In this document: positions 1 through 62,126 of the stretch, piece after piece | Layout: every line of letters starts with the position of its first letter | Position numbering within the stretch: the first letter of the stretch is position 1 | Virus record (IMG/VR): IMGVR_UViG_3300045996_000468 | Location: 1-62,126 of that record | Direction: 5' to 3' (one strand) | DNA from: a virus | DNA length: 62,126 nt | Made by a program: the position numbers and the translations under genes | The notes under the pieces: generated by a model | The model's input: the letters and a program-made list of their open reading frames with translations, nothing else | Databases searched by the model: none | Told to the model about the DNA's origin: nothing

Positions 1-126
1 AAGGCATGCACTGCATACGAATGAGCGCCAACAGGGCGCGGTGACACACAGCGAGACGCAAGAGAATGGCGCGAGAAAAACGATCAGGGACCGTAGCCCG
101 ACGCGGTCCATCGCGCCGAAACGCGG
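1..126. repeat. Terminal direct repeat, left copy
   Basis: Identical to 62000-62125; the next base differs (127 c, 62126 g). An exact overlap of this length fits an assembler overlap from a circular or circularly permuted genome, although a true short terminal repeat cannot be excluded. With 61970-61999 and 127-190 it forms a gene-free stretch of about 220 bp around the join. It contains a small hairpin (GCGCC 25-29 with GGCGC 35-39) and a TATATT at 140-145 without a convincing -35 partner. Confidence 0.95.
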
Positions 127-190
127 CGCGAAATTCGCGTATATTGCGCCTTGAAATTCCAGCGTTTTTCTATCTTTAGGGGCCAAAAGG

Positions 191-460
191 ATGCTTGGTT
201 TTACGCTGAAAGTCGAAATGATCGCCGGCATGTCTATTCAGGACGCCGCGCGCGATCTGGTGGCGATGGCGAAGAAACTCGACTGCGCCGTCGAAGCCCG
301 TTTCAACTATGTGCATGTCGTCGCTTTCCCGAATGATGACGCGGCCGATCTGGCGGCGGCCTATTGGCATGAGAATGAAACCGCGACGCTGGAAAATCCC
401 GGCGTTGCTCACGCGGCGGCCGCGCGCGTTCGTCGGCAGAAGCGCGGTGTTCAGCCATGA
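191..460 (+). CDS. Hypothetical protein, first gene after the join
   Basis: An 89-residue acidic protein with no family I recognise. The ATG at 191 is preceded by AGGGG at 178-182 with good spacing. Its stop overlaps the next start (457), the first of a chain of ATGA or TGATG couplings running to the terminase genes. The middle (residues 10-50) looks like one alpha/beta unit. It probably belongs to the rightward late transcript; the role is unknown. Confidence 0.75.
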   Translation: MLGFTLKVEMIAGMSIQDAARDLVAMAKKLDCAVEARFNYVHVVAFPNDDAADLAAAYWHENETATLENPGVAHAAAARVRRQKRGVQP

Positions 461-636
461 TCGGCAAATCCAGATCAATGACGCTCGCACTTGCTGCGGC
501 AATAGCGGCGGCGCAAATGCCGATGACGCCGCCCGTTGTTAGTCCGGTGGCGAAGCGAAAGGCGAAAGCCGCCAAGATCGACCGCATCAGGATCGCTCGC
601 CCAAAGCGATATCTTGTGAAGGGGCTGCGGCCATGA
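457..636 (+). CDS. Small basic protein with hydrophobic N-terminus
   Basis: A 59-residue ORF. The ATG at 457 overlaps the previous stop (ATGA) and its own stop overlaps the next ATG at 633, which supports translation. Residues 8-20 are an Ala/Leu-rich stretch that could be a signal anchor; the C-terminal half is Lys/Arg-rich. Function unknown. Confidence 0.55.
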   Translation: MIGKSRSMTLALAAAIAAAQMPMTPPVVSPVAKRKAKAAKIDRIRIARPKRYLVKGLRP

Positions 637-845
637 GCGGCAAGACGCAAGTCGCTGTCACGCCGGGCGGCGCGAAGATGATGCGCCAAGCGCACAAGCA
701 AAACCTGAAGGCGCTGAAGTTCATGCACCGGGACGACGAAGCGCTGCGCCTTGAGCGGCAGAAGCGCGCGGCGCGATTGTCGGAAGCGCTGAAGAAACGC
801 GATCAGGCGCGGAGCATGACGCGCGGGCGGACGGGTGACGTGTGA
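633..845 (+). CDS. Hypothetical basic helical protein
   Basis: A 70-residue Lys/Arg-rich, mostly helical protein coupled by ATGA to the gene before it. It ends in RGRTGDV, the same seven residues that end the next protein. The DNA encoding that tail (ACGGGTGACGT) lies directly before each following start, so the shared tail probably reflects a translation-coupling sequence. No family recognised. Confidence 0.75.
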   Translation: MSGKTQVAVTPGGAKMMRQAHKQNLKALKFMHRDDEALRLERQKRAARLSEALKKRDQARSMTRGRTGDV

Positions 846-1024
846 TGACGCCGAAGGAACAATACGAAGCGCGCAAAGCGGAGCGCGACAAGTTGAGAAA
901 TATGGAATTTGAATTCAAGCAGCGCACCGAAACACTGATGCTGCTCGATATGCTCGATCGCTTTGTGACGGCGGCCGAACGCATCGCAGACGCGCTGGAG
1001 CGCGGCCGAACGGGTGACGTATGA
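845..1024 (+). CDS. Hypothetical protein ending in RGRTGDV
   Basis: 59 residues from the ATG at 845 (TGATG overlap with the previous stop); a GTG at 842 is the alternative start. Residues 1-30 are charged helix, the rest amphipathic helix. It shares its C-terminal seven residues with the preceding gene. Probably a small late-operon protein; no function can be assigned. Confidence 0.7.
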   Translation: MTPKEQYEARKAERDKLRNMEFEFKQRTETLMLLDMLDRFVTAAERIADALERGRTGDV

Positions 1025-1278
1025 ATGTGCGCGCGGATGATCCGCTGGAATTGATGATTTCCGACGCGCTTGATGCTGCCGGCGTGGCGTTCATTCGTGA
1101 GCGTGACAACCGCGACCAGCGTCTCGACTTCTATTTGCCGGGGCCGGGCGTCTATATCGAGTGCAAGCAGTTTCACAGCGAGCGCATCAGCGATCAGATT
1201 AGGCCGTTTGCGAATGTGATCGTTATCCAAGGCCGAACGGCCGCTGAGACATTTTGCAAGATGATCGCTCGAAGATGA
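1021..1278 (+). CDS. Small PD-(D/E)XK nuclease-like protein
   Basis: 85 residues. Residues 36-49 read D-F-Y-L-P, five residues, then I-E-C-K, which matches the core of PD-(D/E)XK nucleases: catalytic D36, E47 and K49 on two adjacent beta strands. A conserved Glu upstream (E10) and a Q/H pair after the Lys also fit. The length is near the minimum for the fold, similar to VRR-NUC or Vsr-like domains. It sits just before the terminase genes and is ATGA-coupled on both sides, so a role in DNA processing near packaging is possible. Substrate unknown; the assignment rests on the motif alone. Confidence 0.6.
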   Translation: MNVRADDPLELMISDALDAAGVAFIRERDNRDQRLDFYLPGPGVYIECKQFHSERISDQIRPFANVIVIQGRTAAETFCKMIARR

Positions 1279-1526
1279 CAAAGCCGCTTCCGTACTACTG
1301 CGACGATTGGGATTGCCCGGCGCGCGTGTCGTGCAAGCACGCTTTCGTGCGACAGAAAGAATATGCGGAAATGAAAGACGGCGGATATCGGCTGTCGTCG
1401 GTTGAGGCGGATGGTTTTTATGATCGCAGGCTTCGCAATGACTGCGATCGATACGAACTCGACAAGCCGAAGCCGCATCTTGCGACGTGGTTTGGAATGG
1501 ACTTGATCAACAAAAGGGCGAACTGA
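1275..1526 (+). CDS. Cys-rich hypothetical protein
   Basis: 83 residues from the ATG at 1275, which overlaps the nuclease stop (ATGA). Three closely spaced cysteines near the N-terminus (C-x4-C-x5-C) plus one later Cys could bind a metal. Tyr, Trp and Asp rich. No family recognised. Confidence 0.7.
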   Translation: MTKPLPYYCDDWDCPARVSCKHAFVRQKEYAEMKDGGYRLSSVEADGFYDRRLRNDCDRYELDKPKPHLATWFGMDLINKRAN

Positions 1527-1527
1527 C

Positions 1528-1830
1528 ATGCGGGGGCGTGTGATGGCCGCGATCGCGGCAACGTTAATGTTCGGGCAGATTGCTTTTGCTCACGAAGACA
1601 CCGACGACGAAGGCGGCAAGACTGCGTTCGATCCATGGTGCTGCAATCACGAAGACTGCAAGCGCGTGAAGGACAGCGATCTGTTGACGATCGCCAGCGG
1701 CGCAATCATCCATGTGCCGACTGGCGCGATCTTCAAGCGCGATAACTTCCGCATGTCGACGAACAAGCACCAATACGTTTGCATCCCGCGCGGTGAACCG
1801 CGCTGCGTGTATCTTCGGGCGGGGACTTGA
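1528..1830 (+). CDS. Exported small Cys-rich protein
   Basis: 100 residues. Residues 1-22 form a signal peptide (positive start, Ala/Leu/Met core, cleavage likely after AFA). The mature part has the pattern CC-x4-C and, near the end, a Cys-Ile followed by a Cys-Val-Tyr. This resembles small periplasmic proteins common in Rhizobiales, whose function is not known to me. Four Cys in an exported protein suggest disulfides or metal binding. Its place between a nuclease-like gene and the terminase small subunit is unusual for a periplasmic protein and may mark it as a host-interaction accessory gene. Confidence 0.75.
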   Translation: MRGRVMAAIAATLMFGQIAFAHEDTDDEGGKTAFDPWCCNHEDCKRVKDSDLLTIASGAIIHVPTGAIFKRDNFRMSTNKHQYVCIPRGEPRCVYLRAGT

Positions 1831-2357
1831 TGGCGAAGAAAGCGAAGGCGAAGGCCGCGCCGAAGTTGGCGGGGCTGATCGTGCCGTTGCAGACGCTTGC
1901 GAAGCTTATGGGTGTGACGCCGGCCCGCGTGCACCAACTTGAGCGCGAAGGCATCATCGTCAAGCTTGGTCGCGATCAATACGACGCGCTCGACTGCCTG
2001 CCTCGCTTCATCGCCTATGTGCGCGAAGAGAATAAGCGCAACACGAAGGGAGAGGCGGCGAAGAAAGTTCACGACGTTAAGGCGCGCGAAATCGAAATCC
2101 GGATCGCGAAGGAAGAGGGGCGGCTGATCGACTTGGAAGACGTGGAAGCCGTCATGTCGGAAACATACGGCGCATTCCGATCTGAAATGGACGGACTGCC
2201 GGCGGCGTTCACGCGTGATCTTGATCAGCGCGAAAAACTCGAAAGACTTATTCATGGTTCGTTTGATCGCGTCCGAAGACGGCTTGACGAAGCGAAAGCG
2301 GATAATTTCAGCGGTGAAGACAGCAGCGCTGTGGAAGCCGAAGAAACAAACGCCTGA
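1830..2357 (+). CDS. Terminase small subunit (Nu1-like)
   Basis: 175 residues. An N-terminal winged-helix/HTH region (about 15-55: LAKLMGVTPARVHQLEREG) is followed by a long charged helical region, as in lambda Nu1-type small terminases. The small subunit binds the packaging site and recruits the large subunit. The ATG at 1830 (TGATG overlap, GGGG before it) is preferred over an in-frame TTG at 1827. Its 3' end overlaps the large subunit by about 100 bp. Confidence 0.85.
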   Translation: MAKKAKAKAAPKLAGLIVPLQTLAKLMGVTPARVHQLEREGIIVKLGRDQYDALDCLPRFIAYVREENKRNTKGEAAKKVHDVKAREIEIRIAKEEGRLIDLEDVEAVMSETYGAFRSEMDGLPAAFTRDLDQREKLERLIHGSFDRVRRRLDEAKADNFSGEDSSAVEAEETNA

Positions 2358-4350
2358 TCAATGGGCGCGTGAAAACCGCATCTATGGCCCGGCGACAGGT
2401 TGGCCGGGGCCGCGTGAACCGTCGATCGCGCCTTACAACATTCCGTTCGCGCGCGCGATGGCGACGGGTATGCACGACGGCCGGCGCTACTCGATCGCGG
2501 TTCTGTGCGAGGCGGCGCAGGGCGGCAAGACTGAAGCGATCATGGATGCGATAGGCGAGCGGATGGATAACCGCCCGGCGAATATGCTCTATGTCGGGCC
2601 GTCCGAACTGTTCAACAAACAGCAGTTCGAACCGCGCTTCAATGATCTGGTCAGCGAGGCGCGCTCGCTTCGCCGCAAGATGATCGGCGGAAGCCCGGAT
2701 AGCAAAAAGCAAACCAAGACGCTGAAGCGCTTCGCTGGCGGCCGCCTGCGCCTCGCACACGCCGGATCATCGATGCAATTGAAGAGCGATCCGGCCGCGA
2801 TCGCGTTCGTCGACGAATACGACGAAATGCTCGCCAACGTGAAAAAGCAGGGCGATCCGCTCGGGCTGGTCACGGCGCGCGGCGATACGTTCGCGGACTT
2901 CATAACCGGCGTCACGTCAACGCCATCGGTGGGCATGGTGGAAACCGAACAAGACAAGGCGAGCGGCCTTTGGTTTTGGAAGATTGCCGATCCGGAAGAT
3001 ATCAAGTCGCCCATATGGCGACTGTGGCAAAGCGGCACGCGTCATCATTGGTGCTGGCCGTGCCTGCACTGCGATCGCTACTTCGTCGTGCGCGCCGATC
3101 TGCTGTCCTATCCGGAAGGTGCCACGCCAGCGCAGGCGTCGCGCAACACGCATGTTGCCTGCCCGAACTGCGGCGGCTTGCATGACGAAGGCGACAAGCC
3201 GGCGCTGAACGCGCGCGGGCGATACGTTGCGCCGGGGCAAACGATCGACGTGGACGGCGTTGTGACGGGCGATGCGGCCGACGTATCAACGCTGTCGTTT
3301 TGGGCGAGCGGGCTGGCGTCGCCGTTCGTCACCTTTGGCAAGCGCGTCGAAACGTATCTGACCGCGATCAAGTCGCGCGAAAGCGACAAGATGCAAACCG
3401 CCGTCAACTCGCAATATGGCGAGCTATTCGTCGAAGCCGGCGGCGATCTGCCGCCATGGGAAGAGATCATGCGGCGGCGCTCGCCGTACAAGAGCGAACA
3501 AATCCCGGCCGGGGCGCGCTGGCTCACGTGCGGGATTGACGTGCAGAAAAACCGGCTGGTGTTCGTCGTGCGCGCGTGGGGCCGGCGGGCGTCGTCTTGG
3601 CTGGTGAAGTTCGGGGAATTGCACGGCGACACGACCGGCGTCGACGTTTGGAATGACCTTCGCGCCTTTCTCGCGCAGCCGATCGGCGGCAAGCTGATCA
3701 AGATTGCCTTCATCGACAGCGGCTTCCGGCCCGGCAAGCGCTTCAATGTCCCGGTGCACGCGGTCTATGCCTTCGCCCGTATGCACAGGCGATTTGTGTA
3801 CGCGACGAAAGGCTCGTCGACGCCGCTTGTGCGGCCGATCGTGCAATCGAAGATCGAAGTCAAGACTTCCGGCAAGTTGGAAAAGTACGGGCTCGATCTG
3901 ATGCGTCTTGATCCTGATCACTGGAAAAGTTTTGTTCATGAGCGGCTTGGTTGGCCGCAAGAGCAAGATGGCGCGTGGTTATATCCCGACGACGTCACCG
4001 AACACTACTGCAAGGCGCTGGTCGCAGAAGTGCGCATCATCGATCCGAACGGCAAACCGAAATGGATTGAGCGCTCGAAGGAAAATCACTTCCTCGATGC
4101 GGAAGCACTAGCGGCGGCGGCAGCAAATCTGTTAAACGCTCAATATCTCGGTGGTCGAAAGACTGGGGCGGGGGCGATTGCCGAGAGTGTCGCGCGTGAT
4201 CCGGATCGTGAGGCGGTGACGGTGGAAGAGGGGACGCCGCTGTTGCCGCCTCCATCGAACGACGAAGCGGAAGCGCAGCCAAGGCCGACGCCGCCGCCCG
4301 TAAAGAAGAAACGATCATTTGCGGATTTAGCTCGTAAGCTGAACCGCTGA
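2254..4350 (+). CDS. Terminase large subunit (GpA family)
   Basis: About 698 residues. The packaging ATPase and nuclease that cuts and translocates DNA into the prohead. Walker A-like AQGGKTE (K92) and Walker B IAFVDE (D187, E188) are seen. A Cys-rich patch (WCWPCLHC, then CPNCGG) near residues 265-310 is typical of the GpA family, and a later GIDVQ segment begins the nuclease domain. The Pro-rich acidic tail is variable. Start: ATG 2254 is chosen because family homology begins soon after; GTG 2314 is possible, and a longer start inside the small subunit gene is unlikely. Confidence 0.93.
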   Translation: MVRLIASEDGLTKRKRIISAVKTAALWKPKKQTPDQWARENRIYGPATGWPGPREPSIAPYNIPFARAMATGMHDGRRYSIAVLCEAAQGGKTEAIMDAIGERMDNRPANMLYVGPSELFNKQQFEPRFNDLVSEARSLRRKMIGGSPDSKKQTKTLKRFAGGRLRLAHAGSSMQLKSDPAAIAFVDEYDEMLANVKKQGDPLGLVTARGDTFADFITGVTSTPSVGMVETEQDKASGLWFWKIADPEDIKSPIWRLWQSGTRHHWCWPCLHCDRYFVVRADLLSYPEGATPAQASRNTHVACPNCGGLHDEGDKPALNARGRYVAPGQTIDVDGVVTGDAADVSTLSFWASGLASPFVTFGKRVETYLTAIKSRESDKMQTAVNSQYGELFVEAGGDLPPWEEIMRRRSPYKSEQIPAGARWLTCGIDVQKNRLVFVVRAWGRRASSWLVKFGELHGDTTGVDVWNDLRAFLAQPIGGKLIKIAFIDSGFRPGKRFNVPVHAVYAFARMHRRFVYATKGSSTPLVRPIVQSKIEVKTSGKLEKYGLDLMRLDPDHWKSFVHERLGWPQEQDGAWLYPDDVTEHYCKALVAEVRIIDPNGKPKWIERSKENHFLDAEALAAAAANLLNAQYLGGRKTGAGAIAESVARDPDREAVTVEEGTPLLPPPSNDEAEAQPRPTPPPVKKKRSFADLARKLNR

Positions 4351-4369
4351 CGATCTTGGGGGCACGAAG

Positions 4370-5995
4370 TTGGGGAAAGTTGCGGCGAAGCGCGGGGGCG
4401 CTTCACGATCGACGGCAACGACCAAGGCGCGGACGAACACGTCTGCGCCTTTAGCGCGTCCGACGACAGCCGACATTGCCACAGCACCGCGCGTCAAGTC
4501 GCAGTATATGCGCGGCGATCGGCATTCGGTCTTTCACGGCTGGAACCCCACACTGCGCCTTGAGCGCGACGACGTTCTCGCAAGCTACGTGAAGGCGGCC
4601 GCGCGCGCGATCGACATTGCGCAAAACCAAGGCTTCATAGCCGGCGGCCTTGAACAAGCCGCAGTGAACATGATGGGCACCGGCTTGCGCTGCTCGCCCA
4701 AGCCCGACGCTGCGGCGCTTGGCTGGTCGCAGGATCAAGCCGACAAGTGGGCGAACGACGTTGCTCGCCGCTTCGAAGCTTACGCGGCTTGTCCCGGCGA
4801 ATGCGACGCCGCAGAAACAAGCACGCTGCATCAACTCGCGCGCGGCGGCATTGACACCTTTTTCAGCCATGGTGAGCAATTGGCGCTGTTGCCGCGCTTG
4901 CCCAACATTGGCGGTGCAATGACGACCGTGCGCGTCAAGATGCTGCCGCCGCATTTGCTCGTTCAGGACAACAACGAAGAGCAAGGCTTGCGGCAAGGCG
5001 TGTTCGAAAACGTGTGGGGCGCGCCGGTCGCCTATAAGATGGATTTATCGAACGGCCGCCGCCTGCCCGATATCATTCCGCGCTTCGACGACGCGCGCCG
5101 CTTGCAGGTTTTCCACTCGCACAATGGCAAGATCGGATCGCCGCGCGGGATCACGCCGTTCGCGCCCGCGCTGCAAGTCGTCAAGCGCCTCGATCAGCTT
5201 TCCGACGCGACGCTGTCGGCCGCGCTGATACAAGCGATCTTCGCCGCCACCGTGAAGAGCAAGGCACCGTCCGAAGACTTGCTTCGCGCGTTGCAGGATG
5301 ATGACGAGCAAGGCGTCGCCGGTTCGTCGCTCGCGTCACTCATGGAAATGAAGGGCGAGTATTACGAGAATTCGAACCTTGACGTGGGCAACAACGGCAA
5401 GATCGCGCATCTGTTTCCCGACGAAGAGTTGACGTTTCACGGTTCGCAGACGCCGAACGATAACTATGAAGCCTTCACGAAGATGCTGTTGCGCGAAATC
5501 GCGCGCTGTCTCGGGCTCACGTTCGAAGAGTTGACCGGCGACTTCACCGCCGCGACGTATTCAAGCGTGCGCATGGCAACGTCAGTGATCTGGCCTATCG
5601 TGATGGCGCGCCGCGAAGTCATTCCCGCGCGCCTCTATCAGGCGGTGTACGAAGCTTGGCTCGAAGACATGATCGTGGCGAACGTCATCGCGTTTCCCGG
5701 CGGCGCGTTCGGCTTCTATGCGAACAAGCTTGCGGCGTGCGGTTGCTACTGGCGCGGCCCGGCGAAGCCACAAGCCGACGATCTGAAGGCGGCGAAGGCG
5801 TACCACGAATATAAATCGATGGGCATCATGTCCGACGAACGCATCGCCGCCGAACTCGGCTTCGACATTGAAGACGAGTACGATCAGCGCAAGAAAGAAC
5901 TCGAAATGCGCAAGGCGCGCGGTTTGCCTGAGCATGACACGATGGCCGAACCTGATCCGGTTGGCGATGCGCTTGTCTCACGTGAGGGCGCGTGA
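4370..5995 (+). CDS. Portal protein (lambda B-like)
   Basis: 541 residues, the usual length for lambda-family portals. The dodecameric portal is the DNA channel at the head vertex and nucleates assembly. The segment around residues 75-110 (NQGFIAGGLEQAAVNMMGTGL) and the region RMATSVIWPIVMARR near residue 400 are characteristic. The start is a TTG at 4370 with GGGGG at 4358-4362; the first in-frame ATG (4508) would remove about 46 residues including conserved sequence. Confidence 0.92.
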   Translation: MGKVAAKRGGASRSTATTKARTNTSAPLARPTTADIATAPRVKSQYMRGDRHSVFHGWNPTLRLERDDVLASYVKAAARAIDIAQNQGFIAGGLEQAAVNMMGTGLRCSPKPDAAALGWSQDQADKWANDVARRFEAYAACPGECDAAETSTLHQLARGGIDTFFSHGEQLALLPRLPNIGGAMTTVRVKMLPPHLLVQDNNEEQGLRQGVFENVWGAPVAYKMDLSNGRRLPDIIPRFDDARRLQVFHSHNGKIGSPRGITPFAPALQVVKRLDQLSDATLSAALIQAIFAATVKSKAPSEDLLRALQDDDEQGVAGSSLASLMEMKGEYYENSNLDVGNNGKIAHLFPDEELTFHGSQTPNDNYEAFTKMLLREIARCLGLTFEELTGDFTAATYSSVRMATSVIWPIVMARREVIPARLYQAVYEAWLEDMIVANVIAFPGGAFGFYANKLAACGCYWRGPAKPQADDLKAAKAYHEYKSMGIMSDERIAAELGFDIEDEYDQRKKELEMRKARGLPEHDTMAEPDPVGDALVSREGA

Positions 5996-6258
5996 TGGTC
6001 GACTGGACCGCATTGACGCCGTGTCAACTCGCTGCCGCGCTCAAGCAGGCTTACTATGATCTGCTGACCGGGCAGAAAGAGGAAGTCGTTCGCGCGCGCG
6101 GGCCGAACGCGGAAGACGAAGTCAAGTTCACGAAGGCGAACATCAACGATCTATGGGCGCAGTACGTCGCCGCGCAAGCGGAGTGCGATGGCGCTGGCGT
6201 TGATAGCCCGACGCGGCGGCGCGCGTTTCGCCTTGGCTCGCGGCAAAGGTCAAGCTGA
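5995..6258 (+). CDS. Head-tail joining protein gpW-like
   Basis: 87 residues from the ATG at 5995 (TGATG with the portal stop; GTG 5992 is the alternative). The pattern AYYDLLTGQK...VKFTKANINDLWAQYV follows lambda gpW (helix, LMTG turn, beta hairpin with F-T, helix). gpW closes the portal before the tail attaches. Here it lies after the portal gene instead of before it as in lambda. The C-terminal Arg-rich tail is extra. Confidence 0.75.
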   Translation: MVDWTALTPCQLAAALKQAYYDLLTGQKEEVVRARGPNAEDEVKFTKANINDLWAQYVAAQAECDGAGVDSPTRRRAFRLGSRQRSS

Positions 6259-6260
6259 AC

Positions 6261-7610
6261 ATGACTGACGAACGCGCACGCGCACTGTCGTACATTGCCA
6301 ACGCGCTGCAAGCGCCCCTGGCGATCATGCCGGAAAAGCTGGCGGTCATCTTCGGCGTTCTCGAAGGCCGCATCGGCGTCGACGCATCCGACATGCAAAC
6401 GCTGGTCGACGAACGCTTGCTTGCCTACGTGACCAAGCCGAAGTCAAACCGCTTCGTCGGTGACGTTGAATTGGCCGATCCGACGAAGCCTTACGGCAAG
6501 ATCAAGCCGTATCGCACGCAAGCCGGCACGGCGATCATCAACGTTGTCGGCAGTCTCGTTAATCGCGGCGCATGGGTTGGCTCGAAGAGCGGAATGACAA
6601 GCTATGAAGGCTTGACGCATCAGCTTCAGACGGCCGCGCGCGATCCGTCCATCAAGTCGATCGTTCTCGATATCGATAGTCCCGGCGGCGAAGCGGTCGG
6701 CGCGTTCGAAGTCGGCGCGCTGGTCGCGGAAGTGAACAAGACGAAGCGCGTCGTCGCGCACGTCAACGGGCTGTGCTGTTCGGCCGCTTACGCAATCGCG
6801 TCCGGTGCATCGCGGATCGAGGCAACCTCGACAAGCATCGTCGGCTCGATCGGCGTTGTCATGTCGCACTTCGATCAAAGCGCGCGCATTCACCAAATGG
6901 GCATCAAGCCGACGCTGATCTTCGCGGGCGCGCACAAGGTCGACGGCAATCCTCTTGAACCGCTTTCGGCTGAAACGAAGGCGCGCATGCAAGAGGAAGT
7001 GAACAAGTTCTATGAAAAGTTCGTGCAGCAAGTCGTGTCGGGCCGCAAGGCTGCGGGCATGACTGCGAAAATGGTGCGCGATACGGAAGCCCGCACGTAT
7101 GTCGGCAGCGACGCGGTGTCACTGAAACTTGTCGACGCAATCGCAACGTTTGATGCAACGCTTGGCGGCATTCATCGCCGCAGCAAAACGGGGATGACCA
7201 TGGAACCAATCTTCACGCAGGCACAGCACGATCAGCTTGTCGCTTCCGCTGTCGCGAACGCTCGCACTGAGGCAACCGCCGCAGAAGCGACGCGCCTTTC
7301 GACGGAGCATGCGGCCGCGATCGCCGCCGCGCGGATCGAGGGCGCAACGGCCGAACGCCAGCGCATCAATGCCATTCTCGGCATGGATGAAGCGCAGGGC
7401 CGTGAGGCGATGGCGCGCACGATCGCGACGACGACTTCGCTTTCGGTCGACGAAGCCAAGCCGCTGCTCGCCGCCGCGCCGAAGGCCGCGCCCGCCGCCG
7501 GCGGCCCGGTGCCGGGTATCCAGTTCGGTGCGAACTCCGCGCCGCCGAAGGTCAACGCCGCATCGATTTGGGACGATGCGCGCAAGGAAGCGAACGAGCG
7601 TTCGAAGTAA
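6261..7610 (+). CDS. S49-family prohead protease fused to scaffold
   Basis: 449 residues. Residues 85-300 are a SppA/ClpP-fold peptidase: LDIDSPGG (137-143), putative nucleophile Ser174 in CCSAAY, and a candidate general-base Lys226 (AHKVDG). Residues 312-449 are Ala/Glu-rich and helical, typical of a scaffold core. As in lambda C/Nu3, an in-frame start (ATG 7194, or 7200, after ACGGGG) could give a separate scaffold of about 138 residues. The protease matures the prohead and removes the scaffold. Confidence 0.88.
   Translation: MTDERARALSYIANALQAPLAIMPEKLAVIFGVLEGRIGVDASDMQTLVDERLLAYVTKPKSNRFVGDVELADPTKPYGKIKPYRTQAGTAIINVVGSLVNRGAWVGSKSGMTSYEGLTHQLQTAARDPSIKSIVLDIDSPGGEAVGAFEVGALVAEVNKTKRVVAHVNGLCCSAAYAIASGASRIEATSTSIVGSIGVVMSHFDQSARIHQMGIKPTLIFAGAHKVDGNPLEPLSAETKARMQEEVNKFYEKFVQQVVSGRKAAGMTAKMVRDTEARTYVGSDAVSLKLVDAIATFDATLGGIHRRSKTGMTMEPIFTQAQHDQLVASAVANARTEATAAEATRLSTEHAAAIAAARIEGATAERQRINAILGMDEAQGREAMARTIATTTSLSVDEAKPLLAAAPKAAPAAGGPVPGIQFGANSAPPKVNAASIWDDARKEANERSK
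7194..7610 (+). CDS. Candidate internal-start scaffold (Nu3-like)
   Basis: The same reading frame as the protease, beginning at ATG 7194 (MTMEPIF) or 7200. ACGGGG directly before it is a weak ribosome-binding site. The product would be about 138 residues, largely helical with many Ala and Glu, matching the size and composition of lambda Nu3-type scaffolds. The lambda gene arrangement supports it; the start itself is inferred. Confidence 0.45.
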   Translation: MTMEPIFTQAQHDQLVASAVANARTEATAAEATRLSTEHAAAIAAARIEGATAERQRINAILGMDEAQGREAMARTIATTTSLSVDEAKPLLAAAPKAAPAAGGPVPGIQFGANSAPPKVNAASIWDDARKEANERSK

Positions 7611-7675
7611 CAGCAGGGCGCAAGGGCTAATCGCCAGAACGACGAAAAGACACACCAACACACAAGGGGACTAAA

Positions 7676-8368
7676 ATGGTCGCTACTGTTTTCTCTGAGA
7701 CCCTGCACGACGGCGCTTTCATCGTGCAGGAAGGTCCGGGCTTCTACAGCCGGGACAGCCTGACCGTCGCAGCGTCGCAGACGCTTACGCCGGGCGAAGT
7801 CTGCGGCATTGCGCTCACTGCCGCGCTCGCCACCGCTGGCGCAACGGCGTCGGTTGCTGCTGAAGCAACCAACACCGGCAACGGCGTCTTCACGATCGAT
7901 CCGACGAACCCGGTTCTGGCCGATGGCAAGAATGGCGTCTATCGCGTCGTGTGTATCGAAACGAACGCCAACCTCGGCACGTTCGAAGTGTTCGATCCGG
8001 CTGGCGTGTCGATCGGCCGCTACATCGTCGGCGCTGCCGCGTTCTCCAGCCAAATCAAGTTCACGATCGCGGACGGCGCGACGGACTTCGTTGCCGGCGA
8101 CGCGTTCAGCGTCACCGTTGGCGTCGAATGGGGCACCGATCGTCATGCGAAGGCGCTCGACACCGCCGGCACCGATGGTTCGCAGACGGCCGCGTGCATC
8201 GCGTTCGGCTCGACGACGACGGGCGTTGGCGAGACTGCCAAGGCGACGTTCATCACCCGCAACGCTGAAGTGCGCGCTTCCGATCTGACGTGGCCGGGCG
8301 GCATCACCGCCGCGCAAAAGGCTGCGGCGATCGAGCAGCTTCGCGGCGTCGGCATCATCCTGCGCTGA
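7676..8368 (+). CDS. Head decoration protein (gpD-like)
   Basis: 230 residues. The N-terminal segment (residues 5-40, GAFIVQEGPGFYSRDSLTVA) and the C-terminus match lambda gpD, which trimerises on the capsid and stabilises it. It is longer than lambda gpD because of a central beta-rich insert (about 60-150, with FTIADGATDFVAGD) seen in many phage relatives. A GGGG ribosome-binding site lies about 6 bp before ATG 7676. It follows a 65-bp gene-free gap after the protease. Confidence 0.88.
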   Translation: MVATVFSETLHDGAFIVQEGPGFYSRDSLTVAASQTLTPGEVCGIALTAALATAGATASVAAEATNTGNGVFTIDPTNPVLADGKNGVYRVVCIETNANLGTFEVFDPAGVSIGRYIVGAAAFSSQIKFTIADGATDFVAGDAFSVTVGVEWGTDRHAKALDTAGTDGSQTAACIAFGSTTTGVGETAKATFITRNAEVRASDLTWPGGITAAQKAAAIEQLRGVGIILR

Positions 8369-8438
8369 TACGTCAGCGCAGACACCATCAATCGGGGCAA
8401 ACGAGCGTTAGGACGCTCAAAAGGGGAAAGACACTACA

Positions 8439-9491
8439 ATGCTCGGCATGAACGTTTTCAACGCAAACGCGTTTCAGCCCGTCGAAATGCTCGCTTCACT
8501 GCGGCGGATCGACTACCGGCCAAGCTTCCTTTCGGGGCTGGCCGGTTTGATCCGGCCCGTGCCGGTTCGCACTGAACACGTGTTCATCGAACAGTCTTCG
8601 CGCGGCTTCCAGATCGTTCCGTTCTCGCCGCGTGGCGCACCGCCGAACCAAGTCGGCGGCGATCTGCGCAACGCGCGCGGTTATCAGACGCTCCGCTTCG
8701 CGGAAGCGTCGCGCATCACCGCTTCCGAACTCTCATTCGTGCGCGAGGAAGGCGAGGAAAACATGGTGAAGGCGGTCGCGACGGAAGTCGCGGCACGTCA
8801 GAACAAAGTCGTGCAGGACATGCAGATCACGAAGGAATATCACCTTCTCAATCTGGTCACGCAGGCGAAAGTGATCGACAGCGACGGCACCACCGTCAAG
8901 TACGATTGGGCGAGCGAATTCAGCTTGTCCATCCCGGCCGAAGTCGACTTCGACCTCGACAACGCAACGCCGGCTTCGGGCGCGCTGCGCAAGAAGTGCA
9001 CCGCCGTTCGTCGCTCGATCGAAATCGCGCTGAAGATGGGCCGCGACGCTGCGGCGCAGGGCGTGCGCATCGTCGGCCTGTGCGGCGATGCGTTTTGGGA
9101 TGATCTGACGGCGCACCCGGAAGTCGAAAAGACGTATCTGAACTGGCAGGCGGCCGCTGATCTGCGCAACGATCACGGCGGCGCATGGCGCACGTTCCGC
9201 TATGGTTCGCTTGAGTTTGTGAACTATCGAGGCACCGATGCCGGCGCGACCGGCGCTTCACTGTCGATCAACACCGATAAGTGCAAGTTCTTCCCGGTCG
9301 GCACTGGCATTTTCCAGCATGCCATGTCGCCCGGCGAGACGTTCCAAGATATCGGGCGTCCCGGTCAAGAGTGGTACTCGATGATCGTGCGCGACAAGGA
9401 TCGCGACATGTGGGCGGACGTGGAAATGTATTCGTATCCGCTCTTCGTCTGCACGCATCCGAACGCGCTCTATCAGGCGCGCCGCACCTAA
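8439..9491 (+). CDS. Major capsid protein (gpE family)
   Basis: 350 residues, typical of the lambda gpE family. Supporting segments are the N-terminal YRPSFLSGL, the central arm with FVREEGEENM, and the C-terminal part with WYSMIVRDKDRDMWADVEMYSYPL. It forms the HK97-fold shell. It has a strong ribosome-binding site (AAAGGGGAAAG) and its own 70-bp leader, in line with high expression. Confidence 0.93.
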   Translation: MLGMNVFNANAFQPVEMLASLRRIDYRPSFLSGLAGLIRPVPVRTEHVFIEQSSRGFQIVPFSPRGAPPNQVGGDLRNARGYQTLRFAEASRITASELSFVREEGEENMVKAVATEVAARQNKVVQDMQITKEYHLLNLVTQAKVIDSDGTTVKYDWASEFSLSIPAEVDFDLDNATPASGALRKKCTAVRRSIEIALKMGRDAAAQGVRIVGLCGDAFWDDLTAHPEVEKTYLNWQAAADLRNDHGGAWRTFRYGSLEFVNYRGTDAGATGASLSINTDKCKFFPVGTGIFQHAMSPGETFQDIGRPGQEWYSMIVRDKDRDMWADVEMYSYPLFVCTHPNALYQARRT

Positions 9492-9518
9492 TCGGTCGGC
9501 GCTACTTAGGGGCGGGCG

Positions 9519-9917
9519 ATGGCAGACTTGACGGCGCGACGGGCTATGCTGTCGCGCGCTGTTGAAAGGGCCTTCGGTGAAGTGTTCACCTTCACCGCCC
9601 GAAAGCACGACGCGGCCGACGTTGATCTGCCGCGTATTGCTGACGGATCGCGCGCCGCCTTCGATTGCACGGGCCGATGGGAAGGTCCGGCGAAGGCTGA
9701 TTATCCTCGCGCGCGCGGCAGCACGTCGGATGATCAGTCGATCCGGATCAACGTCCCTTATGCCTGCGTGCGGATCGCAAATGACGCGCTTGCATGGCCG
9801 CTCGTTAATGGCGACCAGTGCTTGCGCCAGAAAGACAACACGCGATGGCGCGTCGCCAACGTGTTGCCAGTCGATCACGACGCCGTCGTTGTGTTTCTGT
9901 CGGATAAGAGGGCATGA
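9519..9917 (+). CDS. Head-tail connector (gpFII-like candidate)
   Basis: 132 residues directly after the capsid gene, in the FI/FII slot. The C-terminal half (LRQKDNTRWRVANVLPVDHDAV) has the beta-barrel pattern of small head-completion proteins that stack on gpW. The call rests on position, size and pattern rather than clear identity. It is ATGA-coupled to the next gene. Confidence 0.5.
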   Translation: MADLTARRAMLSRAVERAFGEVFTFTARKHDAADVDLPRIADGSRAAFDCTGRWEGPAKADYPRARGSTSDDQSIRINVPYACVRIANDALAWPLVNGDQCLRQKDNTRWRVANVLPVDHDAVVVFLSDKRA

Positions 9918-11035
9918 CGCTCGCTCGCACCGCGCTTAGGCTGATCACCGTTGCTGCAATTCGCGGCGCGACGACGGCCGGCGCGCGCGTGTACGACAGC
10001 CGCATCGATGATCTTGCGCCAGACGTATTCGGTGACGACGCGAAGCCGACGATCATTGTCACGACGGACGAAGACAAAGGCGACGGATTAAGCGATCAAG
10101 ATGGCGGGCCGCCGTTCCTGCGCGCGGTTGAACTCTGCTTTCAGATCGGCATGCTTCAGCGCGTGAAGGTCGAAGGCGATCCGGCCACGATCGGCGCGGA
10201 CGAGTACGATCTGATCTATCCGGAAACCGACGCGCAACTCGAAGCCGCGCTTGATCTGATCGAGCATCAAATCGCGCGCCGGCTTGGCAGCGAGCCAGAA
10301 GACGAACTATGCGTGAAGTGGCGCAAGGTCGCGCGCAAGGTCATCAAGTTCGATAGTCACCGGCAGATCGTCGACGAAGCCGGGCAGCGTCTTGCGGTGC
10401 GCCTGATGACGTTCACGTGCGAAATGGCCGACGACTACAGCCGCGCCTATAACTATGTGATCGATGCGGAGCCAACGTCTTACGCTCGCTTGCCGTGGCC
10501 GCTTAGCGAAGTCGCGCCGCTGATGCCGGTCGGGTCTGCGATGAAGGCGACGTGCGATCTTCTCGTCTCGCAGATCGTGCCGCTTGAAGTGGAAAACCTC
10601 GAAGGCGTCGACATTATCGCGGAGCCTGTCGAACTAGAGGCGGGGGAAGCAGAGGACGAAATGATCTCATTCTCGGCTGAACTGTCGTCTGCGCTCGACG
10701 TGCCGATCAACTATGCGACTTCAAGCGAAGTCGAAATCAACTATGCGCGCGGGTTTTTCCAGAAGCTGATTTTGCAGGCGAACGTTACATCGATCACAAT
10801 CCGGAATTGGCCGCGCATCGGTCGCACCGGGCGATTGATTTTGCAGATCGAGCAAACCGGAAATTTCACGATCGCACCGGAAGCTTGGCAAAATACGCAA
10901 TGGCCGAATGGTGGCGGCGACTTCCCCGTGATAACGCTTGGCGCTGGCGCAATTGATTTGGTCGTCTTGGCGACGGTCAACAATGGCACCAACGTTCTAG
11001 GCAACCTCATCGGGCAAGAGTACGGGGCACCATAA
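9914..11035 (+). CDS. Tail completion-type protein with fibre-like C-terminus
   Basis: 373 residues. Residues 1-220 sit where a tail terminator would be encoded and have the mixed alpha/beta pattern of such proteins, but identity is weak. Residues 245-373 look like a separate beta module (ITIRNWPRIGRTGRLILQIEQTG, then a Gly-rich end) of the kind found in phage fibre and appendage proteins. The join falls in an acidic linker (about 205-240). This may be a head-tail protein that also carries an exposed domain. Confidence 0.5.
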   Translation: MTLARTALRLITVAAIRGATTAGARVYDSRIDDLAPDVFGDDAKPTIIVTTDEDKGDGLSDQDGGPPFLRAVELCFQIGMLQRVKVEGDPATIGADEYDLIYPETDAQLEAALDLIEHQIARRLGSEPEDELCVKWRKVARKVIKFDSHRQIVDEAGQRLAVRLMTFTCEMADDYSRAYNYVIDAEPTSYARLPWPLSEVAPLMPVGSAMKATCDLLVSQIVPLEVENLEGVDIIAEPVELEAGEAEDEMISFSAELSSALDVPINYATSSEVEINYARGFFQKLILQANVTSITIRNWPRIGRTGRLILQIEQTGNFTIAPEAWQNTQWPNGGGDFPVITLGAGAIDLVVLATVNNGTNVLGNLIGQEYGAP

Positions 11036-11328
11036 TGGAAACACGCGATCACTTCGTCGGCCGGCTTCTAGGCGAGCAATACAAGCGCACATTCAAGACG
11101 GACAACTATGTGTGCATCCCGCCTGCGCTGTTGATAACCGACGAGCGCGGCGACACATGGTCGATCGGCAGCGACTACATTCAAGACGGGCAACGGTTTT
11201 ATTGGGGCGTCATCCGCAACGACAAGCACATGGACGAACACGCGGAGCGGATCGAGTACAAGGCGGGGCGTGTTCGTATCTATACCACTCTAGGCCCGAA
11301 GGTCTGGAATGGTCGGACGTTCATCTGA
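11035..11328 (+). CDS. Hypothetical protein
   Basis: 97 residues, overlapping the previous stop by one base (TAATG). Beta-rich with many aromatic residues (WSIGSDYI, RFYWGVI). No family recognised; position suggests a small virion or assembly protein. Confidence 0.7.
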   Translation: METRDHFVGRLLGEQYKRTFKTDNYVCIPPALLITDERGDTWSIGSDYIQDGQRFYWGVIRNDKHMDEHAERIEYKAGRVRIYTTLGPKVWNGRTFI

Positions 11329-11357
11329 ACTTCAACTGAGGAAGAGGGGACTAGACT

Positions 11358-11846
11358 ATGCGTGAATTTGCTATCTCTGCCGGTGGCGTGACTGTTGCCG
11401 GTGCAACGACGATGATCTTCGTCAATCCGCCGGCCGCGCCGAACATGAACATCGCGTTTCGGCGTTTTTGGGTTGGTCAGTCGGCCAACGCCACCAGCGC
11501 ACAGCAGCGCGTTCAGCTTGAAACGCAGGTCACTGCGTTCCCGACGCTGACCGCCGCGACGCCTGCGAAGCTGAAGCACGCCGATCCGAACGCTTCCGTG
11601 ATCACGGGCGGCACCGCTGGCGCTGCCGGCACCGCCGGCACCAACGCTTCGGCCGAAGGCGCGGGCGCGAAGACGGCGCGCATGGACGACGCCTTCAACG
11701 TGCTGAACGGCTGGCTCTATGTGCCGACGCCGGCAGAACTGCTGATCCTGCCCGCAGGCTTCGCGAGCGGCTTGGGCTTGTTCTTCCCGGTAGCGCCCGC
11801 GACGCTGACCAATTGGGCGTTCGGTCTGCACTTCAGCGAAGAGTAA
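11358..11846 (+). CDS. Putative structural protein with Gly/Ala linker
   Basis: 162 residues. It has two beta-rich parts separated by a Gly-Thr-Ala linker (about residues 82-105, GGTAGAAGTAGTNAS). Strong ribosome-binding site GGAAGAGGGGA. It is followed at once by an intrinsic terminator, so this is probably the end of the head segment. It could be a virion surface protein. Confidence 0.7.
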   Translation: MREFAISAGGVTVAGATTMIFVNPPAAPNMNIAFRRFWVGQSANATSAQQRVQLETQVTAFPTLTAATPAKLKHADPNASVITGGTAGAAGTAGTNASAEGAGAKTARMDDAFNVLNGWLYVPTPAELLILPAGFASGLGLFFPVAPATLTNWAFGLHFSEE

Positions 11847-11879
11847 AATCGCGAAGGCTCTGACGCGGTTTGAAAACAG

Positions 11880-11915
11880 GGCCGATTGCGCAGCAACGCA
11901 ATCGGCCTCTTTTCA
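11880..11915 (+). terminator. Intrinsic terminator after the head segment
   Basis: A perfect 11-bp stem (GGCCGATTGCG, 11880-11890, with its complement at 11897-11907), a CAGCAA loop, then TCTTTT. It lies between 11846 and 11935 with no gene inside. Because tail genes follow on the same strand, it probably reduces rather than stops transcription unless a promoter lies just after it. Confidence 0.85.
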
Positions 11916-11934
11916 GTTTTGAAGGTTGATCAGC

Positions 11935-12612
11935 ATGAGCCGGGATTTTGCGATCTATGGGCGCGAGCGCATGCGCGGGCCGGGGCCGGCGAATGTCGGC
12001 GGCGGCGCGCCGACTTGGACAAAAAAAGCTGGCCCGGCCATTCAAGACGAAGCGTTCGGATCAACGTCTTCCACGTTCACCGCGCAGCCGATCAACAACG
12101 CATCGTCTAGCGATACCATCATTGTGACGGTTTCAAACTCGCAGCGGGAAACGGCTGGCGTCACCATCGACGGCAACGCAATGACGTTGGTCGTCGCGAG
12201 CCATGCGGGCAGCAATCAGACTTCAATCTGGAAATATACCGGAGCGGTTCTAACCACGGCGAACATTGTCGTTTCGTCCGCGCTGGCTTTGGGACAGGTC
12301 GGAATTTCTGTCGGCGTGCTGACGGGTGTCAACGCTGCCGAAACAGACACGGCGGTCAAGCCGTTTGCGTTCTCGGCAAACCCGCAAGAGACTTCAACGT
12401 CATTGACGGTCCCGGCGTCTGGCTTCGGCATCGTCGTTTATTGTCAAGCCGACGTTGGCAACGTTACGCCAAATGTAGGTTTTGAAGATTACGACACGGG
12501 TGGAGCGTTCTTCACACACTGGTCCGGCTATATGACGGCGAGCGACACGCCGTCAGTAAATGGTCAAGCGTCGGTCGGGCAATCAATGGCAGCAGCGGCA
12601 TGGGGACCATAA
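11935..12612 (+). CDS. Putative virion beta-domain protein
   Basis: 225 residues from ATG 11935 (GAAGG at 11921-11925); a TTG at 11926 is possible. Thr/Ser/Val-rich beta-sandwich pattern (SDTIIVTVSNSQRETAGVTIDG). The same pattern appears in the N-terminal 220 residues of the repeat protein at 14547, suggesting related domains. Probably displayed on the virion; ligand unknown. Confidence 0.65.
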   Translation: MSRDFAIYGRERMRGPGPANVGGGAPTWTKKAGPAIQDEAFGSTSSTFTAQPINNASSSDTIIVTVSNSQRETAGVTIDGNAMTLVVASHAGSNQTSIWKYTGAVLTTANIVVSSALALGQVGISVGVLTGVNAAETDTAVKPFAFSANPQETSTSLTVPASGFGIVVYCQADVGNVTPNVGFEDYDTGGAFFTHWSGYMTASDTPSVNGQASVGQSMAAAAWGP

Positions 12613-12615
12613 ACA

Positions 12616-12867
12616 ATGCATGACGGCTGGCATCCATATCCCAACGATCCATTCAAGCGCCCGGTGCATCCGAACACGCATCGCGTCATCATGTACCCGA
12701 TCCAGTACGGGCCGGGCGACGTTGTCCGCTGTCGCGTGATGGAAAAGAACTTCACGTTCCCCGAACCGGACGAAGGCCAGCCACGGCATTTGCAATTTTC
12801 ATCCGAACAGGATTTGCAGAACTACATCTGCATGTGCATCGCGGAGGAAGAAAACAATGCTCACTGA
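12616..12867 (+). CDS. Hypothetical protein
   Basis: 83 residues. N-terminal His/Pro-rich stretch (HDGWHPYPNDPFKRPVHP), acidic C-terminus. It overlaps the thioredoxin-like gene by 11 bp. No family recognised. Confidence 0.7.
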   Translation: MHDGWHPYPNDPFKRPVHPNTHRVIMYPIQYGPGDVVRCRVMEKNFTFPEPDEGQPRHLQFSSEQDLQNYICMCIAEEENNAH

Positions 12868-13309
12868 CGCCGACTATTGGGACAAGGTCAGCACCGGCAT
12901 CGTCGTCGTATCGATGGAGATACCCGGTTGCCCGGCGTGCGCCGAACTGAAAGAGGCGATGGTCGCGGTTGAAAAAGAGTGTCCCGGCGTTCGCTTCGAG
13001 CGCATGAACACCGCGATCAATCCGCAGACGACGCGCGAACTGCAAATCGTTCACGTGCCGATGCTGTTTCTTTATCGCGACGGCAAGTTCAAGGGGCGCG
13101 CGATCGTCTCGCCGGTCCCGACAAAGGATCGGCTTGTCGAATGGGTGAACTTCCGATCGACGTATCAAGTGCCCGAACCGCCGCCGCTGGTCGAAAAGCC
13201 TGAAGAGTGTTCGTTCTGCATGAACGTTCGCCGCAAACTTTTCTCATGGTTGCCGCGCCGCATCGGGCGATGGCTGGAGGCGCGCTATGCCAACATGTCT
13301 TGGCGTTGA
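12857..13309 (+). CDS. Thioredoxin-fold protein
   Basis: 150 residues. The active-site motif CPAC (Cys25, Cys28) follows the first strand, and the segment VHVPMLFLY carries the cis-Pro (Pro68) expected of the fold. A C-terminal extension (105-150) has a second C-x-x-C (Cys118, Cys121) and many basic residues. Thioredoxin-like proteins reduce or exchange disulfides. This one is encoded among virion genes and overlaps the Cys-containing DUF1996 gene by 23 bp, so it may help fold that partner. No signal peptide is visible, which argues for a cytoplasmic role. Confidence 0.75.
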   Translation: MLTDADYWDKVSTGIVVVSMEIPGCPACAELKEAMVAVEKECPGVRFERMNTAINPQTTRELQIVHVPMLFLYRDGKFKGRAIVSPVPTKDRLVEWVNFRSTYQVPEPPPLVEKPEECSFCMNVRRKLFSWLPRRIGRWLEARYANMSWR

Positions 13310-14537
13310 ATACGATAACACGACGGTCGCGCCGCTAGGCGACATTGCGAGCAACTTCACCGTTGCCGACTGGCTCGTCGCGTCTGTCGGCAATCCCGGT
13401 TGCTTCACCGATGGCGCGGACGGCAAGCTTCGTATCAACTGCATGCCCAGCCATCTGCTTTACGATGATCCGATCTTGTATTATGGCGAGCCGGGCCGGG
13501 CGCATCTGCATCATTTCTTCGGCAACACACAAGCGAGCAACGCCTCGACCTTTTCCAGCCTGCGAACAACCGGCGATGGCACGTGTTCGGGCGGCCCGAT
13601 CAATCGGACTGCATACTGGCATCCGGCGATGATCCGCCCGCAGAATAATAAGGTCGTCAAGCCGACGAGCTACACCATTTATTATACGGTGAATGAGGAA
13701 CGCGACGATCGTTGCGACGCCGTCTTCGGCTGGCAGTACGCGGCGCAGTTTTTGCCGCGCGGATTTTCTTTCATTGGCGGCTGGCCCGATCGTGTGCTGT
13801 CAACGCATGCGGTGACGACTTCCGTTCCGGAAGAGCCGTTCAAGCTGTACGCGGAGCCAACCAATACTTTCCTTTGGAGCATGACATATGACAGCGGCAA
13901 CGCTGCTGTCGGTCCCGCCGGAACGCTCGACGATTTGGCTGATCTGGCGGACGCGGCCGGCGGATTGGCAACGCAGGCGAGCGATCACGCAAATGAAAAG
14001 TTGATCGGACGCTTCAGTCTGCCGACGTGTTGGGACGGCAACAATCTGACTTCGGCCAACGGCAGAACTCACGTCACGTACAAAAGGCAAAACGGCCTTG
14101 GTCAACCCGGATGCCCGGCATCGCATCCGCATCATATTCCCGATCTTCTGTTCGCCGTGAACTATGATCACAACGGCCCGTCCGACTTTCGTCAATGGTA
14201 TCTGTCATCGGACAACGGGCACGGCGAGCCCGTCGCGACTTATCCCGGCGGGCACACGATGCATACGGATTGGTTTGGCGCATGGGATCAAGGCATCATT
14301 GACATTGCGTCCGATAACGTCATGGGCATCGGCGCGGGCAGTACGCATGTCACTTGCAACAATGGCGGGCTGAACAACGACACGGCGCTAAAGGAAAGTC
14401 ATCTGACGGATACGAGCTTCCGATCTGAAGCGATCCGCTACGCTGACATTCCCGATCCGCCGAACTTCGTCGCGCCGATCAACAAATCGAACAAGGGCCG
14501 CAAGCACCAAGCGCACTTCAACACGGGCTGGAGATAA
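13287..14537 (+). CDS. DUF1996-domain protein
   Basis: 416 residues. The segment GEPGRAHLHHFFGNT (about residues 67-81), followed by GGPINRTAYWHPAM, is the signature of DUF1996, a family known mainly from fungi and bacteria with no settled function. Several conserved His and Cys could form a metal or catalytic site. GGAGG lies 7 bp before ATG 13287. It sits among accessory virion genes, so attachment or surface-polymer recognition is a reasonable guess only. Confidence 0.8.
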   Translation: MPTCLGVEYDNTTVAPLGDIASNFTVADWLVASVGNPGCFTDGADGKLRINCMPSHLLYDDPILYYGEPGRAHLHHFFGNTQASNASTFSSLRTTGDGTCSGGPINRTAYWHPAMIRPQNNKVVKPTSYTIYYTVNEERDDRCDAVFGWQYAAQFLPRGFSFIGGWPDRVLSTHAVTTSVPEEPFKLYAEPTNTFLWSMTYDSGNAAVGPAGTLDDLADLADAAGGLATQASDHANEKLIGRFSLPTCWDGNNLTSANGRTHVTYKRQNGLGQPGCPASHPHHIPDLLFAVNYDHNGPSDFRQWYLSSDNGHGEPVATYPGGHTMHTDWFGAWDQGIIDIASDNVMGIGAGSTHVTCNNGGLNNDTALKESHLTDTSFRSEAIRYADIPDPPNFVAPINKSNKGRKHQAHFNTGWR

Positions 14538-14546
14538 ACAACACCG

Positions 14547-17546
14547 ATGCCGAGTTGGGGGCAACTCAAAGGCACGTTCACAGGCAACGCCGTATCGATC
14601 GGCACGTCGATCGCTGCCTCGACGTTGGCTTTTGGCTCTGGCGCGGTTGTCGCTGGCGATCTTGTGTTCGTCGTCGTCGGCGAGCAAACAACCGCGACGA
14701 ATACAAGCGTCACTGACAATCTAGGCAACACTTACAACCCGGTTCATGCGGCCGTCGACACCGGCACCGCGACGGGGCGGCCTTACTTCTCGCTCGTCAC
14801 GAACCCCGGCACGATCACCAGCGTTACCGTCACGGCAAACGGCGGCTCGCAGAACGGCGCGGTCGCAGTCGCCATCTATAGCGGCCCGTTCAAGGCGTCG
14901 CCGCTCGACAAGTTTCCAACGGCAGTCAGCGACAACACTTCGCCGTTCACCGCGCCGACGACCGGCACGCTGTCGCAAATCTATGAACTTGCCGTCTCAT
15001 GGTGCGTGTCGACCGGCAACGCGACATTCTCCGCGACTGCGCCGAACACGAAGGCCGTCGAAATTGCGACGGCGTCCGTTCTGTCGGTTCGCATCGGTCA
15101 TCAGACGGTCGACGACACTTCGGCACTGACACCGGCTTGGACCGGAACGAACCCGACCGACGGCATGGCCGGCGTCGCAACGTTCATGGTGCCGATCGAT
15201 GATCCGCGTCCCGGCGGATCGAAGCTTCTCAAAGGCGCAAGCATCGCGGCCGCGCTCGCAACGGCATGGATTGCCGCGCCCGATCTGCCGACGCTGAAGA
15301 ACAAGTTTTCTGCCGCGCTGTTCGAAGCCGCTGCGCCGGACCCTGATCAAGCGCCGGCATTGGGATCACCGCGCTTCGTCGAAGCGCCCGACGATCCGTT
15401 GCCGACGCTTCGTCGGAAGTCTGATCCGACCATCTTCGAAGCACCGCCGCCGCCGACTGTCGACGCACCGCCCGGCGTTGGCGCGCCGATCTTCGTTGCA
15501 ATTCCGGATTGGGTGCATGAGGCGAACTATCGTCGCCGCATGCTGCCGCAAGCGGGCGCGGCCGCGCCGGTCGACGATCCGCCGTTCCGTCGCCTGCGCT
15601 TCCACACTTGGACGCATGACGCGCCGACGATCACCGACATTTCCGGCGGCGGCTTGATCGTTGACGCTGATCGACCGATCTATCGTCGTTACCTCGATCT
15701 GACTGCGTTCATTCCGCCGCCGCCAATGCCGACGCTGCGGACGAAGATCGCGGCGGCAATCTATCAAGCGCCCGCGCAAGTCGACAATCCGCCGGGCAAG
15801 CGTCACCGCATCATCGTTGATGACTGGTGGAATGAGACGCCGCCGCTTCAGGCGGCTGTTCGAAAGCTGACGCCGCCGTCCGTCGACAACCCGCCGCGAT
15901 TGCGCCGGCAACCGATCACGAACGCCGTCGATCAAGGTGCGGTCCCGACGCTTCCGCGCAAGATCGCGGCGACGTTGACGACACCGATTGCGCAAGTCGA
16001 CAATCCGCCGTTCGGTCGCAAGCGTGTCTTCCACACTTGGACCTATGACGGCGGCACGACGGTCGACGTGTCGGGCGGCGGGCTGATCGTCGACGCCGAT
16101 CGCGCGCCGTACCGCCGCTATCTCGACTTCACACATTGGTTGCCGACGCCGCCCGCGCCGACGCTGCGCTCGAAACTCAATCCGGCGATCCTCGACAACA
16201 CGGTCGCCGTCGTCGACCAGCCGCCCGGCCTCGCTGGCGTGCGCATCGTGCCGCAGCCGGATCAACCGTTGCCGACGCTTGGGCCACGCAAGATCGCGGC
16301 GTTCGCCGGCACCGTTGTCGTCACCGACTATCCGCGCCGCCGGCCGCTGCTTGACGCTGCGTTCTGGAACGATCCGCAACCGCTGCCGACGCTGCGCCGA
16401 AAACTTACGCCGCCATCGATCGACAATCCGCCGCCGCGTCGCCGGCATGTCGCGCACGTCTATGAAGCGCCAGCGCTGCCGACGCTTCGTCCGAAACTGC
16501 CGCCGCAGATCACGGCTGTTCCGGTCAACGATCCGCCGGGCCGCCGCGCGAGCGCGCCGCTTCAGCACTGGCTTGAGCTCGACCAGCAGATCGCCCGGCG
16601 CAAGCTGGTCGCCGCGATCGCCGCCGTTGTCGCCGCGCCCGATGCCGTGCCGTTCAAGCGCCGCACCGATCTGTCTGCATGGTGGCAGGACGATGCGCCG
16701 GTTCAATTGCGCCGCCGCCTGTTGCCGCCACAGATCACGGCGGTTGCTGCCGATAGCATCCCGGCGAAGCGCCGGCCGGATATCGGGGCATGGTTCGAAG
16801 AGCCAGCGCAGGCGACGCGGCAGCGCAAGTTGCCGCCGCAGATCACCGCCGTTCGCGTCGACAACCCGGTCGGCGTGCGCCGGCCGGATATCCGCGAATG
16901 GTGGCTGGCCGACGTTCAGCCGGCCGTCCGCCGCAAGTCGCTGGTCATCGGGGCCGCACAAGCGGTTGATAACCCGCCGCCGCTGAAACGGGCGCTGCCG
17001 CTGGAATGGTGGCAGATCGAGCAGCCGGGGCCGGTGGTAAGCCGGAAACTTCCGGCCGCCGTGACGGGTGTTCAGGCGGACAACCCGCCACCGCCGCGCC
17101 GGCCCGATCTGTCGGCATGGCACGCGCCCGTGCCGCCGATCGAGCAGCGGCAAGCGCTCGCCGTTCCGCCGTCCGTCGACAATCCGCCGCGTCTGCGCCG
17201 ATACGATCTTTCAGTGTGGTTCGCGCCAGACTTCACGCGCGCGACGGTCGCCGCGAAGATTGCCGGCCACACACAACAGGATAGCCCGCCGCCAAAGCAA
17301 CGGCGCGACGTTACACATTCGGCATGGTCGGTTGATGCCGCCGCGTGGCCGGTGCAAATCCGGCCGATTGCTGCAATCTCGGATGCGGCGACGCCGGTCA
17401 ACGATCCGCCGCCGCGCAAGCCGATATCGCACGACTTCGCGACGGCTTGGCTTCCGCCGCCGCCGCTGCCGACACTGCGCGGTTTCCTGATGCGGCGTCG
17501 TCGGGAAGGTTCAACAGATCAGCCAAGAGGCGCGCTGTTGATATGA
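14547..17546 (+). CDS. Large Pro/Arg repeat protein (999 aa)
   Basis: Residues 1-220 are a beta-rich domain (GDLVFVVVGEQTTATNTSVTDNLGNTY begins it, shortened here as GDLVFVVVGEQ). Residues 243-980 are 17 or 18 degenerate repeats of 33-40 residues with the anchor V-D-N-P-P, then Arg-rich turn, then W-W or W-F, then PTLRRKL. Two units (342 and 484) carry the same 32-residue insert (SGGGLIVDADR). There are almost no Cys. Such extended Pro-rich repeats suggest a long rod or a multivalent binder on the virion. It lies just before the tail genes. I know of no named family. Confidence 0.75.
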   Translation: MPSWGQLKGTFTGNAVSIGTSIAASTLAFGSGAVVAGDLVFVVVGEQTTATNTSVTDNLGNTYNPVHAAVDTGTATGRPYFSLVTNPGTITSVTVTANGGSQNGAVAVAIYSGPFKASPLDKFPTAVSDNTSPFTAPTTGTLSQIYELAVSWCVSTGNATFSATAPNTKAVEIATASVLSVRIGHQTVDDTSALTPAWTGTNPTDGMAGVATFMVPIDDPRPGGSKLLKGASIAAALATAWIAAPDLPTLKNKFSAALFEAAAPDPDQAPALGSPRFVEAPDDPLPTLRRKSDPTIFEAPPPPTVDAPPGVGAPIFVAIPDWVHEANYRRRMLPQAGAAAPVDDPPFRRLRFHTWTHDAPTITDISGGGLIVDADRPIYRRYLDLTAFIPPPPMPTLRTKIAAAIYQAPAQVDNPPGKRHRIIVDDWWNETPPLQAAVRKLTPPSVDNPPRLRRQPITNAVDQGAVPTLPRKIAATLTTPIAQVDNPPFGRKRVFHTWTYDGGTTVDVSGGGLIVDADRAPYRRYLDFTHWLPTPPAPTLRSKLNPAILDNTVAVVDQPPGLAGVRIVPQPDQPLPTLGPRKIAAFAGTVVVTDYPRRRPLLDAAFWNDPQPLPTLRRKLTPPSIDNPPPRRRHVAHVYEAPALPTLRPKLPPQITAVPVNDPPGRRASAPLQHWLELDQQIARRKLVAAIAAVVAAPDAVPFKRRTDLSAWWQDDAPVQLRRRLLPPQITAVAADSIPAKRRPDIGAWFEEPAQATRQRKLPPQITAVRVDNPVGVRRPDIREWWLADVQPAVRRKSLVIGAAQAVDNPPPLKRALPLEWWQIEQPGPVVSRKLPAAVTGVQADNPPPPRRPDLSAWHAPVPPIEQRQALAVPPSVDNPPRLRRYDLSVWFAPDFTRATVAAKIAGHTQQDSPPPKQRRDVTHSAWSVDAAAWPVQIRPIAAISDAATPVNDPPPRKPISHDFATAWLPPPPLPTLRGFLMRRRREGSTDQPRGALLI
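15273..17486 (+). repeat. Protein-level tandem repeats in the 999-aa protein
   Basis: Repeat anchors ([VIA]-D-x-P-P) fall near residues 305, 342, 412, 446, 484, 556, 625, 660, 735, 771, 807, 844, 877, 911 and 951, with weaker ones between. The DNA copies are diverged (for example GTCGACAATCCGCC recurs) but the reading frame and spacing are kept. Copies diverged in sequence yet constant in motif suggest selection on the protein repeat. Confidence 0.85.
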
Positions 17547-17627
17547 TGCACAACGACTTGCGAATGTGTTATTTGGCGATCCGTGGGGATCGATTGGGGC
17601 GCGCTTCGTGCGCGAGGGGGAAAAGCG

Positions 17628-17855
17628 ATGGCGAAAGCCGAGACGACGCACGTCTATGTCAAGCCGCGCGACGGCGCGAGGATCATCCAACCAAATCGAA
17701 ATCATCGTGTCATGCCGGCCGAAGGTGACTTCGTCGACATGAACGATGTTTTCTATGTTCGGCTCTTGGGATGGGGCGACATTGTTCGCGCCGATCCGCC
17801 CGCCGAACCGAAGGCGGCGAAGCCGACGAAGCCGGCGACTTCAGACGACAAGTAA
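17628..17855 (+). CDS. DUF2635-type small tail protein
   Basis: 75 residues from ATG 17628 (GAGGGGG before it). The pattern VYVKPRDGARIIQP...MPAEGDFV...VFYVRLLGWGDIV matches the small DUF2635 family encoded directly upstream of Mu-like sheath genes. The role is not established. The C-terminus is a Lys/Ala/Pro tail. Confidence 0.75.
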   Translation: MAKAETTHVYVKPRDGARIIQPNRNHRVMPAEGDFVDMNDVFYVRLLGWGDIVRADPPAEPKAAKPTKPATSDDK

Positions 17856-17919
17856 AAGGGGACTGCGCGGCTTCAGTGTCGGGCCGTGATCAACGCAACA
17901 TGATGGGGGACTTTCGACG

Positions 17920-19431
17920 ATGACCGTCGCTTTCAATAACATTCCGGCGAACCTTCGCGTTCCGCTCTTCTATGCGGAAGTGAACGCAGGTCCGAACGCG
18001 TATCAAGGCCAGTCGCGCTTGCTTGTGATCGGGCAGACAACGTCCGGTGCAACGATGGCGGCGAACGCCGTGCAGCTTCTGTCCGATCAGCCGAACACGC
18101 TCGCGGGCTTGGGCTCGCAGCTTGCCGACGCGCTGGTGTATGCGCGGCAGAATAATCCGTTCGGTGAAATTTGGGCGGGCGCGCTCGCTGATCCGGCCGG
18201 CGTCGCGGCAACGCAGACGATCACGATCGGGGCCGGCATTCTCGGAAGCAGCGGCACCGTCGTCGTCTACGTCGCGGGCGAGCGCGTGGAATGCGCGGTT
18301 GCTTCGACCGATGCGAACACGACCGTTGCAACGAACCTCGCTGCCGCGATCAACGCGGGCTATACGAAGTTCGGCCGGCCGATGACGCATCCGATGCTGG
18401 CGTCGGTGGTTTCGAACGTCGTCACGCTGACTGCGCGCAACGTCGGCACGCTTGGAAACAAGATCGGCGTCGACAAGGATTTGGTTGGCGACGAAGGCAC
18501 GTTGCAGACTTACCTCACGATCGCGACCGGCGTCACCGGCACCGGCGTCCCGTCGCTGACGACGCTGCTTGCGAACTGCGGCGATATCGAATTCGACTGG
18601 ATCGCTGCACCGTATGCGGACAGCACGTCGCTGAACTCGATCAAGACGTTCCTCGATGAAATCTCGGGACGCTGGTCGCCGCTGAAGCAGCTTTATGGTC
18701 ACTACCTGACCGCGCTCTTCGATAGCTACGGCAATCTCACGACTGCCGGCGCTGCGCGCAACGATCCGAACGTGTCGATCATGGGCGTTGCGAATTCGCC
18801 TTCGCCGCCGTGGCGCTGGACCGGCGCGCTTGGCGGCGTCGTCTCGCGCTCGAAAAATCTCGGCAGCGAAGTTTCGCAGGCTGTCGAAATCAGCCGGCCG
18901 CTGCAAACGCTGCCGCTGGTCGGCATCCAGCCGCCGAAGGCCAAGACGGATTGGTTCGATATCACAACGCGCAACACGCTCTATCAGAACGGCATCGCGG
19001 GCTTCCGCGTCATGGCCGATCTGACGGTGTTGATCGATCGCGTCGTGACGACGTATCGGCTCAACTCGTTCTCGCAGCCCGATATCACGTGGCTCGACGT
19101 TGAGACGCGTGCACAGATGGTCTACTTCGTGCGCTACATGCGCCAGCGCATCACGCAGAAGTATGGCCGCCACGCGCTCGCCAACGAAAATCCGAACTCG
19201 CAACAGGGTTTGGTGACGCCGAAGATTTTGAAGGCGGAATGCGTTCACGCCTATCAAGAACTCGAAATGAACGGGCTCGTCGAAAACTCCGCGCTGTTCG
19301 CGGCGTCGCTGATCGTCGAACGTTCGAGCGATCCGAACCGGGTGAACGCTTATCTGCCGGTCGACGTTGTCAATCAGTTCCGCGTCTTTGCAGTGAACGC
19401 AACCACGTTCCTGCAATACGAAGCGGCTTGA
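17920..19431 (+). CDS. Tail sheath protein (Mu gpL-like)
   Basis: 503 residues, the normal size for Mu-type sheaths. The N-terminal NIPANLRVPLFYAEVNAGPN and the C-terminal domain (MRQRITQKYGRHALANEN) are typical. The sheath polymer contracts to drive the tube through the envelope. It has its own leader with GGGGGA before the ATG and is followed by a tetraloop hairpin, consistent with high, separately tuned expression. Confidence 0.92.
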   Translation: MTVAFNNIPANLRVPLFYAEVNAGPNAYQGQSRLLVIGQTTSGATMAANAVQLLSDQPNTLAGLGSQLADALVYARQNNPFGEIWAGALADPAGVAATQTITIGAGILGSSGTVVVYVAGERVECAVASTDANTTVATNLAAAINAGYTKFGRPMTHPMLASVVSNVVTLTARNVGTLGNKIGVDKDLVGDEGTLQTYLTIATGVTGTGVPSLTTLLANCGDIEFDWIAAPYADSTSLNSIKTFLDEISGRWSPLKQLYGHYLTALFDSYGNLTTAGAARNDPNVSIMGVANSPSPPWRWTGALGGVVSRSKNLGSEVSQAVEISRPLQTLPLVGIQPPKAKTDWFDITTRNTLYQNGIAGFRVMADLTVLIDRVVTTYRLNSFSQPDITWLDVETRAQMVYFVRYMRQRITQKYGRHALANENPNSQQGLVTPKILKAECVHAYQELEMNGLVENSALFAASLIVERSSDPNRVNAYLPVDVVNQFRVFAVNATTFLQYEAA

Positions 19432-19437
19432 TCACTG

Positions 19438-19460
19438 CGCGCGGCTTCGGCCGCGCGTTT
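19438..19460 (+). terminator. UUCG-tetraloop hairpin between sheath and tube
   Basis: An 8-bp GC-only stem (CGCGCGGC with its complement) closed by a C(UUCG)G tetraloop and followed by TTTCACCTT. The T-run is short, so it may act as a weak terminator or as a 3' RNA-stability element for the sheath mRNA. Confidence 0.55.
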
Positions 19461-19492
19461 CACCTTGGGGCAATCTTTAACGGGGGAATTAC

Positions 19493-19876
19493 ATGCACAC
19501 CGCAGGCGGTCGCGTTCAGGTCACTATCGACGGGCGCACTTACAAGGCGCGCGGAGAAATCACGCTCGATCCATCGGGCATCGAAACCGAAGGCGCGGCC
19601 AATCAGGATGGCTCGATCTATCGCACTGTGAAGGCGAAGCCGCGAACGGCAGAAATGACGTTCGATCGCTTCGTCGACGACAACGGGCGTCCGCTGCAAT
19701 GGTCCGACAACATCATGTTGCTGGAAAACGTCGCCGCAACGTTCGTCGAAACCGATACCGGCGCAACGCATCTTCTGACCGGCGGTTTTTTCACCGGCTC
19801 GCCCAAGCACAACACGGCAACCGGCGAAGTCAGCGGTCTCGGGTTCGCGGCTGAGCGTTACAACACGATCAACTGA
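19493..19876 (+). CDS. Tail tube protein (Mu gpM-like)
   Basis: 127 residues. The pattern GGRVQVTIDGRTYKARGEITL...RTAEMTFDRF and the C-terminal TGEVSGLGF fit the Mu-like tube family, which polymerises inside the sheath. It directly follows the sheath gene, as in Mu. A GGGGG ribosome-binding site precedes ATG 19493. Confidence 0.9.
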   Translation: MHTAGGRVQVTIDGRTYKARGEITLDPSGIETEGAANQDGSIYRTVKAKPRTAEMTFDRFVDDNGRPLQWSDNIMLLENVAATFVETDTGATHLLTGGFFTGSPKHNTATGEVSGLGFAAERYNTIN

Positions 19877-19878
19877 TC

Positions 19879-20271
19879 ATGGCAAAGCCGGGCAAAGGAT
19901 CGCGCGCGCTGCCTGACGCGCGCGGAGAGGCGACGGCGGCATCAACCGGCGATGCCGCCGTCGTCTCGACTAACAAGGGCTTCGAAGTTCGCGACGACGG
20001 CGCGCGCGTGCGCAAGCTGTCGAAGACGATCATGGGACACCAAGGGCCGATCAGCGAAATCGTGCTGCGGCGTCCAACCTATCGCGACTTTATGGATTTG
20101 GGCGATCCGAAGACGTTCATCGTCATCGAAGGCGGATGGGTGCCGCAACACGATCTGCAATTGATCGAGCGATATGTCGAAAGACTGAGCGGCATTCAAT
20201 CGCTGTTGCTCGTTCAGTGCGACTACACCGATGGCATCGCGTTGCGGGACGCAGTGCTGAGTTTTTTTTGA
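19879..20271 (+). CDS. Tail assembly chaperone, short form (gp41-like)
   Basis: 130 residues. It lies between the tube and tape-measure genes, the standard slot for assembly chaperones, and is predicted to coat the tape measure during tail growth. The central part (GHQGPISEIVLRRPTYRDFMDLG) resembles Mu gp41. It stops at 20271 inside a run of eight T (20262-20269) that allows a -1 shift into the extension. Confidence 0.85.
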   Translation: MAKPGKGSRALPDARGEATAASTGDAAVVSTNKGFEVRDDGARVRKLSKTIMGHQGPISEIVLRRPTYRDFMDLGDPKTFIVIEGGWVPQHDLQLIERYVERLSGIQSLLLVQCDYTDGIALRDAVLSFF

Positions 20272-20420
20272 GTAGCGAAGAGACGGAAGAGTGGCTTAAC
20301 GGCTGCGACTTTCTTCTGTTCTGGCTTGGGTGGACACCGCAAAGCGTCGAAGCGCTGACGATGCCCGACGTTGCGCACTACCTGACGCGCTACGTCGCGG
20401 CTAAGAAAAGGTGGAAGTGA
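19879..20420 (+). CDS. Tail assembly chaperone, -1 frameshift form
   Basis: The same start as the short form. A -1 slip on T-TTT-TTT (20262-20268) bypasses the stop and adds 50 residues, beginning LSSEETEEW and ending at the stop that overlaps the tape-measure ATG (TGATG, 20418-20422). The total is 180 residues. Mu gp41 and lambda G/GT use the same device, with the long form in the minority. The extension has no start of its own nearby, which supports the shift. Confidence 0.8.
20262..20269 (+). other. Slippery T8 site for -1 frameshifting
   Basis: Zero-frame codons read AGT TTT TTT TGA; after a -1 slip they read TTT TTT TTG AGT. It lies at the end of the chaperone short form, just before the stop. 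Confidence 0.8.
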
Positions 20421-22300
20421 TGGCGACGACGATCGAAGCAAGGGCCATACTTTCAGCCGCCGACAAAACCGGCGGCGTTTTCGCAAACATCGCGCGCAAG
20501 GTCATGGGCATGAACGCCGCAGCCGCGCGCGCAAATCAAACCATGGTCGCGGGCGGCCGCGCGTCCGCGATCGCTGCCGGCGCGTCGCGCAGCGCAGCGA
20601 TGGCGAACGGCGCGGTTCTCGCCGCTGCCGGTCGCGTGCTTGCGCCGGCCGGTGCTGCGATGGCGGGCGGCAAGGCGCTCAAGAATTTTGCCGACGCCGA
20701 TCTTCGCGTGACGCGCATCGGCATCACGGCTGACGCTTCGGCGGAGCAAATCGCCAAGCTTCAGACGGGCCTTCGCATGTTGGGACGCGAAAGCGCACAC
20801 AGCTTCGGTGAAGTCGCGGGCGGCCTCGAAAGCCTTGTCGCGGGCGGCATGGATTTGAAAGACGCAATGAAGGCAATGCCCGCCATCACGAAGACGGCGC
20901 AGGCGGCCGGCGCTGAAGTGCACGACATTGCGTCGACGACGCTTGCGCTCAATCAGAACTTAGGCATCGCCACCGACAAGATGCAAAACGCTTTCGACAT
21001 TCTCGTCAAAGGCGGCAAGGAAGGAAAGTTCGAACTGAAAGACATGGCCGCGCACATGGCATCGATGGCACCGGCCGCCGTCGCCATCGGCATGAAAGGC
21101 GAGGAAGGATTGATGCGCCTTGTCGCCGCGCTGCAAACCGTGCGGCAGGGCAGCGGCAGCACTGAGGAAGCCGCGTCATCGATGCAAAACATCTTCGCCA
21201 AGATGGAAAGCGAAGAGACGACGAAAAAATTCAAAAAGTTCGGCATCGATCTGCGGAAGGAAATGGAGCAAGCCCGCAAAGAGGGGAAAGACTTGCTGCA
21301 AGTGTTCGTCGATCTATCGAACAAGGCGGTGAAAGGCGATCTGTCGAAGGTGCCGCAACTGTTCACCGACATGCAGCTTGCACGCGGCATGCGCGCGCTC
21401 ATGTCGTTCGGGGATTTGAACAAGCGGATTTTGGGAGAGTTGCGCAACAGCGCGGGATCGACCTCGAAGGATTTGAACAAGGTCTTGCAGACGCCGGCCA
21501 TGTCGATCAAGAAACTACAAACGGCATGGGACGATCTGACCGCATCGCTAGGTCACTTCATCGAAAAGCAGGGCAATGCCTCGAAGCTTTTGAAGACGGT
21601 TTCCGATCAAGTGCGCGGCCTCGCGGACGAAGGCTTGTCCGGATTGAACAAGCGTGTCGAAGAGCGCAACGCGCAAGTGCTGCGGGACATGCAGCTTGCC
21701 GGCATCAACAATCAACTGGCGTCGCTTTCCAAGCAGTCGCCCGCCGATCGCGAAGCGGCAATCGCGAAGTGGCGCATGGCGCATCCGGGGAAAGAACTGC
21801 CGCCGGGGCTTCGCGACAGCGGCGGCGCGCTGCGCATGCGCAAGTTCGATCTTGAGCAAGAAAGTCATTGGGCATCGTTTCGCGACATGCCGTCGCTCGA
21901 TGACGATATCGCGGCGCTTCGCGCTGAACGCAAAGCCGCTGAAGACGCGGTCAACAGCCTGCGCGACTACATCAACACGCATCATCCGCAGACGATGAAG
22001 ACGCGCAGCCCGTCCGGAAAGCTTCTGCCGACGCGCGATCCGCGCCGATCGTCGCTTGAAGACGCGGCGGCCGCGTCGCCCGTGCAATCGCTTGAAGTCA
22101 AGACGGAAGTGCATGGCGAAGTGAAGGGCGAAACGGCCGTCACCGTGAAGGTCGAAGCGACAAACGAATTCATGCGCGTTGTCAACGAAGCGAAGGCCGT
22201 CGCGGCGATGGCGGGGCAAATTCGCGGCAACGGCTCGGGCTCGACCGGGCGATCGTCGCCTGATGCCGCGCCGTCGCTTGGCAGCATGGGAGCGCCGTAA
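20420..22300 (+). CDS. Tape measure protein
   Basis: 626 residues from ATG 20420 (GTG 20411 is possible). Residues 75-350 carry the phage tail tape-measure core (ESAHSFGEVAGGLESLVAGG, TVRQGSGSTEEAASSMQNIF). The rest is helical with a Ser/Gly end. It sets tail length; 626 residues predicts a fairly short contractile tail, if the usual proportionality holds. Confidence 0.9.
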   Translation: MATTIEARAILSAADKTGGVFANIARKVMGMNAAAARANQTMVAGGRASAIAAGASRSAAMANGAVLAAAGRVLAPAGAAMAGGKALKNFADADLRVTRIGITADASAEQIAKLQTGLRMLGRESAHSFGEVAGGLESLVAGGMDLKDAMKAMPAITKTAQAAGAEVHDIASTTLALNQNLGIATDKMQNAFDILVKGGKEGKFELKDMAAHMASMAPAAVAIGMKGEEGLMRLVAALQTVRQGSGSTEEAASSMQNIFAKMESEETTKKFKKFGIDLRKEMEQARKEGKDLLQVFVDLSNKAVKGDLSKVPQLFTDMQLARGMRALMSFGDLNKRILGELRNSAGSTSKDLNKVLQTPAMSIKKLQTAWDDLTASLGHFIEKQGNASKLLKTVSDQVRGLADEGLSGLNKRVEERNAQVLRDMQLAGINNQLASLSKQSPADREAAIAKWRMAHPGKELPPGLRDSGGALRMRKFDLEQESHWASFRDMPSLDDDIAALRAERKAAEDAVNSLRDYINTHHPQTMKTRSPSGKLLPTRDPRRSSLEDAAAASPVQSLEVKTEVHGEVKGETAVTVKVEATNEFMRVVNEAKAVAAMAGQIRGNGSGSTGRSSPDAAPSLGSMGAP

Positions 22301-22302
22301 GC

Positions 22303-23520
22303 ATGGCAACCGCGCGCGACTGGACGAAGACACTTTTCGCGGCGTCTTACAAAGGCGTCGCGTTTCGCGTTGAGCGCGACACCGAAGGCGGATCACGCCG
22401 CATCGTTGAACATGAATTTCCGAACCGCGACGTTCCGTTTCTCGAAGACTTGGGCGAAGGCGTTCGTCACTATGAAGTGACGGCATACGTTGCTTCGAAT
22501 GAGGCGGACAGCGAGGCGGCCGCCGTCATGTCGATCTGCGCACAGCGCGGGCCGGGCGTGCTTGTGCTGCCGATGAATGGTCCCGTCGTCGTGCGCTGTC
22601 TGGACTTCCGGCGCAACTTCGACAAAGACAAAATGGGCTATAGCGCGATCGAACTGAAGTTCACGCGCGAAGGATTTAGCGGCGCGCTCGCGACCGTCTC
22701 GTCGCTGGCGAACCTGATCTATGTGCAGACGGAAGCCGCCGTCGACGCAATCGCGGCGATCTTCGTGCGCAATACGGAAGTTCGCAACGTTCCCGACTAT
22801 GTCGCGCAGGCTGTCACCGATGGCGCGCAGACGGCGCTTTCGACGTTCGAAGCGGTGCGCACGTCGCGCGCGATCGACGTGACCGTGAGCGCGACGCAAC
22901 GCGATGTGATCGCGGCGACATTCGACGACGTGCCGGCGATCGTCGCCAGCGAAGACACCGAACAGCTTGCAGAACTTGCGTCGACAATCGTCACGATCGC
23001 AACCGATCTGGCGGCGGGCATGGAAGCGAGCGTTGCCGTTGCCGCGTTCGAAGAAATCATCACGTCGGTTGCTGCGAGCGTTGATGCTACAGTCGGCTCG
23101 CAGTGGCAAACGTCAGTCGCGCGCAATCGCAATGCGTCGAACACGCTTCTGCGGCTGGCGGCGTTCGCGGCTTACTGCGAAGCGATCGAGCGGCTTTCGA
23201 TCTTCGATCGGCAGACGGGCATCACGTTGCGGGCGAACGTTGCCGAATACTTCGACGAACAGCTTCAGGCGATGCCGGCCGACGATTATGAAATTTATGT
23301 GCCGGTCACGCGCATGCGCGACGCCGTGATCGATTATCTTTCGCGCGCGATCACGACGCTTGTGCCATCGGTGCAAGTCGAAGCCAGCGCTTCAATGCCG
23401 TCGCTCTATTGGGCATGGCGTCTGTACGCCGATCCGAACCGCACCGACGAACTTGTGTCGCGCAATCGCGTCGTGCATCCGTCTTTCATGCCCACGTCAT
23501 TCGACGCGCTCGCGGAGTGA
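22303..23520 (+). CDS. DNA circularisation protein / gpN-like baseplate protein
   Basis: 405 residues. The N-terminal 120 residues (DWTKTLFAASYKGVAFRVE, then EHEFPNRDVPFLEDLG) match the Mu gpN family, annotated as DNA circularisation protein but structurally part of the baseplate-tail junction. It lies between tape measure and gpP, as in Mu. Confidence 0.9.
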   Translation: MATARDWTKTLFAASYKGVAFRVERDTEGGSRRIVEHEFPNRDVPFLEDLGEGVRHYEVTAYVASNEADSEAAAVMSICAQRGPGVLVLPMNGPVVVRCLDFRRNFDKDKMGYSAIELKFTREGFSGALATVSSLANLIYVQTEAAVDAIAAIFVRNTEVRNVPDYVAQAVTDGAQTALSTFEAVRTSRAIDVTVSATQRDVIAATFDDVPAIVASEDTEQLAELASTIVTIATDLAAGMEASVAVAAFEEIITSVAASVDATVGSQWQTSVARNRNASNTLLRLAAFAAYCEAIERLSIFDRQTGITLRANVAEYFDEQLQAMPADDYEIYVPVTRMRDAVIDYLSRAITTLVPSVQVEASASMPSLYWAWRLYADPNRTDELVSRNRVVHPSFMPTSFDALAE

Positions 23521-23523
23521 TGC

Positions 23524-24582
23524 ATGGGTCCGGAAATCGTCACGGTCAGCGTCGGCGGGGTCAACTACACGGCCTTTAAGCACATGACGGTGAATGCCGC
23601 ATTCAACGAAGCGGCGCGCGACTTCTATCTCGAAATTGCGTGCGAACTTGGAGCGTCGGCAACGAACCGCATCTTTCGCACGGGCGCGAAGGTCACGATC
23701 AGTTCGAACGGCAGCCTGTTGCTGACCGGCTTCGTCGATCGCAAGCAGCCTGAGATTGACGACAAGATGGCGCTGATCAAAGTGTCTGGCCGATCGAACT
23801 CGGCCGATCTTGTCGACAGCACGGCGAAGCATCAAACCGGCCGGTTCAAAAACAAGACGCCGCTGGAAATCGGCAACGAAGTCTCGACCGGCATCGGCGC
23901 GAAGTTCACGACTGACACGCAGCTTGAGAAGATCGAGCAATACCAATTGCAGCCGGGCGAGAGTTGTTTTCGCTGCGTTGAAAAGATGGCGCGCCTTCAG
24001 GGCAAGACGATCACCGGCACGGCAGACGGCAACGCGAAGATCACCAAGGCGAGCGGTCAGCGTCACGCCGGCATGCTGCTCGAAGGCGGCAACATTCTCA
24101 AAGGTCAAAGCGATCACAACGACAGCAACCGTCATAGTGAAATCACGGTCAAAGGTCAGCGGCCTTATGGGCACGGCACCGATAATCTGGAAATCAACGC
24201 GAAGGCGCGCGACAGCAGCATCAGCCGTCATCGCCCGTTCGAAATCATTCTCGACAGCGACACGACGAAGGAAGTCGCAAAGAAGCGCGCCAAGACGCGG
24301 CGCGATCGCGCGGCCGGCCACGCGCTGAAGGCGACGATCGTCGTGCAGGGCTTTCGTGATGATGGCGGCGCGGTGTGGGAGCCCGGCCACTTGATTTACA
24401 CCGAAAGCGCGACGCTCGATATCTCGCAAGACATGCTGATCGAAAAGGCGTCGTTCAAGCAGGACGACAAGGGAAGCGTGACGACGCTCAATCTGACCGA
24501 TCCGCGCGCCTATGACGGCAAGGCGGGCAAGGGCAACAAATCGGGCAGCGAGTGGAACGTCGACACAAGCGAGGCGGAATAG
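23524..24582 (+). CDS. Baseplate hub protein (Mu gpP-like)
   Basis: 352 residues. Its size, its position between gpN and gp45, and motifs such as FVDRKQPEID, YQLQPGESCF and GHALKATIVVQG fit the gpP/gp27-type hub, which forms the ring that holds the spike. It abuts the gp45 gene. Confidence 0.9.
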   Translation: MGPEIVTVSVGGVNYTAFKHMTVNAAFNEAARDFYLEIACELGASATNRIFRTGAKVTISSNGSLLLTGFVDRKQPEIDDKMALIKVSGRSNSADLVDSTAKHQTGRFKNKTPLEIGNEVSTGIGAKFTTDTQLEKIEQYQLQPGESCFRCVEKMARLQGKTITGTADGNAKITKASGQRHAGMLLEGGNILKGQSDHNDSNRHSEITVKGQRPYGHGTDNLEINAKARDSSISRHRPFEIILDSDTTKEVAKKRAKTRRDRAAGHALKATIVVQGFRDDGGAVWEPGHLIYTESATLDISQDMLIEKASFKQDDKGSVTTLNLTDPRAYDGKAGKGNKSGSEWNVDTSEAE

Positions 24583-25128
24583 ATGCAATGGGAACATGAC
24601 GACGCGGTGCGCGCTGTTCTCCGTCGCTTCCGCGTTCTGGAAACCGACGACAGCGGCACGCAGCAAAAGACGAAACTCGCCGGCTTGAAGAATGAGCGGC
24701 CGGAAGAAATCGTCCGCATCCAAGGTCACGGCATCACATCGCACGCGCCGAAGGAAAGCGAAGGCGTCGGCATTCCGTTGGGCGGCCGCGCCGATCGGCT
24801 CATGATCTTGGGGCTGGAACATAAGGACAAGCGGCCGAAAAATCTGCCGGAAGGTGGCGTCGCGCTCTATGACGCGGACGGCAAGGTTTTGAAGATCGTC
24901 AAAGACAACACGACATGGAACGCCGGGGACAAGCCTTGGGAGTTGACCAATGCAACCACGGTAAAAATCAACGCCGCGAACGATTTGGCTATCGGTGTCA
25001 ACGGTCGCTGGATTAGAGTGCGGCCGGGGCGTGTTGATTTGGGCATCACTTCACCGACAGGCACGGCACCGCATGGTGTCGAAACGGCGGGCGGGACTTC
25101 GGCAATCGTCTTTGCGGTTGTCAGCTAA
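24583..25128 (+). CDS. Baseplate spike protein (Mu gp45-like)
   Basis: 181 residues, the size of Mu gp45, the trimeric membrane-piercing spike. An N-terminal OB-like part (residues 1-110, IVRIQGHGITSHAPKESEGV) is followed by a beta-helical end (NDLAIGVNGRWIRVRPGRVDLG). It is placed after the hub gene, as in Mu. Confidence 0.9.
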   Translation: MQWEHDDAVRAVLRRFRVLETDDSGTQQKTKLAGLKNERPEEIVRIQGHGITSHAPKESEGVGIPLGGRADRLMILGLEHKDKRPKNLPEGGVALYDADGKVLKIVKDNTTWNAGDKPWELTNATTVKINAANDLAIGVNGRWIRVRPGRVDLGITSPTGTAPHGVETAGGTSAIVFAVVS

Positions 25129-25152
25129 AGCGGCACAGGGGCGGGGGCTTAC

Positions 25153-25731
25153 GTGCTACGGGTTCGAATAAATGAGGGCGCAAGCCCGCAACCAAATCTG
25201 TTGTGGGACAGCATTTGGAAACCATGGGACGGCGTCGCTGATTGGGCGATCGCTGATGCCGACGAACCGCAAAATCGCGGCGGCCTTCGCGCGAAGGCTG
25301 CGCTTCATACCGCAATCATCATTTGCCTGTTCACTGATCGGCGCATGCCGAAGACGCATCCGCTTTACAAGTTCGTCGACGACGGCGATCAACGCGGCTG
25401 GTGGGGCGACGGCGAAGACGTGCGCGACGATCTGCACGAAACCGAACTCGGCTCGTATCTGTGGGTTCTGGAACGCGCGACGCTCACGGAAGAGGTTCGT
25501 CGCTATGTCGAAATCTTCGCGATCGAGGCGCTGTCAACGCTGATCAGTCAAGGCGTCTGCGCGCGGATCGAGGCGCAAGCCGTGGCGCAATTCGCAATCA
25601 ACCGCTGTGATCTGAGCGTTCAGCTTTACGCGCGCGACGGCACGCTCGCTGTCGACGTGCGCTTCGATGATCTGTGGAAACAATCGCTAACGTCGCCCAA
25701 GCCCGAACGCTTCCCGACGACGCCGCCATAA
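25153..25731 (+). CDS. Baseplate wedge protein (Mu gp46-like)
   Basis: 192 residues. A GTG start at 25153 follows GGGGCGGGGG. The pattern VADWAIADADEPQNRGGLRAKAALHTAIIICLFTDRR (begins VADWAIADADEP) is typical of Mu gp46. It works with gp47 to form the baseplate wedge. Confidence 0.88.
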   Translation: MLRVRINEGASPQPNLLWDSIWKPWDGVADWAIADADEPQNRGGLRAKAALHTAIIICLFTDRRMPKTHPLYKFVDDGDQRGWWGDGEDVRDDLHETELGSYLWVLERATLTEEVRRYVEIFAIEALSTLISQGVCARIEAQAVAQFAINRCDLSVQLYARDGTLAVDVRFDDLWKQSLTSPKPERFPTTPP

Positions 25732-25743
25732 GGACCGCACGCG

Positions 25744-26871
25744 ATGTATGTACTACCGGACCTCAAAGAACTTTTACAGCGCACGCGGGTCGCGTTCCGA
25801 ACGCATCTTGCCGGCAGCGATGCTTGGCTGTGGCCGAACAATATCTTTGTCTCGGCAAAGGTCATCGCCGGCAAGACGTTCGAACTGTTCGGCTTCGCAG
25901 CCTACATTCAAAAGCAAATCTTCGTTCACACGTCGCCCGATATCGAAAGCCTGACGCTGCACGGCAACGAATTCGGCATCACGCGCAAGCCTGCCGCGCC
26001 GGCTGAAGGCGATATCATCTTCACGTCGACGGAAGACTTGATCGTTGCCGATGCTGCGGTTCTGCGGCGGACGGACGGCGTTGAATATCGCGTCGTTTCG
26101 GGTGGCACGCGATCGGGCGCGGGCACGTTGACCGTGAGCGCGATCTGCACGACGGACGGCATCACCGGCAATCTCGAAGCGGGAGCTTCGCTCGAAATCA
26201 TTTCCGGTGTGACCGGCGATGCAACGGCCGTTGTCGCGACGGGCGGCTTCGTGCTTGGCGTCGACGTGGAAGACATGGAAAGTTTTCGGCAGCGAATTCT
26301 TTTCCGCAAGCGCAATCCGCCGCACGGTGGCGCGCCGGCCGACTATGTCATGTGGGCCGGGCAAGTTGCCGGCGTGTCGTTTCGTGAAGATGGCGAACCG
26401 ACCGTTTTCGTTGAGCGCTTATGGGATGGTCCCGGCAGCGTTCGCGTGTTCCCGCTGATGTACGATCTTTACAGCGACGGCATTCCGTTGGCGGCCGACG
26501 TTGAGCGCGTCGAAGATTATCTTGCGACCGTGCAGCCGGCGGGCGCTGCGGTCACGGTTGCCGCGCCGGTTGCCGTGCCTGTTGCGATCGTCATCAACGG
26601 CATGGAGCCCGATACGCCAGCGGTGCGCGAGCAAGTGGAATTGGAATTGCGCGACGCGTTCAAGCGGCTGTCGCGCGTCGCCGGCAGCGACGCCAACTTC
26701 GGATCAATGCCCTATCTCGCATACCCGACGACGTTCTCGACCTCATGGATTTGGCAGGCGGTTGCCAACGCGAGCGGTGAAGAGCGTCACACGATATCTG
26801 CGCCGGCCGCCGACATTGCGCTCACGGCCGGGCAGATCGCGACGTTCGGCACGCTGACGTTCAACCCGTAA
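25744..26871 (+). CDS. Baseplate J-like wedge protein (Mu gp47-like)
   Basis: 375 residues. The segment MESFRQRILFRKRNPPHGG (around 178-196) and YVMWAGQVAGVSFRE are hallmarks of the baseplate J / gp47 family. It forms the ring around the hub that triggers sheath contraction. Confidence 0.92.
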   Translation: MYVLPDLKELLQRTRVAFRTHLAGSDAWLWPNNIFVSAKVIAGKTFELFGFAAYIQKQIFVHTSPDIESLTLHGNEFGITRKPAAPAEGDIIFTSTEDLIVADAAVLRRTDGVEYRVVSGGTRSGAGTLTVSAICTTDGITGNLEAGASLEIISGVTGDATAVVATGGFVLGVDVEDMESFRQRILFRKRNPPHGGAPADYVMWAGQVAGVSFREDGEPTVFVERLWDGPGSVRVFPLMYDLYSDGIPLAADVERVEDYLATVQPAGAAVTVAAPVAVPVAIVINGMEPDTPAVREQVELELRDAFKRLSRVAGSDANFGSMPYLAYPTTFSTSWIWQAVANASGEERHTISAPAADIALTAGQIATFGTLTFNP

Positions 26872-26882
26872 GAGGCGAAGGA

Positions 26883-27503
26883 ATGTTCTGCCCGACGATC
26901 GAACAAACTCTAGACGCGGTGCTGAAGTTGCTGCCGCGCGGTCGCGCGTGGCAGACGAACGAAGGCTTGCCGAAGTCGCCTAGCATTCTGTGGCAGTTCT
27001 GGCGCGCCTATGCGGACGTTGCGCAATTCTTCGTCGATACGATCTGCGCGCTTCGATTGGAATTCTGGTGTTCAACGCACAGCCAGACGCATCCCGAATG
27101 GCTGATCGAGTATGGCTTGCCCGATGCGTGCGATCCGTTTCCTGATCTATGCACGAAGGTCGCGGCGATCGGCGGCACGCGCTGCGAATACTATCAAGAG
27201 ATTGCCGCGCGCATGGGCTGGTCGATCATCTGCGAAGACGCGCGCGTGTCGTGCGGAAGTCGCGCCGGCTGTTCGCGCGCAGGCGTCGCGCGCACGGGCT
27301 CGACACAAAATCATGCAGCGCTGCGCATCGTCGTGCTGATCGATGAAAGCGAAGCGCTCGATCAGAATTATCGGAAGGTGCCGCGCGCTGGTCGCATGCG
27401 TTCAGGAACGCAAAGCGGCTGCGGCCCGAACTTCTCCGATCTGAAGTGCATCCTGACGCGCGTCATTCACGCGGAAATTCTCACCATCTATGAGGGGCGG
27501 TAA
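26883..27503 (+). CDS. Baseplate protein (Mu gp48-like)
   Basis: 206 residues. The N-terminal LLPRGRAWQ and the Cys-rich C-terminal half (CEYYQEIAARMGWSIICED) match the gp48/DUF2313 family, which links the wedge to fibres. It is followed by fibre genes, as in Mu. Confidence 0.88.
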   Translation: MFCPTIEQTLDAVLKLLPRGRAWQTNEGLPKSPSILWQFWRAYADVAQFFVDTICALRLEFWCSTHSQTHPEWLIEYGLPDACDPFPDLCTKVAAIGGTRCEYYQEIAARMGWSIICEDARVSCGSRAGCSRAGVARTGSTQNHAALRIVVLIDESEALDQNYRKVPRAGRMRSGTQSGCGPNFSDLKCILTRVIHAEILTIYEGR

Positions 27504-27506
27504 ACT

Positions 27507-28580
27507 ATGGCTTATGATCTTGGCGGACCAACCACCGGCAATCTCGGCACGACGATCCGGCCGGGCGAGACGCGCGCAGCAAGCGCGCTCGATACGTGGT
27601 TTCAGGATTGCACGACGCCGGATGCCGAAGACGGCACGATGTTCGCATCCGCCATCTTCAATGAATGGCTGGCATGGATGCGCGAAATCGCGCGCGTCAA
27701 CGGCAACACGGGCGGCGGCTCGCCGGTTGTCGCAGAAGCGCTGAACGATGATGCGCTGCTGCTCAATGCGATCCGGCATTTGATCCAGCGCGGCCAGCCA
27801 TCCTACGCCGTCGACAGCGGCACGGCCGACGCGCTTGTCGTCACGCTCACGCCAGCGCTTGCCGAATACAAGGCGGGCGGTCAGCCGATCTGGATTAAGA
27901 AAAGCGCACTCGCGAACGCGACGACGACGCCGACCGTCAACATCAACGGCCTTGGCGCGAAGACGATCACCAACGTTGACGGCACCGCGCTCGATATCGG
28001 CCAGCTTGCGGCAGACGTTGCGTTCTCCGTCGTCTATGACGGCACGAACATGCGCATTGCGTCCGCGCCGCGCCCGGCAACGAAGACGGAAGCGGAAGCC
28101 GGCGTCTTGACTGGCGCTTACATTTCGCCGGCCACGCTGTTCAATCGACGCACGCCGTATTTCTTCGCGACCGGCAGCGTGTCGCAAAGCATCCCGGATA
28201 ACGCGGATACGAAGGTCACAAATCTCGACACGCTGTCGTCCAGCTACTTCAACACCGGATCGTCGTATGCGGCCGACACGTTCACGTGCGGCGCAAAGGA
28301 TGCTGGCGCATGGCTGTTCACCGGCTATTCCGCGCTCACGCTCGCCACTCCATCGGCCGGCGGCAAAGACTATCGCGCGGCGATCTGGAAGAATGGCGTC
28401 GGCGCGTCGTTCATGTCGTCCTATATCAGCGAAGCGTCGACTTACGGCATCATCGTTTCAACGCCGCTGATCGTCGCGGCCGGCGATACGATCGATCTGC
28501 GCGTGTTCCAGAACACCGGCACTAACCGCAACATCGGCGCGACGCAACTCGTCGGCGTTCGCCTCTCGGGCACGGTGTAA
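27507..28580 (+). CDS. Tail fibre protein
   Basis: 357 residues. It follows gp48, the usual fibre position. Residues 90-185 have a repeated Ala/Thr-rich beta pattern; the C-terminal 130 residues look like a compact beta jelly-roll (GYSALTLATPS..., ending RVFQNTG...LVGVRLSGTV) as in C1q-like receptor domains. It is a likely host-recognition protein. No chaperone gene is obvious next to it. Confidence 0.8.
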   Translation: MAYDLGGPTTGNLGTTIRPGETRAASALDTWFQDCTTPDAEDGTMFASAIFNEWLAWMREIARVNGNTGGGSPVVAEALNDDALLLNAIRHLIQRGQPSYAVDSGTADALVVTLTPALAEYKAGGQPIWIKKSALANATTTPTVNINGLGAKTITNVDGTALDIGQLAADVAFSVVYDGTNMRIASAPRPATKTEAEAGVLTGAYISPATLFNRRTPYFFATGSVSQSIPDNADTKVTNLDTLSSSYFNTGSSYAADTFTCGAKDAGAWLFTGYSALTLATPSAGGKDYRAAIWKNGVGASFMSSYISEASTYGIIVSTPLIVAAGDTIDLRVFQNTGTNRNIGATQLVGVRLSGTV

Positions 28581-28582
28581 GC

Positions 28583-29392
28583 ATGCCGCTGATCATCAAC
28601 GATCCGAACACGACGCAAGCGCTGTCGTCCGATATCGTGAACTCGACGCCGAACGGTGCCGCGATCATCATCGGGCCGAACGCGCACAATACGCGTGTGA
28701 TCGTCGATCGACAGGTCGTCAATCACGGCGCGCTGCCGATCAACGATGCTTCGGTCGGCATTCTCATTCAAGGCGCGTCGAACGTGACGCTGATCGGGCA
28801 CGGCGGGTATCTCGCCGGCTTCAAGTATGGCGTTGCAGCCAGCGCGCCATCTTTCCGAACGACGGTGCGCGGGCTCACGATCCGCGACAGCCGCGCGTCG
28901 GCAATCACGCATGTTGGCGATCGCTTGACGGTGCGCGACTGTGAAATCGAGGAAGTCGGCGGCGCGTCGCTCAACGTGTTCGGCACAGAATTTTTCTATG
29001 GCATCCGATCAATGGGGCGGCGGCCGACGATCATCAACAACGTCATTCGCAACGTCGTCTGCCCGGTGTGGGAAGCGGTCGGCATTTCATCCGACAGTCG
29101 CGGCGAGCGCGGCGTGATCAAAGGCAACTCGCTGATCAACGACGAACTTGCGACCGGGCTCACGCCTCATAATCTTCATCACTCATGGGGCATATGGGTC
29201 GGTGACGAGCCCGGCTTCGACGAAGACTTGAACATCACACACAACTTGCTGCGCAACTGGCAAACCGGCTTCGGCTTGGCGGGCAACTCGCAAGGCATTC
29301 TTGGCGTGTCGAATGTTCTCGCCGGCTTCGAGACCGCAGCGAACAACATTCCTGATCACTGGCATCCGGGTTGGCCGGGCGATCCGGACTGA
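28583..29392 (+). CDS. Parallel beta-helix tailspike-like protein
   Basis: 269 residues. Short repeating turns (NVTLIGHGGY, VRGLTIRDS, LTVRDCEIEEV, PTIINNVIRNV, NITHNLL) fit a right-handed parallel beta-helix like pectate lyases and phage depolymerases. Candidate acidic and His residues are scattered, so catalysis cannot be judged. It may bind or cut a surface polysaccharide. Confidence 0.7.
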   Translation: MPLIINDPNTTQALSSDIVNSTPNGAAIIIGPNAHNTRVIVDRQVVNHGALPINDASVGILIQGASNVTLIGHGGYLAGFKYGVAASAPSFRTTVRGLTIRDSRASAITHVGDRLTVRDCEIEEVGGASLNVFGTEFFYGIRSMGRRPTIINNVIRNVVCPVWEAVGISSDSRGERGVIKGNSLINDELATGLTPHNLHHSWGIWVGDEPGFDEDLNITHNLLRNWQTGFGLAGNSQGILGVSNVLAGFETAANNIPDHWHPGWPGDPD

Positions 29393-29413
29393 CACAACGA
29401 AGGGGCGGGGGCC

Positions 29414-30322
29414 ATGAACTTCATCGGATCAGGAAAGCGGATCAACGATTGGGATATTCCGCGCATCGGCCACACGATCGGCGTCGGTGAAGACGAAATT
29501 CATGCGTTCATGGAAGTCGAAGCGGGAAGCAGCGGCTTCGATCGACAAAACCGTTTGAAGATGCTGTTCGAACCGCTGTGGTTTTATCGGCATCTAACAC
29601 CGGACGGCTTGAAGGGTCGGCCGAAGCCGAACACGCCGGCCGGCAATGCGATGCTGGTCAACCGCGCGCGCGCCGTGTCGCTCGGGCTCGCGTCACCGAC
29701 GCGGCCCATGAGCTATCCGCCGGAAAGCTACACGCGCTTGCATGCGGCCATGGCAATCGACGAGACGGCCGCGCTGCTGTCGGCGTCTTGGGGCCTTGGT
29801 CAGATCATGGGCTTCAATCATCGCGTCGTCGGCTACTCGACCGTGCAGGCAATGATTGCAGCGTTCTGCGCCGACGAAGCGAACCAGCTTCAGGCGATCG
29901 TCGACTACCTGATCGCCAACAAACTTGACGACGATCTTCGCGCGCACAACTGGCGCAGTCTCGCGCGCGGCTACAACGGCGAGGGATACGAGCGCGACGG
30001 CTATCACATCAAACTGGCGAACGCCTATGCGAAGTGGTCGCGCATTCCCGACACGCCATGGAAGCCGGGACAGGTCACGCCGACGCATCGGCCGGTCATT
30101 GTTTCACGTGAAACAATGGCGACAGGTGGCGTGACTTCCGGCGGCGCGACCATGGGCACCGGCAAGCCTGTAGGCGCGCCCGTGGACACGATGGCGACGG
30201 GGCCGGTGGCAAATAAGCCGGCCGCCGCGCCGTCGAATGTGGGGCCGCCTGTGCGCGATGGCGGCGGCTTCTGGTCGAATATCTTCGGCTCGATCGCGGG
30301 AGCGTTCAAAAGTAAAGCCTGA
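29414..30322 (+). CDS. Endolysin: N-acetylmuramidase
   Basis: 302 residues. Residues 20-210 match the phage N-acetylmuramidase domain (DUF3380): a Glu in MEVEAGSSGF (Glu34 or Glu36; Glu36 is likely catalytic), ASWGLGQIMG, and LARGYNGEGY. It cleaves peptidoglycan at the end of infection. The C-terminal 70 residues are a low-complexity Gly/Pro/Ala tail ending in SIAGAFKSKA. No signal peptide is visible, so a holin is expected, and two membrane-protein genes follow. Confidence 0.88.
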   Translation: MNFIGSGKRINDWDIPRIGHTIGVGEDEIHAFMEVEAGSSGFDRQNRLKMLFEPLWFYRHLTPDGLKGRPKPNTPAGNAMLVNRARAVSLGLASPTRPMSYPPESYTRLHAAMAIDETAALLSASWGLGQIMGFNHRVVGYSTVQAMIAAFCADEANQLQAIVDYLIANKLDDDLRAHNWRSLARGYNGEGYERDGYHIKLANAYAKWSRIPDTPWKPGQVTPTHRPVIVSRETMATGGVTSGGATMGTGKPVGAPVDTMATGPVANKPAAAPSNVGPPVRDGGGFWSNIFGSIAGAFKSKA

Positions 30323-30363
30323 AGTTGCATGCGGGATCTTGGGGTTCAACCAATGGGGGCAAA

Positions 30364-30732
30364 ATGTTTCTAAATCCGATCTGGTCGTTCATGCTGATCG
30401 CGCTCGCAGCCGGCGTCTATGCCGGGTATGTGCGGCCGCGCCTTCGCGCCATGATGCCGAACCTGTACGCCGACTTTGACAGCGCATGGGCGCGGGCTTG
30501 GGCGATCGTCACCAAGTTCAAGAAAACGTTCGCCGTCATTGCCGGCATCGTCATCACGGCGCTGCCTGACATTCTTGTGCAGTTCACGCCGCTCGACTTC
30601 TCGAAGTTCTTGCCGGAAGGCCATGGGCATTGGGCGGCGATTGTCGGGCCGACGATCACCGCAATCGTTCTGATCATGCGCGGCATCGAAGCGGCGAACG
30701 CCGCGAAGGATGCTTCGAAGACGGGCGGTTGA
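30364..30732 (+). CDS. Membrane protein, holin candidate
   Basis: 122 residues from ATG 30364 (GGGGG 6 bp before; a TTG at 30325 is less likely). It has about three hydrophobic segments (residues 5-20, 50-70 and 88-105) and a charged end. Its position right after the endolysin fits a holin. TGATG-type overlap with the next gene. Confidence 0.55.
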   Translation: MFLNPIWSFMLIALAAGVYAGYVRPRLRAMMPNLYADFDSAWARAWAIVTKFKKTFAVIAGIVITALPDILVQFTPLDFSKFLPEGHGHWAAIVGPTITAIVLIMRGIEAANAAKDASKTGG

Positions 30733-31178
30733 TGATGTTCGGCTTCCTGACTGCGCTGCCGATCGTCGGCAAGGCGTTCAGCTTCATCGTCGACAAGATC
30801 GGCGGCTTCTATCTGCAAAAGCGCGCGCAGGATTTGCAGGCGGCGAACTCGCATGAGGCGAAGGTCGTCGAAATCGTCAAGCGCGTTCACGATCTTGACG
30901 AGCGCGAAGCCGAATTGAACGCGCAGCAAAACGCGATCGACAGCGGCGGCGGCTTCTATCAGTACGGGCCACGATCGACAATCGGATGGATCGTGACAAT
31001 CCTGCTTGGCAAGGTTCTGCTTTGGGATTTGGCGTTTCATCAATGGACTGGCGGGTGGACGCCGAACCCGCAACCGGCGATCTGGCAAATCATCATGCTT
31101 GTGATCGTCGCATTCTTCGGCACGCGATCAATTGAGAAAGTCAGCACACTGATCGCTCGCTTATTCAGTGGGAAGTGA
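30732..31178 (+). CDS. Membrane protein with coiled coil, lysis candidate
   Basis: 148 residues from ATG 30732. A hydrophobic N-terminus, a charged helical middle (about 25-75, HEAKVVEIVKRVHDLDEREAEL), then two membrane segments (about 84-105 and 118-135). It could be a second holin or antiholin. It overlaps the previous stop. Confidence 0.55.
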   Translation: MMFGFLTALPIVGKAFSFIVDKIGGFYLQKRAQDLQAANSHEAKVVEIVKRVHDLDEREAELNAQQNAIDSGGGFYQYGPRSTIGWIVTILLGKVLLWDLAFHQWTGGWTPNPQPAIWQIIMLVIVAFFGTRSIEKVSTLIARLFSGK

Positions 31179-31179
31179 A

Positions 31180-31404
31180 ATGGACTTGACGCAATGGCTG
31201 GACAAAGGCGGCTTAATGTTCGCAATCGGCTTGCTGGTGTATCTGCTGAAGAAAGCGGACGACCGGACGGACGCGGAGCGCGCGCACAACGTTACTATCC
31301 AGAAAGAGCGGGTCGACGAAGCCCGATCGATGCAAGCGAGCATCGATCGGAACACGCAGGCGATCGAAACGTTGACGCATGCGGTTGCCAACCGAAAGCC
31401 CTGA
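31180..31404 (+). CDS. Small protein with N-terminal membrane anchor
   Basis: 74 residues: one membrane segment (about 12-27, LMFAIGLLVYLL), then a charged coiled coil. This topology is like an inner-membrane spanin or an anchored regulator of lysis. It follows the holin candidates. Confidence 0.55.
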   Translation: MDLTQWLDKGGLMFAIGLLVYLLKKADDRTDAERAHNVTIQKERVDEARSMQASIDRNTQAIETLTHAVANRKP

Positions 31405-31415
31405 AGGGGCCAATC

Positions 31416-31619
31416 ATGAACTTCGTCCGCAAGCTGTTTCGAATGTTCTTCGGTGACACGCCAGCCGAACGGCTGGAATGCGTCGCTGCGGAACGACAGG
31501 TCAAGGAAGTGCTGGCGGACTTGCATGAAAGCCGGCGAAAGAATGCGCACGCTTCCGCCGTGTTGACGCGATTGATCCGCGCCAAGCAGACGCACAGCGG
31601 CGGAATTGATTTTTCCTGA
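31416..31619 (+). CDS. Hypothetical last gene of the late operon
   Basis: 67 residues from ATG 31416 (AAGGGG before it). Basic N-terminus, helical middle. Its stop abuts the stop of the opposing gene (31620), leaving no intergenic space. Function unknown. Confidence 0.55.
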   Translation: MNFVRKLFRMFFGDTPAERLECVAAERQVKEVLADLHESRRKNAHASAVLTRLIRAKQTHSGGIDFS

Positions 31620-31814
31620 TCATCGCTTGACGTAGTGCGCTGCGCGCTGCGCGTCGCGCGTCGTCGGATCATCACCGGGCTTCGGATTGTCGTCGGTGTG
31701 ATACTTCAGCAGTTCGATCGCGCGATGCACGCGCTTAAGCGTTGATAGCGGCAGCGTCTTCAGTGCTGCCGCTATTTCTTTTTCGAGTGATGCGCGCTCG
31801 CGATCTTCGGTCAA
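31620..31814 (-). CDS. Hypothetical helical protein, TTG start
   Basis: 64 residues from a TTG at 31814 that overlaps the previous stop (TTGA); longer readings upstream look unlike a protein. Mostly charged helix. The + strand terminator for the late operon lies inside this gene. Confidence 0.45.
   Translation of the reverse strand: MTEDRERASLEKEIAAALKTLPLSTLKRVHRAIELLKYHTDDNPKPGDDPTTRDAQRAAHYVKR
31745..31784 (+). terminator. Late-operon terminator inside an opposing gene
   Basis: An 11-bp perfect stem (ATAGCGGCAGC, 31745-31755, with 31765-31775) followed on the + strand by TTCTTTTTC. It lies 126 bp past the last rightward gene, within the coding sequence of the leftward gene 31620-31814. 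Confidence 0.8.
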
Positions 31815-32017
31815 GGATTTTGCTTCTGTGTGGCGGCCTGTCGTTCGTCTCGCAGGAAACCGATGCCGTATTCGCAACCAACGCAAACCTTGCGCCGGTC
31901 AGCGCCCCATCCAGAAGTAGCTTTACCTACCGCTAGGTCGCCGTCCTTGACGTAGCATGGCGTCATTTCAGATTTTGCTCTGGGGCACTTTGCCATAGGT
32001 TCTAACTTTCGCTTCAT
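31811..32017 (-). CDS. Small Cys protein, zinc-binding candidate
   Basis: 68 residues from ATG 32017, which has GGAG 9 bp upstream; an internal ATG (31996) lacks one. Four Cys in the pattern C-x9-C ... C-x2-C suggest a zinc site. Function unknown. Confidence 0.6.
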   Translation of the reverse strand: MKRKLEPMAKCPRAKSEMTPCYVKDGDLAVGKATSGWGADRRKVCVGCEYGIGFLRDERQAATQKQNP

Positions 32018-32052
32018 CCTGCCTCACTCCTTCAATTCCGCGCTGGAAATAA

Positions 32053-32253
32053 TCAGATGCGACGCTTCGGAAAGCGATCCACCTTCTGAACCTTGACCCT
32101 GACCATTTGCCATCCCGACTTGCGCGCGACTTCCCAACCGCCGCCGTTGAACCATTCGGCGATGTTGGCTTTCACATCAACTCGGCGACGACCGATAACG
32201 CGGAAGCCCGCTGGGTCACTCCAAAGCGCCCACATGTATTCAGGCTTCTTCAT
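32053..32253 (-). CDS. Hypothetical basic protein
   Basis: 66 residues from ATG 32253 (GGAGCAAGG upstream). Trp-rich and strongly basic at the C-terminus. It overlaps the next gene upstream by 14 bp. No family recognised. Confidence 0.6.
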   Translation of the reverse strand: MKKPEYMWALWSDPAGFRVIGRRRVDVKANIAEWFNGGGWEVARKSGWQMVRVKVQKVDRFPKRRI

Positions 32254-32560
32254 TTGCAGCCTTGCTCCCATGGGAGATATCGCGCGGCGGTCTAAGCGTT
32301 CGTGTCCATCCGCTCGTCGACCAACCCCGCTGCCACATGAACGCGCAGTAGGCGGCGACATCGAGGGGATCGCCTTTCGAGATGTGCTCATGGAGTTGGC
32401 CCCGGCACTGGTTCTGCCAGTCATCAGTTAGCCAGCCGTTGGTGTAGCCATACTTGATCTCGGCTGCGTGCAGCTTGTCCGCCAGCGCGTTAGCGAACTC
32501 GTGTACGAGTTTGGCCGTATCGGGGTGGAGGCCGCGAGCTTCGTAATCTGCTTGGCTCAT
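32240..32560 (-). CDS. Conserved phage protein of unknown function
   Basis: 106 residues from ATG 32560 (GGAGTGCGG upstream). The segment HISKGDPLDVAAYCAFMWQRGW is a pattern I recognise from many tailed-phage proteins of unknown role, usually encoded among early genes. Helical. Confidence 0.7.
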   Translation of the reverse strand: MSQADYEARGLHPDTAKLVHEFANALADKLHAAEIKYGYTNGWLTDDWQNQCRGQLHEHISKGDPLDVAAYCAFMWQRGWSTSGWTRTLRPPRDISHGSKAANEEA

Positions 32561-32581
32561 GTCCGCACTCCTCATTCGCGG

Positions 32582-32875
32582 TTAGGAATTGCCGAGCGCT
32601 GCGCCTTCGCAGAAGGCCTGACGCAGCGCCTTGTGTTCCGGTGTGTCATCAGGCCACCTGTAGCAGGCGACCTCTGAGGCGCTGAGCGCGCGTTGGGCGC
32701 CCTCGCTACGAGCGGTGAGGGCATCTACAAACAGCTTCGCCTCAGCACAGCCGGCTTCCTCGTCGTCATCCATAAAGTACACGCTGGCAACAACGCGGTC
32801 AGGCGCTCGGACGACAAAGCAAGGATGAACGTCGTGCTCGTAGTGCAACGGACCGTCGATTTCAAAAACTGCCAT
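32582..32875 (-). CDS. Hypothetical acidic protein
   Basis: 97 residues with AAAGGTGAG before ATG 32875. Acidic (PI region around EIDGPLHYEHD, DDDEEAG). No recognised family. Confidence 0.7.
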   Translation of the reverse strand: MAVFEIDGPLHYEHDVHPCFVVRAPDRVVASVYFMDDDEEAGCAEAKLFVDALTARSEGAQRALSASEVACYRWPDDTPEHKALRQAFCEGAALGNS

Positions 32876-32906
32876 GTCTCACCTTTTCGACGTTTCCCAA
32901 TGATTT

Positions 32907-32935
32907 GCGGGCTGCGCAATCGCGTCGCAGCCCGC
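32907..32935 (-). other. Strong hairpin after recT
   Basis: A perfect 10-bp stem (GCGGGCTGCG with its complement, 9-nt loop) in the 73-bp gap after the RecT gene. No T-run follows on the leftward strand (AAATCATTG), so it is more likely an RNA-stability or processing element than an intrinsic terminator. Confidence 0.5.
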
Positions 32936-32948
32936 GCGTGAAGTTTAT

Positions 32949-33905
32949 CTATTCTTGCGGTTGCGCGTGCGCTTCGTTGAATGCCTCACGATACGCGGAC
33001 AGTTCGTCGCTTCCCCACGTGTCGGGCATGTCTTCGATCGGGCGGTTGATGTTTGCAGCACCGTCCGCCTTGCCTTGTTCGCGCGCTTTCTCGATCTGCT
33101 CGCGCGCTGCGGCTTGTTCTGCCGTCTCGCCTTCGATCACCGTCGCCTTTGCCGACTTCGCAACGTCAGCGATCTGATCTTCGACGTTCTTTGCGTCGAA
33201 GCCCTTCGCGCCGCCGCGCACAGTGCGGCGTCTGTTGTTCTGAAGGCGCTCGACCAGCGCGTTCGCTTGCGTTGCCTGTTCAGCCGGCGGCGTCGGCGTC
33301 ACGTCGCGCGGCTCGTTCGGCAATTCCTCTTCGGCATAGATGCCAAGGATCACGTCGGGGCAATACATGCGCGCCCAATCGCGTGTTGTGTCATAGAAGA
33401 GCGCAAGTTCTGGCTTCGCCGTCCACAGTGGCGAGCCTTTCGGCTGGCCGCCGATCTTCAGTCGCGCCTTCGCCAGAACTTCCGACGTGACTTCGTGCGG
33501 CGTGTCTTCGCCTTTGAACGTGCCCCACACTTTGCAGCGACGCTGATCGCCTTCGCCAATAATCTCATGACGAAGCCGGCCCTTCAGCGGCGCGCGCGCT
33601 TCGACGATCGCGTGAATAAGCTGGCTTTCATACGCGATGCGATCGTTGACGAAATAGCTTTTGTTCGCGACGGCGAACGGCGACATGCGCCATTCCAGCG
33701 CTTGAACGCAGACGGCGAGACATGCGCCGGGTTCGCCGCGAAGATGCGGCGGCACCGCGCCTTTCGCGACGGCCATCATCTTTGCGAATTCCATCACGTC
33801 GCCCATGGACGTGAACTGAACGCCGCCGATCTGTTCGGATATGGCGACGGCGCTCGATCGAGCAACGTCAATGCGTCGTTCCAACTCTTCAACGTTCGCG
33901 GGCAT
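32949..33905 (-). CDS. recT: RecT-family single-strand annealing protein
   Basis: 318 residues from ATG 33905, overlapping the upstream stop (TAATG). The segment PHLRGEPGACLAVCVQALEW, then MSPFAVANKSYFVNDRIAYESQLIHA, is the RecT signature (about residues 50-100). It anneals complementary single strands during recombination and pairs with the exonuclease encoded two genes upstream. The C-terminal 80 residues are an acidic low-complexity tail. Confidence 0.92.
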   Translation of the reverse strand: MPANVEELERRIDVARSSAVAISEQIGGVQFTSMGDVMEFAKMMAVAKGAVPPHLRGEPGACLAVCVQALEWRMSPFAVANKSYFVNDRIAYESQLIHAIVEARAPLKGRLRHEIIGEGDQRRCKVWGTFKGEDTPHEVTSEVLAKARLKIGGQPKGSPLWTAKPELALFYDTTRDWARMYCPDVILGIYAEEELPNEPRDVTPTPPAEQATQANALVERLQNNRRRTVRGGAKGFDAKNVEDQIADVAKSAKATVIEGETAEQAAAREQIEKAREQGKADGAANINRPIEDMPDTWGSDELSAYREAFNEAHAQPQE

Positions 33906-34108
33906 TAGTCGCGGTCCTTTCTTCGGTGTTTTGGCTCGCCTTTTGCGACTTCCGCCGCTAGGCATCTGAATGAACAAAAATGCTTGGTGTTGTACCACGG
34001 ATGCATGGTCATGCTGTGATCGAGTGAGTAGCGGCCGCTATAGCCGTCGCGGTCGCTGTCGATTGTCTCGCCGCACGTGTCGCACGTCGTCACTGTCGTC
34101 GTCGTCAT
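33905..34108 (-). CDS. Zinc-ribbon-like small protein
   Basis: 67 residues from ATG 34108 (GGAGCGACG). Cys pairs CDTCGE near the N-terminus and CSFRC further on suggest one zinc site. It lies between the exonuclease and RecT genes and overlaps both, so it may assist recombination. Confidence 0.65.
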   Translation of the reverse strand: MTTTTVTTCDTCGETIDSDRDGYSGRYSLDHSMTMHPWYNTKHFCSFRCLAAEVAKGEPKHRRKDRD

Positions 34109-35061
34109 CGTCGCTCCTTTTTGTGATCGAAGCCTGCGATCTGAAGCCGCGCGTCGATCTGATCGCGCTGCCATGATGGCAGGAACATCGGGTGAATGTG
34201 CATGTTGCCCGGCATCGGCCAGTCGCGGTGGTCGATGCCGTGCCTGATCTGTCGCAACGCGTGGCGGTTCTGAAGCCGCCCGCGCGTCAAGTCGTCTTCG
34301 TCAACGACAATGATCCGCACGCAATGCGGCGGCTTGCTTTCGACGAAGACGAGATTAAACGATGTGAACTCCATCCCTAGAAGTTCGCAGCACTCCCACA
34401 CCAGCGCGCCTTGCTGGTGGTATCCGTTCGATCCGATCGCCGTCGCAATTCCATAGTCTGAAATATCGGCAATCGTTTTCAGGTCCGCGAAGTCGCCCGA
34501 CGTTGTCGGGATTGCGTCGGGGCGCGCGAGCAACAGCAGCCCGGTTTCAGGATCGCGCGCAACCATACTGCATTCGACTTCACCGCGCAGCAAATCCATT
34601 GCGGCGGGCCATGCTGCGATCGAGCGGCCGATGCCGACGATCGCTTCAAGTTCGCCGTCTTTCAGGATCGTGCGGCCGGCCTTGCGCTGCTCTTCGTTCC
34701 ACTCTTTGCATTCCGTGCGGTTGTTATTCCACGGAACGATGCCATCCTTTTCCGATCGCACCTTGTCGGGCTGACCGACGAACAGCGTCTTGAAGTGCGC
34801 TTCGCCTAACAGAAGATGATGCGTCGCGCGGCCTAAGATCATCGGCTTCGTCGCGTTGTCCTGCGCACGATTGGGATTGCATCGCCACTTGTGAAACATA
34901 TGGCGCGGGCTGTAAGCCCAGCACGTGCGCAAGTCGGACGACGACACGGCATGCGCCGCGCCGCAGAATTCCGCGCTGTGATAATCCTCGATCGCCACGC
35001 CGCCATAGATGCCCGGTGCAGCGATCGGCAGCTTAAACTTCCGTCTGATTTTGACCGGCAT
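34105..35061 (-). CDS. RecE-like PD-(D/E)XK exonuclease
   Basis: 318 residues from ATG 35061 (AAAAGGGGA upstream). RPDAIPTTSGDFADLKTI gives the nuclease core D ... D-x-K, and LGRATHHLLLGE is the upstream helix typical of phage RecE/DUF3799 nucleases. It resects double-stranded ends for RecT. ATGA overlap with the zinc-ribbon gene. Confidence 0.85.
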   Translation of the reverse strand: MPVKIRRKFKLPIAAPGIYGGVAIEDYHSAEFCGAAHAVSSSDLRTCWAYSPRHMFHKWRCNPNRAQDNATKPMILGRATHHLLLGEAHFKTLFVGQPDKVRSEKDGIVPWNNNRTECKEWNEEQRKAGRTILKDGELEAIVGIGRSIAAWPAAMDLLRGEVECSMVARDPETGLLLLARPDAIPTTSGDFADLKTIADISDYGIATAIGSNGYHQQGALVWECCELLGMEFTSFNLVFVESKPPHCVRIIVVDEDDLTRGRLQNRHALRQIRHGIDHRDWPMPGNMHIHPMFLPSWQRDQIDARLQIAGFDHKKERR

Positions 35062-35338
35062 CGTTGTCCCCTTTTCGCAGTTCATCGATGATGGCGGTCA
35101 GAAGCGCGATCATCTTGTCTTTGTGCTTTGCCGGCGTGCATAGCTCGTGAAAGAAAACGAGCAAACACATATAGCTCATGGCCGTCTTTTGCTTGTCGTC
35201 GTCGCCATCTTTGTAGAATTGCGGGATTAATCCAAGCACCATGCGCGCGGCGATCGCAAATGATTGCGCCATCGTCACGGGCGGGAATTCCAGAAACTCT
35301 TTTATCTCGGCAAGCTTGCTTTCGGTCTCGTCACTCAT
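35033..35338 (-). CDS. Hypothetical helical protein
   Basis: 101 residues, helical, with Met/Leu-rich centre. It overlaps the exonuclease gene by 29 bp and is ATGA-coupled to the gene upstream. Function unknown; possibly tied to recombination. Confidence 0.7.
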   Translation of the reverse strand: MSDETESKLAEIKEFLEFPPVTMAQSFAIAARMVLGLIPQFYKDGDDDKQKTAMSYMCLLVFFHELCTPAKHKDKMIALLTAIIDELRKGDNDAGQNQTEV

Positions 35339-35550
35339 TCTGTTTCCTTCGGGATGATGTAAACGATCTTGCTGTCCGGTCTGTTCATGATCCTGAAGCC
35401 TTCAGCCGGACAGCGGCGGCAGTGAAGGAAGATCGCCGGCACGACGCATCGATCGTGAAACGTCGTGCCCTTTCTCAAACGCTTGTGCGTGAAGTCGATA
35501 TAGCTCGCGCGCTCGCCGGTTGGCGTCCAGTCATGAGCGGCGCAGTTCAT
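35335..35550 (-). CDS. Small Cys protein
   Basis: 71 residues, ATGA-coupled downstream. Cys near residues 3, 35, 44 and 47 (CRRC) may bind metal. No family recognised. Confidence 0.65.
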   Translation of the reverse strand: MNCAAHDWTPTGERASYIDFTHKRLRKGTTFHDRCVVPAIFLHCRRCPAEGFRIMNRPDSKIVYIIPKETE

Positions 35551-35791
35551 CGGGCTTCGCGGCTGCGACCGTCAGCGACGGAAAGAATGCAGAAATCGGT
35601 TCGTCTAACAGCTTGGCGATCGCGAACAGCGTGCTTGCCGGAATGCGCGTGACGCCGGTTTCGTACTTGTTCACTTGCTGCGGCAAGAGCCCGAGTTTGT
35701 CCGCCATCTTGCGCGCTTCTATCCCGTAGCGCATGCGCACGGTTCTGATGTGTCGACCTATGTGCAGGTCGACCGAAGTCGGCTTCGTCAT
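35531..35791 (-). CDS. XRE-family transcriptional regulator
   Basis: 86 residues from ATG 35791; ATG 35809 is possible, but its codons contain the GGAGCAAAG that probably serves as the ribosome-binding site. HTH at about 14-68: IRTVRMRYGIEARKMADKLG, then LLPQQVNKYETG, like alphaproteobacterial XRE repressors. First gene of the leftward recombination block and divergent from 36022. The palindrome at 35830-35852 lies just upstream and is a natural candidate for autoregulation. Confidence 0.85.
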   Translation of the reverse strand: MTKPTSVDLHIGRHIRTVRMRYGIEARKMADKLGLLPQQVNKYETGVTRIPASTLFAIAKLLDEPISAFFPSLTVAAAKPDELRRS

Positions 35792-35829
35792 TTTTAATCT
35801 TTGCTCCATTGCGCGCCGATAGGAAAAAA

Positions 35830-35852
35830 TTGGCGAAGCGCGCATTCGCCAA
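35830..35852. promoter_or_regulatory. Candidate operator, perfect 8-7-8 palindrome
   Basis: TTGGCGAA, seven bases (GCGCGCA), TTCGCCAA, with no mismatch. It lies in the 230-bp divergent region between the XRE gene and 36022, 39 bp upstream of the XRE start, where a repressor would block leftward transcription. Confidence 0.6.
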
Positions 35853-35929
35853 ACTGCATTTTGTTCGGGATTTTGTAAAGTTCTCTTTGACGCTTTTCCC
35901 TGTCGCGCGTAGGCTTCGCGCAACCTGAT

Positions 35930-35957
35930 TTGCAGAATTCCCCGGCCGGACTTTAAT
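35930..35957 (+). promoter_or_regulatory. Weak candidate rightward promoter
   Basis: TTGCAG (35930-35935), a 16-bp spacer and TTTAAT (35952-35957), placed 65 bp before ATG 36022. The -10 matches 5 of 6 consensus bases; the -35 is poor. Confidence 0.35.
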
Positions 35958-36021
35958 CCCCACACCGAACAAGCGAACGACGCCGGCCGGGCCGTCGTGT
36001 CGCTTCAGCAAGGGGCCATAC

Positions 36022-36576
36022 ATGGCAAAATCCGCAACAGCCGCCGCCGCATCAACCGCCGACTATGACGGCAAGAAGATCGACGCTCTTCTCAAAAAGG
36101 TCATGGGCAAGCATGACGAACTGGATAGCCTCGCCGGCTCGCACATGAAGAAATGCCAGACGGTGCGCAAAGGCATCGCCGGGCTGATCGAGGAAGCGAA
36201 GGCGATCGGCATTCCAAAGCGCATCATGCGTCTTCAGATCACAATCGAACTCGGCAAGCGCAAGCTGAAGTCTGCGATCGACGACCTTGAACGCGAAGAT
36301 CAGATCGAGGCGCGCTTGGTGGCCGAAGCCCGCAAAGACGGCGTGCAAATGTCGCTGTTCGGCTGGACGAAGGAAAACAAGCCGACGAAGGATGCGATCA
36401 AGAAAGCCCGCGCGAAGATCGAAGGCAAGACGCCGTCGATCAAGCCGAAGGGCGATAACGTCGTTCCCCTTACGGCGAACGGCAAGCAGCCTGTCGGCAA
36501 GACTGGCGATGAACTGAAGGGCGACGAATTCAAGCCGTTGCATCCGACGCCGGAAGAGCGCGAAACGGCGCACTGA
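36022..36576 (+). CDS. Hypothetical coiled-coil protein, GapR-like pattern
   Basis: 184 residues. Residues 25-110 are helical with EAKAIGIPKRIMRLQITIELGKRK followed by a conserved-looking DLEREDQ, a layout similar to the DUF2312/GapR DNA-binding family of alphaproteobacteria; similarity is by pattern only. The C-terminal 70 residues are charged and likely disordered. AAGGGG precedes the ATG. A terminator follows. Confidence 0.65.
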   Translation: MAKSATAAAASTADYDGKKIDALLKKVMGKHDELDSLAGSHMKKCQTVRKGIAGLIEEAKAIGIPKRIMRLQITIELGKRKLKSAIDDLEREDQIEARLVAEARKDGVQMSLFGWTKENKPTKDAIKKARAKIEGKTPSIKPKGDNVVPLTANGKQPVGKTGDELKGDEFKPLHPTPEERETAH

Positions 36577-36636
36577 TCAAGCGCTGCGTCCCCTCGTTTT
36601 ATAACGCTCTGGAAAAAACGAAGGCGCAAAGCTTGG

Positions 36637-36670
36637 GGCCGTGACGTGGAAAGGCGTCACGGCCTTTTTT
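36637..36670 (+). terminator. Intrinsic terminator or attenuator
   Basis: A 10-bp stem (GGCCGTGACG, 36637-36646, with 36655-36664), 8-nt loop, then TTTTTT. It lies between 36576 and 36696 in the same direction as both genes. Confidence 0.85.
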
Positions 36671-36695
36671 CCAACCGCACATAGGGAGTTTCGAA

Positions 36696-36944
36696 ATGGC
36701 AAAAGTTGAACTAGGCGACACCGCCCGCTGCATGATCACCGGCTTTGAAGGCGTCGTCGTCGGTCTCGTCAACTACATCACCGGCTGCACGCAATGTCTT
36801 CTCGCGCCGCCCGTCAACGATAAGGGCGAACCGCGTGAGGCGCATTGGTTTGATATTCAGCGCGTACAGCGTCGCGATCCGCCGCGCATCGTTCTGCAAA
36901 ACGCCGCGACGCCGGGCTTCGACAAAGCCGCGCCGAAGCGATGA
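36696..36944 (+). CDS. Conserved phage protein of unknown function
   Basis: 82 residues. The segment GDTARCMITGFEGVVVGLVNYITGC and HWFDIQRV follow a pattern common to small tailed-phage proteins, beta-rich, role unknown. ATGA overlap with the resolvase gene. Confidence 0.75.
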   Translation: MAKVELGDTARCMITGFEGVVVGLVNYITGCTQCLLAPPVNDKGEPREAHWFDIQRVQRRDPPRIVLQNAATPGFDKAAPKR

Positions 36945-37489
36945 CCGATCACGAAAACACGATGCTGCTCACGCTCGACCTTGCGTCGCGCGTGGGCTTC
37001 GCCTTCGGCCGCTGCGGCGACGCCAAGCCGAAGAGCGGCAGCATTCTATTCGGCAACAAAGACACGCCGCGCCCGCGCAGATATCGCCGCTATCGCGAAT
37101 GGCTGGTCGACATGGTCAACACGGTCGGCGCGGATATCGTGACCTATGAACGGCCGTTCGCCGGCCAGAACATTCAGACGGCGCGCTTCCTGTTCGGCTT
37201 GTCCGAACACACCGACGAAATCTTCGATCAAACGCACGTGCAGGTTTTTGAAGCGAGCGTTAGTCAAGTTCGGATGCACTTCATCGGCAGCAATCCGAAA
37301 GGCGACGAAGGCAAGCGCCGCGTGCAGGCGAAGTGCAATGATCTTGGTTGGGAGTTTGAAGACAGCGACGCGGCCGACGCAATGGCGGTCTGGTCCTATC
37401 AGCGGTCTATTCTCGTTCCCCGCCACGCCGTCGCGGCGCTTCCGATGTTTCGTGGCGTGGAAGGCTCAAAGCCGCGAGCATCACGATAA
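36941..37489 (+). CDS. RuvC-like Holliday-junction resolvase
   Basis: 182 residues. RNase H-like acidic residues: LTLDLASRVGFA (first Asp), VTYERPF (Glu) and DSDAADAMAVW (two Asp), in the order of RuvC-type resolvases. It cuts branched DNA during recombination or before packaging. Its last 83 bp overlap the opposing gene 37407-37619. Confidence 0.8.
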   Translation: MTDHENTMLLTLDLASRVGFAFGRCGDAKPKSGSILFGNKDTPRPRRYRRYREWLVDMVNTVGADIVTYERPFAGQNIQTARFLFGLSEHTDEIFDQTHVQVFEASVSQVRMHFIGSNPKGDEGKRRVQAKCNDLGWEFEDSDAADAMAVWSYQRSILVPRHAVAALPMFRGVEGSKPRASR

Positions 37490-37619
37490 CGATCGTCGTC
37501 GCGATCGTCAGAACAAACCACATCGCGGCGAACTCGAAGACGTTCATCGCGATCGTCTGCTTGATCTTCATCGTCAGCGAATAGCTGCAACCCCATAGTG
37601 CGACTGTTGTGCGGATCAT
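37407..37619 (-). CDS. Small single-span membrane protein
   Basis: 70 residues from ATG 37619 (TGATG with the upstream stop). A clear membrane segment (about 30-52, AAMWFVLTIATTIVIVMLAAL). It ends inside the convergent resolvase gene. Last gene of the long leftward operon. Confidence 0.6.
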   Translation of the reverse strand: MIRTTVALWGCSYSLTMKIKQTIAMNVFEFAAMWFVLTIATTIVIVMLAALSLPRHETSEAPRRRGGERE

Positions 37620-37837
37620 CACGATTGCCTTTGATCGAAGTGCGCGCAGGAAAAGTTGTCAGCCGTCCACAGCGTCGCGCTTTGCATGTCCGGATCACTG
37701 ACGAACATCATTTGCTGCGGATCGCCGTCACAGTCAGTAACGTGCAATGCCTTATCGCAAGCGCCTAGCCTCACTCTGCGCGGTGTTGTGAATGCCCTGC
37801 TGGCATCCCAATGCCGACATTGATCGCATCTGTTCAT
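37619..37837 (-). CDS. Small Cys-rich protein
   Basis: 72 residues from ATG 37837 (ATGA overlap). CDQCRHW at the start, further Cys at about 28, 37 and 66, and a TADNFSCAHF end: a pattern common in small phage proteins thought to bind zinc. Function unknown. Confidence 0.7.
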   Translation of the reverse strand: MNRCDQCRHWDASRAFTTPRRVRLGACDKALHVTDCDGDPQQMMFVSDPDMQSATLWTADNFSCAHFDQRQS

Positions 37838-38304
37838 CGCCTGATCACTTCCCCATTCATGCGGCGCTTGATGCCGCTGGCCTTCGTGCCCGGCATTGGG
37901 CGCGAACGTGGCGCGGTGCGCTTCATCTTCGCGCGCCGTCGCTTCTGAACGCGCGGTGCTGGCGCGTCCGGATTTTCTTTCAAGTAGCGCGCGACGTGAT
38001 CGAGCGCGAGCGCAAACACATCGTTGACGCCGTGCGCTCGCCACCATCCTAGCTCATCGCCGTGCGCGTGCTGCGCCATGTGATGCGCATGCTTCAGCGG
38101 AAGCGCCCAACGATCATCGGGCTTCATCGCCATGCCGGCGAGTGGCGGCTTATTGTATTTGAGCGAGCCCGATCGAATGTGCGCGGCGTCGCACGGCGGG
38201 GGCTGTAAACACCCGCACGCGCAACGCTGCTGACGAAGCCAGATCAGATAGGCGTCATCGATCAGGCGCGGCGATCGCTGCCGCACCGGACGTTGTTCGG
38301 TCAT
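37834..38304 (-). CDS. Ref/DUF968-like putative nuclease
   Basis: 156 residues. CACGCLQPPPCDAAHIRSG, then DRWALPLKHAHHMAQH and LGWWRAHGV follow the Cys/His layout of phage Ref and DUF968 proteins (HNH-like, single-strand or RecA-dependent nucleases). The usual second Cys of the HHC-HH pair is not obvious, so activity is uncertain. The basic tail (about 120-156) may bind DNA. It belongs to the same operon as other recombination genes. Confidence 0.55.
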   Translation of the reverse strand: MTEQRPVRQRSPRLIDDAYLIWLRQQRCACGCLQPPPCDAAHIRSGSLKYNKPPLAGMAMKPDDRWALPLKHAHHMAQHAHGDELGWWRAHGVNDVFALALDHVARYLKENPDAPAPRVQKRRRAKMKRTAPRSRPMPGTKASGIKRRMNGEVIRR

Positions 38305-38663
38305 CGGAATTTGATACTCGATCCGATGCGCGCGTGTTCCTGCTCGCGCGTGTGCAGTTCGGTGTTCGCAGCAAGGCGAAGATATTCGTCATACTCTTCC
38401 GGCGTCATGATGCCTTTGTCGATCAGCAGGCACACCAGCGCGAGCATGTCGGCCTTTTGCATATCGATGCCGACGCGCAAGTGTTTTGGCAGCGTCGCCG
38501 TTTTGCCGCTGCTCATGTCGAATGCGATCGCCGCCTGTACGCCATGCGCGGCCGCTTCATAGCTCAAGCCTAGATCGGTCATCTTGTCTTTGCCCGGCGT
38601 GCCCGGCGTCTCTTCCGGCGGCGGAGTGTTGACAGCGTTGGAAGTCGTTTTGTTGTTTGCCAT
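38301..38663 (-). CDS. Hypothetical protein
   Basis: 120 residues, ATGA-coupled downstream; GAGGAAAG precedes ATG 38663. A Pro/Thr-rich N-terminal 25 residues and a helical remainder. No family recognised. Confidence 0.7.
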   Translation of the reverse strand: MANNKTTSNAVNTPPPEETPGTPGKDKMTDLGLSYEAAAHGVQAAIAFDMSSGKTATLPKHLRVGIDMQKADMLALVCLLIDKGIMTPEEYDEYLRLAANTELHTREQEHARIGSSIKFR

Positions 38664-38693
38664 AGTTCTTTCGTCTTTCCTCTTGTGATGGTT

Positions 38694-38717
38694 CGGCCCG
38701 GCCGATCGACCGGGCCG
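38694..38717. other. Hairpin in the 69-bp gap
   Basis: A perfect 8-bp stem (CGGCCCGG with CCGGGCCG) with an 8-nt loop and no T-run on either side. Possible mRNA processing or stability element. Confidence 0.4.
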
Positions 38718-38732
38718 TCGCTTTATCCTCGA

Positions 38733-39194
38733 TCAGCGATCAAGGTTATCAATCAACGTCTGCGCCAACTCGCGCGCGCGCTGGCTGCGAATGGCGGCCG
38801 TCTGGATTTGCTCGAAGAGCCCGGCCGCGCGCTCGCGATACTTCTCCGCGACTTCGGCATATTCCTGCGCCAACTCGCGGCCGACACGCGCCGCATCTTC
38901 GCCGGCACGCTCGTATTCCTTGCCGGCTTCCTCGATCGCGTTCGCCGCTGAAAGCAATTGCTGCGCGGCCGCCGTCGACGACAGCCGGCCGGCGTCGCTC
39001 ACGCCTTCAATGTGTATGAAGCTATCCGGCAGCTTCGGCGGCGGCGCGAACGTGGCGCGCGGGTCTGCGGCTTGCGCTTCGACGACGCCGTTCATCGCCT
39101 TCGTCGCATCGTTGTCCGCGATCAATTTCGTCACGTCCAGCGCTTCGCCTCTGGCGATATCTTCGATCTGCTTTGCTTGGGACTTGGTCATCAT
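38733..39194 (-). CDS. Hypothetical coiled-coil protein
   Basis: 153 residues. The second half is long charged helix (EEAGKEYERAGEDAARVGRE). ATG 39194 or 39191, with the shared leader GGAGCAAAG upstream. Function unknown. Confidence 0.7.
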   Translation of the reverse strand: MMTKSQAKQIEDIARGEALDVTKLIADNDATKAMNGVVEAQAADPRATFAPPPKLPDSFIHIEGVSDAGRLSSTAAAQQLLSAANAIEEAGKEYERAGEDAARVGRELAQEYAEVAEKYRERAAGLFEQIQTAAIRSQRARELAQTLIDNLDR

Positions 39195-39236
39195 GGCTCT
39201 TTGCTCCTGCTTGGTGTTGCGCCCGTGGCGCGGGGG

Positions 39237-39512
39237 TTAAACGTCGTTGACGGCGGCGGCGATCTGATCTGCGATCGATTGCGTCAATGCGCCGTCAAAC
39301 CATTCGCGAACGCGCTCGCGTTCGTCGTCGTTCGCGCTGGCGATCTGCGTCGCGGCGACAAGCGCCATGACGTTCAAGATCACGAATGCGTTTTCGGGGC
39401 GCGGCCCGTGCCGGGCGTTCATGTGTCGCTGGAATTTGCCAGTCTCGTCTAAGACGGTTCCTGCGAAATGATTGAAGTCGTCCATATCTAGGGACATGCG
39501 TTTTTCGCTCAT
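39237..39512 (-). CDS. Hypothetical protein
   Basis: 91 residues, helical, with an FAGTVLDETGKFQRH segment. ATGA overlap with the next gene upstream. No family recognised. Confidence 0.65.
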   Translation of the reverse strand: MSEKRMSLDMDDFNHFAGTVLDETGKFQRHMNARHGPRPENAFVILNVMALVAATQIASANDDERERVREWFDGALTQSIADQIAAAVNDV

Positions 39513-39781
39513 TTGCTCTTCGCCTTTCTGCGCTTCGCGCTCTTGCGTTTCAAAACCTTGCGCGGCCGCCCGCGCGTGGCCTTATTCAACGTCGCTTCAT
39601 CCGGCATCTGAAAGACGCCGGGCTTCGTGCGCGGCTTGCGCTTCGGCATCGGATTATCGAGTGATGATCCGGGCTTCAGCGGCTCGGCTGATCGAATGCC
39701 GGGCCTAAAGTAATTGTCACCGCGCCGCATTCGCAGCGCGATCACGCTCGCCTCTTTCGGGCCTATCTCTCTTTTCGCCAT
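39509..39781 (-). CDS. Basic protein with AT-hook-like RGRPRK
   Basis: 90 residues, strongly basic at the C-terminus. RGRPRK followed by a Lys/Arg tail suggests non-specific DNA binding. Coupled to the gene downstream (ATGA). Confidence 0.65.
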   Translation of the reverse strand: MAKREIGPKEASVIALRMRRGDNYFRPGIRSAEPLKPGSSLDNPMPKRKPRTKPGVFQMPDEATLNKATRGRPRKVLKRKSAKRRKAKSK

Positions 39782-39790
39782 GTGCTTCCC

Positions 39791-40546
39791 CTACAGTGAC
39801 ACGCCGCGACGGCGCAATTCGTGTTGGCAAGTGAAGATCATGTCTTCGTCGTCTTTGAACGTGTCGACGATCCATCGCAGATAGCCGGCATCGATCTGAT
39901 CGAACGTCAAATCTTTCAGCTTAGGATCGTTGCGCGTGCCGCCGATCGGTGTCGCTGCGATCCTGCACCGATAGAGTAATGCAGGCTGCGAGCTAATCTC
40001 GATCATGTCAGCGATCGTCAGCTTCGCGAGCGCGCGAACAAGCACGCTCGCAGTGACGAAAGTGTCCGCGCCCGCGCGGTGCGGCGGATGCGCCCGCGCC
40101 GGATCAAGCTTCAAGCGAAGTGCATACGCCATCGCCCAATTTTTATGGCTGTCCAGTTTCGGCGCGAGACGAAGCGAGACTTTCCACGTGCAAATCCATG
40201 GCGCATTCGTCGGCGCGAGATTGGCAAGGCGTTCTCGATCGAAAGATGCCACGTGCGCAGCGTAGGCTTCGATCGGGTCGACCGTTCCGTCTTTATGCGT
40301 GAATGGCTCGTAAACGCCATGATCGCGGATCACTTCGGAAAGCAACGGCTTCCCCTTCACGTCTTCGTCGACAATATGATGCGTCGCCATTGCGCCGAAC
40401 TCGATCAAGCAACCGGGATCGACCAGCCATGACCGCGTTTGCCCGATCGTCCATTCGCCATCCGTCATCCGAAAAACATCGGTGTGCGCTATCTCGACGA
40501 CTTCGCCGTTCAGCCCGGTTGTTTCAGTGTCAAGAACTCGCAACAT
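39791..40546 (-). CDS. ExoX-like DEDDh 3'-5' exonuclease
   Basis: 251 residues. LDTETTGL (Asp6, Glu8) is Exo I of the DnaQ/ExoX fold, and HRAGADTFVTA gives the DEDDh His and Asp. The C-terminal segment (YLRWIVDTFKDDEDM) looks like the DUF3820-type add-on seen in phage ExoX. It trims 3' ends of DNA. GGGGGAA precedes ATG 40546. The pentamer-repeat region lies directly upstream. Confidence 0.85.
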   Translation of the reverse strand: MLRVLDTETTGLNGEVVEIAHTDVFRMTDGEWTIGQTRSWLVDPGCLIEFGAMATHHIVDEDVKGKPLLSEVIRDHGVYEPFTHKDGTVDPIEAYAAHVASFDRERLANLAPTNAPWICTWKVSLRLAPKLDSHKNWAMAYALRLKLDPARAHPPHRAGADTFVTASVLVRALAKLTIADMIEISSQPALLYRCRIAATPIGGTRNDPKLKDLTFDQIDAGYLRWIVDTFKDDEDMIFTCQHELRRRGVSL

Positions 40547-40578
40547 TTCCCCCTCCCTTTTTCTTCCAAAAACAAAAA

Positions 40579-41055
40579 GCCTGCCATGCCATGCCCAACG
40601 CGGCTGCGCCGGTCCCCGACGAGCGACGCCTGCCGTGCTGCGCCATGCCTAACCACGCGCGGAAGTGCCTCGACACGCCCGCCCTGCCATGCCCACACAC
40701 GCCACGCATTGCCCTGCCGATCCGGTCCAAGCCTGCCATGCCTATGCGTGCCACGCCTGCCAAACCGCGCCATGCCAAGCCAAGCCTAAACGTGCCCAAC
40801 CCCGACGGGCCTGCCGTGCCATGATCTGCCGCGCCTCGTCCTGCCGTGCCGTTCCCGTTCACGCCTGCCGGGCGTCGCCGATGCTTGCGCAGCCCTGCGC
40901 ATCCATGCCTTGCCTGCCGCGCCTAACCAACGCCTTGACGAGACAAACCCCGCCGATCCGTGCCTAGCCTGCCAAGCCCGGACATGCCTAGCGCGAACTA
41001 GCCTAGCCATGCCTGCCGAACCTAACCGCGCCTGTCACGCCTAACCGCGCCCGAT
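40579..41055. repeat. Degenerate pentanucleotide repeat, about 475 bp
   Basis: Read on the + strand, GCC recurs almost every five bases (GCCAT GCCAT GCCCA, later TGCCA AGCCA AGCCT). I count roughly 90 units with small phase changes. No reading frame is kept because five is not a multiple of three, and frames that stay open give only Gly/Arg/Ala/Trp low complexity. It fills the whole gap between 40546 and 41060. It could be a recombination or replication element or an RNA; nothing in the sequence decides. Confidence 0.85.
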
Positions 41056-41059
41056 TGCA

Positions 41060-41509
41060 TCACGCGCTTGCGCGTGACGCCGTCTTGTTCGGCCGCTTGT
41101 CTTTCGCTCGATCGACAGCGGACCAAACTTCGTTGAGCGCTTGCACACGTTGAAACTTCGCTTGCACGCGCGATAGTTCTTTCATCGCATCATCAAAAAG
41201 AACTTCCATCAAGTCGCGCGATGCTGCGACTTCATCGATCGCCCGATATCCGCCGCCGTCGACGCGGTCGATCGACAGTGACACCAGCACGGGCGATCCA
41301 TCCGCCTGCACAACATGCAACTGGATCAATCGACGCGCTTGCCAAAGGCGATATTCCTTCGCGGCTTCGGCGTCATCCCAAATGAACATTGAGTTCAGTT
41401 CGCTGCGCTTATTCTTGCGCGCGAAGTCGACGACATCTTCAGCGTGAAGCATGCCGTCTTTGCTGGCGGCTTTCACCGCCAGCAATTCATTTTTCAGCTT
41501 TACCGACAT
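41060..41509 (-). CDS. Conserved phage protein of unknown function
   Basis: 149 residues. SMFIWDDAEAAKEYRLWQARRLI is a segment I recognise from many phage proteins of unknown function. GGAACGGAG precedes ATG 41509. Mostly helical. Confidence 0.75.
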   Translation of the reverse strand: MSVKLKNELLAVKAASKDGMLHAEDVVDFARKNKRSELNSMFIWDDAEAAKEYRLWQARRLIQLHVVQADGSPVLVSLSIDRVDGGGYRAIDEVAASRDLMEVLFDDAMKELSRVQAKFQRVQALNEVWSAVDRAKDKRPNKTASRASA

Positions 41510-41523
41510 TTCGCTCCGTTCCT

Positions 41524-42225
41524 TTACGATACGAGTTCAAACAATCCCCAACCAAGCCCGGCAGAATTGCGACTGTCTGGCCGCCCCTCACCGATGCCGA
41601 CTTGCAAGCCGACGCGCGCGAACAAGTTCGCAACGTCGCTTGCGGAAAACTGCGCGGCATCCCAACGAATGCGCACGACAGCTTCCCAACCTTCGCGCCA
41701 CATCGGGCGGCACCGAATATCGGTGCTGCCGTTGTCGTTTCGTGCTGGCGCGAAATGCCGTTCCGGATCGCCCTTCGTGATCTTCACAAGTGGCGTCCCG
41801 TCGACGGCATCGAAGCCGTCCGCCTCGACGAACAGCGACAGCTTCGCCAGCGTCATCTTGAAGCCGATCGTTCGGCACGCGGATATCATCGCGTTTCGGA
41901 ATGCCGGCGCGGGAATGCCGCACCATCCTTCGGTCGACTTGTGTTTCGCGCCTTCGAAGACGGCGTCGAAATCTTTCGGATCGCGCTGGCGTCCTTTGCG
42001 CGCCTGCGATCCGGCCATTTGCGTTTCGATCATCGTCTGTTGTGACTTCTGACTGAAAGCATGCTGCACATACGGCGACGTTCCGCGAATGCGGATCGCT
42101 GCGGTTTCGAACTTCGGCGGCGCGATGATCGCCTGTCGTGTGTTCGGATCGCTCGCGATCTTTTTTGCTGCTGTGATTTTCATCGGGACCACTTCAGCGG
42201 TGGCGACTTTCTTTGGCTTAGGCAC
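41524..42225 (-). CDS. Conserved phage protein with Gly-rich C-terminus
   Basis: 233 residues from a GTG at 42225 that has the shared leader GGAGCAAACGCA; an ATG at 42240 has no ribosome-binding site. The central GIPAPAFRNAMISACR and the end VGLQVGIGEGRPDSRNSAGLGWGLFEL (starts VGLQVGIGEG) resemble a common phage early protein. The fold may be RRM/RAMP-like because of the Gly-rich loop, but this is a guess. Role unknown. Confidence 0.6.
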   Translation of the reverse strand: MPKPKKVATAEVVPMKITAAKKIASDPNTRQAIIAPPKFETAAIRIRGTSPYVQHAFSQKSQQTMIETQMAGSQARKGRQRDPKDFDAVFEGAKHKSTEGWCGIPAPAFRNAMISACRTIGFKMTLAKLSLFVEADGFDAVDGTPLVKITKGDPERHFAPARNDNGSTDIRCRPMWREGWEAVVRIRWDAAQFSASDVANLFARVGLQVGIGEGRPDSRNSAGLGWGLFELVS

Positions 42226-42287
42226 TTGCGTTTGCTCCATTTTAGAAAATGCGCTGTTGCGGCCAGCGCGTTGCCGGTTCGGTAGTT

Positions 42288-42554
42288 CTATTGCGGCGTC
42301 CCTCGCTCTTCCTCGATCGCCTGCAATCGATCGACGATCACCCTGCGAAGCGAAGTGACGACGGCGTCCGCGCCCTGCGCTTCGGCAACTTCGATCGCGT
42401 CTTCGAGCCCTTCAATGGTCGCGCGATTGAAAGCGGTCGCGAGAATTTCAAATCGATCGCTATCGGTTAAAGCTTGCGCCATCTGGCGGAAGACGCGGAC
42501 TTTCCACGCCGCGCGATCCTGCACAATGCGTTCGCCTTTCTCACTCAATGCCAT
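42288..42554 (-). CDS. Hypothetical helical protein
   Basis: 88 residues; the leader GGAGCAAAAC precedes ATG 42554. All-helical pattern. It overlaps the upstream gene by 14 bp. No family recognised. Confidence 0.65.
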   Translation of the reverse strand: MALSEKGERIVQDRAAWKVRVFRQMAQALTDSDRFEILATAFNRATIEGLEDAIEVAEAQGADAVVTSLRRVIVDRLQAIEEERGTPQ

Positions 42555-42924
42555 CGTGTTTTGCTCCTGCTATGGCGTTGCGGTCTAGTACGGCTTCGAT
42601 CTGCTTGTTCAGTTCGTCGCTGACGATTGTGAAAGCTTTGACGGCTTTCAATGCTTCAAGCCGCGCCGCCAATTCGTGCGGCGTCGGTTCGCTCTTGGTG
42701 CGATCGCGGTTATCGATGCCCCACGTCTCGCCGCCGTAGCGCTGGCGCAGTTCGTCTAGCGATAGGCGTGGCGCGTCGCGCTGGCGTTCGCGACGGCGTA
42801 TCTCTGCGGCTTCCGCATTCTCGCGCGCAATCGTGTTGTGCGCGGCGTTGCGCTGCTTGCGCGCTTCAAACTCGCGCTGCATTTCGCGCTGCGCTTCGTC
42901 CCATGCAATGAAGTCGTCAGGCAT
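42541..42924 (-). CDS. Hypothetical charged helical protein
   Basis: 127 residues from ATG 42924 (GTG 42927 possible; GAGAGTG upstream). Residues 8-45 are a long charged helix (EAQREMQREFEARK). Function unknown. Confidence 0.65.
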   Translation of the reverse strand: MPDDFIAWDEAQREMQREFEARKQRNAAHNTIARENAEAAEIRRRERQRDAPRLSLDELRQRYGGETWGIDNRDRTKSEPTPHELAARLEALKAVKAFTIVSDELNKQIEAVLDRNAIAGAKHDGIE

Positions 42925-43093
42925 CACTCTCGTCCATCGCTTCAGCGACTAAGCACGCCGTCGACACATACAGCGCGCCGCTCGGCGCGATCATTCGTTC
43001 GGGTTTGTCGGTGAACGTCAGGATGCCGAAATAACGTAGCGCGCCGACGTTGATGCACCAAGCATCAAGAAACTCTTGCGGGTTGTCAGTCAT
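42917..43093 (-). CDS. Hypothetical small protein
   Basis: 58 residues beginning MTDNPQEFLDAW. It fills the gap between two genes with 8-bp overlaps at both ends (43086 and 42924), the usual packing in this operon. No family recognised. Confidence 0.6.
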   Translation of the reverse strand: MTDNPQEFLDAWCINVGALRYFGILTFTDKPERMIAPSGALYVSTACLVAEAMDESDA

Positions 43094-43382
43094 CGTGCAG
43101 CCGCGACTTGATATCAGCGATCAGCGTCACGATGCTCATGCCCGATGGTTTCCATTGCCGGCCAAGCGCATCGCACAGAAGCTTTTCAATCTCGATGAAG
43201 TCGGCAAGCACTTTATCGGTGTAAACGTCGTCGCCTGTTGTGTTGAACGCGGCGGCGATGCTGTCGATCAACTCTTCCGCTTGGCGCTCCGTCCCGATGA
43301 TGACGTTATGACCATCGGGGCCGCTATAAAGCTTGATGTGATAGCCCGCGCCGGTCCCCGTTCCTCGATATTCAAGTTTCAT
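43086..43382 (-). CDS. Hypothetical protein
   Basis: 98 residues. Beta-rich N-terminus (YHIKLYSGPDGHNVIIG), helical C-terminus. ATGA overlap with the zinc-finger gene upstream. Confidence 0.65.
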   Translation of the reverse strand: MKLEYRGTGTGAGYHIKLYSGPDGHNVIIGTERQAEELIDSIAAAFNTTGDDVYTDKVLADFIEIEKLLCDALGRQWKPSGMSIVTLIADIKSRLHDD

Positions 43383-43990
43383 GGCTTGTCACTTTCTGCG
43401 ATCGCCGCTGATGGTCGCACTGTCCCAACTGCGACGCGATCGAGTTTCGCGTGTTCATTGCAGACGAACTTTTCACCGATGAACATGCCTTGTGGGCTCT
43501 TGGTGTCGACCGGCTCTTTGAACGTGCAGCCGGGCGCGCTGCATTGGCGGAAGGCTTGCGGCCTGTCGATGGGCGGATCGCGGGCAAGCAGCTTTTCGTG
43601 AATGTCCACCAGCTTTTCAAACGCGTGATCGAATGCGGCGAGTTGCTTGCGGTCAATGCGGCCTTCGTTCGCTGCGATCTTTCGCTCCTGCAAGTCGGCG
43701 TGCGCAACGGGTATCAGTTCGCCAATCTGCCGCGTCAGGTCAGCAACGAACTGCTTTGACTTTTCCATTTGAGCCCGACCGCATGCAACGCAGATCGTCG
43801 GCACGTAGCCGGCCGGCGCGCCCGCGAAAATCTTCTCTTCCTTGCCGCACACTGAACAGAAGAAAGAAGTTTTCAGGATGGCACGTGCGCGACGTTCCTC
43901 GCGCCGAACTCGCACCTTCGGCACGCTGGTCACTGGCGGGCCGCCATCGCGCCCGATGTATTTGTCGGCTGTTCGTTTTGCGTCGCTCAT
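43379..43990 (-). CDS. Zinc-ribbon protein
   Basis: 203 residues from ATG 43990. CSVCGKEE ... CVACG forms a zinc ribbon (about residues 45-75), and a C-terminal C-x4-C ... C-x2-H may form a second. A helical middle. Possibly DNA-binding; role unknown. Confidence 0.7.
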   Translation of the reverse strand: MSDAKRTADKYIGRDGGPPVTSVPKVRVRREERRARAILKTSFFCSVCGKEEKIFAGAPAGYVPTICVACGRAQMEKSKQFVADLTRQIGELIPVAHADLQERKIAANEGRIDRKQLAAFDHAFEKLVDIHEKLLARDPPIDRPQAFRQCSAPGCTFKEPVDTKSPQGMFIGEKFVCNEHAKLDRVAVGTVRPSAAIAESDKP

Positions 43991-44220
43991 GGCTCGCCCT
44001 TTCGCTGATAGTCGCCGCACCAATCGTCACGGTCGACGATCGGCCATCGCGTCACGGGTCTGATGAATTTTTCCGACGTTTCGTTGCCGGCGGCGTCACG
44101 CGAAAATCGCTCGCCGGCCACTTCCTGAAATATCGCCGGGCTGTGCCGGCGGCATTGATATTCAGCCGACACCGTCAAGTAATAGACGAAGCGGCAGTTT
44201 CGACATTCCTCACCGATCAT
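43987..44220 (-). CDS. Small Cys-rich protein
   Basis: 77 residues. CRNC near the start, CRRHSP in the middle and WPIVDRDDWCGDY at the end match a common small phage/alphaproteobacterial pattern with a likely metal site. ATGA overlaps at both ends. Confidence 0.7.
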   Translation of the reverse strand: MIGEECRNCRFVYYLTVSAEYQCRRHSPAIFQEVAGERFSRDAAGNETSEKFIRPVTRWPIVDRDDWCGDYQRKGEP

Positions 44221-44606
44221 TTGTCGCGCTCCATTTCGCTTGGCGTCTTATCGAGCGGCTTCCAATGCGTGAAGAAACCTTCGGGATACGCGGGGCCATC
44301 GGCAACGTGCCATCGATACGGGCCGGGGCCTTCGTTGTTGTAAAACACGACTTGATGAAAGCCGCCCTGCACGGCGTTGTCGATCGCGAGAATATCCGTT
44401 CCGTCTTTCGGCGCGGTGTCGATCGGTTGCCATTCTGTGATGACGGCGCGCTTATTCCACGCGCTCAAAACCATCGGCTTTGTCGGGAATAGTCCCGACG
44501 TTGTCGCGCACTTCGGACTGTTGCACTCGATCTGAAAACCGATCGGCGGCGATCCGAAGCTTGCGCGCCCGCCGCAGTGGGCACAATTGTCTGGCGTGTC
44601 TTTCAT
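44217..44606 (-). CDS. Lar-like zinc finger fused to DUF551-like domain
   Basis: 129 residues. CAHCGGRASFG ... IECNSPKC ... LSAWNKRA matches the Lar restriction-alleviation family; WQPIDTAPKDGTDILAID matches DUF551. Lar (Rac prophage) alleviates type I restriction, so this could be an anti-restriction protein, by homology only. An ATG at 44705 in the same frame also has a strong leader (GGAGCAAACACG) and would add 33 Cys-containing residues. Confidence 0.7.
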   Translation of the reverse strand: MKDTPDNCAHCGGRASFGSPPIGFQIECNSPKCATTSGLFPTKPMVLSAWNKRAVITEWQPIDTAPKDGTDILAIDNAVQGGFHQVVFYNNEGPGPYRWHVADGPAYPEGFFTHWKPLDKTPSEMERDK

Positions 44607-44685
44607 TGCGTTTGCTCCCTTTTCGCAAGTGCATTTCAAACAAAGATGAAACCGCTGGCGGCACAAGCGGTCATGGCCGGTCAGA

Positions 44686-45069
44686 TCACCGCGAAACACT
44701 GTCATCGTGTTTGCTCCGTGCGCGCGCGTCGACTTCCTTGATCGCGGCGCGGATCAACTTCGGTCGGCTGTAAATGTAGCGCGTCATCGGCTTGCTGCTG
44801 TGCTTGCCGACTTTGCGAAACTTCAGTGCAAGCTTCAGCAACGCCTTCGCGCATTCAATCTCGTTCAATGCCTGATGCACGTGAACGCGCGCGAAGGCGT
44901 ATTGCTCCCAATCGTCACGCGCGCCCGCGTCTTTTTCGTCGCGAGCGCGCGCCTTGTTTCTGAAGTAGCGCTTCACATCTTCGATCGCCGCTTGCGCGAT
45001 CGCGCCGGGCGGCATCGTGAAAGCTTCCGTGCCGTGTTTCTCAAGAATGTTGATCGGTCGCTTTGCCAT
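44686..45069 (-). CDS. Hypothetical helical protein
   Basis: 127 residues, basic and helical. It overlaps the upstream gene by 29 bp and its 3' end overlaps the longer reading of the Lar-like gene. No family recognised. Confidence 0.65.
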   Translation of the reverse strand: MAKRPINILEKHGTEAFTMPPGAIAQAAIEDVKRYFRNKARARDEKDAGARDDWEQYAFARVHVHQALNEIECAKALLKLALKFRKVGKHSSKPMTRYIYSRPKLIRAAIKEVDARARSKHDDSVSR

Positions 45070-45607
45070 TGATCAGTCTTTCCGCGATGCTGGCTCGCCA
45101 TTTTTCCATTGCAACAATTTCCCGCGCGATCTTACGAAGCTGTGGCGGGCGCGGCCCAAGCCGATAGAGGAACGGCGAACCGTCGCTGTCCAATCCGGCA
45201 TCACCGCAATTCCAGCGACGGAACGCTTCGCGGATTGCCCACACGGGCACGTCGTCGATCGCGTCGCGGAACGCTTCGCCCCACGCCATATCATCGGCTT
45301 CCGACTTCTCGCGCGGCCCGTACACCGATGCGATCTTGACGACGATCGTTGCCGCTTCGAGCGCGGCCGCGTTGCTTGCGTTCGGTGTTGAGTTGACCAG
45401 CGATTGCGTCACCGCTTCGCGATAGTCCTGCACTTGCCTGCGCTCGTGCGGCGGAAGCGGAAGCCGCGCAGCGATCTGCCGCGCGACTTCGTCCGCCCTA
45501 CTGTTTCGAAGGTTGTCGCAAAAATGCTGAAGCCATTGCGGTAGCGCGTCCAGCGGCGCGGCGATTGATTGCGGCTGTCTTGGGGTCGGTGTCTGGCGGC
45601 GTGTCAT
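45041..45607 (-). CDS. Putative replication-associated protein
   Basis: 188 residues. The C-terminal part (DDVPVWAIREAFRRWNCGDAG ... PRPPQLRKIAREI) follows a pattern seen in phage helicase-loader-like proteins encoded beside replication initiators. The N-terminus overlaps the next gene by 110 bp, so the true start may be later. Confidence 0.55.
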   Translation of the reverse strand: MTRRQTPTPRQPQSIAAPLDALPQWLQHFCDNLRNSRADEVARQIAARLPLPPHERRQVQDYREAVTQSLVNSTPNASNAAALEAATIVVKIASVYGPREKSEADDMAWGEAFRDAIDDVPVWAIREAFRRWNCGDAGLDSDGSPFLYRLGPRPPQLRKIAREIVAMEKWRASIAERLINGKATDQHS

Positions 45608-46115
45608 GGCTCATGCTCAATTGGTTTTGATACTCTTCGGATCGAAGGAAGCGGCGCGCTTGCATCACGTATTCGGTGCCGATCTTGCCTTCGCGCTCAC
45701 ATCGCTCGCGATACGCGATCACGCCGCGAATGATCTGTTCGGGATTGTTGCCGCGCTTGATCGCAGCGTCCCATGCTGTCTTTGCATCGCGCCGGCTGTC
45801 GGTGCCGCCGCGCCTTGGTCGCTCACGCCAGAACACTTCGAACGTCCACACGTCGCCCGGCGCTGGCGGAACGTTCGTCGGAACGTTCGTCGGCGTGACC
45901 GTCACAAGTTGCCGGCTAACGTCGGCGTTGACCATGAACGATAACTGTTGCGCGCATTGCTGCACTTTCGTCAGCCGTCGCAGTGCGTCGGCCGTTTCCT
46001 TCAAGAGCGCATAGCCCGCGCCTTTCGGCTTGTCCTTATGCGCTTCCAAGAATTCATCCGCACGCCTTACAAGATCACGAACGCCATCCCCTTTGGCGAT
46101 TGATCGCGCGGCCAT
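45498..46115 (-). CDS. Putative replication initiation protein
   Basis: 205 residues from ATG 46115 (GGGGAG upstream; a TTG at 46121 is weaker). The segment FEVFWRERPRRGGTDSRRDAKTAWDAAI (starts FEVFWRERPRR) followed by IIRGVIAYRERCER and FLRSEEYQ is common at the C-terminus of phage replication proteins that load DnaB-type helicases. No ATPase motif is visible. Confidence 0.6.
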   Translation of the reverse strand: MAARSIAKGDGVRDLVRRADEFLEAHKDKPKGAGYALLKETADALRRLTKVQQCAQQLSFMVNADVSRQLVTVTPTNVPTNVPPAPGDVWTFEVFWRERPRRGGTDSRRDAKTAWDAAIKRGNNPEQIIRGVIAYRERCEREGKIGTEYVMQARRFLRSEEYQNQLSMSHDTPPDTDPKTAAINRRAAGRATAMASAFLRQPSKQ

Positions 46116-46134
46116 TGCCAACTTCTCCCCTTTG

Positions 46135-46407
46135 CTATGATGGAAAATAATCTTTCGACGAAAAGACGAACAGATCGTTCAGCGGCTCTGATGACATTGC
46201 TTGCATCGTGAGCATGACGAGCGTCGCGTGTTCGATGTGATCGAACGTATCAAGTTCGCCGCATTTTTCTTCTAGCCCAAGCGCAACAACTGCCGCGCGG
46301 TGTAGCGACGATAAATTGCGCCCGATCGCGTGTTGCCCGATCATATAGAACGGCTCGATCTTGACCATGTCCGATACGTCGACTGTGATTGCTGGCGTCT
46401 TCATCAT
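46135..46407 (-). CDS. Hypothetical protein
   Basis: 90 residues, ATGA-coupled to the gene upstream. Beta-strand start, helical end. No family recognised. Confidence 0.65.
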   Translation of the reverse strand: MMKTPAITVDVSDMVKIEPFYMIGQHAIGRNLSSLHRAAVVALGLEEKCGELDTFDHIEHATLVMLTMQAMSSEPLNDLFVFSSKDYFPS

Positions 46408-46778
46408 CCGAACTCCGCTCGTGTCTCGCGTCGAAACTTTATGTTGTGTTCGATCTGTTCGAAGCGCGCCGCTTCCTTGCGTGAAAGGTGCATCTTTTCA
46501 CAGATGCCTGCCAGAAAATTCCGCTCCCATGCCGAAAGACAATCATCATGGTTGCGGAGCATGTCGCGGCACTTGTCGACGTGGCCGAACTCGACATGCG
46601 ACAGCCGCATCGGCTGCGGCTCTTTGACTGTGAACATTTCCGCCAGCACTTCGGTCCACACCATGCCGGCGTCTGCGATGATCTTGTCCGCGCGGTTGAA
46701 CGCCGCCGCGCGCTCGCCGTCTTTGTCGCTGTCGAACAGCGCGACGATCCGCGCAAGACGTTCAAGGTCGACGTTCAT
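46404..46778 (-). CDS. Conserved phage protein, DUF2786-like N-terminus
   Basis: 124 residues from ATG 46778. VALFDSDKDGERAAAFNRADKII is a pattern I recognise from DUF2786-like proteins of alphaproteobacterial phages, role unknown. The rest is helical with WERNFLAGI. Confidence 0.65.
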   Translation of the reverse strand: MNVDLERLARIVALFDSDKDGERAAAFNRADKIIADAGMVWTEVLAEMFTVKEPQPMRLSHVEFGHVDKCRDMLRNHDDCLSAWERNFLAGICEKMHLSRKEAARFEQIEHNIKFRRETRAEFG

Positions 46779-46965
46779 TTGCGGCTGTCGAAATGATGCC
46801 GGCAATAAATCCGCCGAACATCAATAGAGGGATTGCGACCGGCCACAGCAGCGCGCGCACGATCCTGTAGGTTGTCGATCGCGACGGCACAACGGCGAGG
46901 ATCATGACAAATCCCCACACATACAGCCAAGCGAATAGCATCGTTTCGAATGTCACTATGATCAT
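46762..46965 (-). CDS. Small membrane protein
   Basis: 67 residues from ATG 46965 with the leader GGAGCAAACC. Two membrane segments (about 5-25 and 38-58). It overlaps the next gene by 17 bp. Function unknown. Confidence 0.6.
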   Translation of the reverse strand: MIIVTFETMLFAWLYVWGFVMILAVVPSRSTTYRIVRALLWPVAIPLLMFGGFIAGIISTAANERRP

Positions 46966-47002
46966 TTTGGTTTGCTCCTGCCAACGCAGCAACGAAGGCG
47001 CG

Positions 47003-47179
47003 TCACCGCGCACACTTCGGGCAAAGGTCCAGCCATTCGGCTTCGACTTTCTCGCTCTTCCATCCGGCTTCGCGCTTTGCGTCGACCGCATCGCCAAAAA
47101 CGCGCTCGTTCGTTTCAAGCGTTTCGTCGCAGCAGTCGCATTCAAAGACGACGTTGCCGTGTATGCGTGTGTTCGCCAT
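47003..47179 (-). CDS. Small zinc-ribbon protein
   Basis: 58 residues. CDCC near residue 14 and CPKC near the end, with a GWKSEKVEAEWLD centre, a layout of tiny zinc proteins. ATG 47179 overlaps the upstream stop (TGATG). Confidence 0.65.
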   Translation of the reverse strand: MANTRIHGNVVFECDCCDETLETNERVFGDAVDAKREAGWKSEKVEAEWLDLCPKCAR

Positions 47180-47364
47180 CAGTTCGGTTTCTCCCTGTTA
47201 TCCGCAATCGTATAGATCGCGTTTTCGACGTGTGCGCTTACGAACAACGCCAACTCACGCGACGGAAGATTTTCGAAGTAAAAGATCAGCGTGAACGTGC
47301 CGTCAATTTCCGGACGACACACCGAATGCATTTCCATCGTGAACTTCTGCATGTCTGGCGTCAT
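47179..47364 (-). CDS. Hypothetical small protein
   Basis: 61 residues from ATG 47364, which has AAGGGAT 8 bp upstream (ATG 47391 lacks one). Beta-rich. Function unknown. Confidence 0.6.
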   Translation of the reverse strand: MTPDMQKFTMEMHSVCRPEIDGTFTLIFYFENLPSRELALFVSAHVENAIYTIADNREKPN

Positions 47365-47641
47365 GGCGATTATCCCTTGAGAAAATTTCACGAAGAGCGG
47401 CGCGCGTTTGCTCGAACAGCTTCACGCGCAAATCATTGTCCGCCGCCTTTATGATTATGGTGCCGCGCCAGTCGAAGCGACTGCCAATCCGGCGCGACAC
47501 CCGAATTTCCCCAAGTTCGTTGAACGAAAAGCTATCGACGTTCTTTTCAGCGAGCCAATGCGGCAGCGCTGAAAACGCGCGCTCGCTGGTAACGAAGAAA
47601 GCGCGACGGTTGCCGCGCTTGTATTTGTGCTGGTCGCTCAC
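47303..47641 (-). CDS. Hypothetical protein, GTG start
   Basis: 112 residues from a GTG at 47641 that overlaps the upstream stop (GTGA). Mixed alpha/beta. No family recognised. Confidence 0.65.
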   Translation of the reverse strand: MSDQHKYKRGNRRAFFVTSERAFSALPHWLAEKNVDSFSFNELGEIRVSRRIGSRFDWRGTIIIKAADNDLRVKLFEQTRAALREIFSRDNRHDARHAEVHDGNAFGVSSGN

Positions 47642-47931
47642 AGCGTCGCCTCGATCTGCGCGTCGATCTTCGCCATCACTTCCGGCGTCAATCTCATGCC
47701 GCGCTCAACAGCTTGGCGCATGAACTCGCTGCGCATGCGCGCTCGATCGACAGACGGCCGCCGGCCCGCGCGCCATGCGTTCAGAAACACGTTCACCGTG
47801 CCGGCGTGATCGAGCATCGATGATCGGTGCAGCTTGCTCATGTGGCGGCCTTCAAGCGAGCGAGCTCGTTCGGCTTTCTGGTCGCGATAGTGAAGCGCCG
47901 TGAAGTGGCGCGGATCAATGAACGTTGCCAT
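47638..47931 (-). CDS. Hypothetical protein
   Basis: 97 residues from ATG 47931 (TGATG overlap; GTG 47934 possible). Helical, basic, with DPRHFTALHYRDQ at the start. No family recognised. Confidence 0.65.
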   Translation of the reverse strand: MATFIDPRHFTALHYRDQKAERARSLEGRHMSKLHRSSMLDHAGTVNVFLNAWRAGRRPSVDRARMRSEFMRQAVERGMRLTPEVMAKIDAQIEATL

Positions 47932-48242
47932 CACTGCTTCACCGCTGTCTGTTCGGCAATCTGTTGCGCGACAAGGTTCGTCGCTTGATCAATCATGATG
48001 ATCACGCGTGAGCGAAGTTCGGCGCGAAACTCCAATGGCACTTGCCCGAGATAGTTCGCGGCGATCTGCGCGATGATCATTTCGAAGTAAAGCGCGCCTT
48101 CGACTTGATCACGGCCGGCGGCGTGCGCGACGCGATCGAGCATTTGCGCCGTCTTCACGACGCTGTTGCAGTGATTGTTGACGTGAACCGTCAAGCGCTC
48201 GATCACTTCACGCGACGGCATTTGCATTTCCTGCATGGGCAT
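47931..48242 (-). CDS. Hypothetical helical protein
   Basis: 103 residues; GAGGAAAAC precedes ATG 48242. All-helical (VIERLTVHVNNHCNSVVK). Coupled to the gene downstream. Confidence 0.65.
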   Translation of the reverse strand: MPMQEMQMPSREVIERLTVHVNNHCNSVVKTAQMLDRVAHAAGRDQVEGALYFEMIIAQIAANYLGQVPLEFRAELRSRVIIMIDQATNLVAQQIAEQTAVKQ

Positions 48243-48243
48243 T

Positions 48244-48429
48244 TCAGTTTTCCTCTTTCTGTTCGCGTTCGATCTTCGCCAGTATTTCGCTCATGATGCC
48301 GATGCAGTTTTCAGGATCGAGCCCGGCAGAGACAGCGGCTTCGATCAACCGCGTTTGTTCAGCCTGCATGTTTCGCAAGTTCGCCTCGATCAATTTTGCA
48401 AATTCATCGAGCGTCATTTTTTCAGTCAT
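48244..48429 (-). CDS. Hypothetical small helical protein
   Basis: 61 residues from ATG 48429 with GGGGAGTG upstream. Amphipathic helix throughout (EFAKLIEANLRNMQAEQ). Function unknown. Confidence 0.6.
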   Translation of the reverse strand: MTEKMTLDEFAKLIEANLRNMQAEQTRLIEAAVSAGLDPENCIGIMSEILAKIEREQKEEN

Positions 48430-48431
48430 GT

Positions 48432-48986
48432 TCACTCCCCTTTGATGGCGATACCTAACTCGACTTTCTTGCGGTGGCGCGCGCGCCGCTCTTCTGGATC
48501 GCTCGCCTTGAGACGCGCGACTTCCTTGTCGACTTCGGCGTTCACATCGATGCCGTGAACGTGCGCGAGACATTCGAGCGTGAGCATTGCTTGCGCCAGT
48601 TCTTTCGCGAACGCTTCGCGTCCCGGCATCGGGATATTTTCGTAGCTGTAAACGCGATCGATGATCCGATCCAGAACGATCACCGGAAGCAAGCCGGCGT
48701 GCGCGGTCTCGATCGCCTCTTCGACGAAGCGCATCAAGCGCTCGCTTTTGTTCAGCGCGACCGGGCCGAACGTGTCGACTGCCCATTGCGTCATTTCCGC
48801 GCCGCGCGTCGCGGGCTTGCTTGTGACGTTTGCATCGAAATCGCTTACAGGCGCGTTCGTCCAGATCACGCGCGCCTTGATCGTCATTTCGAGCGGACGA
48901 AAATCGCTGAGGCCGGATTGATCGACGCGCAAAACTTCAACGTCATCGCGGCTGATGAAGTTGATCGCCATTTGCTTGATCGTCAT
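48432..48986 (-). CDS. MazG-like nucleotide pyrophosphohydrolase
   Basis: 184 residues. The helical core RLMRFVEEAIETAHAG ... VLDRIIDRVYSYEN ... FAKELAQAMLTLECLAHVHG carries the paired E-E and E/D residues of all-alpha NTP pyrophosphohydrolases (MazG superfamily), which clean nucleotide pools or lower ppGpp. The first 65 residues are an unrelated beta segment. First ATG chosen; ATG at residue 34 is possible. Confidence 0.7.
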   Translation of the reverse strand: MTIKQMAINFISRDDVEVLRVDQSGLSDFRPLEMTIKARVIWTNAPVSDFDANVTSKPATRGAEMTQWAVDTFGPVALNKSERLMRFVEEAIETAHAGLLPVIVLDRIIDRVYSYENIPMPGREAFAKELAQAMLTLECLAHVHGIDVNAEVDKEVARLKASDPEERRARHRKKVELGIAIKGE

Positions 48987-48990
48987 GGCG

Positions 48991-49398
48991 TCACGCCTTC
49001 AGGTTCGCAGCGGCGGCGATCGCGGCGCTGACTTTCTGCATGATCATCGCGTCAAGGCGCTTTTCGATCAGCGCACTCGTCCAGCCGTCAAGGTTTTTGA
49101 CCTTGTCGCTAATGGCGTTGTGGACAGCAATGTCAGCCAACCGGCTGATGCGATCTTGCAAAAGTTTGTCGATCATTCCGTCGATCGACTTTCGCAGTTC
49201 GGCCGGAATGTTGTACTGCCGAAGCTGGCGATTGATGTTCTCGATCACGTCTTGCGCCATCCGCCCGCTATCGACCTTGCGGATGATCTGCGCGGCGACA
49301 GCGTCGGCGGCGAATTTTTCCAGTTCGACGGTCACGTCGGGATTTGCAGCGATCAACGCGGCGAGCGAAGTCGGGTCGATCTTGATGCGAACAGTCAT
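48991..49398 (-). CDS. Hypothetical helical protein
   Basis: 135 residues, ATGA-coupled upstream. Helical with ELEKFAADAVAAQIIRKV. No family recognised. Confidence 0.65.
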   Translation of the reverse strand: MTVRIKIDPTSLAALIAANPDVTVELEKFAADAVAAQIIRKVDSGRMAQDVIENINRQLRQYNIPAELRKSIDGMIDKLLQDRISRLADIAVHNAISDKVKNLDGWTSALIEKRLDAMIMQKVSAAIAAAANLKA

Positions 49399-49787
49399 TG
49401 AGTTTTCTCCCCTTCGACGGATATCCCGTCTTTCATGATGATGCGAACGGGCGACGCCGCGCCGCTGCTTTGCCGATCATCGCGCCATGCCGTGCTGTAC
49501 GCGCTCCAGCGCTGCGATGATCTGCCGACGCGGCCCGCGACGCGTCGAATGATGGCGGCTTGTGATAATCCTTTGATATCGATGCCGCGCGCCGTTGCGA
49601 GCGTGACGGCGGCATGCAGCGCATTCTCATACGGTTGACGCCTTCGCGACATTTCGCGAAGCAGAATATCGCCGCACTCTAGCGCAGCTGTTTGTGCGGC
49701 GGCATTCATCACAGCAAGACGCACAGCGATTTTTTCACCGGCCGCCGCTGCTTGATCACGCTTCCGTCGTCGTCGCCCTCTTGGCAT
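49395..49787 (-). CDS. Hypothetical basic protein
   Basis: 130 residues from ATG 49787 (GGGAGAAC upstream). Begins with an Arg/Lys patch (PRGRRRRKRD) then helices. Leftward gene next to the large non-coding stretch. Function unknown. Confidence 0.6.
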   Translation of the reverse strand: MPRGRRRRKRDQAAAAGEKIAVRLAVMNAAAQTAALECGDILLREMSRRRQPYENALHAAVTLATARGIDIKGLSQAAIIRRVAGRVGRSSQRWSAYSTAWRDDRQSSGAASPVRIIMKDGISVEGEKTQ

Positions 49788-50230
49788 CCCGTTCTCCCAA
49801 TGCATTCGCCTTCCCTCCAGAGATACCCAATCAAGGGGATTGCTCTGCCGCCCTACAGGCGGAGCGCAGCATTGGCGCTGCGCCGGGTACTTCGTTGCCC
49901 TCTCTGATTTTGGCGAGCCTGAATTGCGTCAACGGCGCGAGACCAATATCCCGCGTTCCCCTTCGCCATGGGTCGTCCTGCTTTCGGAAGCAGCAAACCC
50001 GATCACGATTGGCGTCTCTAGCGGGCTGATCCTTCGCGAGCCCGCACAACTGTCAAATCGTGACGACTGCCGGCGCGAACGCTGAACAAGGCGCGGCGGT
50101 AGGTTCTGCGATGTGACGGAATGAGCGCGCTTTGGATTGGGGCCGGGGCCGCTTGAACACGCGCGTACAATCGCGTATCTCTCGGGCCTCACGGTGTCGA
50201 TCCGAAGTGAGCAGACTTCGTCGCCATCTT

Positions 50231-50260
50231 CCGGCCCGCGTTCGAAGCGCGGGCCGGTTT
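50231..50260 (+). terminator. Strong hairpin, possible terminator
   Basis: A perfect 10-bp stem (CCGGCCCGCG with its complement), a TTCGAAG loop and TTT then GCGTTT on the + strand. The T-run is interrupted, so termination may be partial. Confidence 0.5.
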
Positions 50261-50464
50261 GCGTTTATGGTCCGCGTCGCGCTGATTTGGCAAGCGGCCA
50301 GAATTCGGCCCGTGTGAACTGCGGGGACACCGCCCATTGACTTCGCATGGCCGTCCGATCATTTTCCCCGGGCTCTCCGTTAGGTCTGGCGACTTCGGAT
50401 GGCTCTTGCGGCGGCCGCCCGGTGGTTTGCTCCTACGGGCGGCCGTTCTATGTCGGCGGCATTC

Positions 50465-50539
50465 GTCCCCGTCTTCTAGCGGTTAGGAAAGCGGCCTTTC
50501 ACGTCGCAAACGCCGGTTCGAACCCGGCCGGGGACGCCA
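50465..50539 (+). tRNA. tRNA-Glu (anticodon UUC)
   Basis: A 75-nt cloverleaf including an encoded CCA. Acceptor GTCCCCG/CGGGGAC pairs perfectly; D stem TTCT/GGAA; anticodon stem GCGGC/GTCGC with loop CTTTCAC (anticodon TTC); T arm GCCGG-TTCGAAC-CCGGC. It lies on the + strand inside a leftward gene region. GAA is the main Glu codon in the structural genes, which this tRNA reads, so it may supplement the host. Confidence 0.95.
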
Positions 50540-50630
50540 AGCGAACGGCCAGAAACGGCCCGCCCATGCGCCCGGCGTTTCCCGGCGCGGAAAGTGGCGG
50601 CCCGGCCGGAATAACGCGCGGGCGGCCGCC

Positions 50631-50813
50631 CTACAGAAGCCGCTCGCCTTTCTCGGCTTCCGCATAGTCGGCCTTGATCGCCTCGAATATGGCGATCTGC
50701 AAGTCTGCGAGCTTTTGCGTCATCTTTCCGGCGGCGACGCGTCCGGGATACACGAAGCGCCGATAGTTCAACTCGCGCTCGATCGCCTCGCGCTTCTGCT
50801 TGGCTGTGAACAT
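50631..50813 (-). CDS. Hypothetical small phage protein
   Basis: 60 residues from ATG 50813 (longer readings upstream are low complexity). RFVYPGRVAAGKMTQKLADLQIAIFEAI follows a pattern I recognise from small phage proteins. Weak ribosome-binding site. Function unknown. Confidence 0.6.
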   Translation of the reverse strand: MFTAKQKREAIERELNYRRFVYPGRVAAGKMTQKLADLQIAIFEAIKADYAEAEKGERLL

Positions 50814-50907
50814 CGTAAAAAATCCGATCTTTGAGAGGAACGATTGGCCGGGGTATGAATTGCCGGGGTTACTGACCGCACTCCCCTGCCCCTTGTGCGG
50901 TCTCAAA

Positions 50908-50948
50908 GGCGGCGATCTTCCCCCCATTAGATCGCCGCCATTTTTTTT
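50908..50948 (+). terminator. Strong + strand terminator downstream of the tRNA
   Basis: A perfect 11-bp stem (GGCGGCGATCT, 50908-50918, with 50929-50939), a 10-nt loop, then A and eight T on the + strand. No + strand protein gene lies upstream, so the likely transcript is the one carrying tRNA-Glu. In the leftward direction only TTTG follows, giving weaker termination. Confidence 0.85.
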
Positions 50949-51297
50949 AGCGAAGCAGGCTTCGCCAGTTCGTCAGCGGCCGCGCGTGCGACGACTTGCG
51001 CCGCGATTGCGTGACCGTATTCGTCCGCTCGCACCATCCAAGCTTTGCGGCACGCATCATCACCGGGCCGAACGCGCGCGGATCATGCGTGCGAGGCGGC
51101 GACGGCTCTTTGTCGTACATGTCGAAAACGTCGTCGGCGTTGAACTGATCGAACAGCCGGCAGACACGTTCCACAAGTTGCAGCATCAATCGCGACCATG
51201 CTTCGTCGGCGTTGTCTTCCGACTGCTGCATGCCGGCGCGCTTTGCGGCGTTCGCTTCGGCGCGGCGTTCGGCGTGTGTGAAAAGATCGTCGGCCAT
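50947..51297 (-). CDS. Conserved phage protein of unknown function
   Basis: 116 residues. FNADDVFDMYDKEPSPPRTHDPRAFGPVM, shortened to FNADDVFDMY ... DPRAFGPVMMRAAKLGW, follows a pattern of small phage proteins with an unknown role. The stop codon touches the T-run of the terminator. Confidence 0.65.
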   Translation of the reverse strand: MADDLFTHAERRAEANAAKRAGMQQSEDNADEAWSRLMLQLVERVCRLFDQFNADDVFDMYDKEPSPPRTHDPRAFGPVMMRAAKLGWCERTNTVTQSRRKSSHARPLTNWRSLLR

Positions 51298-51301
51298 GCG
51301 A

Positions 51302-51532
51302 TCAGCCTTTCAACTTGGTGTAAAGCGGCCAATCATGCACCATGCCGCTAAAGGTCATCGTGCTTGTGATGCGACTGTAACGAAGGCCGCCGCCGGCATA
51401 TGATCCGGTGTATCCAATCAACGATTTGTCGGGCAGTGTTATCAACTGCGGGATTTTTCCCTCTGCTTCCACAGTGATTGTGAACTGAATGCGCGGTTCC
51501 TCTTCGACGCCGACGAAAAACGTGACGCTCAT
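51302..51532 (-). CDS. Hypothetical beta-rich protein
   Basis: 76 residues; the leader GGAGCAAAAACC precedes ATG 51532, which overlaps the upstream stop (ATGA). Beta-rich. No family recognised. Confidence 0.65.
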   Translation of the reverse strand: MSVTFFVGVEEEPRIQFTITVEAEGKIPQLITLPDKSLIGYTGSYAGGGLRYSRITSTMTFSGMVHDWPLYTKLKG

Positions 51533-51732
51533 GGTTTTTGCTCCTGCTGTTGTTCACACTCTGGCGTGCGATTGTTGTCTGTGACGATGCGATGATCGTC
51601 GCGATAAAATTCAATCCACGGAAAGCCGTCGCCGTCATGCCGTGTCGTCTTCGTGATGCCGCACTTGATGCACGTTCGTTCGGTGCGATATTCGGTGCGG
51701 TGCGGATCGCTCCACTTGTGCCGCGCTGTCAT
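51529..51732 (-). CDS. Small zinc-finger-like protein
   Basis: 67 residues. CIKCGITKTTRHDG and a later Cys (TPECEQ) fit a common tiny phage protein with one zinc site. Coupled at both ends. Gln-rich tail. Confidence 0.65.
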   Translation of the reverse strand: MTARHKWSDPHRTEYRTERTCIKCGITKTTRHDGDGFPWIEFYRDDHRIVTDNNRTPECEQQQEQKP

Positions 51733-51941
51733 TCCTCGATGATCGCTTCAAGCGATTGGCAGACGGCATGCACGGCGGCGATCGGCGCTTTCTTGTTCAG
51801 CGCTGCGCGCTTGATGCGTTCAGCCAACAGTTCGCGCAGACTGTCGATATCGTCCAAGCCGGTCGACAGTGCTTTCATCCCTCGCAGCGATCGAGTGACG
51901 GCTTGCTGTTTCTTGACGACGTGACTTTTAGCCTTGCCCAT
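51729..51941 (-). CDS. Hypothetical small helical protein
   Basis: 70 residues from ATG 51941 (GGGGAGAAAC upstream). Helical, basic start. Function unknown. Confidence 0.6.
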   Translation of the reverse strand: MGKAKSHVVKKQQAVTRSLRGMKALSTGLDDIDSLRELLAERIKRAALNKKAPIAAVHAVCQSLEAIIEE

Positions 51942-52446
51942 AGTTTCTCCCCAAGTGCTGCATGACGACAAGATCACGCGACGGGGCGGCGCACTTCACT
52001 TCGTTGATGACGCCGGTCACGTTTGCATCTTGCACGATCCGATCGGCTTCCGCCTCGCTGTAGCGTCCAGCCATAGCGGTCACTGTTGTATAACCCCGGC
52101 AATGCGGTGCCCACCATGCGCGATGTTCGTTTGACCAGATCAGGAAGTCAGCCGCGCCGCCATCACGCTTCCCTTTCCGCCAAACGCCGCATTCGGTTTC
52201 AGCGACGTGAACAACGCCAACTGATCGAACGCGATCCAGCTTGCTTAGTCGGCTGGCCGTCTCGTCCGCGTCGCCCTTAAAGTAATCGATCATCGCGGAA
52301 ACGACGCCGTTGTGATCGTTGCGGGAGAATGTCACGTCAAAATCGCTGCGACATTCATTTTGCGCCCACTGCCTGAAATGATATCGCTGCTCAAGCGTGT
52401 CGGGAAACTGATCGTCAAACGCGATCGTTATTCGGTAGTGGCTCAT
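51928..52446 (-). CDS. Hypothetical phage protein
   Basis: 172 residues from ATG 52446 (GGAGGAAGC). Two halves: residues 1-100, ferredoxin-like pattern; residues 100-165 with ADFLIWSNEHRAWWAPHCRGYTTV (starts ADFLIWSNEH), seen in other phage early proteins. No function known. Confidence 0.65.
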   Translation of the reverse strand: MSHYRITIAFDDQFPDTLEQRYHFRQWAQNECRSDFDVTFSRNDHNGVVSAMIDYFKGDADETASRLSKLDRVRSVGVVHVAETECGVWRKGKRDGGAADFLIWSNEHRAWWAPHCRGYTTVTAMAGRYSEAEADRIVQDANVTGVINEVKCAAPSRDLVVMQHLGRNYGQG

Positions 52447-52658
52447 GCTTCCTCCATCCCGTCGACGACGACACCGCGCTCGATCGCGATGCAAGCGAGT
52501 TGAATGTAGCGCGGCGTATCCGTCGCGCCGTTCTCCCAATTGTCGATCGACGCGCGGCCGCAGCCAAGCAGGCGCGCGAGTTCTGACTTCGAATAGTTGC
52601 GCGCCTCACGCCACTCTTGCAGCGTCCAAGGCGGCTTCGGCGTTTTCTTCGCGTTCAT
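52443..52658 (-). CDS. HTH DNA-binding protein (XRE-like)
   Basis: 71 residues. LARLLGCGRASIDNWENG within residues 25-45 is a clear Cro/C1-type helix-turn-helix. ATGA overlap with the gene downstream. A candidate early regulator; its operators are unknown. Confidence 0.8.
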   Translation of the reverse strand: MNAKKTPKPPWTLQEWREARNYSKSELARLLGCGRASIDNWENGATDTPRYIQLACIAIERGVVVDGMEEA

Positions 52659-52685
52659 TGCACTAACTCCCTGTTGTGTGTTTGA

Positions 52686-52886
52686 TCAGTCGGGCGCGCG
52701 ATATTTCCAATTCGTCGCCCTCGCGCCCGCCTTGTCCAGCCATTGCGCGACGCGATCCATCGCGTTGACCGCGTCCGCAAAGCGATCGCAGTCGGCGTGA
52801 ACGGCCGCGCGCTTCGCAGCGTGCGATGCAAGCACCGCCCAAGTGTTTCTGATCGCTTCGTCGACCGTCTTCGATCGCGGGTTCAT
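52686..52886 (-). CDS. Hypothetical helical protein
   Basis: 66 residues, Ala-rich helix with a WLDKAGARATNWKYRAPD end. ATGA-coupled upstream. Function unknown. Confidence 0.6.
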   Translation of the reverse strand: MNPRSKTVDEAIRNTWAVLASHAAKRAAVHADCDRFADAVNAMDRVAQWLDKAGARATNWKYRAPD

Positions 52887-53131
52887 AAAACTTCATCCCT
52901 CTGGTCTGCTGGTTTGAATGCGTGCCGCAAGCGCGACCATGCCGCGAAGACGTGCGCTTGCGATGCCGCGTCTTCGGGATCGATGTGAAGTCGCACGGCG
53001 TCGCCGCCGTTCGAATAAGCGTCAATGACGACGCTGCCGTCATCGTTGATCATGACTGCGATGCCATCGGCATCAATGATGCGCTTGCCTTCGCCGCGCG
53101 CACCGTGGCGGCCTTTGGACACGTGCGTCAT
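52883..53131 (-). CDS. Hypothetical protein
   Basis: 82 residues from ATG 53131 (TGATG overlap upstream). Beta-strand centre (GIAVMINDDGSVVIDAYSNGG). No family recognised. Confidence 0.65.
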   Translation of the reverse strand: MTHVSKGRHGARGEGKRIIDADGIAVMINDDGSVVIDAYSNGGDAVRLHIDPEDAASQAHVFAAWSRLRHAFKPADQRDEVL

Positions 53132-53436
53132 CAGAACAACTCGGCTTTGAAGTTGGGGCCGGTCTTGGCGAGCCCGCATCCTTTCCCGTCTCGGCATCTT
53201 GAAGCTTGAAGGTATAGGCGCATGGGGCTTGCGAAGATGGCTTGCAATCCGACCTTGTCACCGACGCTGTTCGTCATCATGATCGCGCCGTCTGTCGATC
53301 GCACCAAATACAATTCATTGAAGGAGGCGCTTGTGATCATGATCCGGAACGGTGCGCATGTCGGCTTCAGCACTTCGCGCAAATCCTCGATCGCCTTCAA
53401 GAGCGGTGCCAAGTCGATCTGTCTGTCGAAACTCAT
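53131..53436 (-). CDS. Hypothetical protein
   Basis: 101 residues from ATG 53436 (AGAGAGGCGAC upstream). Helix then beta; one C-terminal Cys pair. No family recognised. Confidence 0.65.
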   Translation of the reverse strand: MSFDRQIDLAPLLKAIEDLREVLKPTCAPFRIMITSASFNELYLVRSTDGAIMMTNSVGDKVGLQAIFASPMRLYLQASRCRDGKGCGLAKTGPNFKAELF

Positions 53437-53474
53437 TTTGTGTCGCCTCTCTGTTGGGGGAAAAACGTGGCGCG

Positions 53475-53687
53475 TCATTTGATGATGTGCGCGCGAGTGA
53501 TGCCGCGATTGCGGATCGCGCCAAGCGCGAATTGAGCGTGATTGAAGCCGTCTTCGATGCCGCGCGCGTACACGTGCGCATCGTTTTCGTTGTGGCACGG
53601 GACCGGCTGCGTCGTGTACCCGCTCGCGAATTTGACGATCACTTCCCATGCGTCGCCGTTGCGGCGAACGAACACTTCGGTTTCCAT
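53475..53687 (-). CDS. Hypothetical protein
   Basis: 70 residues from ATG 53687 (AAAGGCAACC upstream); the upstream extension is not protein-like. Beta strands then an ARGIEDGFNHAQF helix. Function unknown. Confidence 0.65.
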   Translation of the reverse strand: METEVFVRRNGDAWEVIVKFASGYTTQPVPCHNENDAHVYARGIEDGFNHAQFALGAIRNRGITRAHIIK

Positions 53688-54011
53688 CTTGGTTGCCTTT
53701 CGATTGTGAGGGGAAAGCAAAAGGGCCGGGCTCGATCGCTGGCGATTGGATCGGCCCGGCCTAGTTTGCTTGCGGCATTGTCCAGAAGCGTGTCGCCATT
53801 GAAACGCCTCGCCGCAAGGGTTCGAAAGTGTAATCGCTGCGCCTGCACTGCAATAGTGGTCGTTCGTCCGCAGCCGGACTGCCACGCTACGTCTCCGCTT
53901 ATTCCCCGCGTCGGGACCGCTCCCGATATTCGCTGTCTTCTTCGCGCGTCTCTTGGGCCGAAGTCTTACGCCGTGCAGGCGACGCGGGCCGAAGCCCGCG
54001 CCTATTCGTTG
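53688..54011. other. Structured gene-free gap downstream of the VWA gene
   Basis: 324 bp without a gene. Inverted repeats include CTTGCGGC (53768-53775) with GCCGCAAG (53811-53818), a TCGGGA/TCCCGA hairpin near 53913, and GCGGGC-CGAA-GCCCGC near 53984-53999 (a UUCG tetraloop on the leftward strand). A leftward terminator closes it at 53716-53761. The dense structure suggests a leader or non-coding RNA for the leftward genes after it. Confidence 0.5.
53716..53761 (-). terminator. Leftward intrinsic terminator
   Basis: Stem GGCCGGGC (53724-53731) with GCCCGGCC (53754-53761), extended by CGATC/GATCG inside, then CTTTTGCTTTCC on the leftward strand. It lies after the VWA gene and just before the next leftward start at 53687. 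Confidence 0.7.
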
Positions 54012-55505
54012 TCAGTGCGCGCCAACGTCGATTGCCGGCGCTTCCCATGGCGTCGCCGCCATCAATGCCTTGACCATCTGCGGATAGCCGAACACCGCGA
54101 ACAACACCGGCACCGATGGCATGGGGCCGGGATCACCGATCAGAAGATCAGTGAAGTTGATGATCAACGTCGCGTCGCTGTGATGCTCTTCGACGTAGCG
54201 ATATGCGGGCCTCATGTCGGTGCCGCCGCCGCGTATCGAGGCGAACTCGATATCGTCGCCGGCCGCGTACTCGTCAACGCGGATAACTTGCGTGTCGCAA
54301 TAGATCACGACGAGTTCATTCAAGATGCCTTCATCCATCACCGCTTGCACTTCGTCGCGTACCATCGCTTGCGCAATGTCGTCGACCGAACCGGAAACGT
54401 CATTGATGATGACAACCTTATTGATGCCGTCGCGCTGCGAGCCCGGCAGCATGACGCCGCGCCCGATAAAGCGCTTGTTCGGGCGGTTCCAAGTTTCGAT
54501 CCGCTCCGCGCCTTGATCGAAGAAAGCGCGAAGCTGTTCACGCCAATCTTGCGGGCGATTGTTCGAAGCCTCAATCTCGCGCGCAACATGCGCCGGCAAC
54601 TGGCCGACGCCGCGCGATATCGATGCGGCTTGGCGCATGATCCGCTCCCAATTGGGCGCGGGCGCTTCGCCTAGCTCCGGTTCAGGCGCGTCGATAACTT
54701 CACCGCAGCTAACGCGCTTGCCTGAAGTGTTCGGAACGCCTTCGCCTTCGCCGCCGTCTTCACCGGCCGCGTCGCCGTCAGCTTCGCCAGCTTCCGCGTC
54801 GCCACGATCAGAATTGCCGCCCGTGGCGTCATCACCGGCTGCATCCCCGTCGCCGTCAGCACCGCCGCTCGATGCGCCAGCGTCTTCGCCATCGCTCGCG
54901 TCATCGCCTGCACCTTCACCGGATGCGTCGCCGTCGTCTTCGGACGCATCGGCCTCGTCGTCGGCTTCGGTTTGTTGATCGCCATTATCGATAGCGTCTT
55001 CAGCGGATCGCGCGCCATCCTCTTCCGCATCGTCGCCCGCGTCACCGGCATTGTCGTCTTCCTGCTGTTGCTGCTGTTGCGCCTGCTCTTCCAGTTCAAG
55101 CGTGCGATAAATGTCTTCGGCGGACATGCCGGCGAAGCGCGGATCATAAAAGCTGTCGGCCGGAAGCTTGAAGCCTTCAGCCTTCAGGTCGCACATGATC
55201 GAATAGTCGCACGACTTATTCCATCGCTTCGGATCGCGGCCCGCGCGGCGTGATGAATGCTGCCGCGCGTCGTGTTCGGTTTCTTCCGCGATGACCGTCA
55301 GCAGTTCGTCTTGATCGAGCGTCGCGACATAGTCGGGATTATAGAAGTGATGCACGCTATCGGTTGCCAGTGTCGCATGCTTGCGCGACAAAACCGGCGT
55401 CGTGTTCGTCACCAGCACGCCATAGAAGCGGCGCGACAGGATCAATTCGGAACGTGCCTTCAAGACGCGCTCTGTGGCGAGCGCGTCAATCTCTGTGCGG
55501 TCCAT
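54012..55505 (-). CDS. VWA / DUF2201-type metallopeptidase-like protein
   Basis: 497 residues from ATG 55505 (leader GGAGCAAACACA). Residues 20-135 are the putative metallopeptidase part (WNKSCDYSIMCDLKAEGF, YDPRFAGMSAEDIYR). In the family the active site is HExxHxxxxH; here it reads EETEHDARQH (84-93), with Glu84 in place of the first His. Residues 150-275 are an acidic Asp/Gly/Ala linker. The C-terminal VWA-like domain has the MIDAS motif DVSGS and GGGTD. Partner of the MoxR ATPase encoded upstream. The lost His suggests it may not be a peptidase. Confidence 0.82.
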   Translation of the reverse strand: MDRTEIDALATERVLKARSELILSRRFYGVLVTNTTPVLSRKHATLATDSVHHFYNPDYVATLDQDELLTVIAEETEHDARQHSSRRAGRDPKRWNKSCDYSIMCDLKAEGFKLPADSFYDPRFAGMSAEDIYRTLELEEQAQQQQQQEDDNAGDAGDDAEEDGARSAEDAIDNGDQQTEADDEADASEDDGDASGEGAGDDASDGEDAGASSGGADGDGDAAGDDATGGNSDRGDAEAGEADGDAAGEDGGEGEGVPNTSGKRVSCGEVIDAPEPELGEAPAPNWERIMRQAASISRGVGQLPAHVAREIEASNNRPQDWREQLRAFFDQGAERIETWNRPNKRFIGRGVMLPGSQRDGINKVVIINDVSGSVDDIAQAMVRDEVQAVMDEGILNELVVIYCDTQVIRVDEYAAGDDIEFASIRGGGTDMRPAYRYVEEHHSDATLIINFTDLLIGDPGPMPSVPVLFAVFGYPQMVKALMAATPWEAPAIDVGAH

Positions 55506-55544
55506 TGTGTTTGCTCCGGTTAATTGTGCCATTCTTCCCGGCAA

Positions 55545-56435
55545 TTATCCGAGAAGCCCGCCGACTGCTTTGACGATTTGATCCGCGCTCTTCTGCACGG
55601 TGACGCAAACGTCTTCGTTGCGGCGAAGTGTTTCGGCGTCTTCGACGCACAGTTCGTTGACGATGCGCTTCGTGATCTTTGCCAACTCCGGATCATCCGT
55701 GAGATTGAACGCCGGAAGCAATTTCGCAAGGTCGCGCACGTTGTCGACCAAGCTATTCATGAAGAATGCGCGCTTGCCGTCTTTCGGCTGCGTGTATTTC
55801 TTAAGCTGATCGTTCATGTGCCCGACGACTTCGACGATCTGGCGCGCCGTCTCTTGCAGCGTGTGACGCTCAACGTCGCGCGTCGTCTCTGCAAGTTCGT
55901 TGCGAAGCTGGTCGACAATATCGTCGTCCAATTGCTCGACGCGGAAGTCGCCAGCGTCGGGCAGCGGCAAGACAACCAAATCCATCTTGAAGCGCTTCCG
56001 CATTTCGGTTGGCGATGGATAGTCGCTATCCTTGAACATGCGACCGAGTTGCTTGCGCCGCTCGTCAACGTATGTCGCATAGTTTGCCGTGAACGTTGCC
56101 GCCTCACGCTCGAACTCGCGCTTGATCGTGCGGAACTGATTTGAGAAATCAACGAACAGCACGTTCGCGAGAATGCGCGGGCCTTCATCCATCCAAGGCA
56201 AGGTCATCGTATAGTGCAGTTCACGCGCCTGCCTTACGAGCGCGGTCAGCTTCGAAAGGTGCTTGCTGTCGATCAACAGCTTATTGTAACGGCCGGCATC
56301 GTTGGCCGCTTCGTGATCGGCGTTGACCTTTTCAGTCACGGCCTTGTCGACCTTGCGCGCGGTCCATTGCGAAATGTTGACCGATACCAGCACGGCCTTG
56401 CGGGACAGCGGCGTGGAGAGTTGCTTAGCGTTCAT
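55545..56435 (-). CDS. DUF3150 family protein
   Basis: 296 residues. VNISQWTARKVDKAV, TLPWMDEGPRIL and LGRMFKDSDYPSPTEMRKRF are the DUF3150 pattern, known from phages and bacteria beside MoxR-type ATPases. Helical, no catalytic motif. It sits between the ATPase and the VWA gene; each junction has the GGAGCAAA leader, so the three are probably made together. Confidence 0.8.
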   Translation of the reverse strand: MNAKQLSTPLSRKAVLVSVNISQWTARKVDKAVTEKVNADHEAANDAGRYNKLLIDSKHLSKLTALVRQARELHYTMTLPWMDEGPRILANVLFVDFSNQFRTIKREFEREAATFTANYATYVDERRKQLGRMFKDSDYPSPTEMRKRFKMDLVVLPLPDAGDFRVEQLDDDIVDQLRNELAETTRDVERHTLQETARQIVEVVGHMNDQLKKYTQPKDGKRAFFMNSLVDNVRDLAKLLPAFNLTDDPELAKITKRIVNELCVEDAETLRRNEDVCVTVQKSADQIVKAVGGLLG

Positions 56436-56474
56436 GATTTGCTCCGTTATGTTTGTTTGGCGACTTCGGTTTGA

Positions 56475-57512
56475 TCAGGCGGCTTGAACGATCAGGTCTT
56501 GGTTTTTGATCGCCCAATTTGTATAGGCCGTCGTATTCTTCAGGCGCTTGTCGCGCGTCGTTGCGTCGTGAACGACCAGCAATTGAAACTCGCGCGGCAG
56601 TCGGTTGGCGTATGCGACGACGTTGTCGAAGTTCTTTGTCGTCGCCATGCGTGCGATCGCGGTGCAGATCGCATAGCGCAGTGAAGGCTCGCTAGGAATG
56701 AGCGCGTTCTGCGGATCGCGCACAAACTTTTCAACGTCGCCCACTGTCTCATACAGATCGAGGAACGCGTCGAAGTCGGCGGCGGCAACGTCGCCAACAT
56801 GGCCGGCGATCACGCCGAAGCGAATGTCGCGATCTGCATCGATGCACTCGCCAGCCTTTTCCCATGAGCGCGGCGTCGGGAACGAGTTTTCATCGCCCTT
56901 CGGCATCACGTGGAAAATATCGCGCTCGCGCAATTGCAGGAAGGCAACCAAGATCGGGCTAACGCCTTCGCGGTTAGCCCATTCCTTCCACGCTGCAAAG
57001 TCGGGCTTGACGTGAATATGCGCGAAGCGATTGCGCAACGCTGTCGGCATCCGCTGCGCGGCCGCTCGATCGCTCACGCGGTTGCCCGATGCGATGACCG
57101 TCCAGCCTTCCGGCAACACATAGTCACCGATGCGGCGTTCAAGCACCAAGCCCATCATGACCGCCATCATTTGCGTGGTGCCGGTGTTAATCTCGTCGAT
57201 ATACAGAATGCCGAACTCGCCATCGCGATCAACGCGCGGCAGTTCGTCGGGCACATACCATCGCGTCGTGCCGGTCTTTGCATCCGGCATCGGAATGCCG
57301 CGCACGTCGACCGGCTCGCGAATGTTGGTTTTGAATTCGATGATCTTGCACTTAAGTTCGCGGCCTAGCTGCCACACGCTTTGCGTCTTGCCGATGCCGG
57401 GCGCGCCCCACACCATGCAGGGGTGACGCTTGCCGACATAGAACTTCATCATCGCGTAGCACTGCGCGATCGTGTATTCGCGGGCGGACAGGTTTGTAAT
57501 TGCTGGCGACAT
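56475..57512 (-). CDS. MoxR-family AAA+ ATPase
   Basis: 345 residues from ATG 57512 (GGAGAAAAAACA). Walker A GAPGIGKT (36-43), Walker B ILYIDE (102-107), sensor 1 within VIASGNR and an Arg finger candidate in ALRNRF. MoxR ATPases act with VWA proteins as chaperones that insert metals or remodel complexes. With the DUF3150 and VWA genes it forms a three-gene cassette. Confidence 0.9.
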   Translation of the reverse strand: MSPAITNLSAREYTIAQCYAMMKFYVGKRHPCMVWGAPGIGKTQSVWQLGRELKCKIIEFKTNIREPVDVRGIPMPDAKTGTTRWYVPDELPRVDRDGEFGILYIDEINTGTTQMMAVMMGLVLERRIGDYVLPEGWTVIASGNRVSDRAAAQRMPTALRNRFAHIHVKPDFAAWKEWANREGVSPILVAFLQLRERDIFHVMPKGDENSFPTPRSWEKAGECIDADRDIRFGVIAGHVGDVAAADFDAFLDLYETVGDVEKFVRDPQNALIPSEPSLRYAICTAIARMATTKNFDNVVAYANRLPREFQLLVVHDATTRDKRLKNTTAYTNWAIKNQDLIVQAA

Positions 57513-57546
57513 TGTTTTTTCTCCGTTGATGTTTGGCGACTTCGTT

Positions 57547-57720
57547 TTACTTTGTGACCGTGATCTTGATATCGATCGACGTGTAATCCTTTTCGGCAAT
57601 CGCTTGCCGAAGTTTCTCCTGCAACAGGCGATCGTCCAGCGCGTCATATGTCGGCGCGCTGATCGGATGCGGTTCGTCGGCGTATGTGAACTTGGCCTCG
57701 AACTTATATCTTCGGCTCAT
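57547..57720 (-). CDS. Hypothetical small protein
   Basis: 57 residues. ATG 57720 has the exact leader GGAGCAAACGACA. Beta strands flank a helix. It lies between the membrane peptide gene and the ATPase. Function unknown. Confidence 0.65.
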   Translation of the reverse strand: MSRRYKFEAKFTYADEPHPISAPTYDALDDRLLQEKLRQAIAEKDYTSIDIKITVTK

Positions 57721-57722
57721 TG

Positions 57723-57752
57723 TCGTTTGCTCCGTTGTGTTGGCGACTTCGT
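57723..57752 (-). promoter_or_regulatory. Repeated intergenic leader, one of three
   Basis: Read leftward, GAAGTCGCCAACACAACGGA then GCAAAC. Near-identical spacers precede the genes at 57512 (57513-57545) and 56435 (56436-56473). All three keep CGAAGTCGCCAAACA then a GGAG element. Confidence 0.7.
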
Positions 57753-57753
57753 T

Positions 57754-57861
57754 TCAGCGGTGAAGCATCATCGCGTAAATCGCGACCATGCTTGCGAGGA
57801 AGATCGCAGCGAGCGCGATATCGATCGCGGTTTGCAGCGTGGCGACTTGCTTGATGGTCAT
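57754..57861 (-). CDS. 35-residue membrane peptide
   Basis: One membrane span (about 12-31, AIDIALAAIFLASMVAIYAM). First gene after the leftward promoter. GAGGGAC lies 11 bp upstream of ATG 57861. Function unknown. Confidence 0.5.
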   Translation of the reverse strand: MTIKQVATLQTAIDIALAAIFLASMVAIYAMMLHR

Positions 57862-57889
57862 CTGGCGTTGTCCCTCTTGCGTTGTCGTG

Positions 57890-57984
57890 CATCAGCGCAC
57901 GGCGAAGCGGCGGGGCATGCCCGCCGCTCTAACTTGTGCTGATGTGATATCGTCCGCGCAATTTCCTTTGCTCACGAAATTGCG
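57890..57984 (-). promoter_or_regulatory. Structured 5' leader of the leftward operon
   Basis: Inner stem AGCGGCGGG/CCCGCCGCT (57906-57914 with 57920-57928) inside an outer stem CATCAGC-GCAC/GTGCTGATG (57890-57900 with 57936-57944). A second hairpin CGCAATTTC/GAAATTGCG (57957-57965 with 57976-57984) follows. It lies in the untranslated leader, 30-120 nt before ATG 57861. It may control antitermination or translation. Confidence 0.5.
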
Positions 57985-58278
57985 TGTCCGTACTCGTCCC
58001 TACTTTCCTTCCGAACACCTTCGCTGTCGTTATGGCGTGCAGCGTCACTGTTCGTCTGCGCATCTCTGCGCTTGGTTTGGTTTCGGTTTCGTTGGCCGCC
58101 GCCTTGTCGGGATTGCGTGATCAACGCAGTGCATCCGTTTCGGCTTCGTCGTCTTCGGTTCGGCCTTGCTACAGGTCCCCCACTTTAACCGGCTCTAGCG
58201 TAAATGAACGTCCTGCCGGTCAGTGGCCCCGGATCGTGAAGTAAGGCGAATGAAGCCCGCATCCGAGGGATCGAATAT

Positions 58279-58312
58279 GCCTAAATATAGGCGATTGCCC
58301 ATATATAGGCAA
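58279..58312 (-). promoter_or_regulatory. Leftward promoter overlapped by tandem palindromes
   Basis: On the leftward strand: -35 TTGCCT (58307-58312), 17-bp spacer, -10 TATATT (58284-58289). Two 14-bp elements of the form GCC-N8-GGC lie at 58279-58292 (over the -10) and 58297-58310 (over spacer and -35), starts 18 bp apart. The second extends to TTGCC ... GGCAA. Binding there would block the promoter. Which protein binds is unknown. Confidence 0.65.
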
Positions 58313-58466
58313 TAGCGGTTTTCCGCCGAAAAACGGGGCATCTGGCCCGGCCCGGGGCGGTGGAAAGGGGCCTTGCCGTAGAAAGCCGGTATAGCGGCCG
58401 GGTTGCCCGTGTGGCATTGTGCCTGCGCCGGTTGATTTGGCAGGGTAAGCCGGCAGGGGCAAAGCA

Positions 58467-58658
58467 ATGGGGTGTAATTGCAAGCAGCGCGCGGCCGCAA
58501 TCGGTCGCGCGTTCAAGGCGATCAAGTCGCGCGATGAAAACGCAGCGCAGATCGTCAAGACTGAAGCGCGCGCAGTGATCACCAGCGCGATCGACGATGT
58601 GAGCAAGTTCAAGCAGCGCGTATCAGCAGCCAGATCGGCTTTGATGATGCGCCGATGA
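58467..58658 (+). CDS. Hypothetical basic helical protein
   Basis: 63 residues with AGGGGCAAAG before ATG 58467. First rightward gene after the control region. Helical, basic. ATGA overlap with the next gene. Confidence 0.65.
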   Translation: MGCNCKQRAAAIGRAFKAIKSRDENAAQIVKTEARAVITSAIDDVSKFKQRVSAARSALMMRR

Positions 58659-58861
58659 TGACGCTTGCGCGCTGGATCGTCGGATTTGCCGCCATGGTGA
58701 TTTGGTGTGGCGCGCTGGTGTTCGTCGTGCTGGCCGACGCATGCGATCACGCCGCCGAATGGTGTCGCAAGCAATCGCTCAAAGGCGATCCGATCAAGCG
58801 CGCCGGGCGATGGCTGTCTGATGCGCTCGATCGCGTGGCGAAGGATGATCGCCGTGATTGA
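58655..58861 (+). CDS. Small membrane protein
   Basis: 68 residues. One strong membrane span (about 6-26, WIVGFAAMVIWCGALVFVVLA begins it) then a charged C-terminus. Role unknown. Confidence 0.65.
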   Translation: MMTLARWIVGFAAMVIWCGALVFVVLADACDHAAEWCRKQSLKGDPIKRAGRWLSDALDRVAKDDRRD

Positions 58862-59417
58862 ATTGCAGATCGACGCGACGCAATGGAAGCGGCTTCAGGA
58901 AATGTACGCGCGCGCCTCGAAGAAAGCGCCGACCGCGCTTGCTCGCGCGCTCAATCGCGCCGGCAGCAAAGCCAAGACGAAAATGAAACGCGCGCTCGTT
59001 CCGCAGACGGGCTTGAAGTCGTCGACCATCAATCGCGCGCTGAAGTCAAAGAACGCGTTCGGCGCGGGCGGTCAGTTCGTCATCTACTCGCAGGGCGGCA
59101 ACATTCGGCTGAAGTTTTTCAAGCCGCGCGAGAAAGGCAAAGGCGTCGTCGCAAAGCCGTGGAACACGCCAACTGAATATCCCGGCGCGTTCACGCGTGG
59201 CGGCCGCAAAGGAAAACGCGTGCCGCTGCGGTTCGGCGGCGAAGTGAAGCGCCGCGCTGGCGGATCGCGACTGCCGATCAAAACCGTCAAGTCGGGATTG
59301 TTCATTCCGAAGGAAATGGTCACGAAGCAATCCGAAGCCGCGTTCTATGGCACGGCGCAAAGCGAGCTACCGAAAGAACTGTTGCATCAACTCAAATTCA
59401 TCTTGGGGAAGCTGTGA
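58854..59417 (+). CDS. Tail protein gpZ-like
   Basis: 187 residues from GTG 58854 (AAGGA 9 bp upstream; ATG 58845 is possible). KKAPTALARALNRAGSKAKTKMKRAL at the start, shortened KKAPTALARALNRAG, then a basic GRKGKRVPLRF segment, fits the minor tail protein Z family, which acts in tail completion. It is separated from the other tail genes by the terminase block, but is in the same rightward unit on the circle. Confidence 0.7.
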   Translation: MIELQIDATQWKRLQEMYARASKKAPTALARALNRAGSKAKTKMKRALVPQTGLKSSTINRALKSKNAFGAGGQFVIYSQGGNIRLKFFKPREKGKGVVAKPWNTPTEYPGAFTRGGRKGKRVPLRFGGEVKRRAGGSRLPIKTVKSGLFIPKEMVTKQSEAAFYGTAQSELPKELLHQLKFILGKL

Positions 59418-59506
59418 TGATGACGCACCTAGCATTGTTCGCGTACTTCGCCGCGTGCGCTGCCGCTGTCGTGCTGATCTGTTATCAGCCAACCGAACGG
59501 CGTTGA
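59417..59506 (+). CDS. 29-residue membrane peptide
   Basis: A short hydrophobic peptide (ALFAYFAACAAAVVLICY) starting at ATG 59417, overlapping the previous stop (TGATG), with GGGGAAG upstream. Too short to assign. Confidence 0.4.
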   Translation: MMTHLALFAYFAACAAAVVLICYQPTERR

Positions 59507-59509
59507 TCT

Positions 59510-59710
59510 ATGACAACTCCGTCGATCGAATTCTATTGCAACAAAGCCGGCAAATGGTCGTGGCGTCTGCGCGCCGCGAACAATCGGATCATCTGCACGC
59601 CGGGCGAAGACTTTTGCAGCCGGCGCAATGCGATGAACAACTTCGCGGACGTTGTCGGTGTGATCAACAATCCGGCGACGCGCAGAGAAAACCGCGAGGC
59701 GAAAAAGTGA
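59510..59710 (+). CDS. DUF1508-like small protein
   Basis: 66 residues. FYCNKAGKWSWRLRAANNRII followed by GEDFCSRRNAMN is the DUF1508 (YegP) repeat, a small fold of unknown function found in bacteria. Only one repeat is present. GTGA overlap with the next gene. Confidence 0.75.
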   Translation: MTTPSIEFYCNKAGKWSWRLRAANNRIICTPGEDFCSRRNAMNNFADVVGVINNPATRRENREAKK

Positions 59711-59949
59711 GCGCGTGGAAAATGAACGTCGCGCTGTTGATGCTGGTGCTGTGGTTCGCCGGGCTCGCGCTCTTCTGCGCATGGCAAGGCGACAACAAAT
59801 ACACGCTGCGCTATCAAACCGGCGAAGATCAGCAGCATCGATCCTATTATCTGTTCGCGCTCATGTTCGCATTGCTCGCGGTCGCCGCCGCAATGGTCGG
59901 CTTGTCGCGATTGCTGTTGCGCATGGCCGTGATCTTGGGGGCAACGTGA
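59707..59949 (+). CDS. Two-span membrane protein
   Basis: 80 residues from GTG 59707; ATG 59722 is possible. Membrane spans at about 7-24 and 48-68. TGATG overlap downstream. Function unknown. Confidence 0.6.
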   Translation: MSAWKMNVALLMLVLWFAGLALFCAWQGDNKYTLRYQTGEDQQHRSYYLFALMFALLAVAAAMVGLSRLLLRMAVILGAT

Positions 59950-60197
59950 TGCACTCGATCGTCGTCGCGCTCGTTCTCGCATCAAGCGCCGCAATGGCGC
60001 ACGATGCGTCGACGACAGCGAAGGCGCACAGAAGCGATCGCCCGACAGAACTTCAGTGCGAGCAAAAGCCGCCGAAGACGTGCGACGAAGTTCGCGAATT
60101 CGTGCGCTGCTTTGGCAAGGTGCGATCGCGCATCATCGCGCGGTTCATGGGCGCGAGCGCGGCGGATATCAAACGCGCGGAGGAATGTCTGCGATGA
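59949..60197 (+). CDS. Exported small Cys protein
   Basis: 82 residues. Signal peptide at 1-18 (VVALVLASSAAMA). The mature part has four Cys (C-x7-C, C, C near the end), suggesting disulfides in the periplasm. Second exported Cys protein of this phage (see 1528-1830). Confidence 0.65.
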   Translation: MHSIVVALVLASSAAMAHDASTTAKAHRSDRPTELQCEQKPPKTCDEVREFVRCFGKVRSRIIARFMGASAADIKRAEECLR

Positions 60198-60448
60198 CGC
60201 GCGTGCGGCTGATCATGCAGGCGATCGGCTTCCTTTACGAGCGCTCGACGGTGTGGCGATTGTCGGCGTGCAGCGGCGTGCATCCTGCTTGCGATTGGCA
60301 CGTGAAGAACAAGAATGCGTGTTCGCGTTGCGTAAAAGCTAGACCAATGGAAAACGTGAAAGCGCTGGTAAAGCGCGCAATCGAGGAAACAGAAGATGAC
60401 GGTCATTCAACGGCAGTGCGCAGCCTGCAAGAAAATGTTTCGGTGTGA
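60194..60448 (+). CDS. Hypothetical small Cys/His protein
   Basis: 84 residues. CSGVHPACDWHVKNKNACSRC could hold one zinc. Coupled to the previous gene (ATGA). Its end overlaps the next gene by 53 bp. Confidence 0.55.
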   Translation: MTRVRLIMQAIGFLYERSTVWRLSACSGVHPACDWHVKNKNACSRCVKARPMENVKALVKRAIEETEDDGHSTAVRSLQENVSV

Positions 60449-61238
60449 CGACGCATCAAAGGCGCGCGAATGCGGCTGGTGTATGCACGACGCACTGAAT
60501 GCGAACGCGATCGCTCACAAGCCCGCAGATCAATTCAACCCGATGCACGAAGGCGACGGTTGGGACGCGGCGTTGCGCGAGATTGAACAGCGCGCAAACG
60601 AAGATGACGGACTGAACTTCGGGCCGCACTACTTCGTCAGTGATGCGCTGTATGACGCGATGAAAGCGCAAGGCGTCAACATGAGCGCATATCGTCGATA
60701 TCAATATCCGAAGGTCAGTGAAGCGGCCATGACGACGTTCAAGCAGAATGACGATACCAGCGTATTCGCATTTCGTCTTGACGATGCGCCAGTCGATCCG
60801 CAATCGCTGCTGATCAACGGCATGAGCGCAGAAGAGTACGCGCGGCGCGATGATAGCGCGCTTGATGCGGTCAAGATCGTCGTTGATCCGTCCGACAAAA
60901 TGAAAACCATCGCGGCTCAAGTCGATCGCATGCGCAAAGAGCGCGAGAATGCGAAGCGCAAAAGCGAGGTGACGGACTTCGATGACTTGATGCGTTTTCG
61001 CGACGGCAAGGCGTCACGAGCGCTGCGTGAAGTCGATCGACGCATCGCAGAAGATCGCGCCGCGCTCGCGTTCAATCTGTGCGTCGCGCTCTATCGTCAG
61101 TGCATCATCAACGCGATCACGTTCATGTGCCCGATCGACGAAGCGCCATTGATGATAGATCAAAGCGGACGCTGGCCGACAACGCACGTCATTCGCGCGC
61201 TGCCGTGCAACGAAGGCGAAGGGGAGATTGCGATATGA
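60396..61238 (+). CDS. Hypothetical protein with N-terminal zinc finger
   Basis: 280 residues; GAGGAAACAG precedes ATG 60396. CAACKKMF ... CGWC (about 8-29) is a zinc ribbon. Residues 35-140 contain a DALYDAMKAQGV segment; the C-terminus is helical. No family recognised. Confidence 0.65.
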   Translation: MTVIQRQCAACKKMFRCDDASKARECGWCMHDALNANAIAHKPADQFNPMHEGDGWDAALREIEQRANEDDGLNFGPHYFVSDALYDAMKAQGVNMSAYRRYQYPKVSEAAMTTFKQNDDTSVFAFRLDDAPVDPQSLLINGMSAEEYARRDDSALDAVKIVVDPSDKMKTIAAQVDRMRKERENAKRKSEVTDFDDLMRFRDGKASRALREVDRRIAEDRAALAFNLCVALYRQCIINAITFMCPIDEAPLMIDQSGRWPTTHVIRALPCNEGEGEIAI

Positions 61239-61459
61239 AGGGCGCGCCGTTCTCAAACCTAATTCGCAAATCATCAGGCGGTGGCGCTGGCGATGATCAC
61301 GCCGACGCAATGCTCGCGATGGATCGCGAAGACGAACACGAAGCGATCGATCGCGCTCACTGGAATGCGCACGTTGCGCGCATTCGATTGTTCAAGGTGA
61401 CGATCGGCATTTTGACGGCGTGTTTGCTGATCATCACAGCCGCAGCGGTGCTGCGATGA
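61235..61459 (+). CDS. Tail-anchored membrane protein
   Basis: 74 residues: a charged N-terminal 50 and one C-terminal membrane span (about 52-73, FKVTIGILTACLLIITAAAV). Function unknown; ATGA overlaps on both sides. Confidence 0.6.
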   Translation: MKGAPFSNLIRKSSGGGAGDDHADAMLAMDREDEHEAIDRAHWNAHVARIRLFKVTIGILTACLLIITAAAVLR

Positions 61460-61521
61460 CTGTGCCTCACGTGCCGTTGCTGGTGGCCGCTGTCGCTCTA
61501 TACGCATGGTGCATCCTATGA
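61456..61521 (+). CDS. 21-residue membrane peptide
   Basis: MTVPHVPLLVAAVALYAWCIL, ATGA-coupled upstream and overlapping the next ATG at 61518. Very short; real only if translation coupling is accepted. Confidence 0.35.
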   Translation: MTVPHVPLLVAAVALYAWCIL

Positions 61522-61838
61522 CGACGACAATGAAGGGCGAATGCGAGCATTGTCTAAACAAAGACAAGAGCCGCTATCGCACGCAATGCAAGTATGTTGG
61601 CGACTATCCATCGCGCCGCGCCTTCGTGCTGTCGACGTTTGATGCGCCGTGTGTATGCGATGCGTTCGACATTGCTCGATCACATCGCACGCTCATGCAG
61701 CGGCTTAGGCGCGTGCGCTGTTGGTTGCGCGGGTATCATCGCGACACGCCGACGATTGGCGCATTCCGTTATGACGTTGATGGCATGTGCTGCGACTGCG
61801 GAAGAGTAGGCACGGGACACAGCGAAAGGGGCGAGTGA
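61518..61838 (+). CDS. Cys-rich hypothetical protein
   Basis: 106 residues from ATG 61518. CEHC and CKY near the start, CVCDAF in the middle and CCDCG near the end suggest two zinc sites. Function unknown. Confidence 0.6.
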   Translation: MTTTMKGECEHCLNKDKSRYRTQCKYVGDYPSRRAFVLSTFDAPCVCDAFDIARSHRTLMQRLRRVRCWLRGYHRDTPTIGAFRYDVDGMCCDCGRVGTGHSERGE

Positions 61839-61969
61839 TGAAGCCGACAACGATCGTATCAATGACAATGACCTTTGTGGTGGCTGTCACCGGGTTCGTA
61901 TTCGGCTGGCTCACAGCGGAGCTAGCGGACACGACTGTTCGGCTGTTCGCATCGATGCTTGCAGGGTGA
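61838..61969 (+). CDS. 43-residue membrane peptide
   Basis: One membrane span (about 8-28, TFVVAVTGFVFGWLTAELA). ATG 61838 overlaps the previous stop (TGATG); AAAGGGG is upstream. Last gene before the join. It could be a small holin-like or regulatory peptide. Confidence 0.5.
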   Translation: MKPTTIVSMTMTFVVAVTGFVFGWLTAELADTTVRLFASMLAG

Positions 61970-61999
61970 CAGCGTGGGGCGCTTCCCCTTCCCGTGGTG

Positions 62000-62125
62000 A
62001 AGGCATGCACTGCATACGAATGAGCGCCAACAGGGCGCGGTGACACACAGCGAGACGCAAGAGAATGGCGCGAGAAAAACGATCAGGGACCGTAGCCCGA
62101 CGCGGTCCATCGCGCCGAAACGCGG
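62000..62125. repeat. Terminal direct repeat, right copy
   Basis: Exact copy of 1-126, so the genome is a circle of about 61,999 bp. Confidence 0.95.
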
Positions 62126-62126
62126 G

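Follow-up and report, generated by a model that had tools for sequence, protein, structure and literature searches.

Complete loss of GANTC and near-complete loss of eleven other palindromes from the genome of an uncultivated myovirus

The IMG/VR record analysed here, a 62,126-bp stretch from an uncultivated myovirus with 60% G+C (hereafter the window), contains no GANTC site. Since GANTC is palindromic, this exact count on one strand covers both strands. Eleven other palindromes of the Type II restriction kind are nearly or entirely gone as well. We favour, with a probability of about 0.58, the explanation that the GANTC purge protects the phage from being cut at unmethylated GANTC by hosts that carry CcrM, and that self-methylation can substitute for the purge. 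The features of the window are as follows.

1..62126, no strand: GANTC-free phage genome, 11 other palindromes also nearly gone (counts, shuffles)
2215..4350, + strand: terminase large subunit, marker for finding relatives (phrog_15, E 1e-152)
4370..5995, + strand: portal protein (phrog_21, 9e-83)
6261..7610, + strand: head maturation protease (phrog_53, 8.6e-107)
6317..6321, no strand: sole remaining CCWGG site (exact count)
8439..9491, + strand: major capsid protein, gpE type (phrog_29, 5.6e-33)
17920..19431, + strand: contractile tail sheath, myovirus (phrog_165, 1.1e-134)
20411..22300, + strand: tape measure protein
25744..26871, + strand: baseplate wedge subunit (phrog_6)
29414..30322, + strand: endolysin (phrog_1224)
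30334..30339, no strand: sole remaining RGATCY site (exact count)
32949..33998, - strand: RecT-like annealing protein
34105..35085, - strand: exonuclease VIII-like protein, PDDEXK fold (DUF3799)
39791..40546, - strand: DNA polymerase exonuclease subunit-like protein (RNase_T)
50465..50539, + strand: tRNA-Glu gene, anticodon TTC
54012..55544, - strand: DUF2201 metallopeptidase/VWA-like protein
56475..57647, - strand: AAA ATPase adjoining the VWA protein

The expected number of GANTC sites in the window was 146 with a maximal-order and 256 with a second-order Markov model. To control for codon content, the 95 genes that a simple gene caller made for this analysis identified, covering 83% of the window, were shuffled synonymously within each gene, and 300 such shuffles contained 90.6 ± 6.9 sites, with a minimum of 73. 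The 10.9 kb outside the called genes likewise lacked GANTC. The other 15 GANXY five-mers were not equally depleted, being present at 0.69–1.54 of expectation, other XYNY'X' palindromes were found at 0.52–1.01 of expectation, and GATC was plentiful (746 versus ~613 expected). The absence of GANTC, the abundance of GATC and strong selection against GANTC had all been proposed in an earlier note on this DNA; the exact counts bear out the first two, and the counts together with the codon-preserving shuffles support the third. The loss was synonymous and proceeded via codon choice in all three frames: serine codons following Asp or Glu were AGY in 64 of 64 cases, compared with 242 of 804 (30%) elsewhere; A?T codons were never used between G and C (0/184, elsewhere 475/2728); and NTC codons never followed xGA (0/38, otherwise 1914/3826).

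The earlier note had further regarded the gap as specific to GANTC, which does not hold genome-wide, since no fewer than 11 further Type II-like palindromes are purged too. These are CCWGG (1 observed/52 expected), CCGCGG (0/60), GGCGCC (1/66), RGATCY (1/45), GACGTC (1/38), CAGCTG (1/17), TGGCCA (0/15), CTGCAG (0/13), CGTACG (0/11), GGGCCC (0/9) and ACCGGT (0/9). Together with GANTC, at least 12 words are purged, with 5 sites in total versus ~592 expected. We take these words to be the sites of HinfI, EcoRII, SacII, NarI, BstYI and MscI, and of PstI, AatII, BsiWI, ApaI, AgeI and PvuII. The site counts are thus far below an expectation controlled for composition and codons, and the words avoided are palindromic sites of the kind that orthodox Type II enzymes recognise; the loss of at least 12 such sites suggests that the phage lives under many restriction specificities. 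Full or almost full loss of orthodox Type II sites has been described for roughly one phage genome in ten (PMC6286503). The window resembles these phages in its complete or near-complete loss of palindromic sites, here by means of synonymous codons, but in it 12 or more specificities are gone simultaneously, and its headline site belongs to a usually solitary host methyltransferase, the matching nuclease being a postulated one. Three relatives (L011, L084 and L080; terminases ~43–50% identical) lack nearly the same palindromes (GANTC, CCWGG, CCGCGG and GGCGCC) and look as though they and the window face a similar restriction repertoire.

Terminase relatives of the window were found in the Rhizobium subbaraonis genome, on a contig of 43.6 kb (50% identity), and on plasmids of Pseudochrobactrum (55%) and Methylobacterium (44%). 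Because of these locations, the host range of the window is likely alphaproteobacterial and CcrM-bearing, as judged from terminase sequences. The earlier note had expected GANTC to help identify the host; the site alone named none, and it is the DNA carrying the relatives that makes this range likely. No named phage showed DNA-level similarity to the 20–44 kb part of the window that was searched, and a plasmid megablast for hosts of the relatives G008 and G037 returned nothing useful. A cyanobacterial host, prompted by Microcystis phage Mae-JY30 and by Synechococcus-labelled relatives, was rejected: the HIP1 motif GCGATCGC occurs 22 times in the window, against 14.9 ± 3.3 in shuffled sequences (2/100 reached this number) and 20 expected from a second-order Markov model, and is therefore not markedly enriched.

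To place the zero count, we compared observed/expected ratios (O/E; second-order Markov) in other DNA. Four non-alphaproteobacterial phages and two Pseudomonas phage-plasmids had O/E values of 0.56–0.92, and Wolbachia phage WO, whose host belongs to an order without CcrM (PMC5537653), had 0.89. The remaining alphaproteobacterial phages and plasmid stretches mostly had 0.14–0.56, with exceptions up to 0.85. Chunks of R. subbaraonis DNA contained 262 of 898 expected sites (0.29), 40 kb of the phage contig from this species only 7 of 178 (0.04), and 20-kb stretches of the Pseudochrobactrum plasmid, one of them holding the relative, 0.14–0.47. Alphaproteobacterial DNA is thus already low in GANTC and the purge goes beyond this level, the window (0/256) lying below the 0.29 of R. 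subbaraonis, a relative's host. Similarly purged are CRP-811 (2/90), HTVC011P (1/85) and Mae-JY30 (0/239). The alphaproteobacterial phages with an MT-A70 gene, RHph_TM3_3_3 (0.25), RC1 (0.22) and RcMeacham (0.71), are at or above host level and do not discriminate.

The window shares its near-absence of GANTC with GANTC-depleted pelagiphages and the Pelagibacter NP1 prophage (PMC9516812), which are phages of CcrM-bearing alphaproteobacteria. It differs from them in being a myovirus of another lineage with 60% G+C and a count of absolute zero, and its relatives add a link to phage methyltransferases. HTVC011P (loci L168, L169) also lacks GATC (0/81), and HTVC010P (L160, L161) lacks CTNAG (0/113). 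The terminase of Mae-JY30 (PP438422) is 48% identical to that of the window, and both genomes are free of GANTC; unlike the window, Mae-JY30 retains most of its CCWGG, CCGCGG and GGCGCC sites and carries ParB/methylase genes. This phage (PP438422.1; L024, L025) has 66% G+C, lacks HIP1 sites and has relatives on alphaproteobacterial DNA, and its composition suggests that its true host may be an alphaproteobacterium associated with the recorded cyanobacterium.

Three terminase scans yielded ~150 loci, many with near-zero GANTC. Among 41 near-complete records of relatives (G022, G033, G064 and G071 being counted on ~22 kb only), GANTC was purged (O/E <0.1) in 24, which exceeds the ~3-fold depletion of host DNA. 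A comparable rate was seen only for GGATCC (15 of the 25 relatives with enough sites expected); it was lower for RGATCY (17/41), GGCGCC (14/40) and CCGCGG (13/40), and the remaining purged sites varied from phage to phage. The sister genomes G012 and G013 have 0 versus 14 aligned GANTC sites, and 24 versus 16 CCWGG sites. In the closest pair, G054 and G065, GANTC is present 29 versus 0 times and CCWGG 26 versus 2 times, so that a host change could explain both differences.

Retention of GANTC in the relatives goes along with certain methyltransferase genes. In the first 24 records, an MT-A70, DUF4942 or p027-type methyltransferase was present in 8/8 genomes with O/E ≥0.36 and in 0/16 with O/E ≤0.15; as the three families had been picked once a motif scan of the genomes retaining GANTC had been made, these records are not an independent test. 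For a second batch the prediction was written beforehand. None of its 13 purged records had the three families, as predicted, but the positive arm failed, with 0/4 among the firmly predicted carriers (L289/L290, L298, L338): the record of L289 has a PF01555 methyltransferase, that of L338 an HsdM and a ParB-methylase, and in that of L298 no methyltransferase was found. In the pooled set of 41, MT-A70, DUF4942 or PhiLM21_p027-type genes were present in 8 of 11 records with O/E ≥0.3 and in none of 30 with O/E ≤0.20 (Fisher p 1.7e-6 without correction for kinship, and 1.1e-4 once close kin had been collapsed by hand). When 998 palindromic motifs were ranked by this association, GASTC, GANTC and GAWTC occupied places 1–3 (AUC 0.94–0.98; next motif 0.88). 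Retention of the site switched at least 5 times along supported branches, and 3–5 independent pairs point in one direction and 0 in the opposite one, too few for significance (phylogenetic sign test p 0.06–0.25). A counterexample is G004 (L008; 17.5 kb, outside the 41), which has 1 of 57 expected GANTC sites and yet a DUF4942 methyltransferase.

The idea that any amino-methyltransferase explains retention was rejected, because ParB-type and other PF01555 methylases are present in purged relatives (G001, G003, W01, G033, G035 and G069); the m5C methyltransferase (PF00145) showed no correspondence with GANTC state in the relatives. Record G007 (O/E 0.12) contains an open frame of 1035 residues (L224:6909-10013) that includes an NPPF motif and may encode a Type IIG or PglX-like methyltransferase.

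The GANTC specificity of PhiLM21_p027, of which G025 and G013 carry homologues, was shown experimentally (PMC5537653). Sinorhizobial and Ochrobactrum phages with GANTC methyltransferases (PMC5537653, PMC7139368) thus concern the same site as the purge in the window, in alphaproteobacterial hosts, but the window lost the site instead of carrying such a gene. No DNA methyltransferase was found in it with PF01555, PF05869, PF05063, PF13708, PF00145 or PhiLM21_p027, and a motif scan gave no plausible candidate. For the families searched, the window therefore lacks the m6A methyltransferase gene of GANTC-methyltransferase-encoding phages, in line with the earlier note, which saw no methylase gene in it.

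Which process removed the site can be judged against three alternatives. Drift in composition without selection might appeal to the ~3-fold GANTC depletion of alphaproteobacterial DNA itself, but it is refuted by the codon-preserving shuffles (0 versus 91 ± 7) and by the normal frequency of neighbouring five-mers, which leave it practically no chance. Another explanation, which we consider unlikely, dispenses with a nuclease and invokes a cell-cycle conflict, in which phage GANTC titrates CcrM or the methyl-GANTC reader GcrA, or alters transcription. It would account for GANTC being among the most frequently purged sites in the group, CcrM occurs in nearly all alphaproteobacteria and methylated GANTC is bound by GcrA (PMC5537653, PMC9836097), and some pelagiphages are GANTC-depleted although Pelagibacterales have no recognised R-M systems (PMC9516812). 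However, neither titration nor an effect on promoters resembles an absolute purge through all coding sequence, eleven palindromes of the restriction kind that are unrelated to GANTC have been purged as well, and a self-methylating phage would supply GcrA with methylated GANTC, yet such relatives retain the site.

Equally improbable in our estimate is that the methyltransferase genes are non-causal and mark host class, the purged relatives living in CcrM hosts with GANTC restriction and the keepers in other bacteria, where MT-A70 enzymes are carried by phages coincidentally. The relatives are uncultivated, the non-alphaproteobacterial phages and phage-plasmids have O/E values of 0.56–0.92, MT-A70 is common in Vibrio phages, and G054 and G065 differ in CCWGG too. 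Against this, the isolates whose MT-A70 comes closest to that of G026 are phages of Rhizobium and Rhodobacter, the keepers (O/E 0.36–0.59) lie at or under the low end of the non-alphaproteobacterial range, and in G012/G013 the GANTC difference (0 versus 14 aligned) is not paralleled by CCWGG (24 versus 16).

Avoidance of cutting is thus the reading we prefer. Unmethylated GANTC on incoming phage DNA would be cut or otherwise fatally recognised in the hosts, which are most likely alphaproteobacteria that keep their own GANTC methylated by CcrM; as CcrM methylates the host sites, a putative GANTC-specific nuclease would be harmless to the host without a partner methylase. The phage would have responded by removing GANTC through synonymous substitution, and relatives with their own m6A methyltransferase, presumed to act on GANTC, would protect the site chemically and hence show no purge. 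The methyltransferase association, a correlation across few independent lineages, suggests that the selected-against state is unmethylated GANTC rather than CcrM methylation as such; under restriction one would expect just this, a purge of unmethylated sites that self-methylation relieves. The earlier note's appeal to strong selection by the host methylation or restriction state thereby keeps its selection and, from the methyltransferase correlation, is refined to cutting of unprotected DNA.

CcrM is the textbook example of a solitary, regulatory methyltransferase. Despite this label, a large share of the phages of this group behave as though unmethylated GANTC were lethal. Avoidance of recognition sites (PMC6286503), pelagiphages depleted in GANTC (PMC9516812) and GANTC methyltransferases encoded by phages (PMC5537653, PMC7139368) have been published; this analysis adds the loss of a dozen sites in this lineage and a motif-specific association with methyltransferase genes. 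Should the division into purging and self-methylating phages hold, GANTC methylation would also mark self against phages, which makes a testable case, and the specificity of several uncharacterised phage methyltransferases would be predicted. It is a speculative, rather doubtful extension that alphaproteobacteria share a widespread putative nuclease against unmethylated GANTC with CcrM as the self-marker, their phages either purging the site or self-methylating it by MT-A70, DUF4942 or p027 enzymes. If this were true, CcrM would also serve as the modification partner in a distributed restriction system.
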